A DNA stretch of 48,840 bases, taken from assembly GCF_001434255.1 (NCBI RefSeq), contig NZ_AZEY01000028.1, forward strand, positions 28,380 through 77,219. Reading direction: 5' to 3'. Positions 1 to 48,840 of the stretch are shown piece by piece. Origin of the DNA: Lentilactobacillus diolivorans DSM 14421. GTDB lineage: Bacteria; Bacillota; Bacilli; Lactobacillales; Lactobacillaceae. Position 1 is the stretch's first letter. Each line of letters starts with the position of its first letter. Position numbers and translations under genes: made by a program. Under the pieces are notes generated by a model. The model made no database searches, was not told where the DNA came from, and was given only the letters and a program-made list of their open reading frames with translations.

Positions 1-95
1 CCACGTTTCGGCTAAGTATGAAATTTTTTTAGGCTTAGACATTTAGATAAGTCCTTATACGGCCGGAAATTATCTTTTATCGCACTCTGATTTTA
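1..95 (+). repeat. Tail and decayed copy of the gene-end palindromic element
   Basis: The window opens with CCACGTTTCGGCTAAGTA, which matches the conserved right tail (CACGTTT..GGC) of the palindromic element found throughout the window, so the body of that copy lies off the left edge. A second, diverged right arm follows at about 53-90 (CTTATACGGCCGGAAATTAT, then a CGCACTCTGA end). It lies just past the stop codon of the minus-strand gene at 102. The match is partial and the copy looks decayed. Confidence 0.45.
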
Positions 96-101
96 GTTAA
101 T

Positions 102-356
102 TTAATCAGATCTGCCAACAAAAAATGACACCACTGCCACTAAGATAACGGCACCTAAGATAGAAGGTACCAGCGCCATACCGGCTAAGTGAGGTCCCCA
201 TGAGCCCAATAATGCTTGACCAATCGAAGAGCCGATTAAGCCGGCGATAATATTGGTGATACAACCCATGGATTTACCTCGATTAGTGATGGCACCAGCA
301 ATTACGCCGATGATGGCACCGACAATCAATACCCATATCCAATGCATCATAATCAC
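102..356 (-). CDS. GlsB/YeaQ/YmgE family small membrane protein
   Basis: An 84-residue, very hydrophobic protein with three predicted membrane helices (about 6-22, 32-50 and 58-80) and glycine-rich helix packing (VGAIIGVIAG, IIAGLIGSSIGQ). This pattern is that of the transglycosylase-associated / GlsB-YeaQ-YmgE stress-response membrane family, whose usual length is 80-90 residues. It probably sits in the cell membrane; members are linked to envelope or general stress, but no biochemical activity is established. Start: the upstream bases on the minus strand (AAAGGAAGTGATT) give a usable ribosome binding site. The 39-residue gene at 372-491 lies directly upstream on the same strand and may be co-transcribed. 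Confidence 0.8.
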   Translation of the reverse strand: MIMMHWIWVLIVGAIIGVIAGAITNRGKSMGCITNIIAGLIGSSIGQALLGSWGPHLAGMALVPSILGAVILVAVVSFFVGRSD

Positions 357-371
357 TTCCTTTAACTTGGA

Positions 372-491
372 TTAATTTCGCTTTTGACGATCCTTTCTAA
401 GTGAGTCGATTTGCTTATAAAGGGAAAATGCGAGTTGGCCAATTGCAATGATTGCAGATAGTTTGTACCAGAAACCACTATTTTTTTGCAT
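372..491 (-). CDS. Small single-helix membrane protein (39 aa), hypothetical
   Basis: The reading frame is open further upstream, but a clear AGGAGG lies seven bases before the ATG at 491, so the gene is taken as 39 codons. The product has one hydrophobic stretch (LSAIIAIGQLAFSLY) followed by a highly basic tail (KQIDSLRKDRQKRN), so an inner-membrane protein with a cytoplasmic positive C-terminus is likely. It ends about 15 bases before the GlsB-like gene on the same strand, which suggests a two-gene stress-related transcript. No family is recognised. The strong ribosome binding site is the main evidence that it is real. Confidence 0.55.
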   Translation of the reverse strand: MQKNSGFWYKLSAIIAIGQLAFSLYKQIDSLRKDRQKRN

Positions 492-786
492 GCTAATGCC
501 TCCTAATATTTTGAAAATCAAGGGGTAACGGTTTGATGATTTTAGGACAATTAGAACTGGATTTAAGTAATCCACTTTCCTGCGATAACCAATTTACTAA
601 CGTAATTTCATGGTAACAAGGCCGGGATTGGCTGTCTAATTTGTGAACTGGTAATTGAATCCCAATCAGCAATGAGGGATGCTTTTGTTCAAATATGTGC
701 GCATCATTCTAACAGTGATGTGGCGATTGAATACCGCCAATTTATTCTACAAATATTAAAAGCCATTGATTTATCCGTATCAATAT

Positions 787-817
787 TTTACAATTAGGTA
801 GTAAACGTAATTATACT
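787..817 (+). promoter_or_regulatory. Candidate promoter of araBD
   Basis: TTTACA (787-792) and TATACT (812-817) are separated by 19 bases, slightly long for a sigma-A promoter, and lie about 25 bases before the araB ATG. An imperfect dyad, GTAAACGTAATTATACTA, covers the -10 and could hold an operator. No clear AraR box or cre site was seen. The rest of the gap between 492 and 786 shows nothing convincing. Confidence 0.35.
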
Positions 818-842
818 ATGTAGTACTCTGGAGGATTTAACG

Positions 843-2450
843 ATGGACGAAAGTCGCGTACGAAATGAAATTGTAAGCGGAAACATTTCACTGGGTATCG
901 AGCTGGGATCAACCCGAATTAAAGCGGTCTTGGTTACGGATGATTTCCAGACAATTGCTTCTGGTGATTATCTTTGGGAAAACGAATTAGATAATGGTAT
1001 TTGGACCTATCCGCTTGAAAAAGTTTGGGACGGTATTCAAACCAGTTATGCAACCTTAGCACTTCAAGTTCATGATAAATTTGGAGTTGATTTAAAGAAA
1101 ATTGGGGCAATTGGTGTCAGTGCAATGATGCACGGATACATGGCCTTTGATAAACAGAACGAACTCTTAGTACCTTTTAGAACTTGGCGGAATAATATTA
1201 CCGGCCAAGCTGCCGAGGCATTAACTAAGCTATTTAACTTCAATATCCCAGAACGTTGGAGTATTGCACATCTCTATCAAGCAATTCTTAATAATGAAGA
1301 TCATGTTAAGAACGTTGATTTCATCACGACTCTGGCCGGCTATGTGACTTGGAAATTATCTGGTGAAAAGGTTTTAGGTGTGGGAGATGCTTCTGGTGTC
1401 TTCCCGATTGACGATCAAGCTGTTAACTATAATAAGGAAATGATCGACAAGTTTACCAGTTTGCCGGAAGTTCAAAAATATCCTTGGAGCCTGCCTGATA
1501 TTTTGCCGACTGTTTTACCTGCTGGTAAGAAGGCTGGCGAATTGACTGCCGATGGTGCCAAATTGTTGGATCAAAGCGGCCAACTTGAAGCCGGATCATT
1601 AATTGCGCCCCCTGAAGGCGATGCAGGGACTGGGATGGTTTCAACCAACAGTGTTAAGAAGCGAACTGGTAACATTTCAGCCGGCACATCAGCTTTCTCA
1701 ATGGTTGTCTTGGATCGTCCAATGAAAGCTGTTCACCGTGATATCGATATGGTAACCACGCCGGACGGTGCCCCAGTTGCCATGGTTCATACCAACAATA
1801 GTTCTTCTGATATTAACGCGTGGGTTGGTTTATTTGGCGAATTTGCCAAAGCACTTGGCCTGCAGCTTAAACCGGATGATCTTTATGGCACTTTGTTTGC
1901 CGAATCAGTTAAGGGCGATCAGGATGCCGGCGGCCTAGTTAACTATGCCTACCTTTCAGGTGAGAATATTACCAAGATGCCAGAAGGTCGACCACTATTT
2001 GTTCGTAAACCTGATGCAAAATTGAATTTGGCCAACTTTATTAAGACTCAAATCTATTCAGCATTTGCACCCCTCAAAATTGGGATGGATATCTTATTAC
2101 GCGAAGAGCACATTAAGACCAATGTGTTGGTTGCTCAAGGTGGGATTTTCAAGACGCCCGTTGTTGCCCAACAAGTCTTAGCTGATGCCCTTAACACGCC
2201 GATTTCTGTTATGGAAAATGCCGGTGAAGGTGGTCCATGGGGAATGGCTGTCCTAGCGCTCTTCTGTGTCAACCGTAAGAACGGCGAATCACTTGAAGAC
2301 TATTTGGCCAACCGGGTATTTAAGGATGCAACTAAAGCAACCTTGTTCCCAGAGCCTGCCAGTGTTCAGGGATACGATAAATTCATCGACAACTACAAGG
2401 TTGCCTTGCCAGTTGAAAGTGAAGCTGTTAAATCAATGAAAATGAAGTAA
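843..2450 (+). CDS. araB: L-ribulokinase (FGGY carbohydrate kinase)
   Basis: Phosphorylates L-ribulose to L-ribulose 5-phosphate with ATP, the second step of L-arabinose use, in the cytoplasm. The 535-residue protein has the two actin-like FGGY domains: an N-terminal phosphate-binding motif (LGIELGSTRIKAVL, about residues 17-30), the loop PPEGDAGTGM near residue 255 and GNISAGTSAFSMV near 277. Length and sequence style match the L-ribulokinases of lactobacilli, which differ from the enterobacterial AraB. Start: CTGGAGGATTTAACG puts a good ribosome binding site before ATG 843. It is followed after 20 bases by araD, so the two form an operon. A xylulokinase or gluconokinase is the main alternative, but the araD neighbour argues for arabinose. 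araA (isomerase), usually next, is not in this window. Confidence 0.85.
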   Translation: MDESRVRNEIVSGNISLGIELGSTRIKAVLVTDDFQTIASGDYLWENELDNGIWTYPLEKVWDGIQTSYATLALQVHDKFGVDLKKIGAIGVSAMMHGYMAFDKQNELLVPFRTWRNNITGQAAEALTKLFNFNIPERWSIAHLYQAILNNEDHVKNVDFITTLAGYVTWKLSGEKVLGVGDASGVFPIDDQAVNYNKEMIDKFTSLPEVQKYPWSLPDILPTVLPAGKKAGELTADGAKLLDQSGQLEAGSLIAPPEGDAGTGMVSTNSVKKRTGNISAGTSAFSMVVLDRPMKAVHRDIDMVTTPDGAPVAMVHTNNSSSDINAWVGLFGEFAKALGLQLKPDDLYGTLFAESVKGDQDAGGLVNYAYLSGENITKMPEGRPLFVRKPDAKLNLANFIKTQIYSAFAPLKIGMDILLREEHIKTNVLVAQGGIFKTPVVAQQVLADALNTPISVMENAGEGGPWGMAVLALFCVNRKNGESLEDYLANRVFKDATKATLFPEPASVQGYDKFIDNYKVALPVESEAVKSMKMK

Positions 2451-2470
2451 AAACGAAAGGTGAATCAATC

Positions 2471-3205
2471 ATGTTAGAAGAACTTAAGCAAGAAGTTTAT
2501 GAAGCAAACATGCAGCTTCCTAAGTTGGACCTTGTTACTTTTACTTGGGGAAACGTTTCCGGAATTGACCGTGACAAGGGATTATTTGTCATCAAACCCT
2601 CTGGTGTGCCATATGACAAGATGAAAGCATCAGACATGGTGGTTGTTGATTTGAATGGTAAGGTTGTTGAGGGTGACATGAATCCATCAAGTGATACCCC
2701 AACTCATACTTACTTGTATAACCATTTTCCAAATATTGGCGGAATTACCCATACCCATTCACCTTGGGCGGTTTCTTTCGCTGCTGCCAAGATGGATGTT
2801 CCGGCTGTAAGTACAACCCACGCCGATACTTTCTATGGCGATGTGCCATGTGCACCAGCCTTAACAGAAGAACAGATCAAGGAAGCTTACGAGTTGAATA
2901 CTGGTAAGGTTATCGTTGATGAATTTGAAAAACGTGGCGTTGATCCGGATGCTGTTCCTGCTGTCTTAGTTAGCCAACATGGTCCATTTGCATGGGGCCC
3001 AACACCCGACAAATCAGTATATAATGCCAAGGTGCTTGAGGTATCAGCAGAAATTAGTTATCACGCATTGCAACTAACACGTGATGAAATCCATGTACCA
3101 CAATATCTCTTGGATAAGCATTATTATCGTAAACATGGTAAGAATGCGTACTATGGTCAAAACAGTGCAAAGTCAAAGACGCATGCGGAACATGAAAAAA
3201 ACTAG
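2471..3205 (+). CDS. araD: L-ribulose-5-phosphate 4-epimerase
   Basis: Converts L-ribulose 5-phosphate to D-xylulose 5-phosphate, which feeds the phosphoketolase or pentose phosphate route. The 244-residue length fits the class II aldolase/AraD family. Visible motifs are GNVSGID near residue 26, KPSGVPY near 44 (phosphate binding), the metal-binding histidines in THTHSPW near 93, and SQHGPFAWG near 169. It lies 20 bases after araB with its own AAAGGTG-type ribosome binding site, so it is translated from the same transcript. Its stop codon TAG (3203-3205) is also the first three bases of a palindromic element, so any operon continuation to araA is interrupted here. The C-terminal tail is lysine- and histidine-rich. 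Confidence 0.92.
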   Translation: MLEELKQEVYEANMQLPKLDLVTFTWGNVSGIDRDKGLFVIKPSGVPYDKMKASDMVVVDLNGKVVEGDMNPSSDTPTHTYLYNHFPNIGGITHTHSPWAVSFAAAKMDVPAVSTTHADTFYGDVPCAPALTEEQIKEAYELNTGKVIVDEFEKRGVDPDAVPAVLVSQHGPFAWGPTPDKSVYNAKVLEVSAEISYHALQLTRDEIHVPQYLLDKHYYRKHGKNAYYGQNSAKSKTHAEHEKN

Positions 3206-3432
3206 AGTGTGACATGAAGCGCTTAGATCCCAGAATATAAAGACAAACAACCGGATATCCCTGAATTTGGGATATCCGGTTGTTTGTCTTTATATGGCCG
3301 GGATCTGCTTCATGGCACACGTTTCAGCACAGTAACCCGGTCAGCAGCCGATATCCCGGTTTTGGGATATCGGCCGAAGTGCTTTATATGGCCGGGAGCT
3401 GCTTGTTGGCACACGTTTCGGCTGTAGTAACC
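3203..3432 (+). repeat. Gene-end palindromic element, full copy plus one tandem half unit
   Basis: The full copy (3203-3337) begins with the araD stop codon TAG. Outer stem: GTGACATGAAGC pairs with GCTTCATGGCAC. Second stem: AGATCCC pairs with GGGATCT. The conserved internal loop is AGA against GGCC. The inner palindrome is ACAACCGGATATCCC with its complement around a TGAATTT loop. The tail is CACGTTTCAGCACAGTAACC. A second unit (3338-3432) keeps only a small hairpin (GCCGATATCCC / GGGATATCGGC), a right core TTATATGGCCGGGAGC and another tail. The remaining gap to 3588 shows nothing further. There is no T-run, so it is not a standard intrinsic terminator. Confidence 0.85.
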
Positions 3433-3588
3433 TAAATGTGAACGAGTCATAGGTTATGATTACTTTTTGGAATTGCAGTAAAATTAAATTATCAAACTAT
3501 TTGTCACTAAAGTAATCATTTATTACTAAGGGAATCGCATCATTCAAAAATGGTTGTTGGTCTAACGTTATTATGCCAAGCCAAATGT

Positions 3589-4491
3589 TTATTGATGAAT
3601 TTTCACAAAATTAGGGTTCTGATACTCTGGATTTGGATAATGATAAAATCCTTCACCAGTAGCGACTCCCAACCTATTAGCCTCTACATATTCGGCCAGT
3701 TTATTAGCTATCTTCTTATAATTGCTGTCTTTTGAATTTTTATAAAATTCCATTTCAATATTAAACGCGGTGTTTAACCCCATAATGTCAAGGAATCCAA
3801 ACGGACCACGGTCAACTCCCATACTAACCATCCAATTCTTATCGATAGAAATTGGATCCGCAAAACCATTTGCCCAAAGAGATAATGCTGCATTAATCAT
3901 TGGTAAGAAAATTGAATTCATCACATATCCTGAAATTTCTTTTTTTATAAAAATGGGGATCATGTGAATCTTTTTGGCAAAGTCTTCGGCATCGTCGATG
4001 GTAGCCTGTGGTGTTCCAGGAGCCCACATCAATTCTGCTACGTTGTGTAGCCAAATTAAATTTGCAAAATGCATCGCCATAAATCGGTCTTTATTGGGTA
4101 CAAAATTAATCAATTGACTTGGAATTAAGGTAGATGAATTTGTTAGCAACAAAGTTTTATCACCAATATAAGGCATAAGTTTTTTGAAGGTTGATTCTTT
4201 AATATCTATGCGTTCAGGAACAGCTTCAACGATCACATCTGCAGCCGTAATTGCCGATTTCAAGCTTGTTGTAAATGAAAGATGCTTACTGGCTTTGGCA
4301 ATTTGCTCATCGGTAGCTTTGATATCGTGTTTGTATTGATTAGGATATGTGGCAATCTTGTTATTTGCATTACTAATTGCCTTATCTGAAATATCGTAAA
4401 TAATCGTCTGTAGTCCTGAAAAAGCAGATTGATAAGCAATCTGACTACCCAGAACACCACCACCTAAAATAACAACTTTTTTGATATCCAT
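3589..4491 (-). CDS. 3-hydroxyacyl-CoA dehydrogenase family protein
   Basis: An NAD-dependent dehydrogenase of the 3-hydroxybutyryl-CoA dehydrogenase type, 300 residues, cytoplasmic. The N-terminus carries the Rossmann dinucleotide motif ILGGGVLGSQIAY (about residues 8-20) followed by an acidic YDIS at the end of the second strand, favouring NAD. The later segments AVPERIDIK and TNSSTLIPSQL, and the C-terminal helical dimerisation domain with GPFGFLDIMGL, are typical of the family. The true substrate is unknown: lactobacilli generally lack a full beta-oxidation pathway, and no thiolase or enoyl-CoA hydratase is nearby. A cre site overlaps its promoter, so glucose repression is likely. It stands alone on the minus strand. 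Confidence 0.8.
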   Translation of the reverse strand: MDIKKVVILGGGVLGSQIAYQSAFSGLQTIIYDISDKAISNANNKIATYPNQYKHDIKATDEQIAKASKHLSFTTSLKSAITAADVIVEAVPERIDIKESTFKKLMPYIGDKTLLLTNSSTLIPSQLINFVPNKDRFMAMHFANLIWLHNVAELMWAPGTPQATIDDAEDFAKKIHMIPIFIKKEISGYVMNSIFLPMINAALSLWANGFADPISIDKNWMVSMGVDRGPFGFLDIMGLNTAFNIEMEFYKNSKDSNYKKIANKLAEYVEANRLGVATGEGFYHYPNPEYQNPNFVKIHQ

Positions 4492-4519
4492 AATATCAGT
4501 CCCTTCTGACTTTACGATT

Positions 4520-4548
4520 ATTTTATCTCTATGTGAAAGCGTTTACAA
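4520..4548 (-). promoter_or_regulatory. Promoter with overlapping CcpA (cre) site
   Basis: On the minus strand TTGTAA (4543-4548) and TAAAAT (4520-4525) are exactly 17 bases apart, 29 bases upstream of the hydroxyacyl-CoA dehydrogenase start. The 14-base sequence TGAAAGCGTTTACA at 4534-4547 matches the cre consensus TGNAARCGNTTNCA at every position and overlaps the -35 box and spacer. A CcpA molecule bound there would block RNA polymerase, so carbon catabolite repression of the gene is predicted. Confidence 0.75.
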
Positions 4549-4619
4549 TGAAAGTGCCGGATCTGAACTCAATTTTGGTTAAATGAATTATGTCAGGTGA
4601 AACTCGCAGGGCATAGCTC

Positions 4620-4690
4620 ATTATGACTGTTATTACATATGGCGGGAAGCGGTTTATTATCACGCATTTCGATGTAAGAATCACAAGCAT
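4620..4690 (+). repeat. Decayed right half of the palindromic element
   Basis: The segment around TTACATATGGCGGGAAGCGG, followed by TTATTATCACGCATTTCGAT, aligns with the right core and tail of the element family (TTATATGGCCGGGAGC..CACGTTTCGGCA) with many substitutions. No left arm is visible. It sits in the 338-base gap between two divergent genes, away from any 3' end, which may explain why it has decayed. The rest of the gap up to 4829 shows only a weak TATACT at about 4784-4790 that could belong to the next gene. Confidence 0.45.
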
Positions 4691-4829
4691 GAAAGTGTCA
4701 GTTCCAATGTGAGATAACTCATAATTACAGCGATAGGCTGGCTCTCCAGTGATTATGGCTCGATGGATATAGCCAAGTTCACATCAAAAGACTATACTGG
4801 TGTATATTTTGAAAAATGGAGATTTCTAA

Positions 4830-5663
4830 ATGCAAAAGAAATTAAAGGATCGCCTCGATGTATTTGTCGATGCGATTATTGCAATTTTGATTACGGTGAT
4901 GGTGTTAGAGCTACCAATTGAGATTACCAATGGTGTCTTGAATTATCAAAGTTTGTTCACGGCGATTGGCATTTACGCGGTTAGTTTTTGTTTTATTGCC
5001 AACTTGTGGTATCAACACGCAGTTGTTTTTAATGAAGTTGAGAAGGTTTCAAATGGACTGGTCGTTGTTGATTTGATCTTAATCTTTTTTGCGTCGTTGA
5101 TCCCAACGTTTACTCGGCTAATGGCAATCGATACCAATTCAATGACGGTTGTAATGTACGGCGTACTGGATTTAATTATTTCAGTCCTGTTTCGGCGAAT
5201 TGTCAGGTCAATTGTCCACGATAAATACACTGACAAGGATGATATGCGAAAATTGTACAATGTGATTTATGGACGAGCGTTTTACGAATCTTGGGTTTCT
5301 TATGCGGTTTTGATTGTCATTGGTTATTTTTTACCGAAATTTTCACTGATTCTTTTCATCATTATTCCCATTCGGTCATTTATTCGCCATGCGGCTGATA
5401 ATGAGGAGTTTAATGATATCGGTGATTTGGGTAGTCATGGCAGGGAAGCGTTTGTGAATTTATCAGCCAGTCAACGGCGATTATTTAAACGTTTGGCTCA
5501 TGATTATCGGAATCGGACAAGGACGATTGGTAGCAACCCGGAAGCTCAAAAGCAGGCTTGGCAGGATTTTTCTCAGCAAGTTGAAAAGGAATTAAATTTA
5601 TCAGCGGCTGACGTTATGAAGTGGTCCCACCAAGATCATCATCAGGGGCGTGAGCGAGACTAA
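4830..5663 (+). CDS. TMEM175-family (DUF1211) putative potassium channel
   Basis: The first helix (residues about 8-28) contains the signature of the family, here FVDAIIAILITVMVLEL, close to the F-S-D pore-helix motif of TMEM175 channels with serine replaced by valine. Six hydrophobic helices cover residues 8-185. A soluble, charged C-terminal tail of about 90 residues follows (from about RHAADNEEF), longer than in most bacterial members. Family members are potassium-permeable channels of the plasma membrane that work as tetramers. Start: GAAAAATGGAGATTTCTAA gives a ribosome binding site before ATG 4830. It appears to be a single-gene unit, and the downstream glycosyltransferase is 69 bases away. 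The ion preference here is an inference from family membership. Confidence 0.75.
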   Translation: MQKKLKDRLDVFVDAIIAILITVMVLELPIEITNGVLNYQSLFTAIGIYAVSFCFIANLWYQHAVVFNEVEKVSNGLVVVDLILIFFASLIPTFTRLMAIDTNSMTVVMYGVLDLIISVLFRRIVRSIVHDKYTDKDDMRKLYNVIYGRAFYESWVSYAVLIVIGYFLPKFSLILFIIIPIRSFIRHAADNEEFNDIGDLGSHGREAFVNLSASQRRLFKRLAHDYRNRTRTIGSNPEAQKQAWQDFSQQVEKELNLSAADVMKWSHQDHHQGRERD

Positions 5664-5732
5664 GTGTAATTAATTGACCAACCTCCCTTCAAAGATTAAA
5701 CTGACTGCAAAATATGAATGGAGGCGTTTACC

Positions 5733-6473
5733 ATGGCTGATAAACCCTTAGTAACAATTTCAATTCCCACCTATAACTTGGGCAACTATCTGGAAAAAAC
5801 GCTGAATAGTGTCTTTAAACAAACCTATCAAAATTTTGAAATTATTTTAGTTGATGATGCGTCAACTGATCGAACGGCTGAAACGATTGCAGCCGTTGCC
5901 AAAAAGGACGATCGGATTAGACCATACTATTTTGAAAAGCATGAAGGAGTTTCAAAAGCGCGTAACTATGCAATTGATCATGCTAAAGGTGACATTATCG
6001 TCTTTGTTGATGGCGATGACTTGCTGGACCCCAAATACTTGGAGGTCATGGTGACTGGGTTGGCTGATCCTAAAGTTGACCTGATGATTGTTGGCTTTAG
6101 CTGGGGCTGGCGAGGTGGCTACGATCGTGAGCAAAATCCGCAGTATGAGACGGTAACCAAACGGCGGGCTTATGATTCTATTAATTACCGTGGTGACAAT
6201 ATTGGTGGTTATACTTGGAACAAAGGCTTTCGGATGTCAATTATTCGGGATAACCGGATTCGATTTGATGAGTCAATTGATTTAGCTGAAGACCTGTTAT
6301 TTACCGCGGATTACATGTTGGCTTCCCATAAATTTTTACTCTATGAGGCACCTCTTTACAACAAAGTTAACCGAAGTAACAGTATTATCCATAGTGCCAC
6401 ATATCAAATGAGGGCTAAGGAGCAGGTTGTTCGGCGGCATATTGATGAGATGGGCATGGACTTAACAGTGTAA
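5733..6473 (+). CDS. Family 2 glycosyltransferase
   Basis: A GT-A fold inverting glycosyltransferase of 246 residues that transfers a sugar from a nucleotide-sugar donor, probably to a cell-surface glycan. Motifs are the N-terminal ISIPTYNLGNYLEKTLNSV, the nucleotide-binding LVDDASTDRT, the metal-binding DxD type FVDGDDLLDP near residue 95, and a late acidic LAEDLLF that could hold the catalytic base. An ATG also exists at 5718, but GGAGG at 5720-5724 sits eight bases before ATG 5733, so the later start is chosen. It is somewhat short and lacks the C-terminal extension or membrane anchor seen in many relatives. Acceptor and donor cannot be told. There is no polysaccharide cluster nearby, and it is followed by a strong terminator. 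Confidence 0.85.
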   Translation: MADKPLVTISIPTYNLGNYLEKTLNSVFKQTYQNFEIILVDDASTDRTAETIAAVAKKDDRIRPYYFEKHEGVSKARNYAIDHAKGDIIVFVDGDDLLDPKYLEVMVTGLADPKVDLMIVGFSWGWRGGYDREQNPQYETVTKRRAYDSINYRGDNIGGYTWNKGFRMSIIRDNRIRFDESIDLAEDLLFTADYMLASHKFLLYEAPLYNKVNRSNSIIHSATYQMRAKEQVVRRHIDEMGMDLTV

Positions 6474-6521
6474 ATGGCAATTGCACTCCTTGTTGTTATA
6501 CCTGATTTTAAAAAATAAAGA

Positions 6522-6562
6522 CCTCACCAAACCAAATTTTATTAGAATTTGGTTTGGTGAGG
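6522..6562. terminator. Bidirectional intrinsic terminator between convergent genes
   Basis: A 17-bp perfect stem (CCTCACCAAACCAAATT and its complement) with a 7-base loop. An A-rich run lies on the left and CCTTTAG on the right, so it can end transcription of the glycosyltransferase and, from the other side, of the TetR operon. Confidence 0.8.
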
Positions 6563-6589
6563 CCTTTAGTCATTATTAAAAAAATCAGC

Positions 6590-7231
6590 TTAGGGTGTTA
6601 GTCCTCTTATTAGAAATTCTGCTGCTTCTTTACTTGCTTGATTTGTGTTGATGGGTTGATTGGCCAGTGCTGCGGGAAGAACGTATCCCATAACGGTTGT
6701 CACAAGGTAGCGTGCAATTCGAATGAGGGGCCATTTGATTAATTCCCCGCTTCTTTGATAGTGACGGAATGCTGTTCCGAGTGGCCCGGAAATCAAATTA
6801 TCCAGGAGATGACCAAGTCCGGTTAACATTTCTTGGTTGGTAATCGCTTCTTGAAGCACAATTCGCAGTTGGGGCATGTTATCGACGGCAAAATCCATTC
6901 GATTTTTAATGACTGTTTCAAGAAAGCGACTAAAGTCTGGGTAAGGTGGCGTTATCACTGCTTCAGTAAATTCATGAGCGGCTTTCGGAACAACCCGCTG
7001 AATGAAAGGACCGATGATTGCGGCAAGAATTCCCTCCTTGGTTTTAAACTGTTTATAAACAGTGCCTTCTGAAACGCCGGCCATCTGTGCAATGTCACTG
7101 GTGCTGGTATTATTAAATCCCTTTTCGGAAAATAGCGTTAAACTGGCTCGCAGAACGGCCTTCTGTTTATCAGTCAGTTCGAGTTCGTTCAAACTCTCGG
7201 CAAATAGTGCCTGGATATTGTTGATTGCCAT
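6590..7231 (-). CDS. TetR/AcrR family transcriptional regulator
   Basis: A 213-residue one-component repressor. The N-terminal helix-turn-helix is typical: LFSEKGFNNTSTSDIAQMAG followed by VSEGTVYKQFKTKEGIL, residues about 33-69. The remainder is an all-helical ligand and dimerisation domain without recognisable ligand specificity. It is the last gene of a minus-strand operon with an ABC ATPase and an ABC-2 permease, preceded by AAAAGGAGGCC. By position it probably represses the operon promoter, where an imperfect 18-bp palindrome covers the start site (9211-9228), and is released by a compound the exporter handles. That is inference. Confidence 0.85.
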   Translation of the reverse strand: MAINNIQALFAESLNELELTDKQKAVLRASLTLFSEKGFNNTSTSDIAQMAGVSEGTVYKQFKTKEGILAAIIGPFIQRVVPKAAHEFTEAVITPPYPDFSRFLETVIKNRMDFAVDNMPQLRIVLQEAITNQEMLTGLGHLLDNLISGPLGTAFRHYQRSGELIKWPLIRIARYLVTTVMGYVLPAALANQPINTNQASKEAAEFLIRGLTP

Positions 7232-7254
7232 CGTATTCGGTGGCCTCCTTTTGA

Positions 7255-8472
7255 TTAAACTTGGCGGTAACGCCTCATGGACATGATATTAAAAATGAGA
7301 AATAAAGCTGCAAACCCGATCAGGATTCCGAGCTTTGGCAGAATATCCATGAATGTAAAACCCTTTTCGATAACATTGCTCATGGCACTAGCGCCGTAGT
7401 ATAACGGCATGATTCTGGCAACGGGCTGCAGCCAATTGGCCATCTGGTCGATTGGAATAATTCCGGAGAAGAAGATTTGAGGAATCACAACCACCGGAAT
7501 AAATTGCACCATTTGAAATTCTGATTGAGCAAAAGTTGAGATAAAAAGCCCCATTGCCAATGCAACGAATGCTAATAAAATGTTAATCAGCAACATATTC
7601 CAAATACTGCCCAGAATTTGAATTTTGAAGGCGTAAATGCTGAACCCAACGATTAGTAATGTTTGGATTAAAGCAAAGATACCATAGCCGGCTAAGTAGC
7701 CGCTAATAATTTCACCACGTTTAACCGGCGTTGCTAATAAACGATTTAGGGTGCCGGTTGTCCGCTCTCGTAATAGGGCAATTCCCGAGATTAGGAAAAC
7801 AAAGAAGAAGACAACAAATCCGATCATGATTGGTAAGAGGGTATCGAAGAACGTTGAATCGCTGCTGCCGTACAAATAGTGGGTATTAACCGTGTAATTA
7901 GTCGCACCCTTGGGTTTGTTGGCAGGTGCCGGTGATGTTTGAGGCTGGGCTGCTTGTTGTTGCCGAGCAGCAGTGGGACTTTGAGCTGCCGATCGTTGAC
8001 TAGCAGCGGCCAAGGCCTGCTGCATTTTCTTGATAGCTTGCTGTTGTGCTTTTAGGGCTTTTTGTTGGGCTTTAATTGCTGTTCCGGCAGCTTACATCTT
8101 TAGCTTGACCTGAGCTTGCTGGAGACTTTGTTTCAGAATCGCACTTTTACTTTGATCACTATTTTGAAGCGTTAAGGTGATTTTATTACCTTTTTGAGCA
8201 ATCAGTCCAGCATAATCGTGATCGCGGATAACCTGTTCAGCGCTTGCGTTGGATGATACCTGATGAAACTTAATGTGATTGTTTTTAATTGCTTTGACCA
8301 ACGTACTGTCTACATTTCGAACACCCAATGACGCAGTTTGATCTGTATTGGATTGAAAAAGGAAATACATCAATGTCAAAATTAAGAGTGGGGCAAGAAA
8401 CATTAATGCGAGTGTGCGTTTGTCACGTAACATTTCGGTTAAAACTCGTTTAATCATTGCGGCTGTTCTCAT
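7255..8472 (-). pseudogene. ABC-2 type exporter permease interrupted by an in-frame TAA
   Basis: The reading frame starts at 8472 (GGGAGGC ribosome binding site six bases upstream) and codes for an N-terminal helix plus an extracellular domain, then stops at a TAA (8092-8094) after QAQVKLKM. The same frame continues without any shift (AAGTAIKAQQKALKAQQQA) into the C-terminal half with five or six helices (from IMIGFVVFFFVFLISGIALL onward). Together this makes a normal ABC-2 permease of about 405 residues. The stop falls in a Q/A/K-rich coiled-coil segment of the extracellular loop. No good ribosome binding site was seen for a restart at ATG 8025. It overlaps the ATPase gene by 23 bases. A nonsense mutation, readthrough, two-part translation or a sequencing error are all possible. 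If translation ends here, the exporter lacks its membrane half. Confidence 0.7.
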
Positions 8473-9190
8473 CTTGCTGCCTCCCTGCTTTTAAGAATAC
8501 TGCTTCAACTGTGTCGACTTGGAAATCTTTAATTAATTGATCCGGGGTTCCTTGAGCGATTGCAACGCCGTTTCGAATCATCATCAGCTGGTCTGATTGT
8601 TCGGCATCTTCCATCACGTGGGTGGTCAGCAAAATGGTCTTGCCTTGCTTGGCAATCTTTCGTAACTCGGCCCAAATTTGCTGCCGAAGTTCGGGATCAA
8701 TGCCAACGGTTGGCTCATCCAGAATCAGTAATTCGGGATCTGAGACCAAGGCAATAGCTAATGATAACCGACGTTTCATCCCGCCAGAATAATCTTTGAC
8801 GTATTTATCCAAATCACTGTTTAAATTAACGATGCCGGCAGCGTAGGGAATTTGCTTTTTGAGCGCATCGTTGCTAATTCCCTGCATGGCGCCAAAAAAC
8901 TTTAAGTTCTCTCGTGCGGTCAAGGTACTGTAAAGCGCATCGGTTTGCGCCATGTAGCCAATTTTAGCCAATAATTTTCGATTGGGCATTTGTTGCCCCA
9001 AAACGGTAACGGTTCCTTTTTGAGGGGTCAGCATCCCCATAATAGTGCTGACTAACGTTGTCTTTCCAGCGCCACTGGGACCAATCAACCCCAAAATCTC
9101 ACCGTTATGAACAGTTAAGTTGATGTCTTTTAAGACAATGGTCTTGCCATAGCCTTGTTGCAAATCTTTAACTTGAATAGTTATTGCCAT
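8450..9190 (-). CDS. ABC transporter ATP-binding protein (exporter)
   Basis: A 246-residue nucleotide-binding subunit of an ABC-2 type exporter. It has Walker A GPSGAGKTT near residue 36, signature YSGGMKRRLSLA near 130, Walker B LLILDEPTVG near 150 and the switch histidine in LLTTHVMED near 185. The frame could extend to a GTG at 9229, but the predicted promoter -10 (9231-9236) would then leave no room for a leader, and ATG 9190 has its own AAGAAGTGATC, so the shorter form is chosen. It is first in the operon ATPase-permease-tetR. Substrate is unknown; the TetR partner suggests a drug or toxic compound. Confidence 0.88.
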   Translation of the reverse strand: MAITIQVKDLQQGYGKTIVLKDINLTVHNGEILGLIGPSGAGKTTLVSTIMGMLTPQKGTVTVLGQQMPNRKLLAKIGYMAQTDALYSTLTARENLKFFGAMQGISNDALKKQIPYAAGIVNLNSDLDKYVKDYSGGMKRRLSLAIALVSDPELLILDEPTVGIDPELRQQIWAELRKIAKQGKTILLTTHVMEDAEQSDQLMMIRNGVAIAQGTPDQLIKDFQVDTVEAVFLKAGRQQDENSRND

Positions 9191-9210
9191 TATGATCACT
9201 TCTTTCTTAA

Positions 9211-9258
9211 TGAGTAAGTCCTCACTCACTAGTATAATTGATTTATTGAAATGTGCAA
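9211..9258 (-). promoter_or_regulatory. Promoter and TetR-type operator of the exporter operon
   Basis: On the minus strand TTGCAC (9253-9258) and TATACT (9231-9236) are 16 bases apart. Just downstream, across the expected start point, lies TGAGTAAGTCCTCACTCA (9211-9228), an 18-bp imperfect palindrome with 14 of 18 positions symmetric. Size and location fit autorepression by the TetR protein encoded at the end of the operon. Confidence 0.6.
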
Positions 9259-9430
9259 GGTTTATCTTAATTTTGATTGATACGGTGGTTGCTTAGGGGT
9301 GACTGTTTCGAAAACAAATCACTTGCTGAGACACTCTAATTTTCACTAAAGATTCTTACCCGCTACTTCACTTTTGACCAGCTTGCGGTACGATAAATTA
9401 GTTAAATATCCAAGAGAGGTGGATCTTATT

Positions 9431-10747
9431 TTGCAAACTCATGTCAACCCATCCCATAAGCAGATTACAAGTAGGTTGCTGATTATGATCGCAACATTGT
9501 TTATGGCTTTGGCACCACTTAATAATGCTTATGCTAAAACAAATAAAAAACAGTATCAGTTTGAAGCAAAGGAAATTTATGTGATGGATGTCAAGTCTGG
9601 TCAGATGATTTATCAAAAGAACGGTAATCAGAAGCGGCCAATCGCCAGTCTGTCCAAGTTGATGACTTTGTATTTAACCAAACAGGCTATTGATCGGCAC
9701 AAATTAAACTGGAATCAAAAAGTGGCGGTTAGTAAGCCATTAATTAAAATGAGCAAAAGTTATGAATTAGGGACATTTAAGATTAAGCATTCCAAACAAT
9801 ATACGGTTAAGCAATTGTATCAAGCGGCATTAATTGCATCATCAAACTCAGCTGCCATTGCACTGGGGCAAGCCGTGGCCAATGGTAATAATACGCAATT
9901 TATTAAACAGATGAATCAACAGGCTAAAAAATGGCACATTGATGCCAACTTTGTTAGTAGTTCGGGCTTGGACAATACTGATTTAAGGAAGTATCATCTT
10001 CAAATTCCAGGATCAAGTAATAAGGCACAGAACATGGTGAGTGCCAAGGCAATTTCAACGGTTGCCGCTAAAGTACTGACTGAATTTCCGTCAATTACCA
10101 ATTGGAGCAAAAAGTCAGCGATGAAGGTGGGCGATCAGGTCCTGGTTAACAGTAATCGCTTACTGCCGGGAGGTGCTTTCTATAAAAAAGCTAATCATGT
10201 CGATGGATTAAAAACCGGTTTTACGGATACGGCTGGATTATGTCTCACTATTTCATACTGGAAGAATGGCCGACATCTCATTGCAACAATTATTGATAGT
10301 AATACAATTTTCTCGTCAATGGTTAAGTTGATTAAATCGATTGATCGCCATTATCGAATGGTTAAAGTCCCGTTGACTACTCATCAATTTAGTGTTGATA
10401 AGCATGTTGTTACCGCGACGCCGCAGGTGAAGGCAACGGCAATCTGGCTGAGAAGGGGATCAACGCAAACCAAGAGCACTAAGCAGTATACCAAAACAAC
10501 AGAAAAGCTTCCGGTCAAGCAGGGCGAAATTGTTGGTAATACCCTGATTAAGCTATCGGGTGGTCGAACGGCAGCGGTACCAATGCTGGCAGCTAATTCG
10601 ATTAAAGCAAACGTAAATAAAAAGACAGTTAAACAGGTTAAAAATCAATCATGGTGGCAAAAAATCGGTAACTTTATCCTGAATATTTTTGTCGGACTGG
10701 TGGCATTGATGGCAAGGTTGATTGAGACGGTGGTGAAGCTGTTTTAG
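9431..10747 (+). CDS. dacA: D-alanyl-D-alanine carboxypeptidase (PBP5-type, peptidase S11)
   Basis: Removes the terminal D-alanine from peptidoglycan pentapeptides outside the cell. With the TTG start at 9431 (GAGAGGTGG eight bases upstream; a longer frame to 9374 has no ribosome binding site) the protein has 438 residues and begins with a clean signal peptide ending AYA near 35. Catalytic motifs are SLSK (S73, K76), the SSNSA triad element near 138 and LKTGFTD. A 90-residue C-terminal domain follows, and the last 25 residues (IGNFILNIFVGLVALMARL) form an amphipathic or membrane anchor, as usual in PBP5. A second paralogue lies at 20047-21231. The TAG stop leads straight into a palindromic element. 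Confidence 0.88.
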   Translation: MQTHVNPSHKQITSRLLIMIATLFMALAPLNNAYAKTNKKQYQFEAKEIYVMDVKSGQMIYQKNGNQKRPIASLSKLMTLYLTKQAIDRHKLNWNQKVAVSKPLIKMSKSYELGTFKIKHSKQYTVKQLYQAALIASSNSAAIALGQAVANGNNTQFIKQMNQQAKKWHIDANFVSSSGLDNTDLRKYHLQIPGSSNKAQNMVSAKAISTVAAKVLTEFPSITNWSKKSAMKVGDQVLVNSNRLLPGGAFYKKANHVDGLKTGFTDTAGLCLTISYWKNGRHLIATIIDSNTIFSSMVKLIKSIDRHYRMVKVPLTTHQFSVDKHVVTATPQVKATAIWLRRGSTQTKSTKQYTKTTEKLPVKQGEIVGNTLIKLSGGRTAAVPMLAANSIKANVNKKTVKQVKNQSWWQKIGNFILNIFVGLVALMARLIETVVKLF

Positions 10748-10974
10748 AGAGTGCAAAAAGGGACGGTTAGCTCCCAGAATATAAGTCACATAACCCCATG
10801 TTCCTGATTTTGGAACATGGGGTTATGTGACTTATATGGCCGGGAGCTGTCCCTCTTTTGCACGTTTAGGCACGGTAGCCAAGGAACACCCATGTTCCTG
10901 AATTTGGAACATGGGGTTATGTGACTTATATGGCCGGGAGCTGTCTCTCTTTTGCACGTTTAGGCACGGTAGCC
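10745..10974 (+). repeat. Gene-end palindromic element with one tandem unit
   Basis: The full copy spans 10745-10880. The dacA stop TAG begins TAGAGAGTGC. The outer stem GTGCAAAAAGGGAC pairs with GTCCCTCTTTTGCAC, AGCTCCC pairs with GGGAGCT, and the inner palindrome is CCCCATGTTCC around a TGATTTT loop. A second unit (10881-10974, 94 bases further on) repeats the inner hairpin and the right arm but not the left arm. Both tails read CACGTTTAGGCACGGTAGCC. The rest of the 355-base gap to the next gene (10975-11102) holds only its ribosome binding site and a TTAAACTTAGAGCAATAATA stretch of no clear role. Confidence 0.87.
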
Positions 10975-11102
10975 AAAAACGGCACCCATTCATTTACCAA
11001 ATTGATACGTAAAGATGCGCTAATCTTTACAAACATCCGGTTCCGTTGTACTTAAAATAGGTTAAACTTAGAGCAATAATAATCATACTTGGAGTGAACG
11101 CG

Positions 11103-11963
11103 ATGGCTAATTATAAAATTGTTCAAATTTCTGATACTCATTTAACTGTTGATGGGGCCAAACCAGCAAATCATCAGTTAATTGATCCTTATGAAAAGTT
11201 ACAGTCAGTTTTTGATGATATTTACGTAACTAATGTTGACCCGGATTTAATTGTGATCACTGGCGATCTGGTTCATAACGGTGACGAGGATTCGTATCGT
11301 CATTTTCATCATATTGTTCAGCAAGAGGAAGAAAGATTGATGACCCCGATTGAAGCGATTCTGGGCAATCACGATCGAACTGATCAATTTTACGAAGGCT
11401 ATTTAGGTAAACCATCACTACCACGTTATTACTTTGACGTTGAAAGTAATGATTGGCATTTATACTTTCTGGATACTAAGTGTGGCGATATTGAACAGGG
11501 ATACTTGGATCAAGCTCAGTTGGAGTGGTTAAGTGATCGATTGAGCCATTCGGAAAAGCCAGGGCTAATTTTTATGCATCATCCACTACTGGGAGCACCG
11601 GTAAAGCAAATGAAATACAGTATTCTTCAAAATGGTGATGAATTAAAACGGGTAATTTCCGGAACGGATGTTAGAGCGATCTTTTCAGGCCATGTTCATT
11701 TTGCAAATACGTATCTACAGAATGGCGTCTTAAACGTTGTGGCTGATTCCACAGCCTATCATATTAATTGTGCCAATCCGCACCAGCATTTTGTGGTGGA
11801 TGGGACGAGTTATAATATTATTCACCTTGATGGCGACGAAATTGGTGTTGAGCAACGTTTACTGCGCTTAGGTACTAAGACAATTAATACGTTTAAGATT
11901 CCAAATACGAATTTTGTTGACCCTAAATTGATGAAGCGGCAGATGGAGAATGCAATGGGGTAG
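11103..11963 (+). CDS. Metallophosphoesterase, CpdA/3',5'-cyclic nucleotide phosphodiesterase-like
   Basis: A 286-residue calcineurin-like phosphoesterase using two metal ions. All family blocks are present in order: ISDTHL near residue 9, GDLVHNGD near 58, LGNHD near 92, MHHP near 160 and FSGHVH near 198. This arrangement is that of CpdA-type cyclic nucleotide phosphodiesterases and class III phosphodiesterases. The true substrate (cAMP, c-di-AMP products or a phospholipid headgroup) cannot be told. Start: GGAG at 11091-11094 fits ATG 11103 better than the GTG at 11094. Its TAG stop is the first base triplet of another palindromic element. Cytoplasmic, single-gene unit. Confidence 0.82.
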   Translation: MANYKIVQISDTHLTVDGAKPANHQLIDPYEKLQSVFDDIYVTNVDPDLIVITGDLVHNGDEDSYRHFHHIVQQEEERLMTPIEAILGNHDRTDQFYEGYLGKPSLPRYYFDVESNDWHLYFLDTKCGDIEQGYLDQAQLEWLSDRLSHSEKPGLIFMHHPLLGAPVKQMKYSILQNGDELKRVISGTDVRAIFSGHVHFANTYLQNGVLNVVADSTAYHINCANPHQHFVVDGTSYNIIHLDGDEIGVEQRLLRLGTKTINTFKIPNTNFVDPKLMKRQMENAMG

Positions 11964-12365
11964 AGTGCAAAAAGCCGCGGTTAGCTTCCAGAATATAAGC
12001 CCTGCAAACCAATATTCCTGATTTTGGAATATTGGTTTGCAGGGCTTATATGGCCGGAAGCTGCGGCTCTTTTGCACGTTTAGGCTTGGTAACCAAAAGC
12101 ACCAATATTCCTGATTTTGGAATATTGATTTGCAGGGCTTATATGGCCGGAAGTTGCGGTTCTTTTGCACGTTTAGGCACGGCAGCCCAAAAGCATCAAT
12201 ATTCCTGATTTTGGAATATTGGTTTGGAGGGCTTATATGGCCGGAAGTTGCGGTTCTTTTGCACGTTTAGGCACGGTAGCCCAAAAGCACCAATATTCCT
12301 GATTTTGGAATATTAATTTGCAGGGCTTATATGGCCGGAAGCTGCGGCTCTTTTGCACGTTCCGA
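11961..12365 (+). repeat. Gene-end palindromic element with a three-unit tandem array
   Basis: The first copy starts at the stop TAG (11961). The outer stem GTGCAAAAAGCCGC pairs with GCGGCTCTTTTGCAC, AGCTTCC pairs with GGAAGCT, and the inner palindrome CAAACCAATATTCC closes on TGATTTT. Three more units follow with the GCACGTT tail at 12074, 12167, 12261 and 12355, that is, a period of 93-94 bases. Each carries its own CCAATATTCC hairpin and right arm, but none has a left arm. Small differences (GAAGCTGCGGCT against GAAGTTGCGGTT) distinguish units. The array fills the whole intergenic gap and ends about 15 bases before the stop of the convergent acetyltransferase gene. Confidence 0.88.
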
Positions 12366-12379
12366 CTAAACTTGATCAT

Positions 12380-12913
12380 TTATTTCTGTCGTAATTTTGA
12401 ATAAAGTGCCATATCTCGATAGGCACCGTTATAAAATGCATATTGGTTTAAAATCCCATCTAAATAAAAGTCACGGCGTTCGGCTACGCTGCGGCTTTTT
12501 TGATTGTGCTTATCCGCCATTAATTCCAATCGGTTCATGTTTAATTCTTCAAACGCAATTTTTTCCAGGGCAGCAACGCAGATCGTCATAACGCCCCGGC
12601 CTTGAAATCGGCTGCCCAACCAGTAACCGATTTGACAACGATGATGTGTCTGATTGAAACCGTGCAAATCGAGCATACCTGCAACTTCGCCATCAACTAA
12701 AATGACGGCAAACCAGAAATTACCTTGGGCCATTTTTTCGGCACCATCTTGAAGAAAGTCGCGTTCATCTGACGTGGCAACTAGTAATTTAACCCAGGGC
12801 AGCCATTTTCCTAAATATTGGCGGTCTTCGTCAATGAGTTCCAGTAAAGGTTCCGCGTCAGATTGAGTCGGTAATTTCAATGCAATTTTTTCGTTGATTT
12901 GATTAATAAACAT
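12380..12913 (-). CDS. GNAT N-acetyltransferase, RimJ/RimL-like
   Basis: A 177-residue acetyl-CoA dependent acetyltransferase of the ribosomal-protein N-terminal acetyltransferase type. The order of blocks fits: an N-terminal LKLPTQSDAEPLLELIDEDR, a central AGMLDLHGFNQTHHRCQIGYWL, the acetyl-CoA loop GSRFQGRGVMTICVAALEK (variant of Q/RxxGxG/A) and the late LNMNRLELMADKHNQKS. Relatives acetylate the N-terminus of ribosomal protein L7/L12 or small molecules, and the substrate here is not known. GGAGTGAAATC precedes ATG 12913. It is a single gene, convergent with the element array on its 3' side. Confidence 0.83.
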   Translation of the reverse strand: MFINQINEKIALKLPTQSDAEPLLELIDEDRQYLGKWLPWVKLLVATSDERDFLQDGAEKMAQGNFWFAVILVDGEVAGMLDLHGFNQTHHRCQIGYWLGSRFQGRGVMTICVAALEKIAFEELNMNRLELMADKHNQKSRSVAERRDFYLDGILNQYAFYNGAYRDMALYSKLRQK

Positions 12914-12993
12914 GATTTCACTCCATTTTCTTCCCTAAAATAAGTATACTATTTGTGTCAGCAGAATTGAACACGGCTTAAGGGGGCTTTAGC

Positions 12994-13626
12994 ATGTTTA
13001 CGATGACTGGTAATTCCGAAAATCAGATCTATATGGAAAAATATATGCGTAATCAATTTAAATTTTTAGGCTTAAAAGCACCGGAACGAAAAGCACAATC
13101 CAAATCTTTTATCAAATCGTCGAAAAAAGCGCCTTTGAATGAAGTGCTGGCTGAGATTGAAACGTTATATCAACGTCCGTTTCGCGAATATCAGTATGTG
13201 GCCGTTGATATTGGCGATGCAAACGTCAAACGACTAACATTCGACGATATTCAAACATTGACTAAGTATATCCAAATTAAGTCTTGGTGGGATACGGTAG
13301 ATTCATGGCGAAAAACGTTTGAAAAATATGTCAGGCTTCATCCCGAGCAAAAGGAACGGATCTTTAACTTATTCTATCAACATGATAACTTTTGGATGCG
13401 CCGAGTTGCTATTACGTTGCAACTATTGGAAAAAGAGACATTAGATACGGGATTACTAACCAAAGCAATTGAGTATGACATTGAGACCAATGCCTTTTTT
13501 ATTCAAAAAGCAATTGGTTGGGCGTTGAGAAATTATAGTAAATTTAATCCCCAGTGGGTGACAACATTCATGAGCGAACATCAACTGTCCAAGTTGGCGG
13601 TTAAAGAAGGCAGTGAGTATTTATGA
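12994..13626 (+). CDS. DNA alkylation repair enzyme (AlkD-like HEAT-repeat glycosylase)
   Basis: A 210-residue helical protein of the AlkC/AlkD superfamily, which excises N3- and N7-alkylated purines. Supporting stretches are FKFLGLKAPERK near residue 26, REYQYVAVDIG near 63, IKSWWDTVDSW near 96 with the tryptophan/aspartate surface used in AlkD catalysis, and FWMRRVAITLQLLE near 133 and IQKAIGWALRNY near 170. The length is close to the usual 215-235. The ribosome binding site AAGGGGGC lies about seven bases before ATG 12994. Together with tag at 46939 the organism has at least two alkyl-base repair glycosylases in this window. Cytoplasmic, single gene. Confidence 0.87.
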   Translation: MFTMTGNSENQIYMEKYMRNQFKFLGLKAPERKAQSKSFIKSSKKAPLNEVLAEIETLYQRPFREYQYVAVDIGDANVKRLTFDDIQTLTKYIQIKSWWDTVDSWRKTFEKYVRLHPEQKERIFNLFYQHDNFWMRRVAITLQLLEKETLDTGLLTKAIEYDIETNAFFIQKAIGWALRNYSKFNPQWVTTFMSEHQLSKLAVKEGSEYL

Positions 13627-13739
13627 ATAGGAGTGCAGTAAACTAATTTGGAATTTGGATTGCAATGATTTACTGAGGTGAAATGGGTAAAAGCAAGTAG
13701 TTTGCGGTCAGATATAATATTTGATTTTTATCTTGCTCT

Positions 13740-13872
13740 GGCAACTTAGCCAAAACGTGTGAAAGAGCCGCAACTTCCGGCCATATAAGGCACTTAAGCG
13801 GTATCCCCGAAATCAGGGATACCGCTTAAGTGCCTTATATTCTGGAAGCTGAGTGCGGCTTTTCACACTCTA
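13740..13872 (-). repeat. Gene-end palindromic element, minus orientation
   Basis: Read on the minus strand it starts TTTAGAGTGTG at 13872, past the 3' end of the minus-strand membrane protein gene (stop at 13936). The outer stem GTGTGAAAAGCCGC pairs with GCGGCTCTTTCACAC, AGCTTCC pairs with GGAAGTT, and the inner palindrome CACTTAAGCGGTATCCC closes on a TGATTTC loop. The usual left bulge GGTT is ACTC here. The tail reads CACGTTTTGGCTAAGTTGCC. It is a single copy with no tandem units. The remaining part of the gap (13627-13739) shows nothing else. Confidence 0.85.
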
Positions 13873-13935
13873 AAAAAATTCCCACCCCGCCAAGTTCCCC
13901 TGACGATCGTGAGAATCTCTCTCCGGCACCTTACC

Positions 13936-14124
13936 TCAATGTCTTGAAGCAAGGTGGTGATCTGTGAATCTAAATCCAATAACAACCATAATAGCTGCGA
14001 CTAAGAATGAAAGTAGACCAGGCAGTACGTTAGTAAAACCAAAGCTTGCGACAATTGAAGCAAAAATTGTTCCAATTATCAAAGTCAACAAACCAATCAA
14101 CGTGATTTTTAAGTTCTCATCCAT
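13936..14124 (-). CDS. Small two-helix membrane protein (62 aa), hypothetical
   Basis: A 62-residue product with two hydrophobic helices (ITLIGLLTLIIGTIFASIVA and LPGLLSFLVAAIMVVIGF) and a histidine-containing tail TDHHLASRH. No family is recognised. The frame is open to an ATG at 14166, but AGGGGGC lies about ten bases before ATG 14124 (or its adjoining GTG), which sets the start. It is followed downstream by a minus-orientation palindromic element, in keeping with the habit of that family to sit at gene ends. This supports the gene being real. Confidence 0.5.
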   Translation of the reverse strand: MDENLKITLIGLLTLIIGTIFASIVASFGFTNVLPGLLSFLVAAIMVVIGFRFTDHHLASRH

Positions 14125-14306
14125 CACTATCGCGCCCCCTACTATTATTGGTATGTAGAATCGCAAACAATTAGTTGAATTTAGACCGTTTTGAAACGTT
14201 GGAATCTATTGCCCGCGTTTCTCTTACCGCCTTCATTATAGTGAACTAACATCGTAATGTCACCCATTTCGGGGTATGTAAATTAGTTTCTGATTATCCA
14301 CCAAAT

Positions 14307-14335
14307 TTGCAATTGTGATGTAAATTGGTTATCAT
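14307..14335 (+). promoter_or_regulatory. Promoter of the ABC-F gene leader
   Basis: TTGCAA (14307-14312) and TATCAT (14330-14335) are 17 bases apart. Transcription would begin near 14342, about 350 bases before the ABC-F start codon, which leaves room for the regulatory leader. Confidence 0.55.
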
Positions 14336-14368
14336 CTAAAGTAATTAATAAGAGAGGTGTGACACGCA

Positions 14369-14389
14369 TTGAAAATTGCAAATCGTTAA
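14369..14389 (+). CDS. Upstream leader peptide MKIANR (candidate)
   Basis: A six-codon ORF starting with TTG and ending in TAA, preceded by AGAGAGGTG nine bases upstream. It is the first translatable sequence in the leader of the ABC-F gene. Its RNA can pair in two ways: the 3' part GCAAATCG (14378-14385) with CGATTTGT (14439-14446), and the central AAAATTGCAAA (14372-14382) with TTTGCAATTTT (14610-14620), which is the 5' arm of the terminator. Short leader peptides of this kind control other ABC-F resistance genes, but the function here is inferred. Confidence 0.5.
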   Translation: MKIANR

Positions 14390-14601
14390 TACAGAAATTA
14401 ATACTGACTCGCTGTCTCGTTGACAGGGGTTTTCTGTGCGATTTGTAAGATGGTAAGGATAACTGGTTTAGAGTATTGTCAAGAATTTAACCAATCGTTA
14501 TCTAAACGATTCTTGGAATGTGTTTTCAAGAATCAATGTGAGAATTAGAATCGAAATTTAGTGTCATTCTAATTAAACATCCACGACAATTCAAAGTTCA
14601 G

Positions 14602-14638
14602 AAGGCCCGTTTGCAATTTTTTTGCATGCGGCCTTTTT
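14602..14638 (+). terminator. Intrinsic terminator inside the ABC-F leader
   Basis: AAGGCC..TTTGCAA pairs with TTGCA..GGCCTT around a T-rich loop and is followed by TTTTTT. It lies 55 bases before the ABC-F start codon and downstream of its own promoter, so it must be conditional if the gene is to be expressed. Its 5' arm is complementary over 11 bases to the leader ORF. Confidence 0.7.
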
Positions 14639-14692
14639 TATATGTTAAATAGATGACCTGTTTGATGAGATGGCCAAATGAGGTGATCTCTT

Positions 14693-16219
14693 ATGGGAAC
14701 AATTAAAATTCAAAATTTAGGATTCAGATATGATAGTATGCTGACACCACTTTTCAATAATTTTAGTTTAAACATTGATGAGTCGTGGAAACTGGGATTG
14801 ATTGGTCGAAATGGTCGGGGTAAGACAACCTTCCTAAGAATGCTGTTAGGCCAACTGACTTATCAGGGTGACATTCAATCAAATGTCAGGTTTAATTACT
14901 TTCCGCAGCCGGTTGCCCACCCAGACTCAAAAACGGCTGATGTCTTGATGCAACTGGCCGGGTATTCTGAAAGTGACCTTTGGCGGATTCAACTTGAAAT
15001 GGATAAGTTGAAATTGACTGATGAAGTTCTTGATCGGTCGTTTGCCACATTAAGTCCGGGTGAACAGACCAAGGCACTATTGGCAGTCCTGTTTAGTCAA
15101 AGTGGGACGTTCGAGCTCATTGATGAACCGACTAATCACTTGGATATCGAAGGGCGCCAGGTGGTTGCTGATTATTTAAAACAAAAAACAGGGTTCATTG
15201 TTGTGAGTCATGATCGTTACTTTATTGATCAAGTGATTGATCATGTTCTCTCGATTGATCGGGCTAAAATTCAATTGTTTGATGGCAATTACGAAACTTG
15301 GAAACGTGAATTTGACCGTGAAAATGATTCAGAACAATCTGAAAAGCAACATTTAAAAACTGAAGTCAAACGATTAACGGCCAGTGCCAATCAGACCAAA
15401 CAGTGGGCTAGTCATTCCGAAAGCAAGAAGAGCAAGGGGAGCCATAAAAAACGCGAGCAGAACGTTCAGTTGGATAAAGGATTCTTGGGACATAAATCTG
15501 CTAAGATGATGAAACGAGCACAAAATACACTGAAACGGGAGGAAACAGCCATTGAAGAAAAGAAAGGGCTGCTTAAAAATATTGATGACATACCGCAACT
15601 TGCTTTGAACTACGAAAGACCGCACCAAGAACATCTGTTGCTGGTAGCTGACTTACAAGTTCAGCGAAATGGTCAGGATTTGAATCAACCATTATCTTTT
15701 GATTTGCAAAGGGGTCAACGATTGGTACTGTTTGGCCCGAATGGCATTGGTAAAACGACGCTGATTAAGGCGATAATGGGGCAACACAAGCTGGTTTCAA
15801 ACGGCACAATTTCGTTTAATGCAACAATTAAGACGTCATATTTGACCCAGAACTTTGAGCAGTTACGTGGCTCAATTGCGGATTATGCCACCGCCTATCA
15901 TGTTGCACTTTCGGAATTATTAAACATGTTGCGTAAATTAGGATTTGAGCGTTCAGCATTTGATGAGGATCTTAGTGAATTAAGCATGGGACAAAAACGA
16001 AAGGTATCACTGGCCAGATCACTGTGTGAGAAAGCTAACCTCTATATTTGGGACGAGCCGCTAAATTATTTGGACGTCATTACCCGCCAGCAAATTCAGG
16101 ATCTCATTTTGAAGATTCAACCGACGATGTTGGTGATTGACCACGATCAAGCATTCATTGAGGCCATCAAGACTGAACCATTGGTAAAGTTGAAATCAGC
16201 GGTTCATGTAGACCGATAA
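14693..16219 (+). CDS. ABC-F ribosome protection protein, Lsa-type
   Basis: A cytoplasmic 508-residue protein with two ABC nucleotide-binding domains and no membrane domain. Lsa-family members bind the ribosomal E site and displace lincosamides, streptogramin A and pleuromutilins from the peptidyl transferase centre. Domain 1: Walker A GRNGRGKTT near residue 38, a degenerate signature LSPGEQ near 122, Walker B LIDEPTNHLD near 142. Then the charged interdomain linker that reaches into the ribosome (about 205-300, with SHSESKKSKGSHKKREQN). Domain 2: GPNGIGKTT, LSMGQKRK and YIWDEPLNYLDV. The phrases SWKLGLIGRNGRGKTT and LYIWDEPLNYLDV closely resemble Lsa(A). It has AATGAGGTGATCTCTT before ATG 14693 and a long attenuator leader. 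Intrinsic resistance is likely, but which drug is untested. Confidence 0.87.
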   Translation: MGTIKIQNLGFRYDSMLTPLFNNFSLNIDESWKLGLIGRNGRGKTTFLRMLLGQLTYQGDIQSNVRFNYFPQPVAHPDSKTADVLMQLAGYSESDLWRIQLEMDKLKLTDEVLDRSFATLSPGEQTKALLAVLFSQSGTFELIDEPTNHLDIEGRQVVADYLKQKTGFIVVSHDRYFIDQVIDHVLSIDRAKIQLFDGNYETWKREFDRENDSEQSEKQHLKTEVKRLTASANQTKQWASHSESKKSKGSHKKREQNVQLDKGFLGHKSAKMMKRAQNTLKREETAIEEKKGLLKNIDDIPQLALNYERPHQEHLLLVADLQVQRNGQDLNQPLSFDLQRGQRLVLFGPNGIGKTTLIKAIMGQHKLVSNGTISFNATIKTSYLTQNFEQLRGSIADYATAYHVALSELLNMLRKLGFERSAFDEDLSELSMGQKRKVSLARSLCEKANLYIWDEPLNYLDVITRQQIQDLILKIQPTMLVIDHDQAFIEAIKTEPLVKLKSAVHVDR

Positions 16220-16256
16220 TTTTTCACAAATTGGGTTGTAAGAATTTAGTTAAATA

Positions 16257-16295
16257 GCAGGGGCTTGGACAAATATCTTTTGTCCAAGCCCCTGC
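16257..16295. terminator. Strong hairpin between convergent genes
   Basis: A perfect 17-bp stem (GCAGGGGCTTGGACAAA and its complement) with a short TATCT loop, placed between the convergent ABC-F and tenA genes. No T-run follows on either side, so termination is presumed from the stem strength and position rather than shown. Confidence 0.55.
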
Positions 16296-16331
16296 TCGCG
16301 GTTATTAATTAAATGAGACAATGCGGAAAAA

Positions 16332-16994
16332 TTATGCCCATTGTTGATGTTCGTATGCCATGCCCCAGAAATGGAGTTCGAACCAACTACTGCGAACAAA
16401 TGCTGTCTTCATGCCCTTTTGTTCATCAGAATTTGCCGCAGCGCCGAGTTCATCAACGATTTTAATCATTTCGTTGGTGGCATCGGTAAAGCCATCGCTG
16501 TCATAAGTATCAATAAATTGTTGGTAGATTTTAACCGGCGAGCCATTTTTAATCAGCTTTTTGCCGATTTCATTGTACAACCAGTAGCAAGGTAACAACG
16601 CTGCCGCGGCTCGGGCAGGTGAACCCTCATGAAGTTCATGGTACATGTGGGAAACGTAGCTGTAAGCGTTGGGCGCGATTGGTGTTGCTTCAATTTCAGC
16701 CGGGGTAATCGCTAATTCCTGGAAGAATGTTTTGCGGACATCAGCTTCGTCATCGTGCAGTCCCTCGGCACCCGCATAGAGGAACTCCTTAATTTTAGGG
16801 CTTGAAATGTGATCGGCGATTTGTTTGTGAAGATCACCGAAGTTTTGGAGATAGTAACGATCTTGTTTGAGGTAATAACGAAAGGTATCAGTCGGCAGGT
16901 TACCGGCAGCTAATTCCTTAATAAATGGGTGATTAAAGCTTTCCTGCCAAAGGGGTTCTGCTAATTGATGCATGGATTGCGTAATTTCGGGCAT
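16332..16994 (-). CDS. tenA: Aminopyrimidine aminohydrolase / thiaminase II
   Basis: Hydrolyses 4-amino-5-aminomethyl-2-methylpyrimidine to the hydroxymethyl form, salvaging the pyrimidine half of degraded thiamine. The 220 residues have the TenA signature throughout: FRYYLKQDRYYLQNF near residue 38 (the substrate aspartate), the catalytic cysteine in LLPCYWLYNEIG near 135 and the late glutamate in AYEHQQW near 215. AAGGAGATATC lies before ATG 16994. It stands alone: there are no other thiamine genes around it, and no TPP riboswitch motif was seen in the 5' region, although such riboswitches commonly precede thiamine genes. Confidence 0.9.
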   Translation of the reverse strand: MPEITQSMHQLAEPLWQESFNHPFIKELAAGNLPTDTFRYYLKQDRYYLQNFGDLHKQIADHISSPKIKEFLYAGAEGLHDDEADVRKTFFQELAITPAEIEATPIAPNAYSYVSHMYHELHEGSPARAAAALLPCYWLYNEIGKKLIKNGSPVKIYQQFIDTYDSDGFTDATNEMIKIVDELGAAANSDEQKGMKTAFVRSSWFELHFWGMAYEHQQWA

Positions 16995-17233
16995 GATGAT
17001 ATCTCCTTCAAAGCGTTTGGTTTAGATGATTGACTAGTAGTATTTTAGCATGTTTTGAATGGCGTGTTCCATTAAATGGATGAGATTAGTAATGGCCAGT
17101 GTCATTGAGAAAAGGCAAACAGAACTTAATTGTGAACAGCCGATCAAATTGTTGCGATCTGCCAGTGTAACCGATATCATAAATGTGGAACCTTAGTTTG
17201 GTTGAAATGTTATGCGACAAGGAGGAATTTAGT

Positions 17234-17980
17234 ATGGATCGTTTAAAAGATAAAGTTGCGCTTATTACTGGTGGTGTTGCCGGTATTGGTTTAGGAATCG
17301 CTGAATGTTATATTCGTGAAGGCGCCAAGGTTGTTTTAACGGCTAATCATAACGTTGATGGTGGTAAGAAGGCCGTTGAAAAGTTTGGTGACGATAAATC
17401 GTTATTTGTCCAAATGAATGTAGCCGATGAAGGTGATTGGCAAGACACGATCCAGAAGACAATTGATAAGTTTGGCAAGCTGGATATCCTTGTTAACAAC
17501 GCAGGGGTTGGTGGTGTCAACGGACCAGTTGAAAGTTTAAGCTTAAAGGATTGGCAGCAAACGATTGATATCAATTTAACCGGCAACTTTTTAGGCGAAA
17601 AATATGCAATTCAAGCAATGAAAAAATACAGTAACGCTAAGGGATCAATTATTAACATCTCATCAGTTGCCGGTTTGGTTGGGTTGCCACTGAGCCCGGC
17701 ATACTCGGCAAGTAAGGGTGGTACTCGATTATTAACTCATGCAACGGCGCTGTCACTTGCACAACAGAAAGTTGATATCCGAGTTAATAGTGTCCATCCC
17801 GGCTGGATTGCGACTGATATTGTGCCCAAAGAATATGAGAAGCAAATTGTGTCGACCATTCCTGTTGGCCATATGGGTGAACCGGTTGATATCGGTGAAA
17901 TTTGTATCTATCTTGGCAGCGATGAATCGAAGTTTGCCAATGGCGCCGAATTTGTTATTGATGGTGCACAACGGGCATAG
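17234..17980 (+). CDS. Short-chain dehydrogenase, R-specific alcohol dehydrogenase-like
   Basis: A 248-residue classical SDR. It has the cofactor motif [12 protein letters not shown] near residue 13, NNAGVGG near 88, the active-site serine in INISSVAG near 140 and YSASKGG near 155 (Tyr and Lys). The C-terminal half ([35 protein letters not shown]) resembles the R-specific ADH of Lactobacillus brevis, a tetrameric NADP enzyme reducing ketones to R alcohols. The residue after the second strand is a neutral TANHN segment, so NADP or NAD preference is open. A longer frame begins at 17183, but AAGGAGG at 17219-17225 fits ATG 17234. Single gene with a terminator downstream. Confidence 0.87.
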
Positions 17981-17995
17981 TTTCATGTTAACGCT

Positions 17996-18044
17996 AAAAA
18001 TGCTTCCTAACGATTGTCGATTTAATCGTTAAGAAGCATTTTTG
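17996..18044. terminator. Bidirectional intrinsic terminator
   Basis: AAAAATGCTTCCTAACGATT pairs with AATCGTTAAGAAGCATTTTT (one mismatch), with T-runs on both sides. It separates the convergent SDR gene and the nuclease gene. Confidence 0.85.
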
Positions 18045-18061
18045 ATTTTTAAACCAGAGAA

Positions 18062-18874
18062 TTACGGTTCCGGCACTTTCATACTTCGATCAATCGTTGA
18101 CCGACCAGTCGCATAGTCAAATTTTACATTTGGTTGAACGTTGAATAGGTAAACGTTAAAGTTTAACGATTTATCAGTGCTCAAGGCCTCCAGATGAATC
18201 CCCCGAGCCATTAATTCGTTATCCCGAAAAATAGGCTTGGAATAAAAGATGACGCGTTTGCCGGCTTTTAATGAATCGCGGATCTTTTGTTCGTAAATGG
18301 TTTGGACCCGTTGATTTGAAAAGGCGGTTTGGGTGAATAAGTTTTTGGGATTGTTTTGATCACCGGATGAATCACGTGGATTGTAGCGACCATCTGAACT
18401 GATCCCCTTTGAAATGGAGTAGGCAATCAAATGACCACGATTGATAATTGGCTGGCGGTCGACAAACTTTTGATGCCAAGCGGTCGGCTCAACATATTGG
18501 CGCACGCGGTTTTCATCTGAAGCAAGGTTACGAGATTCCAAATAAGCCAAATTACCACGGCTGGTCCGATTCAGACTATCCAAATTAGCGTAACGGACCT
18601 CATTTATTTTCCATTTGGCGGGATCGAGATTGGCTTTGTTGTGATTCACATAAATAAAGGATTGATCACCGGAATGATAATTCAGTTTAGCAAGTTCGTC
18701 ATTGGAACTGACGTTTTTCGTATGATTAAGCGTATTTTGCGAAATGTTTTGAATGAAGTTACTGATATCACTGGGTTGGCCGCCGCTAATCAACCAGCCA
18801 CCGACGATAACAATCAGGGCAATGATAATGCCCTGCAATGAACGGGTCTGCTTTTTTCGTCTTCGCTTGCTCAT
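18062..18874 (-). CDS. Membrane-anchored DNA/RNA non-specific endonuclease (EndA-like)
   Basis: A 270-residue protein: a very basic start (MSKRRRKKQTR), one membrane anchor (GIIIALIVIVGGWLISGG, residues 15-32) and then an extracellular beta-beta-alpha-metal nuclease domain. The active-site block reads PIINRGHLIAYSI, where most relatives have DRGH; the catalytic histidine is kept and the preceding Asp is Asn. Downstream NPKNLFTQTAFSNQ supplies the metal-binding asparagine, and the YEQKIRDSLKAGKRVIFYSKP strand-helix region follows. Relatives degrade extracellular DNA for nutrition, competence or biofilm release. No competence genes are nearby. The minus-strand gene is alone, with GAGGGAAAAAC before ATG 18874. 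Confidence 0.82.
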   Translation of the reverse strand: MSKRRRKKQTRSLQGIIIALIVIVGGWLISGGQPSDISNFIQNISQNTLNHTKNVSSNDELAKLNYHSGDQSFIYVNHNKANLDPAKWKINEVRYANLDSLNRTSRGNLAYLESRNLASDENRVRQYVEPTAWHQKFVDRQPIINRGHLIAYSISKGISSDGRYNPRDSSGDQNNPKNLFTQTAFSNQRVQTIYEQKIRDSLKAGKRVIFYSKPIFRDNELMARGIHLEALSTDKSLNFNVYLFNVQPNVKFDYATGRSTIDRSMKVPEP

Positions 18875-18989
18875 GTTTTTCCCTCTAATCGTTAGTAGTG
18901 TCCGCTATCAAAGATACCAGAAATAACTAGATTACGAAAGCGGTTTGGGAAAGAAAGAAGGGAGATCGCTGGGATGATTGCCACTCTGT

Positions 18990-19973
18990 TTATTTGACAT
19001 TCTCCTCCAAAAATGCACTAATCACGGTACTGATTTTGTCGTATGTCGCTTGGGTTGGATGTAATAAATTATCACCAAAAATGGTGTTGTTAATTGTTGC
19101 TGGGACAATATCAGGAGCTTCAGTCCGCCAGTCCAGATATTTAACACCGTTTTGAGCATAAACTTGGGCTTCTGCGGTGCATAATTCACCTAATGTGTAG
19201 TCATGATAGCCGGTTGTATTGTAAGCATCTGTTTCCTGATCGGTGCCAAAGGATGTGACATAGCAGTCAAGTGGCAGAATACCAAACAATTGTAATGAAG
19301 GATATTTTGCCTTGATGGCTTTAATTTGCTCATCGAGAACTTGTTTAACGTCATCAAGGGATGAATGAAAATAATCATTAACGCCATAAGCAATTGTTGC
19401 GATGTCATAATGACTGAAATCAGTTTGGCTTACTATCTGAGTTAAATCCAAATCGGTATCACCCACAACTTTACCGTTATTTTCACCAAGGTTGGTATCC
19501 TTGACCATCAGTTGGCTGCCGACTTGTTGAGGATAAGGAGCGGTCGCGTAACTTGAGCCGGTCCAACCTTTGGTAATTGAGTCACCTAGACTAACCATTG
19601 TCATTTGGGTGAGGTTTTTGGCGTAAATCCAACCGGCTACGGAAGGTTTGCGGGCAACCTTCACGTAATAATACTGCAGACCGTTTTTGAGGGTTGCCTG
19701 TTTCGTTGCCAGTAACGATCGGGACGAGTAATTGCGCAGCCAATGTGTCTTTTTAGAAGCTTTATTAGACCGGTAAGGATGATTCCAGAAAGCCGTTTTA
19801 GTTTTATAATTGACAGCCTTCATTCGTAAGCTGACGCTCTTTGTGGTAGCGATTCGGTACATTGGATCAACTTTAGCGGCATTACCGGTTATCGTCTGAC
19901 TGAATTGAACTGCAAAAAAGCTAAGCGCCAAAAGTAGCAGTAACTTAATTTGATGATTAAAATTAGCTTTCAT
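18990..19973 (-). CDS. Secreted SGNH/GDSL hydrolase with N-terminal SH3-like cell-wall domain
   Basis: A 327-residue exported esterase-like protein. A signal peptide (basic MKANFNHQIK, then LLLLLALSFFAVQF) is followed at about 40-120 by a GW/SLAP-like wall-binding domain, with lysine-rich segments such as SNKASKKTHWLRNYSSRS and ending GWIYAKNL. The SGNH catalytic domain then has block I SLGDSITKG (Ser132), block III YGVND and block V DNLLHP (Asp301, His305). Substrates could be wall polymer acetyl or acyl groups, but this is not established. It lies 70 bases downstream of the D,D-carboxypeptidase paralogue on the same strand, and both share the wall-binding style of N-terminal domain, so a joint surface role is plausible. 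Confidence 0.82.
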   Translation of the reverse strand: MKANFNHQIKLLLLLALSFFAVQFSQTITGNAAKVDPMYRIATTKSVSLRMKAVNYKTKTAFWNHPYRSNKASKKTHWLRNYSSRSLLATKQATLKNGLQYYYVKVARKPSVAGWIYAKNLTQMTMVSLGDSITKGWTGSSYATAPYPQQVGSQLMVKDTNLGENNGKVVGDTDLDLTQIVSQTDFSHYDIATIAYGVNDYFHSSLDDVKQVLDEQIKAIKAKYPSLQLFGILPLDCYVTSFGTDQETDAYNTTGYHDYTLGELCTAEAQVYAQNGVKYLDWRTEAPDIVPATINNTIFGDNLLHPTQATYDKISTVISAFLEENVK

Positions 19974-20046
19974 TAAAAATGGCCTTCTTTAAAAAGTAAT
20001 TAACCGGATAGACATCGGTATTAGATGATTTAATGTGTGTTGAACC

Positions 20047-21231
20047 TTAAATTAAGTTATTTTTGTAAACATGATTCATCAACGAACGGGTTTCGGTAAA
20101 TTCGTTTGCATCATGCAGAACAACCGTGATAATGCGATTGTGGCCGGACTTCTTGCCGGTTCCGACGAAACAATAACCGGCTAGATCAGTGAAGCCGGTC
20201 TTTAAACCGTCTACTTTTAATGAGGACTGGTAATATTTGCGGCCCGGCAACAGGTTGTTATAGTTGTAGCACCGTTGACCCGCGACCTTTAATGAACCAA
20301 TTTTGGCGTAAGTTAAAACGCTGGGGTGATCAGCAATCAGATGTTTGGCAATTAAAGCGACGTCTTTAGCTGAAACTCGATTGGCATTGCCGCCAGGGGT
20401 TGAATATCCATAACCTCTGAGGGCGTTTTGCTCCATACCATTAGCGGTGACAAAGGTTGCTTTGCTCAGTTTCCAAGCTTTGGCCTGTTTGTTCATTAAT
20501 TTAACAAATTTACGATTGTACTTTGGTGTGGCCCCACCAGCCACCCACTGACCCAGTGCGATTGCAGCGCTATTTGAAGAGTCAATTAGAGCAGCCTCAT
20601 ATAATTGTTTAACCGTATAATGATTCTTGGTAAATTTAAAATTGCCGTAAACGGCGGATCGGCCAAGTGATTTTAATCCTGAATAAGAAGTCGTCACTTT
20701 ACTTTTCCAAGTAGCGGACGTGTTAGTCACTTTTTGATTGACCAAGTATAACGTCATTAATTTTGAAACGGATGCGATTGCTCTTGGGGTGTTCATGTTT
20801 TTGTGCCAGAGAATTTTACCGGTTTTAGCATCCATTGCGACCGCCGCTTTAGCATATTTCAAGCCAAACGGTGCTTTACCTTTTTTCAAATAGCGATGCC
20901 AAACGTACCCTTTAACGTTGTTGGTCTTATTTTTAACCTTATAGTAGATTGACTTGGTCTTACCGTGTTTTAGCGTAACCTTCTTGGTTGTGTACCAAGT
21001 TGTGTGTGGAAACTTTTTTAAGGCATGCAATTTTTTAGTATGATGAAGATTAAAAATGGCACCTTTTGATGACGCCCGATGATACGCTGTCGGTTTAACC
21101 TTGGTTGTCTTGACAACCCGATAACCGGCCGCGTTGGCGTTGATTGGCTGATGACCAATCAAGCCGCCGATGCCAAACGTGACGGCGATTCCCATTAAGT
21201 ATAATAATCGATGTTGACCCATGACTTTCAT
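20047..21231 (-). CDS. D-alanyl-D-alanine carboxypeptidase-like serine hydrolase with SH3-like N-terminal domain
   Basis: A 394-residue S11-family peptidase and paralogue of the 9431 gene, but with a different layout. Signal peptide (1-34, ends NANA), then a wall-binding GW-type domain (35-120) rich in lysine and histidine with KGYVWHRYLKKG, then the catalytic domain: SVSK (S154, K157), SSNSA, and LKTGFTD near 343. It lacks the C-terminal amphipathic anchor of PBP5, so the N-terminal domain probably replaces it for wall attachment. It probably trims D-alanine from peptidoglycan. TTAAGGAGC lies before ATG 21231. Probably co-transcribed with the SGNH hydrolase downstream. Confidence 0.83.
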   Translation of the reverse strand: MKVMGQHRLLYLMGIAVTFGIGGLIGHQPINANAAGYRVVKTTKVKPTAYHRASSKGAIFNLHHTKKLHALKKFPHTTWYTTKKVTLKHGKTKSIYYKVKNKTNNVKGYVWHRYLKKGKAPFGLKYAKAAVAMDAKTGKILWHKNMNTPRAIASVSKLMTLYLVNQKVTNTSATWKSKVTTSYSGLKSLGRSAVYGNFKFTKNHYTVKQLYEAALIDSSNSAAIALGQWVAGGATPKYNRKFVKLMNKQAKAWKLSKATFVTANGMEQNALRGYGYSTPGGNANRVSAKDVALIAKHLIADHPSVLTYAKIGSLKVAGQRCYNYNNLLPGRKYYQSSLKVDGLKTGFTDLAGYCFVGTGKKSGHNRIITVVLHDANEFTETRSLMNHVYKNNLI

Positions 21232-21353
21232 AATTTAGCTCCTTAATTTTGATATTGTTTCGAATAATGACTCATGCAGTCTATCCTACCGCTAAAAGGT
21301 TACACTGAGATTACTATGATGGTCATTTAGTTTACAAGATGATTAAGGAATAC

Positions 21354-21626
21354 AGAGTGGGCCAGCAAGCGGTTAGACCCCAGAATATAAGCCCCCCTAA
21401 CTTGATATTCCCGATTTTGGAAAATCAAGTTAGGGGGCTTATATGGCCGGGGTCTGCTTGCTGGTCCACGTTTCGTCTAGGTAGCCAGCCCCTAAACCCA
21501 TATTCCTGAATTTGGAATATGGGTTTAGTTTGCTTATATGGCCGGGGTCTGCTTCTGATTCCACGTTTCGTCTAGGTAGCCGGCCCCTAACCTTGATATT
21601 CCAAAATCGGGAATATTTCTTTGGAC
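21354..21626 (+). repeat. Palindromic element, plus orientation, with tandem units
   Basis: The full copy (21354-21486) has outer stem GTGGGCCAGCAAGC pairing with GCTTGCTGGTCCAC, AGACCCC with GGGGTCT, inner CCCCCTAACTTGATATTCC and its complement on a CGATTTT loop, and the tail CACGTTTCGTCTAGGTAGCC. A second unit (21487-21581) repeats the hairpin and right arm. A third is a fragment (TTGATATTCC, AAAATCGGGAATAT). Unlike most copies, it is not at a gene 3' end in its own direction: the gene to the left begins at 21231 on the minus strand. It lies next to a second element in the opposite orientation. Confidence 0.83.
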
Positions 21627-21760
21627 TTTTTATTTAGCTGAAACGTGGTCAAACAGGCAGCCCCCAGAATATAAATAGGCCCAATCAATATTCCTGAACT
21701 TGGGAATATTGATTGGGCCTATTTATATTCTGGGGGCTAACCGCCTGTTGGACCACTCTG
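21627..21760 (-). repeat. Palindromic element, minus orientation, symmetric variant
   Basis: Read on the minus strand it begins CAGAGTGGTCC at 21760, four bases past the stop of the aldo/keto reductase. The outer stem GTGGTCCAACAGGC pairs with GCCTGTTTGACCAC. This copy is unusual: both sides of the core read CCCAGAATATAA, so the usual GGCC side of the internal loop is missing and the central region is a nearly perfect palindrome of more than 70 bases. The tail CACGTTTCAGCTAAATAAAA shares TTTTTATTTAGCT with the fragment at 31666-31707. Confidence 0.83.
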
Positions 21761-21764
21761 GTTT

Positions 21765-22718
21765 TTAAGGCAAATCATTTCCAGCAGAGAAGTAAAGATC
21801 ATACCATTCCTGTTTAGTCAGGTTGATATCCGCACCAGCGGCACTGTCCTTAATATGCTCAGGATTCATCGTTCCCAACAGAACTTGGACCTTGGCTGGA
21901 TGTCTTAAAATCCACGCTGTCGCAATGGCGTTCTTTGAAGCATGGTACTTCGTTCCCAGCTCTTCTAGTTTTTTGTTAAGTTCCGGATATTTTGGATCGT
22001 TGATGTACATGCCGGCAAATAACCCGTAGTTAAATGGTGACCAAGCTTGGATTGTCATGTGTTTTCGGCGAGCATATTCCAAGATACCACCATCATGATC
22101 AACTGAGGCATCATCAATCATATTGACATGGAGACCACCACGGATCATGCCTGAATGAACCACGTTAAATTGCAGTTGGTTGATGAGCAGTCGTTGGTTA
22201 ATCCATGATTGAACCATTTCAACTTGTTGTGGGTTGAAGTTTGACACACCGAAGTGGCGAACTTTACCTTCACGTTGCAGGGTATCAAACGCATCGGCAA
22301 TGTCAGCTTCTTCCATTAAAGGATCTGGTCGATGAAGTAAGAACGAATCGAGATAATCAATTCCCATTCGTTCCAGAATTCCGTCAACCGAATCAATTAA
22401 ATGCTGCTTTGAAAAATCGTATCGGGCACCAAAAACGAGGCCATCATGACTGCGTTTAGGGTCAAGGATAATACCACCCTTTGATTGAATGAACAATTTA
22501 TCTCGAGAAATACCGGAAGCTTTCAAGGCTTCTTTGAACTTGGTTTCTGAGTTACCACCTTGATAAATGTCAGCGGAATCAATGTAGTTGATCCCCGCGT
22601 CAACAGCGGCTTCAAGCGCTTTGGCCGCATCTTCAGTGCTAAGATCACCCATTCGCATAATGCCAAGGGCGACTTGAGATGCTTCGAAGTTGGTGTTACC
22701 GATCTTGATTGTCTTCAT
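21765..22718 (-). CDS. Aldo/keto reductase
   Basis: A 317-residue NADPH-dependent oxidoreductase with the (beta/alpha)8 fold, cytoplasmic. The catalytic tetrad is visible: the Asp and Tyr of INYIDSADIYQGG near residues 49-54, the Lys of IQSKGGI near 79 and the His of FLLHRPDPL near 117. C-terminal cofactor-binding stretches are QAWSPFNYG and VQVLLGTMNPEHI. The sequence style is that of the YdhF / oxidoreductase AKR group in Firmicutes, with substrate unknown. AAAGGAGGTTCC lies before ATG 22718. Single gene, followed on its 3' side by a minus-orientation palindromic element. Confidence 0.87.
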   Translation of the reverse strand: MKTIKIGNTNFEASQVALGIMRMGDLSTEDAAKALEAAVDAGINYIDSADIYQGGNSETKFKEALKASGISRDKLFIQSKGGIILDPKRSHDGLVFGARYDFSKQHLIDSVDGILERMGIDYLDSFLLHRPDPLMEEADIADAFDTLQREGKVRHFGVSNFNPQQVEMVQSWINQRLLINQLQFNVVHSGMIRGGLHVNMIDDASVDHDGGILEYARRKHMTIQAWSPFNYGLFAGMYINDPKYPELNKKLEELGTKYHASKNAIATAWILRHPAKVQVLLGTMNPEHIKDSAAGADINLTKQEWYDLYFSAGNDLP

Positions 22719-22882
22719 AAAGTAAGGAACCTCCTTTGTTATTAACTTCCATTATAATACAGAACTTGGTGAGAATGATTTGAAAAGGATTCCTCGGAAA
22801 ATTCAATCATTAATTCGCATATGATATACTTTGGCTAAGAATAAGACGATCTGACTTAATCGTGAAGAAATGAGGAACCCAA

Positions 22883-23494
22883 TTGAGCGAAACGACAATT
22901 ACTGAATTGATTAATCAGTATGGTTATTTAGGAATTGCCTTTTTAATTGCATTTGAAAATATTTTTCCACCGATTCCTTCAGAACTGGTACTGGTATTTA
23001 CCGGCTATTTGACTTTAACCAGCAAATTAACAATCTTTGGTGCAATTATCGCGGCAACAATTGGGGCTTTTATTGGTGCAGTTGCGCTGTATGGGGTCGG
23101 TCGGCTGCTGAGTGTGACCCAACTTGAAAAATTAGTTTCGGGACGACTGGGAAGAATTCTCAGATTAAAAGCTTCAGATATTGAAAAAGCCAGCCGCTAT
23201 TTTAATCAACATGGTGCGGCCGCAATTTTAATTGGCCGTTGTATTCCGGTGGTTAGAAGTTTGATTTCGATTCCGGCGGGGATGACCAGCTACCCGTTTC
23301 ACCGATTTAGCGGGCTAACGATTTTAGGGACCTTCGTGTGGAACACAGTTTTAATTCTAATTGGCCATTTTGCGGGGCGGGCGTGGTCGCAGATGTTGGC
23401 AATGGTCGATCAGTGGTTAATTGTAATTTTAGTTGTTGTCATTGTGATCGTGGCTTGTTTGCTTTATGTCAAGTTTAAAAATAAACGGAACTGA
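22883..23494 (+). CDS. DedA family membrane protein
   Basis: A 203-residue polytopic membrane protein of the DedA (SNARE-associated / VTT) superfamily, whose members flip polyprenyl-phosphate or phospholipids across the membrane. Hallmarks are the N-terminal acidic re-entrant motif FENIFPPIPSELVL near residue 24, GAFIGAVALYGVGR near 62, and the arginine block GRCIPVVRSLISIPAGM near 113. Helices also cover residues 38-70 and 140-195. The start is a TTG at 22883, which has GAGGAACCCAA before it. The product ends with a basic KFKNKRN tail. Single gene with a terminator 50 bases downstream. Confidence 0.88.
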   Translation: MSETTITELINQYGYLGIAFLIAFENIFPPIPSELVLVFTGYLTLTSKLTIFGAIIAATIGAFIGAVALYGVGRLLSVTQLEKLVSGRLGRILRLKASDIEKASRYFNQHGAAAILIGRCIPVVRSLISIPAGMTSYPFHRFSGLTILGTFVWNTVLILIGHFAGRAWSQMLAMVDQWLIVILVVVIVIVACLLYVKFKNKRN

Positions 23495-23544
23495 TAAGAT
23501 GGTTTCTGCTTCATTATCCAACTTAGCTAAGACAGAGTTGAAGT

Positions 23545-23592
23545 GTCCCACAATTACTAGACAAGAAGTCTAATGATTATGGGGCTTTTTTT
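23545..23592 (+). terminator. Intrinsic terminator after the DedA gene
   Basis: GTCCCACAATTACTAGAC pairs with GTCTAATGATTATGGGGC (a few mismatches or wobbles) around AAGAA and is followed by TTTTTTT. Confidence 0.8.
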
Positions 23593-23801
23593 ACGGTCGT
23601 GGCACATCTTTTTAATAAATCGGGCTTTCTGACAAAATTGTCAGATTGATCGACAAAATATCAGATTTAAAAGAATAAAAGGCGCTAAGCTAAAGAGTGA
23701 AGTTAGTTAAATTGTGATCAATTGGCTGATGTTAGCATTTATTGATCATCATGATAAAAACTCGGGGATCTTTGGTTCTCGACCAAGAAAGGATGAGCAA
23801 T

Positions 23802-24161
23802 GTGTTGAAAAGAACTTTATCATTGATTATGAATGTATCTTTTAGCGTTGGAATTGTTATCATTATTGCGGCTTATCCAATTCTAGGAAAGAATACGATT
23901 GGAAAACCGGGGATGTGGCTTGCAGTTTTGACGTGTTTTCTAGTCGGTATTGTTGTTATTGGATTCTCATTAATAACTAAAAGCGGATTATTGGCAAATC
24001 TCTATCAGGGAATTAGTTTGCTTGTTTATCTGATGATGATTGGTATCGCATTACTGGTTCTATCTGGGGGACTACAGATCCTCAGCATTCTACTTGGAAT
24101 GTTGGGCATACTCAACAGTGGCGGGTATCTGCTAATCCTTATGAAGCCGCAGTTCTCTTAA
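23802..24161 (+). CDS. Four-helix membrane protein, hypothetical
   Basis: About 119 residues from GTG 23802 (AAAGGA eight bases upstream). The same frame could begin at ATG 23793 or further back at 23742, so the start is uncertain. Four hydrophobic helices make up nearly all of the product (LSLIMNVSFSVGIVIIIAAY, MWLAVLTCFLVGIVVIGFSL, GISLLVYLMMIGIALLVL and LSILLGMLGILNSGGYLLIL), with a short C-terminal MKPQFS. No family is recognised. It lies 74 bases before an orphan response regulator on the same strand, which might make it a partner, but it has no kinase domain. Confidence 0.6.
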   Translation: MLKRTLSLIMNVSFSVGIVIIIAAYPILGKNTIGKPGMWLAVLTCFLVGIVVIGFSLITKSGLLANLYQGISLLVYLMMIGIALLVLSGGLQILSILLGMLGILNSGGYLLILMKPQFS

Positions 24162-24235
24162 AATTTTAGTTTCCTTTTTGGTAAAATAGACATTATTTAG
24201 AGTGATTGAGAATAAGTAGCAATGGGGGCGTTGAG

Positions 24236-24922
24236 ATGAATAAAGTATTAATTATTGAAGATAATCGAATCATTGCTGAGCAAATGCAATTTGGTCTGAA
24301 TAAACGGGGGTTGAAGTGCTATATTGCCGATGACTTCAATAATATTATTAAGGAAGCTCATTCTGTTAATCCTGACATTATTTTGATGGATCTTTATTTG
24401 CCGGTTTATGACGGTTATTATTGGACGCAAAGACTCCGTGAATATTCAACAGTGCCAATTATTTTTGTCTCATCTGCAGAAGAAAAGTTAAATACAGTTG
24501 CTGCAATTAGTACTGGAGCTGATGACTTTATTGAAAAGCCATTTGACCTAGATGTTCTAAATAGTAAAATTCAATCTTGGCTTCGACGAACCTATCGATT
24601 TGATCAGGCAAGCAGCTATCGTCAATTCAATGGTTATCACTTGGATTTAACCCATGATACTGTCGCATTGGGTGATGCCAAAATGAATTTGACTGCGCAT
24701 GAAACAATTATTTTACAGACCCTATTCGAGAATCAAGGACAAGTTGTTTCAAAAAGGATTTTAATGACCGCACTTTGGAATAATGATCGGTTTGTCGACG
24801 AGAATGCCTTGCAAGCGGCTTTGGTCAGGTTGCGAAGAAAAGTGGCTGCCATTAAGTTAGATCACTTTTTGATAACCAAAAAAGGGGATGGTTATTTCTT
24901 GGGAGATGTTCAAGAAAACTAA
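24236..24922 (+). CDS. OmpR/PhoB-type response regulator (orphan)
   Basis: A 228-residue two-component regulator. The receiver domain (1-120) has the acidic pair E8/D9, the phosphoryl-accepting Asp52 in LMDLYLP, Ser near 80 in FVSSAEE and the conserved Lys in IEKPFDL near 102. The C-terminal winged helix (about 130-228) has LTAHETIILQTLFENQGQVV, WNNDRFVDENALQAALVRLR and DGYFLG. All phosphorylation residues are intact, but no histidine kinase gene lies on either side. GGGGGCG before ATG 24236 sets the start (a TTG-started extension is unlikely). A P-type cation ATPase follows 241 bases downstream and could be a target. Confidence 0.88.
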   Translation: MNKVLIIEDNRIIAEQMQFGLNKRGLKCYIADDFNNIIKEAHSVNPDIILMDLYLPVYDGYYWTQRLREYSTVPIIFVSSAEEKLNTVAAISTGADDFIEKPFDLDVLNSKIQSWLRRTYRFDQASSYRQFNGYHLDLTHDTVALGDAKMNLTAHETIILQTLFENQGQVVSKRILMTALWNNDRFVDENALQAALVRLRRKVAAIKLDHFLITKKGDGYFLGDVQEN

Positions 24923-25163
24923 TTCAACGTTTTGATTAACCGGTTTTAAGATATTTATTGGGTCTTTAGCTTTTATAGGGAATGTTAACTGATGACTGAT
25001 TTTGAATGAGAATTTGATGCTGAAAAAATGTTTAGATGTTTCCATTAATCACATTTTATGCATAACCATTTCATACTTTGTTCACACATTAAGCTTCCTG
25101 TTTTGTTATAATTATAAGCACAACTATAAGGACAGGATGATTTAAACGATAAGGAGGAAATAA

Positions 25164-27986
25164 ATGAAATGGGTCAATCAAACGGCGGAAGTCATTCTTG
25201 AGAGACTTGAGACGAGTCGACTTACTGGATTAAGTGACCAACAGGCAACTACCCGTCTGGAACGATATGGACCAAATCAATTGCAACAAACAGAACGTGA
25301 GCCCGCATGGCGGATGTTTCTAAAAAGTTTTAAAGAACCACTCATCATCGTCTTGCTGATTGCAACAACACTGGCTTTAGCAAGTGCTTTGTATGATTTT
25401 AATGTGACTGGTGATCGCCAACACGCCATGGCGTCGGTTTATGAGGCAGTGGCGATCCTATTGATTGTGGCGATTAACGGTGGTCTGACGTTTTATCAGA
25501 CTCGCTCAGCGCAAAAGTCACTGGATGCTTTGGCCAATTTACGCCAACATCATATGACGGTCTTGCGTGGTCAAACTTGGAAATCCTTAGCTGCCACTAA
25601 GTTGGTTCCTGGCGACATCGTCAGTGTTAAAGCAGGCGACTTTATTGAGGGCGATCTGCGGTGGCTGAAGGCTTCTGAACTTCAAATCAACGAGTCACAT
25701 CTAACTGGGGAATCTGATGCAATTACCAAAACAGTTGATCCACTGGCGGCTGACACTGAACTTGGTGATCAAACCAATATGGGCTTTTCCGGGTCGATGG
25801 TCGTTAATGGTAACGGGATTGGCGTTGTGGTTGCAACCGGCATGCAAACTGAACTTGGTAAAATTTCTGGTCTCATGCAGGGGATCGATGATCAAAAGAC
25901 ACCGATTGAAAAATCAGTCCATAGTTTAAGTAAAAAGTTGCTGATAATTGCTGCAGGGATCATTTTATTGACAATCGGTTACGATTTAGTGAAACAGTTG
26001 ATTGAAACCGGTGCAATCGCAATTGATAGTCTTGCCGGCATTTCTTCGACAGCCATTGCCATTGCGGTGGCTTCAATTCCAGACGCAATGCCGGTTGTCC
26101 TCTCGATTGTTTTAACAATTGGGGCCAAGATGCTGGCTGATAGTAAGGGATTGGTTAAATCGCTAAGCAGTGTCGAAACTCTTGGCGCAACGACGTATAT
26201 TGCTTCTGACAAGACGGGAACGTTGACGAAAAATGAAATGACGGTCACCCGATTTCTGGCAAATGGTGAGAATTATCGGGTTGAAGGAAATGGGTATACA
26301 CCAGTTGGTGACTTTTTAGGAACAGATGGCAAACCGGGTCAACCTGATGATTATCAACGTTTCTTAGAAGTAGCAGTGTTAAATAATGAAGCCGAAATTA
26401 AACCGGATGATCAACAAAATTGGCGGCCATTTGGGAATCCAACTGATGTTTCTTTAGTTGTCTTGGCAGCTAAACAGGGAGTTAAGCGTGATGCCTTACT
26501 CGAGAAGTCTGGGGACCACGACATTGATATTATTCGAGTCATCCCGTTTGACAGTACCCGAAAAATGATGACGGTGGTCATTAAGGAAGATGACAAATAT
26601 TATAGTTTGACAAAGGGTGCGCCGGATGTGGTTGCCTTGAGAACCACACACGTGTTGCTTGGCGGCCATGTAGCTGATATTAGTAACGCTCAAGATCATA
26701 TTGATCAAACCATCTTGGATTTTGCCGGTGATGCATTACGAACGATTGCCATTACCCAAAGAGAAGTTACTGAAAAACAAGCTTTAGAGGCAACCAGTGA
26801 AGAGCTGGAACGCGAGCTATGTTTTCTTGGAGTAGTTGGTATTATTGACCCGCCGCGTGAAGAAGTCAAAGCGTCAATTAAGAAGTTAACGGCCGCCTCA
26901 GTGAACGTTGTGATGATCACTGGTGACCATGACGTGACTGCCAAAGCGATTGCCAAGCAGCTTGGGATTATTCAATCGGATAATGCCCGGGTAATTGTCG
27001 GGCGAACCTTAGAAAAGATGAGCGATGAAGACTTGGCAAAAGTCGTTATGGATACCAATGTCTATGCCCGGGTAACGCCTGAACATAAGCAACGAATTGT
27101 GAAACAACTGCAAAAACACAAGCAGGTTGTTGCAATGACTGGTGATGGCATTAACGATGCACCAGCATTGAAAGCAGCTGATATTGGGATCGCCATGGGA
27201 ATTAACGGCACCGAGGTAACTAAAGACGCCGCCAATTTGATTTTACTGGATGATAAATTTACAACGATTGAGAAATCGGTAGAATCTGGGCGAACCATTT
27301 TTTCAAATATTTTAAATTTCATGCGTCATGAGCTGACCACCAATGTCGCTGAAGTTCTCTCATTACTGCTGGGCGTTTTCTTGATTACGGCACCAATCGA
27401 GCAAGTAACGGCGGTGACGCCAACATTAACAGCCCTGATGGTGCTTTGGGTAAACATGATTAGCGACTCACTACCATCATTTGCGTTGGGATATGATCGA
27501 CCAGAATCTGATCTCATGAAACAGCAACCACGAAATACGCAGCAGTCAATTTTGGCAAATGGGATGCTGAGGCGCGTCTTGGTTCGTGGCGGCGTGATGG
27601 GCGGGTTAGTCTTTGTTGCCTTTGTTTGGGCAGCATCGCAAGGCTTTAGTGTTGCCCAAAGTCAGACGATTGCCTTTCTAACCTTAGTTTTTGGTCAGTT
27701 GTGGCATGTCTACGATGCGCGAAGTGCCAACACACTTTTTGATCGGAACCCATTTAGCAACTCACGATTGACACTAGCGGTTGGGTTTGCGGCAACGTCT
27801 TCAATTTTGGTAACGTTAATTCCGTTTTTTAATCACGTTATGGGAACGGCATCGTTATCGATGGGGTTATATGCTGGGATTATCGTGATTTCGGCAATTC
27901 CAACGTTTGTCTTGTCGGGAATTAAGAAATTAGTCAAGAGGGGCGGTCGACAACGGCGTGATTGGGATGTTGCTGAAGAAGAGTAA
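25164..27986 (+). CDS. P-type cation-transporting ATPase (P2, Ca2+/Mn2+-like)
   Basis: A 940-residue membrane pump driven by ATP. An N-terminal cation ATPase domain (about 1-70, GLSDQQATTRLERYGPNQL) is followed by helices, the actuator loop LTGES near 181, the phosphorylation site SDKTGTLTKNEMT (Asp near 349), the nucleotide-binding KGAPDVV, the hinge TGDGINDAPALKAADIG near 660 and a C-terminal six-helix block. The M4 ion site reads IPDAMPVVL, where calcium pumps usually have PEGLP or PEALP, so Glu is replaced by Asp. Ion identity is therefore uncertain: calcium or manganese export are the best guesses. AAGGAGGAAATAA precedes ATG 25164. A TATAAT at about 25108 may be its -10. Confidence 0.87.
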   Translation: MKWVNQTAEVILERLETSRLTGLSDQQATTRLERYGPNQLQQTEREPAWRMFLKSFKEPLIIVLLIATTLALASALYDFNVTGDRQHAMASVYEAVAILLIVAINGGLTFYQTRSAQKSLDALANLRQHHMTVLRGQTWKSLAATKLVPGDIVSVKAGDFIEGDLRWLKASELQINESHLTGESDAITKTVDPLAADTELGDQTNMGFSGSMVVNGNGIGVVVATGMQTELGKISGLMQGIDDQKTPIEKSVHSLSKKLLIIAAGIILLTIGYDLVKQLIETGAIAIDSLAGISSTAIAIAVASIPDAMPVVLSIVLTIGAKMLADSKGLVKSLSSVETLGATTYIASDKTGTLTKNEMTVTRFLANGENYRVEGNGYTPVGDFLGTDGKPGQPDDYQRFLEVAVLNNEAEIKPDDQQNWRPFGNPTDVSLVVLAAKQGVKRDALLEKSGDHDIDIIRVIPFDSTRKMMTVVIKEDDKYYSLTKGAPDVVALRTTHVLLGGHVADISNAQDHIDQTILDFAGDALRTIAITQREVTEKQALEATSEELERELCFLGVVGIIDPPREEVKASIKKLTAASVNVVMITGDHDVTAKAIAKQLGIIQSDNARVIVGRTLEKMSDEDLAKVVMDTNVYARVTPEHKQRIVKQLQKHKQVVAMTGDGINDAPALKAADIGIAMGINGTEVTKDAANLILLDDKFTTIEKSVESGRTIFSNILNFMRHELTTNVAEVLSLLLGVFLITAPIEQVTAVTPTLTALMVLWVNMISDSLPSFALGYDRPESDLMKQQPRNTQQSILANGMLRRVLVRGGVMGGLVFVAFVWAASQGFSVAQSQTIAFLTLVFGQLWHVYDARSANTLFDRNPFSNSRLTLAVGFAATSSILVTLIPFFNHVMGTASLSMGLYAGIIVISAIPTFVLSGIKKLVKRGGRQRRDWDVAEEE

Positions 27987-28068
27987 GTAATATTTGAATC
28001 ATAATTATAAATTGAGTTGTTAGTTGATTAGATTTTTACTAACAGCTTATTTTTATGTCGTTAAATGC

Positions 28069-28470
28069 CTATTTTGTTGTTTTAGATATTTGATAAACGT
28101 ATATCAATCCGGCAACTATAGCGGAAAGAAGAAAGGCGATTAACTTGTAAATTAAAGCTGAGTTTGTTGTGAAATTGCTGTTGGATATGATAAAAACACC
28201 ACCGATGGGACCAGTCGTCATGAAGAGTTCAAAGATGCCGGTGCCAAGATACGAGTAAAATTCTTTTTGAAGTTTAGAGATATTATGGCCTTGGGGTGTT
28301 CTTTGGATCAGCTGCTTTAATAAATAGCCATATGTTCCTGATATGATAAGAGCAATCACTGACACAATATAAAAGAATCGATTATTAAAAATGATGTTTG
28401 TGGCGATAATTAACAAAATGGTTCCTAAAACATAGGGTGAACTTTTTGAAATAAATAATCTAATTTTCAA
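28069..28470 (-). CDS. Four-helix membrane protein, hypothetical
   Basis: A 133-residue product with four hydrophobic helices (SSPYVLGTILLIIATNIIF, FYIVSVIALIISGTYGYLL, a central weaker one around GIFELFMTTGPIGGVFII, and KLIAFLLSAIVAGLIYVY) and a charged middle loop QLIQRTPQGHNISKLQKEF. No family is recognised. GGAGAGATGTC gives a ribosome binding site near the start at 28470. It is divergent from the gene at 28604. The shared 133-base upstream region contains a perfect 22-bp palindrome, suggesting joint control. Confidence 0.55.
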   Translation of the reverse strand: MKIRLFISKSSPYVLGTILLIIATNIIFNNRFFYIVSVIALIISGTYGYLLKQLIQRTPQGHNISKLQKEFYSYLGTGIFELFMTTGPIGGVFIISNSNFTTNSALIYKLIAFLLSAIVAGLIYVYQISKTTK

Positions 28471-28501
28471 TTTGACATCTCTCCAATTCTCTTTTAAACT
28501 A

Positions 28502-28523
28502 AATGCAATATATATATTGCATT
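28502..28523. promoter_or_regulatory. Perfect 22-bp palindrome in a divergent promoter region
   Basis: AATGCAATATA followed directly by its reverse complement TATATTGCATT. It lies 32 bases upstream of the minus-strand membrane protein and 81 bases upstream of the plus-strand gene pair with an XRE regulator. It includes TATATT sequences usable as -10 boxes in either direction. An operator is the likely reading, and the XRE protein at 29115 is a candidate ligand. Confidence 0.5.
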
Positions 28524-28603
28524 CGAGACAAAAACAAGGTCATTAACTTTAGAATACACGTAGAAGTCACTTGGATCAACAAGGAAAGTAAGGAGATGGC
28601 AAC

Positions 28604-29095
28604 ATGAATTTGCTGGAAAAATGGATTTTGGGATTATCTGGTGCACGAGATGAGGCCCAGCAGAAAGCGATATCGAGCATTGGCTTGCAAGGATATATTG
28701 TGACATATCTTGTTGGTTGTATTGCATTAATTATTTCATTTGGATGGGATCTATACACTGGTAATTTAAATATCAGAACAATTTTGATTGCTGGAATTGT
28801 CATCATCCCAGCAATGTTTGTGATGTACCGATTAAGAAAAAGCGGTTCCGATCAAACTGAGGTTTATTCAGAAACGGATTATCGTCGATTAATTACCCAT
28901 ATAAAATGGCAAGTCGGGTTGAGTGTTGTCAATTTTTCCGTAGTTATGTCATTAGTGATGACGTACGGATACACTTGGCTACTACATGATAAGGAAAATT
29001 ATTTCTTTAATGTATTGGATGCGATTACCTGTGGCCTTGTTTGGGGTGTTTGCATGTACTTTTACGCTAAACATAAAGTGGTTAAAGAATATTAA
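28604..29095 (+). CDS. Membrane protein partnered with an XRE regulator (DUF3278-like)
   Basis: A 163-residue membrane protein. A soluble N-terminal LSGARDEAQQKAISSIGLQG is followed by two helices (YIVTYLVGCIALIISF and ILIAGIVIIPAMFVMYRL), a charged loop with SETDYRRLITHIKW, and two further helices (VNFSVVMSLVMTYGYTWLL and ITCGLVWGVCMYFYAKH). The layout and the XRE gene 19 bases downstream match a common Lactobacillaceae pair in which a DUF3278-type membrane protein is encoded with a small Cro-like regulator. The family assignment is from memory of layout and not certain. AAGGAGATGGCAAC precedes ATG 28604. Role unknown, perhaps envelope stress sensing. Confidence 0.6.
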   Translation: MNLLEKWILGLSGARDEAQQKAISSIGLQGYIVTYLVGCIALIISFGWDLYTGNLNIRTILIAGIVIIPAMFVMYRLRKSGSDQTEVYSETDYRRLITHIKWQVGLSVVNFSVVMSLVMTYGYTWLLHDKENYFFNVLDAITCGLVWGVCMYFYAKHKVVKEY

Positions 29096-29114
29096 TTGAA
29101 ATGGGTTATTGGTT

Positions 29115-29321
29115 ATGATAGAAAACCGTGTTAAGCAATATCGAAAACAGCGCGGATTAACCCAGATCGATTTAGCCCGACAAACAGGGCTAACCCGTCA
29201 AACGATTGGGTTAATTGAAAGTGGTAAATATAATCCATCTTTAAAAGCCTGCTTAAAAATTGCGGCCGTACTTTTTACTGGACTTGATGCATTGTTTAAT
29301 CCTAATTCGTTTGATGATTAG
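29115..29321 (+). CDS. Small XRE-family (Cro-like) transcriptional regulator
   Basis: A 68-residue DNA-binding protein that is almost only a helix-turn-helix: VKQYRKQRGLTQIDLARQTG followed by LTRQTIGLIESGKYNPSLKA, with a short tail. This is the YozG/Cro-like group of stand-alone XRE proteins usually encoded next to a membrane protein, as here (19-base gap after the preceding stop). The start is ATG 29115; the upstream TTG at 29109 is in frame and cannot be excluded, and the ribosome binding site AATGGG is weak, so translational coupling is likely. It may bind the 22-bp palindrome 600 bases upstream. An intrinsic terminator follows at 29423. Confidence 0.82.
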   Translation: MIENRVKQYRKQRGLTQIDLARQTGLTRQTIGLIESGKYNPSLKACLKIAAVLFTGLDALFNPNSFDD

Positions 29322-29422
29322 CCTGTTGGCAAATGCAGCATTGTTTGATTGAATTATTGCGGCTAGTTGCTTAGAAGGTTGGAGAATGTCCTTTGAATAT
29401 AACTGATTAAACGTTAACAATT

Positions 29423-29459
29423 AAAAAGCAGAAACCGTGTCAAAGGGTTTCTGCTTTTT
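29423..29459. terminator. Bidirectional intrinsic terminator
   Basis: AAAAAGCAGAAACC pairs with GGTTTCTGCTTTTT across a 9-base loop, giving A- and T-runs on both flanks. It lies between the XRE gene and the convergent TetR gene. Confidence 0.88.
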
Positions 29460-29488
29460 GGTGTCTCGTTATTAGATTGTCTAAATGA

Positions 29489-30070
29489 TTACTTTAAATA
29501 TTCCGCAAAGTTGCGAACATTTTTCTGGACAAAATCGGTTTGAGAAATATCCAATCCTGTGCCAGTATAAATGTTTTGAATCAGCGCATGACCTAAAATC
29601 AAAGTAATATAATTCGCAGCAGTAATGTCGACGTTAACCAGCTCGTTGATTTCTCCCGAGCGCTTCATCTCTGTCATTCGGGATATCAATATTTTCTTGA
29701 GCTTCATTGGTAATTGAATGATCATTTCTTTTAATTTTGGGAACTGAAACGAATCCCGCATCCCAATTAAAAATAGCGCTTTATGGGTTTCAACGAATTG
29801 ATTGTATATCTCGGCAACCTGCATCAGGTCACTCACAATATCACCGCTTGCGATGAATCCCGCGTTGGCTGTATCAATATCGCTCATATATTTTTGCACC
29901 AGCTCCTTAACAAGTTGTTCTTTATCCTTAAAGTGACGAAATAAGGTACTCTCGTTGACGCCAGCAGCTTGCGCAATCTTCTTTGTGGTTGTTTCCGTGT
30001 AACCATTTTCCTCAAGCAGTTTGGAAAAAGCATTCAGAATTTTTTCATCCGTTGTTAATTTTTGGGCCAT
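29489..30070 (-). CDS. TetR/AcrR family regulator of the adjacent exporter
   Basis: A 193-residue repressor. The helix-turn-helix block runs FSKLLEENGYTETTTKKIAQ, then AAGVNESTLFRHFKDKEQLV (residues about 15-54). A helical ligand domain follows, with no specificity visible. AAGG nine bases before ATG 30070 sets the start. It is the second gene of a minus-strand operon behind a DUF3533/YhgE-like export permease (gap 51 bases). The operon promoter carries a near-perfect 28-bp palindrome over the -35 box, a natural binding site for this protein. Confidence 0.85.
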   Translation of the reverse strand: MAQKLTTDEKILNAFSKLLEENGYTETTTKKIAQAAGVNESTLFRHFKDKEQLVKELVQKYMSDIDTANAGFIASGDIVSDLMQVAEIYNQFVETHKALFLIGMRDSFQFPKLKEMIIQLPMKLKKILISRMTEMKRSGEINELVNVDITAANYITLILGHALIQNIYTGTGLDISQTDFVQKNVRNFAEYLK

Positions 30071-30121
30071 TATCAGCAACCTTACCTTTCAAAATCGACT
30101 TGTTAAGCCCATTATATCCGA

Positions 30122-31447
30122 TTAACTTAATTGATGAAAATCAAGAATGGGCTGATGCTTTCTGAAGGTAACGATTACGATATTCAGTATCAAAATGCCA
30201 AATGACAAAAGAATCAGTTGCCCCCAATACATACCGGTTTGATTACCGCCAAACATAATATTAAAGTCTGATTGAACGCTGTAAAACATTGGGGACACAT
30301 AATGAGCTGCCTTGAAAAACGAATTGAGCGTTATTAACGGGATCATTCCAGCACCCGAAACAACTTGAATCATCGTTAGGAAGATATTTAAGGCGGTTCC
30401 AATTTGACCCAGCAATAATACTAAAATCAAATTGAAATTAAGTGATGCGAAGATTTCCAAGCCGTGATTCAGCCACAGATTGATAAACTGTGAACCTCCC
30501 AGCCCCATAAAGCCGGCAATGCTCCATGATGTAAATAGTGACCCGATGATGGCTAACAAGACGGCTGCTATTTCCAAGAATGAGAATGATTTAAACCGAC
30601 CAATTATTGGTGCAAACTTGGCATACGTACCATAAAGGAGCAACGCCCCAATTAAGGTTCCAAGATAAACGGCAATGTTTGCAATAAACGGTGCCAGTGC
30701 ATGATTCATTCCAGTCTTAACCGGGTGGACTCGAACAAAGTTGGTTCCGACAGAGCGATCAACATTTTGATACGCATTGGACACTTGGTTGCGAATCCCG
30801 CTGGCTTGTTGATTAACCTGCGTTTCGAGCTTTTGTTTTGCTGCCAATTCCTGTTGCTTTAGGAGTGCTTCCAGTCTTGGCTGCTGAGCGCGGGGTGCCT
30901 GTACAATCTGCTGTTTTTTCGCCTGCAATTGATTTTGAAGTTGAGCCTGTTTGGTTTGAGCTGTTTTTTCCAAGCTCGTCATTGGTGCTTTTGCTAACAT
31001 CGCCTTTCCTTTTTCAATGATGACTTGTTGATTAACAGTATTGCCAATATTTTGAGAAACTGTTTTCAATGCACTCACTTGCGAATATGGGGTGGCTTCA
31101 TCAATATAAAAATTCAAATTAGTTGGAGAATTACTGGTGATTTTTGATTTGAAGTTTTTCGGAATTTCAATAATCATAGCTGACTTCTTGTGATGTAATT
31201 GTGTTTTAGCTGTTGATAGACTGGATACTTTCTTGATATGTTTAAATGGCAGTGCTTTTTCAACTTGATTCGCTAACGTTTGGGTATTCTTATTTCGATT
31301 AACCACCGTTACGGTTAATTCATCAACGTGTTTAGGCATTGCTTGATACCCGGTAAAGTATATTGTAAAAATTAAACAACCATATAAAATTGAAACAATT
31401 GTTGCTAAGATAACCCCACGACTCGTCAAAAATTTTTTTAGATTCAT
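30122..31447 (-). CDS. ABC-2 / DUF3533 (YhgE/Pip-like) export membrane protein
   Basis: A 441-residue membrane protein. One N-terminal helix (ILATIVSILYGCLIFTIYF) is followed by a large extracellular domain of about 200 residues, which includes a glutamine/alanine/lysine-rich coiled coil (KTAQTKQAQLQNQLQAKKQQ onward). Five helices follow in the C-terminal half (IANIAVYLGTLIGALLLYG to LILLSFGILILNIVIV). This layout is that of YhgE/Pip or DUF3533 proteins, which act as exporters of toxic or hydrophobic compounds and need no linked ATPase. ATG 31447 has AGG ten bases upstream; ATG 31456 is too close to it. First gene of an operon with the TetR regulator. Confidence 0.75.
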   Translation of the reverse strand: MNLKKFLTSRGVILATIVSILYGCLIFTIYFTGYQAMPKHVDELTVTVVNRNKNTQTLANQVEKALPFKHIKKVSSLSTAKTQLHHKKSAMIIEIPKNFKSKITSNSPTNLNFYIDEATPYSQVSALKTVSQNIGNTVNQQVIIEKGKAMLAKAPMTSLEKTAQTKQAQLQNQLQAKKQQIVQAPRAQQPRLEALLKQQELAAKQKLETQVNQQASGIRNQVSNAYQNVDRSVGTNFVRVHPVKTGMNHALAPFIANIAVYLGTLIGALLLYGTYAKFAPIIGRFKSFSFLEIAAVLLAIIGSLFTSWSIAGFMGLGGSQFINLWLNHGLEIFASLNFNLILVLLLGQIGTALNIFLTMIQVVSGAGMIPLITLNSFFKAAHYVSPMFYSVQSDFNIMFGGNQTGMYWGQLILLSFGILILNIVIVTFRKHQPILDFHQLS

Positions 31448-31482
31448 TTTGATCATGCCTACTTTCTTTATTCAATGCCAGA

Positions 31483-31527
31483 AGTATAGCAGTGTTTTTA
31501 AATGCACGCAAGTACTTGCATGCATTT
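31483..31527 (-). promoter_or_regulatory. Promoter with 28-bp TetR-type operator
   Basis: On the minus strand TTGCGT (31506-31511) and TATACT (31483-31488) are 17 bases apart, about 36 bases upstream of the permease. The plus-strand segment 31500-31527 is a 28-bp palindrome (AAATGCACGCAAGT / ACTTGCATGCATTT) with 13 of 14 pairs symmetric, and it covers the -35 box. Binding of the TetR protein there would block the promoter. Confidence 0.72.
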
Positions 31528-31535
31528 AACTGATC

Positions 31536-31571
31536 AAAAAAGGACTGGGACAATAATCCCCTTGCCCAGTC
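31536..31571 (-). terminator. Intrinsic terminator downstream of the greA-vanZ-methyltransferase operon
   Basis: On the minus strand GACTGGG pairs with CCCAGTC and is followed by CTTTTTT. It lies after a decayed repeat, 145 bases past the methyltransferase stop and just before the exporter operon operator. Confidence 0.65.
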
Positions 31572-31599
31572 TCTGTTAGTGTAAACACGATTGTTACCA

Positions 31600-31712
31600 A
31601 ACAAAAAGGCAACTTCCAGTCGTGTCACCGAATTATCCAGTTATTCAAGTCCGGAATAGCTTGTTGCCCTTTTTATTTAGCTAAAACGTAGCCCAGCAAG
31701 CAGTCCATTTTA
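31600..31712 (-). repeat. Fragment of the palindromic element
   Basis: On the minus strand GGACTGCTTGCTGGGCTACG then TTTTAGCTAAATAAAAAGGG (31707 to about 31666) matches the right arm and tail of the family, with the same TTTTTATTTAGCT flank as the copy ending at 21627. A larger imperfect inverted repeat (AAAAAGGCAAC and GTTGCCCTTTTT) spans 31603-31674. It lies directly past the stop of the minus-strand methyltransferase. The left arm and core are not recognisable. Confidence 0.5.
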
Positions 31713-31715
31713 CGT

Positions 31716-32450
31716 TTACGGTTTTAAGTGCGCCGCTAACAGCAGCATCATTGGCCGCCGCAGTTCATCCCGCATTTCCTGACTATCGGCTAACATTTTA
31801 TCCGTTGGAGTAGGTTCGATAACCCTGTCTAATTCAAATCCATGATCGAGTAATGTATTGATATATGTTGTCAGTGTTCGATGATACTTTTTGATCGGGA
31901 AACCAAGAAAATCGGTTGTCCTTTGACCTTCCGCAAAATAATGGTCAACTGGCCAGTATTGGTGTTTGCCGGTTGGGTCATCAACCCATTCTTCGTTACC
32001 TTGAGCCGTGAAGATGGGATGTTCAACGCTCATGATGAGTTGACCGTTGGGTTTCAATTGATTGTGAATTTGTTGAATCAGCCCGGCATAGTCTTGAATA
32101 TAATGAATTGCCAGGGAGCTAATGATGACATCGAATTTAGATTTAAGTTGATTAATTGCCAGCATGTCCATAACACGATAGGTAATGTTGGTTTGCTGAG
32201 TCATGGATTTAGCTTTTGCGATCATTTTCGCTGAGGCATCGATGCCAACAACTTGTGCGGCACCGTGATCGGCCGCGTACCGACAATGCCAACCATAACC
32301 ACAGCCAAGATCCAAAACGGTTTTATTAGTAAAATTTGGAAACAGCTTGCGGAGTTCATGCCATTCTCCTGCCGCATTCAGCCCATATTTTGAACGCGGC
32401 ATATTACTGTATGCCTTAAAAAATGAGTCATCATCGTAAATATCTGTCAT
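31716..32450 (-). CDS. SAM-dependent methyltransferase (class I)
   Basis: A 244-residue cytoplasmic methyltransferase. Motif I is VLDLGCGYGWHCRYAADHGA (near residue 42), the acidic end of strand 2 is VVGIDASAKMI, motif II/III DVIISSLAIHYIQDY and a later NGQLIMSVEHPIF are all in place. The overall pattern fits the methyltransferase type 11/12 group, and the substrate cannot be told. Last gene of a minus-strand operon with greA and the VanZ-RDD protein (gap 45 bases), preceded by ATAAGGAGATTTTTC. Followed by a repeat fragment and a terminator. Confidence 0.85.
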   Translation of the reverse strand: MTDIYDDDSFFKAYSNMPRSKYGLNAAGEWHELRKLFPNFTNKTVLDLGCGYGWHCRYAADHGAAQVVGIDASAKMIAKAKSMTQQTNITYRVMDMLAINQLKSKFDVIISSLAIHYIQDYAGLIQQIHNQLKPNGQLIMSVEHPIFTAQGNEEWVDDPTGKHQYWPVDHYFAEGQRTTDFLGFPIKKYHRTLTTYINTLLDHGFELDRVIEPTPTDKMLADSQEMRDELRRPMMLLLAAHLKP

Positions 32451-32495
32451 TGAAAAATCTCCTTATATTGTTAAAACACGCATTTACATGAAGTT

Positions 32496-33605
32496 TTAGG
32501 CGTTCCCTTGAGTATCCGTGCCACTCAAGTGTTCAAAAAATAGTCGGTGTCTTTTAGCAAATGTATCAATTAATAAGTCGACCATCACGAATAATAGGAT
32601 AATCGATGTGATTAGTATGCCTAAGTGAATCATGCCCATCTGAGACATTGGTGCGGTACCGGTTAGGTCAAGCAGGTAAGTATCGGCTCCAAAGACGCCG
32701 CCGATGACACCGTAAGCAAAAAAGTTTCGAAGAATAAGTTGATACCAATTTGCACGGCCACCATGTTTATTGATCACATTAATTTTAACGAGTCGCATCC
32801 CAAGAGTTTTCTGAAAAATCATTTCTGCTAATAAAATAAAAATCAACCATAAAATGGGTGTTATCAGCCGGTTCACAGACGATGATTTAATCATTAAGTC
32901 AAATGGTACGGAAACGATACTAATAATTATCCAGTCAACAGCCAGGGCTGCCAAGCGACGGAAGGCCGAAACGTTTTGGCTCTTTGCCATTGTTCTTTGC
33001 CGGACACTTTCCTGAGTTGGAAGAATCCCGCTTAATCCGTTTGCCAGCCCAACGCCGAGCCAGCCGCCCAGCGTGTTTAACATTAAATCATCAACGTCAA
33101 ACAATCGATAAGGCCGCGGATAGATGCCATACAGTCCAGTTAATTGAGTGATTTCAAAGAATAACGACAAACCAAAACTGATCAAGACCGTTTGTTTCCA
33201 AGTTCGACGGAAATAATAGTGGAGATAAAAGCCAAACGGAACGGTTAGCAAAATGTTAAATGCGGGTTGAATCACAGTGGGGGCTTTTAAGGCTGCTAAC
33301 CAAGTGCCGGGATGGCGTAATGCGAATGGATTATATTTGAAAAATTCCAAGATAAATGTAAATGGTATAAAGTTATGAGTAGGTGTTGTTAAATGGGCAA
33401 CAAAGCTCCGGGATGGCAATGGGAGAATTGTTAAAAAATAAGCACACATCATATAGAAGACAAATGTGTACAGCATAAAAATACGCCATTTTGGTAACGC
33501 TCCGTAACGATGATAATTAACTACTAAGATGGGCAACGTAATGAAAATGGCAATAATTGGAAAAATAATGGCGGTTGTGTAAATGACAAGGATGTATTGA
33601 GACAT
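32496..33605 (-). CDS. VanZ-RDD fusion membrane protein
   Basis: A 369-residue membrane protein made of two known domains. Residues 1-195 form a VanZ-like region with four or five helices and its polar motif (YRLFDVDDLMLNTLGGWLG near 168-186, preceded by FFEITQL). Residues about 215-360 form an RDD domain (FRRLAALAVDWIIISIVSVP, with the Arg and Asp-Trp typical of RDD, and KTLGMRLVKINVIN). VanZ proteins affect teicoplanin tolerance and surface properties; RDD proteins are thought to move small molecules or ions. The two domains occur fused in several lactobacilli, to my recollection. The gene lies 16 bases behind greA, so it is probably co-transcribed. Confidence 0.8.
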   Translation of the reverse strand: MSQYILVIYTTAIIFPIIAIFITLPILVVNYHRYGALPKWRIFMLYTFVFYMMCAYFLTILPLPSRSFVAHLTTPTHNFIPFTFILEFFKYNPFALRHPGTWLAALKAPTVIQPAFNILLTVPFGFYLHYYFRRTWKQTVLISFGLSLFFEITQLTGLYGIYPRPYRLFDVDDLMLNTLGGWLGVGLANGLSGILPTQESVRQRTMAKSQNVSAFRRLAALAVDWIIISIVSVPFDLMIKSSSVNRLITPILWLIFILLAEMIFQKTLGMRLVKINVINKHGGRANWYQLILRNFFAYGVIGGVFGADTYLLDLTGTAPMSQMGMIHLGILITSIILLFVMVDLLIDTFAKRHRLFFEHLSGTDTQGNA

Positions 33606-33621
33606 CTAACTAACCAACTTT

Positions 33622-34089
33622 CTAGATTTTAATATCAATAATTTTGATCTTGTAATTAAGATCTGGCGCACTAACTGACACAATATCACCGGAGTGGTGG
33701 TTGAGCAGCGCGGAACCGATCGGCGAGGCAATTGAAATTTTGTCGTGATCAATGTCGACTTCGGGAGTCCCGACAATCTGATAGGTTTGAGTGGCATGAT
33801 CATCAAGAAATTCAAATGTGACGTATTTACCAACTTCCACGGTATCGTTATTGGAAGGTGTGTAAATTTGGGCATACTGAAGTTGTTTCCGTAAAAACCG
33901 AAGTCGACTTTCCAAATGACGTAAATCTCGTTTGGCAGCACTGTACTCGGCGTTTTCTGAAAGATCTCCCAGTGCCCGAGCGTCAGCCAGTATCTTTATT
34001 CGACGTGGTCGTGAGTCTTCTAAATCACGGATTTCGGTTTTAATTTTTTCGTAGCCGGCCTTAGTAATTTTATTAAAATGAACTGCCAT
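33622..34089 (-). CDS. greA: Transcription elongation factor GreA/GreB
   Basis: A 155-residue factor that enters the RNA polymerase secondary channel and triggers cleavage of backtracked transcripts. The N-terminal coiled coil (residues about 8-75) has the conserved acidic tip LGDLSENAEYSAAK, with the Asp and Glu that hold the catalytic metal. The C-terminal domain has ISIASPIGSALLNHHSGD. TGGGGAGGAATCAGC precedes ATG 34089, while the frame continues upstream without a ribosome binding site. It heads the minus-strand operon greA-vanZ/RDD-methyltransferase. Its tip and length are normal. Lactobacilli often have a second greA elsewhere, so this may be a paralogue. Confidence 0.9.
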   Translation of the reverse strand: MAVHFNKITKAGYEKIKTEIRDLEDSRPRRIKILADARALGDLSENAEYSAAKRDLRHLESRLRFLRKQLQYAQIYTPSNNDTVEVGKYVTFEFLDDHATQTYQIVGTPEVDIDHDKISIASPIGSALLNHHSGDIVSVSAPDLNYKIKIIDIKI

Positions 34090-34334
34090 GCTGATTCCTC
34101 CCCAATCAATTGAATTCGCTTCTAATTCTATAACATTGCCGGTTCCAGACCAAATGGTTTCAACCAAATTGTAGTAAAGGAATTGATGTTTCATTAGTTG
34201 TAATCGAAATTAGCTCCAAATATTACCAGATGTAACATAAGGTTTAACACGTCTGTAATTTTCTAGTCACACCTCTGTAAATACAATAGCGTAGTATCTT
34301 TGCTGTTGAGTAAATACGGAGGAGAAAATTTTTC

Positions 34335-34685
34335 ATGAATTTTAAAAAATTAATTGTTGTTTTAATGAGTGCCTTGACTTTATATGGCACAGTCAATGTT
34401 GCCGCAACCCCAGAAATCGCAGATGCAAGCACAACTAAAGTATACAAATCAAATCTATCAAAGGCTAATCTAGCTGCCAAGAAATGGATTGCCTTCCATG
34501 AATCACGAGGCTCATACCATGCTCGAAATGGTCGTTACGTTGGTCGTTATCAATTAAGCTCATCATACTTACATGGTGACTACTCAAAGGGTAACCAAGA
34601 AAAAACTGCTGATCATTACGTTAAAGCACGTTATGGTAGTTGGGTTAATGCTAAGAAACATTGGAAAGCATACGGCTGGTACTAA
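34335..34685 (+). CDS. Secreted Apf-like lysozyme-fold protein
   Basis: A 116-residue exported protein. The signal peptide (MNFKKLIVVLMSALTLYGT, cleaved near 35, IADA-S) is followed by a compact domain of about 70 residues. Its sequence (WIAFHESRGSYHARNGRYVG, RYQLSSSYLHGDYS and YGSWVNAKKHWKAYGWY) strongly resembles the C-terminal domain of the aggregation-promoting factor (Apf) proteins of lactobacilli, which have a transglycosylase-like fold with the Glu of HESRGSY as probable catalytic residue. Unlike full Apf it lacks the LysM or spacer regions, so it is a minimal version. GGAGGAGAAAATTTTTC precedes ATG 34335. Role: cell-wall remodelling or surface binding. Confidence 0.85.
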   Translation: MNFKKLIVVLMSALTLYGTVNVAATPEIADASTTKVYKSNLSKANLAAKKWIAFHESRGSYHARNGRYVGRYQLSSSYLHGDYSKGNQEKTADHYVKARYGSWVNAKKHWKAYGWY

Positions 34686-34776
34686 ATTAAAGAATCTTGG
34701 TTATCAGTTAGAGACTAGGTAGTGTGTTGAGTCATGCTATTTTATACATAATTATTTCAAATAAGTAAGAACGATA

Positions 34777-34814
34777 AGCGGTCTGGATTAAATTTTGTCC
34801 AGGCTGCTTTTTTT
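34777..34814 (+). terminator. Intrinsic terminator after the Apf-like gene
   Basis: AGCGGTCTGGA pairs with TCCAGGCTGCT (two wobble pairs) and is followed by TTTTTTT. The rest of the 494-base gap up to 35110 shows only a weak 7-bp hairpin (GCCTAAG / CTTAGGC, about 35037-35075) and no gene. Confidence 0.75.
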
Positions 34815-35111
34815 ATTGTCAACATATAGACACATAGATACCAGAAGTGATTGCTGACGAGATAATGGTTTGGAAAAGCCGAACATTCTGTCTTGATTCA
34901 TAACTAAGTCAGAAGGTGTTGTCAGAGAATAACACGTGTCTGTATTCGGTCTGCAGTTCAGTATTCTAGGGCACTAAGGTTAAGCCTTTGTTGAATAGGA
35001 ATGCGTAAAAGAAGAGTAGTCATCAGCTCTAAAGCCCGCCTAAGGTAACTTGCAAATTTTCTTAGGCCATTGACATTCTCAGAGTTAATCCTGTTTTTTC
35101 ACGCTCTGCCA

Positions 35112-35166
35112 TTGTTAATGAATCTTATTCGTGTTAATATAATTTCATTGATTTAAACACGAATAA
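35112..35166 (+). promoter_or_regulatory. Promoter and paired PurBox of the xanthine permease
   Basis: TTATTCGTGTT (35125-35135) and AACACGAATAA (35156-35166) are an exact inverted repeat of 11 bases with 20 bases between. Each half has the central CGAA of Gram-positive PurR boxes. TATAAT at 35138-35143 lies between the halves, with a weak upstream -35 (TTAATG at 35115-35120 with 17-base spacing). The leader after the expected start is too short for a purine riboswitch, so PurR control is the better reading. Confidence 0.55.
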
Positions 35167-35179
35167 AAGGGAGAATATC

Positions 35180-36487
35180 ATGAATAATGTTTCTGTTTCG
35201 GACAAGAAATCACCAGTTCGCAATGCAATTTTAGGCTTTCAACATTTGCTTGCCATGTATTCCGGTGATATTCTGGTGCCATTATTGATCGGTGCAGCGC
35301 TTAAGTTCAATGCTGTTCAGATGACTTACTTAGTATCAATGGATATTTTTATGTGTGGTGTTGCCACGTTACTTCAAATTCGGAGAACACCAATTACTGG
35401 GATTGGGTTGCCGGTTGTTTTGGGCTGCGCGGTTGAGTACGTTGCGCCACTTCAGTCAGTTGGTAAGAATTTCGGTTTAGGGTATATGTATGGCGGCATT
35501 ATTGTTGCCGGACTGTTTATTATCTTGGTTGCGAAGCCATTTGCCCACTTACGGAAGTATTTTCCACTTGTTGTAACGGGTTCATTGATTACTTTAATTG
35601 GGTTCACGTTAATGCCGGTTGCTTTCCAAAATATCGGTGGTGGGGATACAGCTGCTAAAGCCTTTGGTAACCCAACTCATTTATTTTTAGGCTTCTTTAC
35701 TGCATTAGTTATTATTGTATTGAATATTTGGGCCAAAGGCTTCCTTAAACAAATTTCAATTTTGATTGGAATCTTAGTTGGAACGATCACTGCGATTGCT
35801 ATGGGAACAATTGATTTTGCGGCTGTTGGTCAAGCGCATTGGGCTCAATTGCCACAATTCTTCTATTTTTCTGCGCCAAAGTTTGAGTGGTCTTCAATTG
35901 CAACGTTAATTCTGGCGGCCTTAACCTGTATGATTGAATCGACTGGTGTCTACTTTGCGTTAAGTGATATTACCGGTCGTAAGCTAGAAGATCGTGATTT
36001 GGAACATGGCTATCGTTCAGAAGGGATTGCTGCAATTCTTGGCGGTGTCTTTAATACTTTCCCATATTCAACATTCTCTCAAAACGTTGGAATTGTGCAA
36101 TTGTCCGGTATCAAAACATTAACCCCGATTTACTACTCAGCTTTCATGTTAATGATTTTAGGCTTAATTCCAAAGTTTGGCGCTATTGCAACGTTAATCC
36201 CATCATCTGTATTGGGTGGTGCGATGTTAGTGATGTTTGGAATGGTTGGTGCCCAAGGAATTAAAATGTTGTCCAAGGTCGAGTTGAATAACAAAAACTT
36301 GTTAATTATTGCAATTTCGGTTGGTTTGGGAATTGGGGTAACAACCCAACCAAGCTTATTCCAATATTTACCAGCAAGTGTTCAGGTCATTATGAGTAAC
36401 GGAATGGTAGTTGGAAGTTTTACGGCGGTTATTTTAAACATTCTTCTAAATCACACGGGATTGAGGGAACGGGTGGAAGAAGAGTAG
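35180..36487 (+). CDS. pbuX: Xanthine permease (NCS2 nucleobase:cation symporter)
   Basis: A 435-residue membrane protein with about 12-14 helices that imports xanthine with a cation. NCS2 signatures are GFQHLLAMYSGDILVPLLIG near residue 19, the long motif around IESTGVYFALSDITGRKLED (near 253-272, with the substrate-binding Glu), and the purine-type GGVFNTFPYSTFSQNVGIVQ near 291, which separates xanthine/urate permeases from uracil permeases. AAAAGGGAGAATATC precedes ATG 35180. No xpt (xanthine phosphoribosyltransferase) gene is linked. Controlled by a predicted PurBox pair. The TAG stop is also the first triplet of a palindromic element. Confidence 0.88.
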   Translation: MNNVSVSDKKSPVRNAILGFQHLLAMYSGDILVPLLIGAALKFNAVQMTYLVSMDIFMCGVATLLQIRRTPITGIGLPVVLGCAVEYVAPLQSVGKNFGLGYMYGGIIVAGLFIILVAKPFAHLRKYFPLVVTGSLITLIGFTLMPVAFQNIGGGDTAAKAFGNPTHLFLGFFTALVIIVLNIWAKGFLKQISILIGILVGTITAIAMGTIDFAAVGQAHWAQLPQFFYFSAPKFEWSSIATLILAALTCMIESTGVYFALSDITGRKLEDRDLEHGYRSEGIAAILGGVFNTFPYSTFSQNVGIVQLSGIKTLTPIYYSAFMLMILGLIPKFGAIATLIPSSVLGGAMLVMFGMVGAQGIKMLSKVELNNKNLLIIAISVGLGIGVTTQPSLFQYLPASVQVIMSNGMVVGSFTAVILNILLNHTGLRERVEEE

Positions 36488-36862
36488 AGTGCAAAAAAAG
36501 ACGCTTTGATCCCAGAATGTAAGACCAATAAGACGGATACCCCTGATTTTGGGGTATCCGTCTTATTGGTCTTACATGGCCGGGATCAGTCTTTTTTTGC
36601 ACGTTTTGGCACAGCAACCAAAATTGGTAATTGGTAAATGGTTATTGATTATATGGCCGGGAGCTGCTTGTTGGTGCACGTTTCAGCATGGTAGCATCGG
36701 TGTGAGGATACCCCTGATTTTGGGGTATCCGTCTTATTGGTCTTACATGGCCGGGATCAGTCTTTTTTTGCACGTTTTGGCACAGCAGCCAAAATTGGTA
36801 ATTGGTAAATGGTTATTGATTATATGGTCGGGAGCTGCTTGTTGGTGCACGTTTTGGCACGG
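36485..36862 (+). repeat. Gene-end palindromic element with a mixed two-type array
   Basis: The full copy begins at the permease stop TAG (36485): GTGCAAAAAAAGAC pairs with GTCTTTTTTTGCAC, ATCCC with GGGAT, inner GACGGATACCCC on TGATTTT. After its tail the array alternates: a short unit with arm GGGAGCTGCTTGTTGGTGCA, then a second hairpin unit with arm GGGATCAGTCTTTTTTTGCA, then the short unit again. The pair repeats after 171 bases. The short units have lost the inner hairpin and instead carry TGGTAATTGGTAAATGG. One late copy has GGTCGGG in place of GGCCGGG. Confidence 0.85.
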
Positions 36863-36900
36863 CTGATACACACCTTTCCGCTAAATGCTCCACGCAATCA

Positions 36901-36948
36901 AAAAGTCGAGATTAGGACAGAAGTTAATTTGTCCTAATCTCGACTTTT
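36901..36948. terminator. Bidirectional intrinsic terminator
   Basis: A 19-bp perfect stem, AAAAGTCGAGATTAGGACA with its complement, and T/A-runs on both sides. It lies between the element array behind the xanthine permease and the convergent LysR gene. Confidence 0.88.
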
Positions 36949-36997
36949 AGTTTGATGTATCGGATTATTCAGTGATTGTTCTAAGTGTTAATTTAGG

Positions 36998-37930
36998 CTA
37001 TCTCTTTGGCGTGTATTGATCAACAACGTCAGAGATAATATCCAGCAAGTCGTTAACAGGCTCAGATTGTTGTTTAGTCTTGATGTATGAAATACCAAAG
37101 TCAGCTGTTATTTTATCGGTTGGGATCTTCACGATATTAACATGTTTCTTTTGCTCATCTGACATGTATTTATCTTCAGCAAACGGCTCTGGTGTCACAA
37201 TTGCGCCAACGTGGTTAATAGCTAGGTCAGATGCTAGGTGGATATCAGGGACTTCAATGCTGAATTCAGCTGAAATTCCCAAATCACTTAAGTAGTTCGT
37301 AACTAGTCGTTGGTAATTATCACGCTGCGGGGTGCTGATGAATGATTCACCGGTTAAACGAGCCAATTCATCTTCGTTATAGTCAACATACAATTGACCT
37401 TCCTTAAACACCTTTGAAGATTCAGGAATCACAAAGACAAGCGGTAGTTTAGCGATTGGCACGTACTCAACTTTGGGGCTTTGTAGCGGATGACCAACGA
37501 AGAAATCAAGGGATCCTGATAGGAGGCGCTTTTCGGCATCTCGGCTGTTCATTCGGATAATTTGAGCATGAATATTCGGATATTTTTTATAGAAGCGAAT
37601 TAACACCGGCCGATAAACATCGTCGGTTACAATTTCGTTGGATGCAATTGTTAAATGACCATATTTGAATTGTGAAAGGTGCGTCATTTCACGATCCAAA
37701 TTTGCCCGGAGACGGTTTTCGTCTTGCAGGTATACCAATAGGCGTTCACCAGCGTAAGTGAGTTGAATTGGATGTGATGATCGGTCAATCAAACGAACAC
37801 CGAAGTTAACTTCGGCATTTTTTATTACTCGACTGATATAAGGTTGGGTAACAAAAAGTGCTTGGGCAGCTTTTGACATATTTCCTTGGGCCTTAATTTC
37901 TTCAAGAAATGAAAGTAGTTTACTGTTCAT
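36998..37930 (-). CDS. LysR family transcriptional regulator
   Basis: A 310-residue regulator. The N-terminal winged helix-turn-helix reads FLEEIKAQGNMSKAAQALFV, then TQPYISRVIKNAEVNFGVRL (residues 5-50), followed by a linker helix and the two-lobed periplasmic-binding-like effector domain. FVIPESSKVFKEG and VGAIVTPEPFAEDK are typical later strands. AAAGGAGAATAGTATT precedes ATG 37930. It is divergent from the GH65 phosphorylase (337 bases between starts), so it may control that gene as well as itself. The inducer is unknown. Confidence 0.87.
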   Translation of the reverse strand: MNSKLLSFLEEIKAQGNMSKAAQALFVTQPYISRVIKNAEVNFGVRLIDRSSHPIQLTYAGERLLVYLQDENRLRANLDREMTHLSQFKYGHLTIASNEIVTDDVYRPVLIRFYKKYPNIHAQIIRMNSRDAEKRLLSGSLDFFVGHPLQSPKVEYVPIAKLPLVFVIPESSKVFKEGQLYVDYNEDELARLTGESFISTPQRDNYQRLVTNYLSDLGISAEFSIEVPDIHLASDLAINHVGAIVTPEPFAEDKYMSDEQKKHVNIVKIPTDKITADFGISYIKTKQQSEPVNDLLDIISDVVDQYTPKR

Positions 37931-38267
37931 AATACTATTCTCCTTTAAGATTCTCTCTTAGTTTAATTGTTTAGTTATCATACCGATTATAAGATATTCT
38001 GCCCTAATGTGCATTCATATTGACTTATACACCGTCTAATTATGAGCAAAAAGTCATCATTAAGTATATCAATTCAGAACTTGGTAGTAAAGGGTATACA
38101 TATATATAGTTGATCATTAAAACAATTCTTAATAATTAGAAAACAATTACCATATGGTACTATCATAAAATTGTGAATTAAGTGGCAACAAAATATGAAA
38201 AAAATATGTTCGGGGTTAAAATAAAGGTACAATTTTGATTGGAGACATGTGTTTAGGGGGTACTTTT
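37931..38267. promoter_or_regulatory. Divergent intergenic region lysR / GH65
   Basis: AT-rich and without any gene. A perfect 12-bp palindrome TACCATATGGTA lies at 38148-38159. A candidate promoter for the phosphorylase is TTGTGA (38171-38176) and TATGAA (38194-38199) with a 17-base spacer. LysR-type T-N11-A sites cannot be singled out with confidence in such AT-rich sequence. No cre site was seen, which is unusual for a sugar-use gene. Confidence 0.4.
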
Positions 38268-40580
38268 ATGAGAATCGAACAATCACCGGAATTTCAAATT
38301 CACTTGCAAAATTTGAGACATAAGGAACCATTATATTTGGAAACAATTTATAACGTCGGCAATGGTCATTTGGGAGTGCGGGATTCTAATCCATTGCAAG
38401 GAAACAATCTCGACTATATTGGGTCACCAGGGCTTTTCGTGAATGGCTTTTTTGATTATAATGATGTCTCGTATGGTGAAAAATATACGGAATATCCTGA
38501 GAATGATCAAGTCATTAACCGGCTCTGTGATCCAAGATATATTCGAATCAAGATAGCTGATGAAGATTCGGCAACTGATCATTTCCAGGTTGACAATATT
38601 GACAAGAATTTAGACATGCAAACCGGTCTACTTCATGAAATATTTAGTGTTACGACTCCTGAAAATCGTAACTTTAATTTAGTTATTGAAAGTTTTGCCA
38701 GCTTAAGCAAACAAAATGTTTATGGCATTAAATATTCAATTATTCCAACAAATTTTGATGAGGAAGTCGAAATCATTAAAGTTCATGACTATATTAATCA
38801 GCAGACTCACCAACAAAATGAAGATGTTCGGGTTAACCAAAGTGTGGGTCAGATGCAACTTGATTTTATTCATGATAATGGCCAACCAAGTTATTTGGTC
38901 ACTACTTTTCGAAGTCAGCAGGGACTGATTTTAACTTATCAAGCTGGTGAAAATAAGCTACCTGATCCACCGATTGAATATTTTATGGATGAAGACAGAC
39001 ATTATGGCTATCATAGTAAGTATTTTGCCAAACGGGGCAGTCAGAAGGAATTTTCCTTCTTATTTGCAATAGGGGATATTCACCCGCTGGTTAACGCCCA
39101 GATGTATTCAGATCAATACGTGTCGGCACTTGACAACTATATCCGTGATACGACTTTTCGGTCGGAATTAATGGCTTCAGCTCAGGTCTGGCAGACATTT
39201 TGGTTGCATAGTGACGTGGTAATAGATGGGGATCCTGCCATTCAACAGTCATTGAGATTTAACCTGTTTGAACTGAATCAATCAGCTGGGCGTGATGAGT
39301 ACACCAGCATTCCTGCCAAGGGCTTGACCGGCAACGGCTATGGTGGTCATTTCTTTTGGGATACCGAGATTTTCATGATGCCATTTTTCTCTTATACGCA
39401 GCCGAAACTTGCTAAGAAGTTGTTAATGTTTCGATATCATACCCTGCAAATTGCTAAGGAACAGGCCAGTGAATTCGGCTTAAAAAAGGGTGCAATGTAT
39501 GCTTGGCGAACAATTAACGGTTATGAGTCCAGCTCATACTGGCTTGCAGGTATGGCGCAATTTCATATTAATGCCGACATTGCCTTTTCAGTCGAACAAT
39601 ATTATACGATTACGGGTGATGAAGAATTCCTCAAAAAGTATGGGTACGAAATTATTTTGGAGACGGCCCGTTTTTGGATGCAATATGGTAATTTTGCGGA
39701 AATTAATGGGAAGCAGCATTTTGTCATTAATAAGGTGACAGGGCCGGACGAATATAGTGCCTTGGTTGATAATAATTACTATACAAACGTGATGGCACAA
39801 TTTAATCTGCGCTTGGCTGTCAAATATGCGACCCAATTCAGCAATGATGATATCTTGAGCCAGTTGAATGTTTCGGGGAAAGAAATCGATCAAATGAAGG
39901 AAGCCGCTGATCTGATGTACCTGCCATTTGATAAGGAAAAGAATATTAAAATTCAGTACCAGGATTTTGAACAGTTACCGCGAATGGATATTAGTAAGGT
40001 TGATCAAAGTAAATTCCCACTGTTACTGCATTACCATCCATTAATGCTATATCGCTATCAAGTCAATAAGCAGGCTGACACAATTATGGCTGATATTCTG
40101 TTCCCACTTGGGAATCCTATTGAGGAATTGAAAGCTGATTATGAATTTTATGAACCGATTACAACTCATGATTCAAGCCTCTCGAAGGCGATGTATGCCA
40201 TCGCGGCATCGAGAGTGGGCAAGCACCGGCAATCTTATGATTTCTTTTCACAGGCTGTTAAAACGGATTTGATGAATTCGCATCATAACACTCAAAATGG
40301 AATCCACGCGGGCAGCTTGGGAGCGGCCTGGATGGGTGTTGTGTATGGCTTTGCGGGCATTGTCAATAATGCCAAGCACTTTAGTTTGGAACCGAAGTTA
40401 CCATCGGCATGGAACAGCATTAAGTTTAAGTTGCGCCTGCATGGTAATGAATGCTTATTTACAATTTATCAGGATGAGGTCCAGATTGAACTGATGAGTG
40501 GCAAGGGCATTGAGGTCTATGTGTATAACAAGAGGGTAAAGGTGGAGCCGGAGAATTCGAAGATGGTGTGTGAATATTAG
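38268..40580 (+). CDS. Glycoside hydrolase family 65 disaccharide phosphorylase, specificity unknown
   Basis: A 770-residue cytoplasmic inverting phosphorylase that splits an alpha-glucoside with phosphate to give beta-glucose 1-phosphate. The N-terminal beta-sandwich (about 1-260, ETIYNVGNGHLGVRDS) is followed by the (alpha/alpha)6 catalytic barrel with GHFFWDTEIFMMPFF near 360 and the general acid Glu in VTGPDEYSALVDNNYYTN near 490, then HDSSLSKAMYAIAASR with the phosphate site and the C-terminal sandwich. The sequence differs from the classical lactobacillar maltose phosphorylase. Kojibiose, nigerose, trehalose or glucosylglycerol are possible substrates. No beta-phosphoglucomutase or sugar transporter is next to it. 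GGGGGTACTTTT before ATG 38268 sets the start. Its TAG stop opens a palindromic element. Confidence 0.83.
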   Translation: MRIEQSPEFQIHLQNLRHKEPLYLETIYNVGNGHLGVRDSNPLQGNNLDYIGSPGLFVNGFFDYNDVSYGEKYTEYPENDQVINRLCDPRYIRIKIADEDSATDHFQVDNIDKNLDMQTGLLHEIFSVTTPENRNFNLVIESFASLSKQNVYGIKYSIIPTNFDEEVEIIKVHDYINQQTHQQNEDVRVNQSVGQMQLDFIHDNGQPSYLVTTFRSQQGLILTYQAGENKLPDPPIEYFMDEDRHYGYHSKYFAKRGSQKEFSFLFAIGDIHPLVNAQMYSDQYVSALDNYIRDTTFRSELMASAQVWQTFWLHSDVVIDGDPAIQQSLRFNLFELNQSAGRDEYTSIPAKGLTGNGYGGHFFWDTEIFMMPFFSYTQPKLAKKLLMFRYHTLQIAKEQASEFGLKKGAMYAWRTINGYESSSYWLAGMAQFHINADIAFSVEQYYTITGDEEFLKKYGYEIILETARFWMQYGNFAEINGKQHFVINKVTGPDEYSALVDNNYYTNVMAQFNLRLAVKYATQFSNDDILSQLNVSGKEIDQMKEAADLMYLPFDKEKNIKIQYQDFEQLPRMDISKVDQSKFPLLLHYHPLMLYRYQVNKQADTIMADILFPLGNPIEELKADYEFYEPITTHDSSLSKAMYAIAASRVGKHRQSYDFFSQAVKTDLMNSHHNTQNGIHAGSLGAAWMGVVYGFAGIVNNAKHFSLEPKLPSAWNSIKFKLRLHGNECLFTIYQDEVQIELMSGKGIEVYVYNKRVKVEPENSKMVCEY

Positions 40581-40955
40581 AGTGCAAAAAGGGACGGTTA
40601 GCCCCCAGAATATAAGGCACTTCAACCAATATCCCTGATTTTAAGGGATATTGGTTGAAGTGCCTTATATGGCCGGGGGCTGCCCCTCTTTTGCACGTTT
40701 CGGAACAGTAACCATTCCTGTTTTTGGAATGTTGGCTTTTATTAGTTATATGGCCGGGAGCTGCTTGTTGGTGCACGTTTTGACATGGCAGCCATCCCTG
40801 ATTTTAAGGGATATTGGTTGAAGTGCCTTATATGGCCGGGAGCTGCTTGTTGGTGCACGTTTTGACATGGCAGCCGTCCCTGGTCTTGAGGGGTATTGGT
40901 TGAAGTGCCATAAATGGCCGGGAGCTGTCCCTCTTTTGCACGTTTCGACATACAA
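40578..40955 (+). repeat. Gene-end palindromic element with a three-unit array
   Basis: The first copy begins at the phosphorylase stop TAG (40578): GTGCAAAAAGGGAC against CCCCTCTTTTGCAC, AGCCCCC against GGGGGCT, inner GCACTTCAACCAATATCCC on TGATTTTA. Three right-arm units follow, two of the GCTTGTTGGTGCAC type and a last one of the GTCCCTCTTTTGCAC type. The last arm fits the left arm's GGGAC better than the first arm does. Units are about 84 bases long. Tails degrade along the array (CGGAACAGTAACC, TGACATGGCAGCC, CGACATACAATC). Confidence 0.87.
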
Positions 40956-41272
40956 TCACTTCTGATTTTTAAATTCGGCCCTTAAGTGACATGGTCAAGA
41001 ACCCTTTGGTGGGCACCCTTTAACTTAAAGCCAGAGTAACGGACAATTATTGAACAATATTTTAGATGCTTTTGGCGCAAAAAGATTAAGCTTTCAGGCG
41101 CAATTTTGGAAAAAAGCGACACTTTCGTTTATTATTTGTTATGATAGTGTTATGCAATTATTGAGTAAGTCATGGATATTTAAACAAAGGTGAAGCTCAA
41201 CTCGAGTGGTCATCAGCCATGAACAGCTCTTTCTTGACAACGAACTCCTAGCGAAGGGGATGCAATCTTCAA

Positions 41273-41758
41273 ATGAAAAAAGAAGCGCGCCAATCTAAAA
41301 TTGAACAGATTATTAATCAGTATACAATTACGACTCAAGATGAGTTAATGTCAAAGCTCAAGGTAGCTGGAATTAACGTCACGCAGGCGACTTTGTCTCG
41401 CGATATTCGTGAGATGCAGATCGTCAAGCAACCTGATAGTTCTGGTAATTCGAGATATATGATTTTTAAATCTGGTAATCAAAATGAGCTGGAACGGCTT
41501 TATCGAATGATTAATGGCACCGTGACCGATATTCGCCAAATTCAATTTGTTAACGTCATTCATACTCAGTCGAGTTATGCAAATCCTCTAGCCGCTGTGA
41601 TTGACGACCTAAATATGGACGATGTAGCGGGTACGTTAGCTGGTTATGATACGATAGTAATTTTCAGCCCGTCAGTCGATGCGGCTAGAGACTTGAATGA
41701 TTTGTTTACCAAACATGCAAATCCAGATATTCTTGTATCTTCAATTAAGGACAATTAA
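41273..41758 (+). CDS. argR: ArgR/AhrC family arginine regulator
   Basis: A 161-residue hexameric regulator. The N-terminal winged helix (residues 1-70) has TTQDELMSKLKVAGINVTQA and TLSRDIREMQIVK, and the C-terminal oligomerisation domain (about 80-155) ends in AGTLAGYDTIVIFSPS. In E. coli ArgR the equivalent GDDT gives two Asp that bind arginine; here the first is Tyr, as in some ADI-linked paralogues with altered arginine response. GAAGGGGAT precedes ATG 41273, and an extended -10 (TGTTATGAT at 41137-41145) lies upstream. Its place directly before arcA suggests it controls the ADI genes. The interval 40956-41130 before it shows no gene. Confidence 0.85.
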   Translation: MKKEARQSKIEQIINQYTITTQDELMSKLKVAGINVTQATLSRDIREMQIVKQPDSSGNSRYMIFKSGNQNELERLYRMINGTVTDIRQIQFVNVIHTQSSYANPLAAVIDDLNMDDVAGTLAGYDTIVIFSPSVDAARDLNDLFTKHANPDILVSSIKDN

Positions 41759-41801
41759 TTTTTAAGCTTACGTTGCGTTGGGTTACCATCATCAAATAAA
41801 A

Positions 41802-41848
41802 TAATGCCCAGTACCTGAGTGTCAATCATTCAGGTGCCGGGCATTTTT
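41802..41848 (+). terminator. Intrinsic terminator after argR
   Basis: AATGCCC..ACCTGA pairs with TCAGGT..GGGCATT with a small internal loop, followed by TTTTTAT. This separates argR from the arc genes, so they are distinct transcripts. Confidence 0.82.
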
Positions 41849-42023
41849 ATATCATTTAGGAATTGAAATAAAGAATTGTGATTAATTCGTGAATAGTTCA
41901 TGAACATTCAGGGCGCTACTATCAAAAAATTAGAACAAATTATGAACTATATGAACAAAATACGATAATATCAACTCAAAGGCGTTCTAATTAAATTCTT
42001 ATCTTTTAATTAACCGCAATCTA

Positions 42024-42041
42024 AATGTATAAAGATTCAAA
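42024..42041 (+). promoter_or_regulatory. Candidate ARG box
   Basis: AATGTATAAAGATTCAAA agrees with the ArgR consensus TNTGNATWWWWATNCANT at all core positions apart from one W (G) and both outer T. It lies about 140 bases before the arcA promoter. Further dyads in the same 370-base region (TGAATAGTTCA near 41889, GCATTTTTAATGC near 42128) could be extra half sites. No cre or FNR-type site was found. Confidence 0.4.
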
Positions 42042-42162
42042 AATAGTGTTTAAAATGCAACTTACGTGGTGTAAGATTGATAATATACAATTGCAGTCAC
42101 CATTATGCTAATAATGTTAGAAAATCCGCATTTTTAATGCTAAAAATCACACGATAATCTTT

Positions 42163-42190
42163 TTGAAAAGGGCTAAGATATAGTTATATT
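42163..42190 (+). promoter_or_regulatory. Promoter of the arc genes
   Basis: TTGAAA (42163-42168) and TATATT (42185-42190) are 16 bases apart, 26 bases before the arcA start, with AGGAGG at 42203-42208. Confidence 0.5.
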
Positions 42191-42216
42191 CAAGTAAGGG
42201 ATAGGAGGTAACATCA

Positions 42217-43452
42217 ATGACAAGTCCAATTCATAACTATTCAGAAATCGGCAAATTAAAGACGGTCCTACTTAAACGTCCAGGCAGGGAAGTTGAAAAC
42301 TTTACGCCGGAAATGATGCCGAGGCTGCTTTTTGATGACATTCCATATTTGCCAATGGCGCAAAAGGAACATGATTACTTTGCTGAGACACTTCGAGATA
42401 ATGGTGTCGAAACACTTTATCTTGAAAAATTATCTGCGGAAGCACTAGATGCGGGTGGTTCGGAATTACGCGATCAATTTTTGGAGCAAATGTTAGCCGA
42501 GTCAGGTTATCCTTATGGGGCAACTCATGATGCGTTGAAGGAATATCTTGATAGTATGAGCAATCAGGACATGATAATTAAAATCATGGCGGGTGTTCGT
42601 AAAAATGAGATTGATTTTCATCCTAGCGACTTAGTCAGTGCAGCCGAAACGGAAGATTATCCGTTTTATCTGGATCCGATGCCTAATCTTTACTTTACTC
42701 GCGACCCGTCTGCTTGTATCGGTGAAGGAATCAGCATTAATCACATGACATTTCCAGCCCGGCAGCGTGAGTCATTATTTAATGAAATGATTATTAACTA
42801 TCACCCAAGATTTGCGAATAAGGGAATTCATGTTTGGCGTGATCGTAATCATAACACCCGAATTGAGGGTGGTGACGAGCTGGTTCTAAATGATCACGTC
42901 ATGGCAATTGGTGTTTCTGAGCGAACATCTGCTCATGCGATTCAAGATATTGCCCGTAGCCTATTTAAAAATAGTCAGTATGATACCGTTCTGGCAGTTA
43001 GCATTCCCCACAACCATGCGATGATGCATTTGGACACTGTATTTACGATGGTTAACTATGATCAGTTCACGGTTCATCCGGGAATTCTCGGTGAAGGTGG
43101 CAAAATTGATACCTGGACGATCACAGCCGGGAAAGGCGAAAGTGGTCTGCAACTTCAACATCGAACTGATTTAAAGGCAGTTTTAAAAGATGTTCTGAAT
43201 TTAGATGATATCGATTTAATCCCTACTGGTGGCGGTGATCCAATTATCGCTGACCGTGAGCAGTGGAACGATGGCTCAAACACGCTGACAATTGCCCCTG
43301 GGGTTGTGGTAACTTATAACCGAAATTACGTCTCAAATGAATTACTGAGAAAACACGGGTTAAAAGTGCTGGAAGTGATTTCGAGTGAATTATCTCGGGG
43401 ACGTGGCGGCCCACGTTGCATGAGTTGTCCAATTGTTCGTGAAGATTTATAA
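42217..43452 (+). CDS. arcA: Arginine deiminase
   Basis: Hydrolyses L-arginine to citrulline and ammonia, the first step of the ADI route, in the cytoplasm. The 411 residues are of normal length. Guanidino-transferase motifs are [10 protein letters not shown] near residue 161, EGGDEL near 217 (catalytic Asp/Glu), [14 protein letters not shown] near 266 (catalytic His) and the C-terminal catalytic cysteine of [13 protein letters not shown] (Cys401). AGGAGG eight bases before ATG 42217. arcB follows after 48 bases. The pathway raises pH and supplies ATP during acid stress. No arginine/ornithine antiporter gene (arcD) is seen in this window. Confidence 0.96.
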
Positions 43453-43500
43453 AAGCGCTAATAATTAATACTAAAATATCCAAATATGAGGAGAACGATT

Positions 43501-44532
43501 ATGACAAACGATTTTAAGCAAAATGTCTTTCAAGGACGTAGCGTACTGGCTGAAAAAGATTTTACGGCTGCTGAATTAGAATATTTAGTTGATTTTGGCT
43601 TACACTTAAAAGCTTTGAAAAAAGCTGGAATTCCACATCATTATCTAGAGGGAAAAAATATTGCGTTACTGTTTGAAAAGTCGTCTACCAGAACGCGATC
43701 CGCGTTTACAACTGCTGCAATTGATCTGGGTGCCCATCCTGAGTATTTAGGTCAAAATGACATTCAGTTAGGTAAAAAAGAAAGTACTTCCGATACAGCT
43801 AAGGTGTTGGGGAGTATGTTTGACGGAATTGAATTTAGAGGATTTAAGCAGAGCGATGCTGAAATCTTGGCCCGTGATAGCGGCGTTCCAGTTTGGAATG
43901 GCCTAACTGACGAATGGCATCCAACTCAAATGCTGGCTGACTTTATGACAATTAAGGAAAATTTCGGTAAGATTAAAGGCTTAACTCTGACATTTATGGG
44001 CGATGGGCGGAATAACGTGGCTCATTCATTATTAGTAACGGGTGCGATCTTAGGGGTTAACGTTCATATTGTGTCACCAAAGGTTTTGTTCCCTAGTGAC
44101 GAGATTCAAAATCTTGCTAAAAAATTTGCGGCTAAATCTGGTGCTGAATTATTGATTACCGATGACCTGGATGAAGGTATGAAGGGATCTAACATTGTTT
44201 ATACTGATGTTTGGGTTTCGATGGGTGAAAATAATTGGAAGCAACGAATTGATGAATTATTACCATACCAAGTTAATATGGCTGCTTTGAAGAAGACTGG
44301 GACACCGGAGGATCAATTAATTTTCATGCATTGCTTACCTGCATTTCATAATACAGATACGCAATATGGAAAAGAAATTAAGGAAAAATATGGTTTGAGT
44401 GAGATGGAAGTCACTGATGAGGTCTTTACGAGTAAATATGGGCGCCAATTTGAGGAAGCTGAAAACCGAATGCACTCAATTAAGGCAATGATGGCAGCAA
44501 CCTTGGGAAATTTGTTTATCCCGCGAGTGTAA
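43501..44532 (+). CDS. arcB: Ornithine carbamoyltransferase, catabolic
   Basis: Phosphorolyses citrulline to ornithine and carbamoyl phosphate, the second ADI step. The 343 residues show the carbamoyl phosphate motif [11 protein letters not shown] near residue 57, [11 protein letters not shown] near 140, and the ornithine-binding cysteine loop MHCLPAFHN near 277. TGAGGAGAACGATT before ATG 43501 sets the start; an in-frame ATG 15 bases earlier overlaps the ribosome binding site. It lies 48 bases after arcA and is probably co-transcribed. Immediately after the TAA stop a palindromic element (44536) separates it from arcC. Confidence 0.95.
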
Positions 44533-44535
44533 AAA

Positions 44536-44665
44536 AGAGTGGGCCAACAAGCGGTTAGCTCCCAGAATATAAGGCACCTCACCGAATATTCTGGTTTTGA
44601 ATATTTGGTGAGGTGCCTTATATGGCCGGGAGCTGCTTGTTGGCCCACGGTTTTAGTCAAGTAAC
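44536..44665 (+). repeat. Gene-end palindromic element between arcB and arcC
   Basis: A single full copy. GTGGGCCAACAAGC pairs with GCTTGTTGGCCCAC, AGCTCCC with GGGAGCT, inner GGCACCTCACC with its complement around ATATTCTGGTTTTGAATATT. It begins four bases past the arcB stop. The tail is shortened and diverged (CACGGTTTTAGTCAAGTAAC). It lies within an operon that usually is arcABC, so a role in operon processing or mRNA dosage is possible. Confidence 0.85.
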
Positions 44666-44715
44666 TTATAAAAAATGAACTAGAATAAATAAAAGACTGT
44701 TAATTGATTAAATTT

Positions 44716-44758
44716 AAAGGGTCGGCGGCAAACACCATCTGTCTGCCCCCGGCCCTTT
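44716..44758 (+). promoter_or_regulatory. Hairpin upstream of arcC
   Basis: AAAGGG.CGG.GGCA pairs with TGCC..CGG.CCCTTT, a GC-rich imperfect stem ending 30 bases before the arcC ATG. There is no T-run. It may be a weak terminator, an attenuator or a processing barrier between arcB and arcC. Confidence 0.45.
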
Positions 44759-44788
44759 GGATTCAGAAAAGAGAGTGAGGAAATCACG

Positions 44789-45748
44789 ATGGGAAGAAAA
44801 ATAGTTGTCGCGTTAGGAGGTAACGCGATCCTTTCAAAAGATGCTTCTGCTGCTGCACAACAACGGGCGCTACTTGAGACGGCCAGACAGTTAGTTAAGT
44901 TTATTGAAAATGGCGATCAGCTCATTATTTCCCATGGTAACGGCCCTCAAGTGGGAAATCTGTTGTTACAGCAGGCGGCTGGTAGTACCCAAGATAATCC
45001 GGAGATGCCACTTGATTCTTGTGTTGCAATGACTCAGGGAACAATTGGTTATTGGATGCAGAATGCGATGAATCAAGTGATTCGGGAACGGGGATTAGAC
45101 CAGGCCGTTGCGACGGTGGTGACTCAAGTGGAGGTTAGTTCCGATGATCCGGCGTTTGGTCAACCTACCAAGCCGATTGGCCCATTCATGAACAAAGCTG
45201 AAGCTGATTTAGCTCAAAAACAAAATCCTGAATTCAAATTTATAGAGGACGCTGGTCGTGGTTACCGGCGAGTTGTCCCGTCGCCCAAACCAATAGGCGT
45301 CATTGAAACGGCTGCAGTTAATACATTGGTTGATGCTGGGATTGTCCCAATCACTGTTGGTGGCGGGGGCATTCCAGTTGTTCGGGATGGCAATCGATTA
45401 GTCGGTAAGGAAGCGGTAATTGACAAGGACTTTGCCAGCGAAAAGTTGGCAGAGTTGATAGACGCAGATGCGCTGATCATTTTAACGGCTGTTGATAATA
45501 TTTACGTGAATTTTAATCAACCCAATCAGAAGAAACTGAAGCGGGTTTCGACCGTTGAATTAGGCCGATACATTGAGCAAAAACAATTTGCACCAGGGAG
45601 TATGCTGCCCAAAGTGGAAGCGGCAGTTGATTTTGTTAACACAACGGGAAAAGAAGCGGTCGTGACGGCTCTGGATAATATCGAAGGCTTTATCAAAGAA
45701 GGGGAAGGAACGGTGATTGTAAAACAGAGTGTGTCAACAAACGTTTAG
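44789..45748 (+). CDS. arcC: Carbamate kinase
   Basis: Transfers phosphate from carbamoyl phosphate to ADP, giving ATP, carbon dioxide and ammonia, the last step of the ADI route. The 319-residue amino acid kinase fold has VVALGGNAIL near residue 5, SHGNGPQVGNLLLQ near 50, the PLDSCVAMTQGTIGYW block near 73, and IVPITVGGGGIPVV near 190. GAGAGTGAGGAAATCACG precedes ATG 44789. Oddity: the normal C-terminus appears to end near EGEGTVIVK, and the last residues QSVSTNV plus the TAG stop are read from the left arm of a palindromic element (AGAGTGTGTCAACAAAC). The extension is short and probably harmless. Confidence 0.94.
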   Translation: MGRKIVVALGGNAILSKDASAAAQQRALLETARQLVKFIENGDQLIISHGNGPQVGNLLLQQAAGSTQDNPEMPLDSCVAMTQGTIGYWMQNAMNQVIRERGLDQAVATVVTQVEVSSDDPAFGQPTKPIGPFMNKAEADLAQKQNPEFKFIEDAGRGYRRVVPSPKPIGVIETAAVNTLVDAGIVPITVGGGGIPVVRDGNRLVGKEAVIDKDFASEKLAELIDADALIILTAVDNIYVNFNQPNQKKLKRVSTVELGRYIEQKQFAPGSMLPKVEAAVDFVNTTGKEAVVTALDNIEGFIKEGEGTVIVKQSVSTNV

Positions 45749-46018
45749 CTCCCAGAATATAAAGCATTTCAGCTAATACCCCTGGTTTAGGGATATTAGC
45801 TGAAATGCTTTATATGGCCGGGAGTTGCTTGTTGGCACACGTTTCGGCAAGGTAGCCATTCCAGTTTTTGGAATCCGGGCTTTAGTAGTTTGTATGGTCG
45901 GGATCTGGTTATTGGCACATGTTTTGGCATGGTAGCCATTTGAGATTTCTGGAGGTATTGATATGGCTTGCTCTTATATGGTGGAGATCTGCTAATTGTC
46001 CCCATTTTAACATGGTAG
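45726..46018 (+). repeat. Palindromic element that overlaps the arcC 3' end, with tandem remnants
   Basis: The left arm AGAGTGTGTCAACAAAC starts inside the arcC coding sequence, and TAG in its GTTTAGCTCCC is the arcC stop (45746-45748). The right arm is GGGAGTTGCTTGTTGGCACA. Inner stem AGCATTTCAGCTAATA..CCC on TGGTTTA. Two further units are progressively decayed: 45855-45932 with GTATGGTCGGGATCTGGTTA, and 45933-46018 with TATATGGTGGAGATCTGCTA and CATTTTAACATGGTAG. From 46019 to 46250 nothing else is seen apart from the ribosome binding site of the next gene. Confidence 0.85.
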
Positions 46019-46250
46019 TTATTTAAAAATCACGAACCAAATGTCTTAAAAATTCGACTCTTATTTAGCCGTCATTCATAGAACGATTAGGCGCGCAACG
46101 TGTCTAAAATCTCTAACTGCGGTACACTTTTATTGAAGCATTTTTAAGGGACATCTGAAAAGATTTAAGCAAAGCTGTTTTTGAGCTTAATGTCAGTGAT
46201 TAGTCAGGTAGTTTCTTCTATATTTGAAGCGTAGGGGGGATGATCGGTGA

Positions 46251-46955
46251 ATGATTTTAAAAGATAAAAGTGATTACCAAATGTATCGTGATAAAATTCG
46301 TAGCCATCCCGAGTTTAAATCATTAGACGATGAGGGCATCCACAAATTAATTGATGCGATGACCATTAAAAAGTATCATCGCGGACAAATTTTATTTGAT
46401 CAAGGCGATCCACGAGACAACTATTACTTTATTATTAGTGGGGTTGTGAAAACATTTCATTGGGATGAAAATGGTGAGGAGCAGTTATATTTGTACATTC
46501 GGCCAAACAAGGCGTTCCCTTATATTGGCCTTTTTGAAGATGACGATTATGCGTACACTGTTGAAACGATGACCGAAGTCAAGTTGGCAGTCATTCCAAT
46601 GGAATTTTATGAAGGTCTATTACAGGAAAATCCGGAAATGATGGTGAGTGCTATCAAAGAAATGAGTCGAATGATTGATATGACGGAGACTCAGCTTCAG
46701 CGAATGGTAACGACCAGTGCCAAATGCCGCGTCTGGAATGCAATCTGGTTTTTAGGTCAGCAAATTGGTGATCGCCAAGAAGATGGCAGTATTTTAATTT
46801 CGTATCCGATTACGCTAATTGAATTATCAAAGATTAGTGGAACTACTCGAGAAACGACTAGTCAGATGGTGCAACAGCTTATTAATGAAAGCAAAATTTG
46901 GTATCAAAGAAAATATTTTCGAATATTGGAGGTTCGCGATGGGAAAGCGTTGTGA
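46251..46955 (+). CDS. Crp/Fnr family transcriptional regulator (ADI-linked)
   Basis: A 234-residue regulator. The cyclic-nucleotide-binding-like sensor domain (about 25-140) has YHRGQILFDQGDPRDNYYFI near 38 and IRPNKAFPYIG near 83. A long dimer helix follows, then a winged helix with LIELSKISGTTRETTSQMVQ near 185. It has no N-terminal cysteine cluster for an iron-sulphur centre, so oxygen sensing of the FNR type is unlikely. ADI clusters of Gram-positive bacteria often include such a regulator (ArcR/Flp type). AGGGGGG before ATG 46251 with an 11-base gap. Its 3' end overlaps the next gene (tag) by 17 bases. Confidence 0.86.
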   Translation: MILKDKSDYQMYRDKIRSHPEFKSLDDEGIHKLIDAMTIKKYHRGQILFDQGDPRDNYYFIISGVVKTFHWDENGEEQLYLYIRPNKAFPYIGLFEDDDYAYTVETMTEVKLAVIPMEFYEGLLQENPEMMVSAIKEMSRMIDMTETQLQRMVTTSAKCRVWNAIWFLGQQIGDRQEDGSILISYPITLIELSKISGTTRETTSQMVQQLINESKIWYQRKYFRILEVRDGKAL

Positions 46956-47535
46956 TTGGGCTGATTCTGGTAATCAGGCACTTCGAGATTATCATGACCA
47001 GGAATGGGGATTTCCGACAACTGATGAGCGACAAACCTATGAGCTCATGATTTTAGAGATGATGCAGGCCGGGTTAAGCTGGCAAACGGTTTTGAACAAG
47101 CGGGCAGCTTTTCGAAAGGCGTTCAAGAATTTTGATGTGAATCAAGTTGCCAAATTTGGTCAATCGGAATATGAAGGGTTATTGGTAAACCCTGGGATAA
47201 TCCGAAATCGGCTTAAAATTCGAGCGGCGATTAATAATGCACAGCTGTTGGTTTCGTGGCATCAAAGAGGTGAGTCACTTAATCGGTATTTATGGAAAAT
47301 GGTTAATAATCAACCAGTAATTGGCCATTACGATTCTCTAAAGGACGTTCCCGCAACGTCGCCATTATCGGTTAAGATTAGTAAAGATTTAAAGAAAAAA
47401 GGCTTTCGGTTTATTGGGCCAACAATTGTTTATTCGTGGTTGCAGGCACTAGGCATCCTGAATGATCATCTTAAATCGTGTCCGAGTTACTCTCAGGCAA
47501 TTAGCGCGGCTGAGTCACTTGATTTTGATTCATAA
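46939..47535 (+). CDS. tag: DNA-3-methyladenine glycosylase I
   Basis: Removes 3-methyladenine from DNA, the first step of base excision repair. The 198 residues are the normal Tag length. Zinc ligands and pocket residues are visible: MGKRCDWAD (Cys near 5), YHDQEWGFP (His near 18), the catalytic Glu of LEMMQAGLSWQTVL near 42, GPTIVYSWLQALGILNDH near 155 and the final Cys in KSCPSY. GGAGGTTCGCG right before ATG 46939, within the last codons of the Crp/Fnr gene, shows translational coupling. The frame is open upstream of this start, but only as an overlap with the regulator. Confidence 0.92.
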   Translation: MGKRCDWADSGNQALRDYHDQEWGFPTTDERQTYELMILEMMQAGLSWQTVLNKRAAFRKAFKNFDVNQVAKFGQSEYEGLLVNPGIIRNRLKIRAAINNAQLLVSWHQRGESLNRYLWKMVNNQPVIGHYDSLKDVPATSPLSVKISKDLKKKGFRFIGPTIVYSWLQALGILNDHLKSCPSYSQAISAAESLDFDS

Positions 47536-47642
47536 ATCAGTGATAATGATGGGTATTGAACTGCCAAGATCAGTTAAAGATGACTGATTTGATATTTTAG
47601 AGGTAGTTCCTGCACACTTTAGAAAGTAGGAAAAATAAAAAT

Positions 47643-48326
47643 ATGAAGCAACTATTCTTTGATTTTGATGGGACGATTGCTGATTCTGAGGTTGGCATTG
47701 TTAAATCGATTAAGTATTTTATTAATAAAATGGGTCTGCCTGAGCTGACTGATGATCAATACAGGCAGTTTATCGGGCCGGCGTTGGTGACGAGCATTCA
47801 TAAATTCTATCCGCATTTATCGGAGAATGACGTTTCAACTGCCTTGAAATATTACCAGGAATACTATGAAGATGCTGGTATTTTTCAGTTGGATATTTAC
47901 CCAGGGATCCTTGAAGAGTTGGGTGTTCTAAAAAATGCGGGGTATCATTTGCATATTGCATCAGCCAAGCCTGAGGATATGATTAATTTAATTAGTGATC
48001 ACTTCGACTTGGGACACTACTTTGATGGTGAGTTTGGCGCAACCAGTGACGAGCGAACCCGGATCACGAAGACTGCTGTTTTAAAATATGCTTTAGAAAA
48101 GACTGGTGCCAATCATAAAGACAGCGTCATGATTGGTGATCGGGACACCGATATGATTGGCGGCTATGAAAATCAGGTCAAGACATTGGGCGTGACTTAT
48201 GGCTTTGGGGATGTCCCGGAACTTTCTCAAGCGCATGCGAGTCTAATAGTTAATCAGCCTGATGAAATTCGACGGGGTGTTGAACAATTAAGTGTCCGAA
48301 AAGCTTCAGGTGCTAGGTTTAACTAA
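47643..48326 (+). CDS. HAD-superfamily hydrolase, phosphoglycolate phosphatase-like
   Basis: A 227-residue cytoplasmic phosphatase of HAD subfamily IA. Motif I FFDFDGTIADSE near residue 5 (nucleophile Asp), a helical cap domain (about 18-85), motif II HIASAKPEDM near 107, motif III Lys near 143 and motif IV MIGDRDTDMIGG near 160. Relatives act on phosphoglycolate, nucleotides or sugar phosphates. A beta-phosphoglucomutase is unlikely because no such cap motif was noticed. GTAGGAAAAATAAAAAT before ATG 47643 gives the start. Single gene with a terminator downstream. Confidence 0.85.
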   Translation: MKQLFFDFDGTIADSEVGIVKSIKYFINKMGLPELTDDQYRQFIGPALVTSIHKFYPHLSENDVSTALKYYQEYYEDAGIFQLDIYPGILEELGVLKNAGYHLHIASAKPEDMINLISDHFDLGHYFDGEFGATSDERTRITKTAVLKYALEKTGANHKDSVMIGDRDTDMIGGYENQVKTLGVTYGFGDVPELSQAHASLIVNQPDEIRRGVEQLSVRKASGARFN

Positions 48327-48399
48327 CAAGTATCATTAACCATATGTTGTTCAAATAAATTATCTACAACATGGCTCCGATTATTATCAAAAACAACAA

Positions 48400-48452
48400 A
48401 AACGAGTGGGCCAAGGCAAATAAACAAATTTTGTCTTGGTCCACTCGTTTTA
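48400..48452. terminator. Bidirectional intrinsic terminator
   Basis: AAACGAGTGG.CCAAG.CAAA pairs with TTTGTCTTGG.CCACTCGTTT (small mismatches) with flanking A- and T-runs. It ends the HAD gene and possibly a gene to the right of the window on the minus strand. Confidence 0.82.
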
Positions 48453-48540
48453 AATTGCAGTTGTGATTGAACCGGCGGATGGCAGAATAGTTTTCTGTCT
48501 ATTTGAATGTTGAGCCATTTTTGTGGATGTAATGATGAGT

Positions 48541-48840
48541 TACCGAGCCTAAACGTGCGAAAGAGCCGCAGCTTCCGGCCATATAAGTTCCCCAAGCCAA
48601 TATTCCAAAGTCAGGAATATTGGTGGTGTTTGGGGCACCCGAGCTGAAACGTGCGAAAGAGCCGCAGCTTCCGGCCATATAAGTCCCCCAAGCCAATATT
48701 CCAAAGTCAGGAATATTGGTGGTGTTTGGGGCACCCGAGCTGAAACGTGCGAAAGAGCCGCAGCTTCCGGCCATATAAGTCCCACAAGCCAATATTCCAA
48801 AGTCAGGAATATTGGTGGTGTTTGGGGCACCCGAGCTGAA
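48541..48840 (-). repeat. Tandem array of the palindromic element, minus orientation, cut by the window end
   Basis: Three units with the AACGTGCGAAAG tail mark at 48553, 48649 and 48745, an exact 96-base period. On the minus strand each reads a CCAATATTCC hairpin, TTATATGGCCGGAAGCTGCG, CTCTTTCGCACGTTT. Because 96 is a multiple of three, the array is open in several frames, which is no sign of a protein. The units are nearly identical, much closer to each other than units in other arrays, so the amplification is recent. The full copy with the left arm should lie to the right, at the 3' end of a minus-strand gene. Confidence 0.87.

Follow-up and report, generated by a model that had tools for sequence, protein, structure and literature searches.

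A stop-codon-associated family of structured hairpin repeats in Lentilactobacillus diolivorans and other Lactobacillales

The stretch of 48,840 nucleotides of Lentilactobacillus diolivorans DSM 14421 that was analysed here (the window) contains ten full copies of a hairpin repeat of ~135 nt, which often starts at a stop codon, pairs in a strand-specific manner, differs as a whole unit between sister species and is widely spread in the order Lactobacillales, where it is apparently unnamed. We consider it probable that these repeats form a family of small mobile hairpins of the Lactobacillales, non-coding and non-autonomous, that their plus strand is read in folded form and that they insert either at a stop codon or at the head of an older copy. 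The family is best read as REP- and BOX-like in its behaviour with an architecture of its own, and the elements probably act in the 3' regions of mRNA.

Copies in the window and anatomy of the unit

A covariance model (R1) was built from 40 rows that included eight of the ten full copies named by an earlier, sequence-only reading of the window, and the copies at 21354 and 21626 were outside the building set. All ten were matched by R1 with scores of 112.8–137.0 bits. The arrays and fragments announced by the same reading were also recovered, as right-half arrays behind seven of the full copies and as a minus-strand array at the window end. The features, in window coordinates, are:

1..75, plus strand: probable right-half unit clipped by the window start (core search)
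3204..3339, plus: full element, 134.5 bits; its own AG finishes the TAG stop of ORF 2471-3205
3340..3436, plus: right-half array unit (D1 family), right core at 3384
10748..10882, plus: full element, 128.9 bits; immediately 3' of the stop of ORF 9374-10747
10883..10978, plus: right-half unit (94-nt repeat)
11962..12096, plus: full element, 132.0 bits; overlaps the TAG stop of ORF 11094-11963
12097..12365, plus: three right-half units, right cores at 12139, 12233 and 12327
13738..13871, minus: full element, 113.8 bits; preceded by a T-run
21354..21488, plus: full element, 125.3 bits; no co-oriented stop codon adjoining
21489..21583, plus: right-half unit (D6)
21626..21759, minus: full element, symmetric variant, 112.8 bits; 5 nt past the stop of ORF 21765-22718
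31647..31706, minus: decayed fragment (D12)
36486..36621, plus: full element, 137.0 bits; overlaps the TAG stop of permease ORF 35180-36487
36622..36867, plus: right-half units, among them a tandem duplication of 171 nt (D9)
40579..40715, plus: full element, 124.3 bits; overlaps the TAG stop of ORF 38235-40580
40716..40943, plus: three right-half units, right cores at 40746, 40828 and 40910
44536..44668, plus: full element, 123.9 bits; 3 nt past the arcB stop
45726..45859, plus: full element, 127.0 bits; provides the final codons and stop of arcC
45860..45937, plus: right-half unit, then a decayed one (D1)
48538..48840, minus: array of three right-half units to the window end (right cores)

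A further full unit was found on the minus strand just past the window end (G000:C72:77269-77403). Upstream of the clipped unit at 1..75 a left core was noticed at G000:C72:28299, too distant to belong to the same half. Downstream of the element at 44536..44668 there is an older hairpin that is common to element-free relatives.

The unit folds as one long hairpin, the geometry of which was kept in the 40 aligned copies. It starts with an AGAG head and ends with a CGTTT tail. The outer stem of ~14 bp, with GTG..CAC as an inverted repeat, is followed by a 4-nt left bulge of the GGTT type, a 7-bp stem and an asymmetric internal loop with AGA opposite GGCC, above which lie the ATATAA/TTATAT core and a long variable inner palindrome. 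Both the bulge and the asymmetric loop were retained throughout the 40 copies. The anatomy read from the letters alone held for these parts but not for the tail, which is constant up to CACGTTT only and beyond this is closer to CGGCTAnGTAAC and variable. In the host genome, 98 occurrences of the core CCCAGAATATAA were counted, against none for a reversed-pattern control. The arrays downstream of full elements are repeats of the hairpin's own right half.

The claimed constancy of the AGA/GGCC loop applied to the main unit but not to the copy at 21626..21759, which has AGA on both sides. In six copies the asymmetric loop had been overwritten, leaving them fully symmetric, which shows that palindrome correction at the DNA level also works on these hairpins. 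Among the 16 distant copies examined, one (L243) was without any internal loop; another locus (L240), clipped by a contig end, gave no sequence. A pairing of the GGTT bulge with an AACC in the tail, as in a pseudoknot, was seen by eye in some copies and was absent in others.

Covariation and selection on one strand

The covariation score of the 40 copies was 0.612, as compared with 0.162 for shuffled and at most 0.146 for slid controls, and is so far above both that the hairpin pattern is not due to chance. Nearly all the stem letters varied with compensation and the shape remained unchanged. Covariation was also observed over 32 matches spanning other genera and families in an alignment fitted to the model, five rows of which were the same hairpins read on the opposite strand. 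The inner-stem mismatches in 120 copies were 95 G.U against 8 A.C, or 73 against 8 when counted as distinct contexts (raw counts in both cases). The same asymmetry was found in copies distant from any stop and in those lacking a co-oriented gene (27 against 0 and 13 against 2), and a weaker one in the middle and outer stems (60 G.U against 33 A.C, with 105 other mismatches). This asymmetry indicated selection on the plus strand in its folded, single-stranded form. Against the general pattern of compensation, two orthologous pairs of copies had no compensated and 3–4 broken pairs.

Two readings at the DNA level were weighed against these results. That the stem complementarity arose by hairpin-templated DNA correction alone, with no selection on a folded strand, agrees with the six symmetric copies, and is very improbable because such correction is expected to leave A.C and G.T equally and the observed counts were 8 and 95; the bulge and asymmetric loop kept in the aligned copies speak against it as well. 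A chromosome-organising site bound by a double-stranded-DNA protein, one of the possibilities raised by the sequence-only reading, would fit many palindromic copies and is barely credible in view of the single-strand asymmetry, the freely changing stem letters and the position at stop codons.

Position at gene ends, differences among relatives and spread

In a sample of 103 copies from the own genome, 82 had a co-oriented upstream gene and 20 a divergent one. Of these 82, 58 started between -30 and +6 relative to the end of the stop codon (50 at -2..+6 and 8 more at -30..-3), and the other 24 started elsewhere. In other genomes, 27 of 45 copies started within -25..+8 of a stop. Of random points placed in 56 further gaps within the own-genome loci, a share of 0.091 would be expected at 0..+8, as compared with 34/82 own-genome copies at 0..+6 and 15/45 copies of other genomes at 0..+8. 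The element often completes the upstream stop codon itself, is located within the arcA-arcB gap in several species, and as the main unit sits upstream of older terminator-like hairpins. The suggestion that the palindromes are mRNA 3'-end structures was thus supported by the stop-codon position and the single-strand-specific pairing.

When orthologous gene ends were compared, copies were present or absent among relatives at the same genes, namely at the ends of arcB, arcA, xanP, malP and argR. In L. dabitei (L034) an element was found at the stop codon after arcA, and an L. kisonensis contig (L036) and L. rapi (L035) each have an additional, differing unit exactly before the AGAGTG head of the arcA-end element. 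These whole-unit differences between sister species, together with dispersed copies that are near-identical (similarity ratio up to 0.985), supported a REP/BIME-like mobility, and a single such difference may also stem from exact unit loss between edge direct repeats. The possibility that the inner arms are captured guides was rejected, as 14-nt matches showed no excess (2 against 0.9 shuffled in own loci, 5 against 4.5 in other species). The shorter matches exceeded the shuffled in own loci (43 against 15.75 at 12 nt and 25 against 3.55 at 13 nt; 76 against 51.1 at 12 nt in other species), and this 12–13-nt excess may be due to unmasked element fragments.

The host genome has at least 145 strong copies. 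Matches to R1 were found in 19 of 24 genomes of the same genus, 5 being without a match, in 72 of 161 Lactobacillaceae genomes and in 17 sampled genomes from other Lactobacillales families; outside the order, none of the 198 other Bacillota genomes was matched. The element is therefore not confined to one assembly. Partial matches were obtained on 22 plasmid records, and one query of phage records gave no match. A scan of the window with Rfam 15 returned 12 matches, none of which reached the gathering threshold, and 11 of them were to miRNA models, which fit long hairpins. No name for the family came up in searches of the open-licence PubMed Central literature, among which PMC2267715, PMC1590033, PMC12306157 and PMC3049150 were consulted.

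Candidate movers, rival readings and known systems

No transposase was noticed among the window ORFs, in agreement with the sequence-only reading, and no transposase or other mover was found when Y1 and reverse transcriptase were sought by profile. The RAYT partner that the same reading had proposed to look for did not track the elements: Y1 (PF01797) was present in 7 of the 24 same-genus genomes, against 19 for R1, and ten genomes with at least 40 R1 matches had no Y1 match, in a search that detected the E. coli control. The host genome itself has three Y1 matches, and just one R1 match was found in the 18,990 bases surrounding six Y1 loci. Reverse transcriptase (PF00078) was found in 8 of the 24 genomes and was absent from the own genome and from G233; a two-contig genome with 103 R1 matches had neither Y1 nor reverse transcriptase. 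Both were rejected as general movers since their distribution does not follow the elements.

REP and IS200/IS605 ends share single-strand polarity, a bulged hairpin, a four-base foot and a flanking site, which the present unit with its AGAG foot resembles, and G.T is better tolerated than A.C also in DNA. That a Y1 transposase (RAYT/IS200-IS605) moves these repeats as REP-type elements, by acting on their hairpins in single-stranded DNA, is nevertheless improbable given the Y1 counts, the three host matches being in its favour. It is possible, though unlikely, that the family is primarily a cis-acting RNA of the host: a 3' element whose role would be to insulate the stop codon and to protect or regulate the message before it, with multiplication as a by-product of its usefulness. 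The position at stop codons and in the arcA-arcB gap would suit this, as would the argR end, where both partners had changed in 10 of 46 pairs between L. dabitei and L. rapi and the loops were nearly unaltered (1 of 41 unpaired columns). Compensation at orthologous sites was set aside as proof of host function because replacement by another copy looks identical; in L. rapi, the right-half unit behind the argR element still carries arm letters found in the copy of L. dabitei. Several observations argue against a host element: sister species differ in whether a given gene has a copy, some copies are symmetric or truncated, copies lacking a co-oriented gene show the same asymmetry, and five same-genus genomes are without a match.

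That the family consists of transcription terminators is quite improbable. The main unit has no T-run, as had been stated for the family, and hence lacks the GC-rich stem plus T-run of an intrinsic terminator; moreover, it occurs between arcA and arcB, and with older terminator-like hairpins downstream of it. The statement failed for a second subfamily elsewhere in the host genome, whose unit of ~187 nt begins 5' with an AGAG head and closes 3' with an intrinsic terminator and its T-run. A half unit of this subfamily, with its terminator-like hairpin, follows 22 of the 103 full units. These features and the gene-end location favour terminators, but 9 of 11 second-subfamily copies examined started 14–197 nt past a co-oriented stop and not at it (one of the other two had no ORF upstream and one overlapped an ORF call). 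Because the T-run edge of this subfamily is a transcript end, selection in the main family falls on the strand that transcription from a co-oriented gene would copy out, and units enter next to stop codons, a bacterial SINE-like element could also be envisaged, copied from RNA by an enzyme that binds the folded RNA and inserts at or near terminating codons; we hold this as doubtful.

Under the favoured reading of a mobile hairpin family, a cellular factor would read the plus strand in its folded, single-stranded form, and would do so by shape and loop letters and not by stem letters. The recognised strand would be RNA rather than single-stranded DNA, and the mover would be a trans-acting protein. 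A new copy would insert either at a stop codon or at the AGAGTG head of a copy already in place; units would thereby accumulate beside the stop codon, the older ones remaining as right-half arrays. By analogy with the effects reported for stop-proximal REPs of E. coli, the structure in mRNA may alter termination, recycling or 3'-to-5' decay.

REPs are short hairpins of 20–40 nt with a conserved GTAG foot, and the unit described here is of about 134 nt with the foot AGAG. The REP/BIME and RAYT system of enterobacteria is alike in having numerous hairpin copies at gene ends, many near stops. The present family differs from it in the larger unit with a kept bulge and loop and nearly free stem letters, in many carrier genomes without a Y1 gene, and in tighter spacing, the element often finishing the stop codon. 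According to PMC12306157, 446 of 4,072 E. coli REPs have a stop no more than 15 nt away; the paper also cites an earlier study in which 260 of 496 REPs were proposed as translational regulators, with ribosome stalling at distances of up to 15 nt. The BOX element of Streptococcus pneumoniae and S. suis, an intergenic and predicted structured RNA with a left module, variable middle modules and a right module (PMC3049150), has an A-(B)n-C build that by description is similar in form to our full units with right-half units behind them; in the present family, it is the right half of the hairpin that recurs, the position is at stop codons and several bacterial families carry the element. Efa-1 of Enterococcus faecalis, of 163 nt and one of the stem-loop families of PMC2267715, is likewise an intergenic structured repeat and by its description differs in being a pair of adjacent stem-loops. 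ERIC and NEMIS/Correia, transcribed hairpin repeats of 100–160 nt able to affect mRNA (PMC3049150 and PMC2267715), are alike by description as hairpin repeats. MITEs have terminal inverted repeats and a target-site duplication in common with an IS, and the outer stem of the present unit, GTG..CAC, is an inverted repeat.

The repeats would make up a widely spread and apparently unnamed structured family in an important order of food and gut bacteria. If the sampled share (58/103) holds, about eighty genes in a single cell have a stop codon that the element adjoins or runs into, and for annotation its letters encode protein ends, such as that of ArcC in the window. The family makes it possible to test how small palindromic repeats spread where RAYT is absent, and whether stop-abutting hairpins tune translation and mRNA decay genome-wide.

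Architecture and spread of the element

The ten full palindromic copies proposed by the sequence-only reading all matched R1, a covariance model of the full unit (a hairpin of about 134–135 nt) built from 40 aligned copies, at 112.8–137.0 bits; eight of the ten are among the training rows of R1, and the copies at 21354 and 21626 are outside them. Independently of the model, the copies are supported by 98 occurrences of the core CCCAGAATATAA in the host genome, compared with 0 for its reversed-pattern control. The alignment of 40 copies, drawn from several genera, starts with an AGAG head followed by a stem of about 14 bp, a left bulge of 4 nt (GGTT, GCTT, GTTT or GGGT; 3 nt in some copies) and a 7-bp stem. 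Inward of this stem are the loop AGA against GGCC, the ATATAA/TTATAT pairing, an extended inner stem of copy-specific sequence, and a loop; CACGTTT and a looser tail follow on the 3′ side. Both sides had changed in 40 of 48 pairs, and the covariation score was 0.612 as compared with 0.162 for shuffled and ≤0.146 for slid controls. In other genera the 14/4/7 geometry was mostly kept with different loop letters (e.g., GGA against GCA or AGTA), and one of 15 distant copies folded (L243) was fully paired at the expected position of the internal loop. The 32 matches from other-genus loci, in an alignment fitted to R1 that includes five rows of hairpins read on the opposite strand, scored 0.888 against 0.198. 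The element is real, has its own architecture and is apparently unnamed so far. A separate terminator-like palindrome at window 48384–48450 has arms (GAGTGGGCCAAG/CTTGGTCCACTC) similar to the outer arms of the element.

The host genome contains at least 146 R1 matches, at least 145 of them at ≥78 bits, and this is a lower bound because 150 of 1819 candidates were scored. Matches were found in 19 of 24 same-genus genomes, three of which had 1–4. The covariance-model search of Lactobacillaceae suggested earlier found the element in many assemblies: with stricter filters and the best 16–20 candidates scored per genome, R1 matched 72 of 161 genomes of the family (20/40 genera). Under the same settings it matched 23 of 198 genomes in an order-wide sample and 0 of 198 from Bacillota outside the order. 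Seventeen of the 23 were from other families and scored lower (≤73.7 bits); when five of these 17 matches were folded, four were near the architecture and one (L259) was looser. The exact two-core pattern was present in 17 of 301 Lactobacillaceae genomes (4/40 genera). Among 80 named loci of 6–21 kb around arcA, 16 had a match, all from Lentilactobacillus and Secundilactobacillus except one weak match in Levilactobacillus, and none was seen in the Companilactobacillus, Limosilactobacillus and Ligilactobacillus loci of this set. One query partially matched 22 of 72,556 plasmid records, none with >80% query coverage, and one query gave no match in 50,697 phage records. Three of the four plasmid matches inspected were pieces of the right half of the unit. 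The fourth (L250, 1501–1605, NZ_CP023491.1 of Lactiplantibacillus plantarum) was a full unit right after the stop of a nucleobase permease gene; this permease resembles the window gene at 35180–36487, its element differs from that of the window, and an IS30 transposase gene lies downstream. The element family is widespread.

Position at stop codons and the second subfamily

The own-genome loci comprised the 30 best copies and every second remaining copy outside the window, and 103 distinct non-overlapping elements were kept from the best 150 of 200 R1 matches. By crude ORF calls, 82 of them had a co-oriented upstream gene; of these, 50 had the head start at −2 to +6 counted from the stop-codon end, 8 had the stop inside the element (start −30 to −3), and 24 started elsewhere. 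Other genomes contributed 54 copies; 45 of these had a co-oriented upstream gene, and 27 of the 45 started at −25 to +8. For points placed at random in 56 other gaps within the own-genome loci, the expected share at 0 to +8 was 0.091, against 34/82 observed at 0 to +6 in the own genome and 15/45 at 0 to +8 in other genomes; the remaining near-stop copies overlap the stop codon. The most frequent start was −2, where AG of the element finishes a TAG (11 own-genome and 9 other-genome copies). The element has a tight stop-codon habit. At window 45726–45748 it supplies the final codons and stop of arcC, and the ArcC C-terminus is unlike that of relatives because these codons derive from the element.

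In 22 of the 103, a right half belonging to a second subfamily and a hairpin resembling a terminator came after the full unit. Eleven members of this subfamily could be aligned between AGAG and the T-run of an intrinsic terminator; their 20-nt identity was 0.75–0.94 within these edges and about 0.4–0.5 beyond them on both flanks. The unit of this subfamily therefore ends where a transcript would end. Nine of the 11 start 14–197 nt past a co-oriented stop.

Second subfamily (about 187 nt, ending in an intrinsic terminator), by locus
L122, L123, L152, L160, L172, L173, L180, L181, L182, L187, L192

Elsewhere in the window, a gene at 14693, named ABC-F-like by reading only, is preceded by an extended leader (14340–14690) that contains hairpins and a T-run and looks like the type of attenuator known from ABC-F genes.

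Strand-specific pairing and same-site comparisons

The inner stems of 120 copies contained 2057 Watson–Crick, 95 G.U, 8 A.C and 10 other positions. The G.U to A.C bias was also seen after thinning to <60% arm identity (means 27.3 and 3.1), across distinct contexts (73 and 8) and in 31 copies found by pattern rather than by the model (40 and 3). When the 95 readable copies of the 103 were split by gene context, the counts were 29 and 3 for stop-adjacent copies, 27 and 0 for far co-oriented copies, and 13 and 2 for copies without a co-oriented gene. The bias was weaker in the middle and outer stems (60 and 33, with 105 other mismatches). It speaks against a duplex and against hairpin-templated correction as its source, either of which is expected to treat both mismatches equally, and the raw mismatch counts suggest that one strand is selected. 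Six places in the own genome, found by exact match, are fully symmetric; they are probably products of hairpin-templated correction, which argues that palindrome correction acts too.

Symmetric copies in the own genome (G000; contig:position), AGA on both sides
C8:67660
C17:63448
C35:161470
C56:88495
C72:50043
C73:38497

Sister species have the element present or absent at the same genes, and L. parabuchneri and L. kefiri have two tandem units after arcA. The arcA end of L. dabitei (L034) reads TAG-AGTGCGGAACC..; in L. kisonensis, one contig (L036), whose assembly carries a second arc locus (L039), shows this sequence preceded by a different unit, which terminates in CACGTTT and is followed by the old AGAGTG head. 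Yet another unit occupies this spot in L. rapi (L035). Two different units at one arcA spot speak for insertion, although a unit may also have been lost through the direct repeats at its edges.

Eight same-site copy pairs were compared. Between L. dabitei and L. rapi at argR, both partners differed in 10 of 46 pairs and one partner in 2, and 2 pairs were broken, with 1 of 41 unpaired columns changed. The corresponding values were 15 of 44, 5 and 0 (unpaired 5/39) for the malP-argR pair and 10 of 45, 5 and 2 (unpaired 13/39) for the arcB pair. Among the others, one was identical, one had a single differing pair, two showed 0 compensated changes and 3–4 broken pairs, and one of the eight is probably a comparison of different copies. 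These patterns fit both selection in situ and the exchange of one copy for another. In the arcB-arcC gap (L031–L043), relatives share a GGGACTGGCA..TGTCCCAGTCCC-type hairpin whether or not they carry the element; it seems to be the older terminator.

Search for a mover and comparison with REP and BOX

A search for a RAYT-like gene in genomes carrying the element had been suggested, and in the same-genus genomes such a gene does not track the element. The Y1 transposase domain PF01797, which includes RAYT, gave hits in 7 of the 24 genomes of the genus, three of these hits being in the own genome, and was absent from ten with ≥40 R1 matches; one of the ten is the two-contig genome G233, with 103 R1 matches. 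Reverse transcriptase (PF00078) was found in 8 of the 24, with no hit in the own genome or G233. There is a small chance that the element is copied through RNA.

The element is like REP and BOX in being a small dispersed structured repeat. It differs from REP in that RAYT does not track the family and the short GTAG hairpin is missing; any membership in BOX is putative. Nearness to stop codons is common to the element and the REPs of E. coli, 446 of 4,072 of which lie within 15 nt of a stop codon according to PMC12306157, where 260 of 496 REPs is cited from an earlier study and stop-near REPs are reported to cause ribosome stalling. Such stalling is the nearest precedent for a putative effect of the element on its host.
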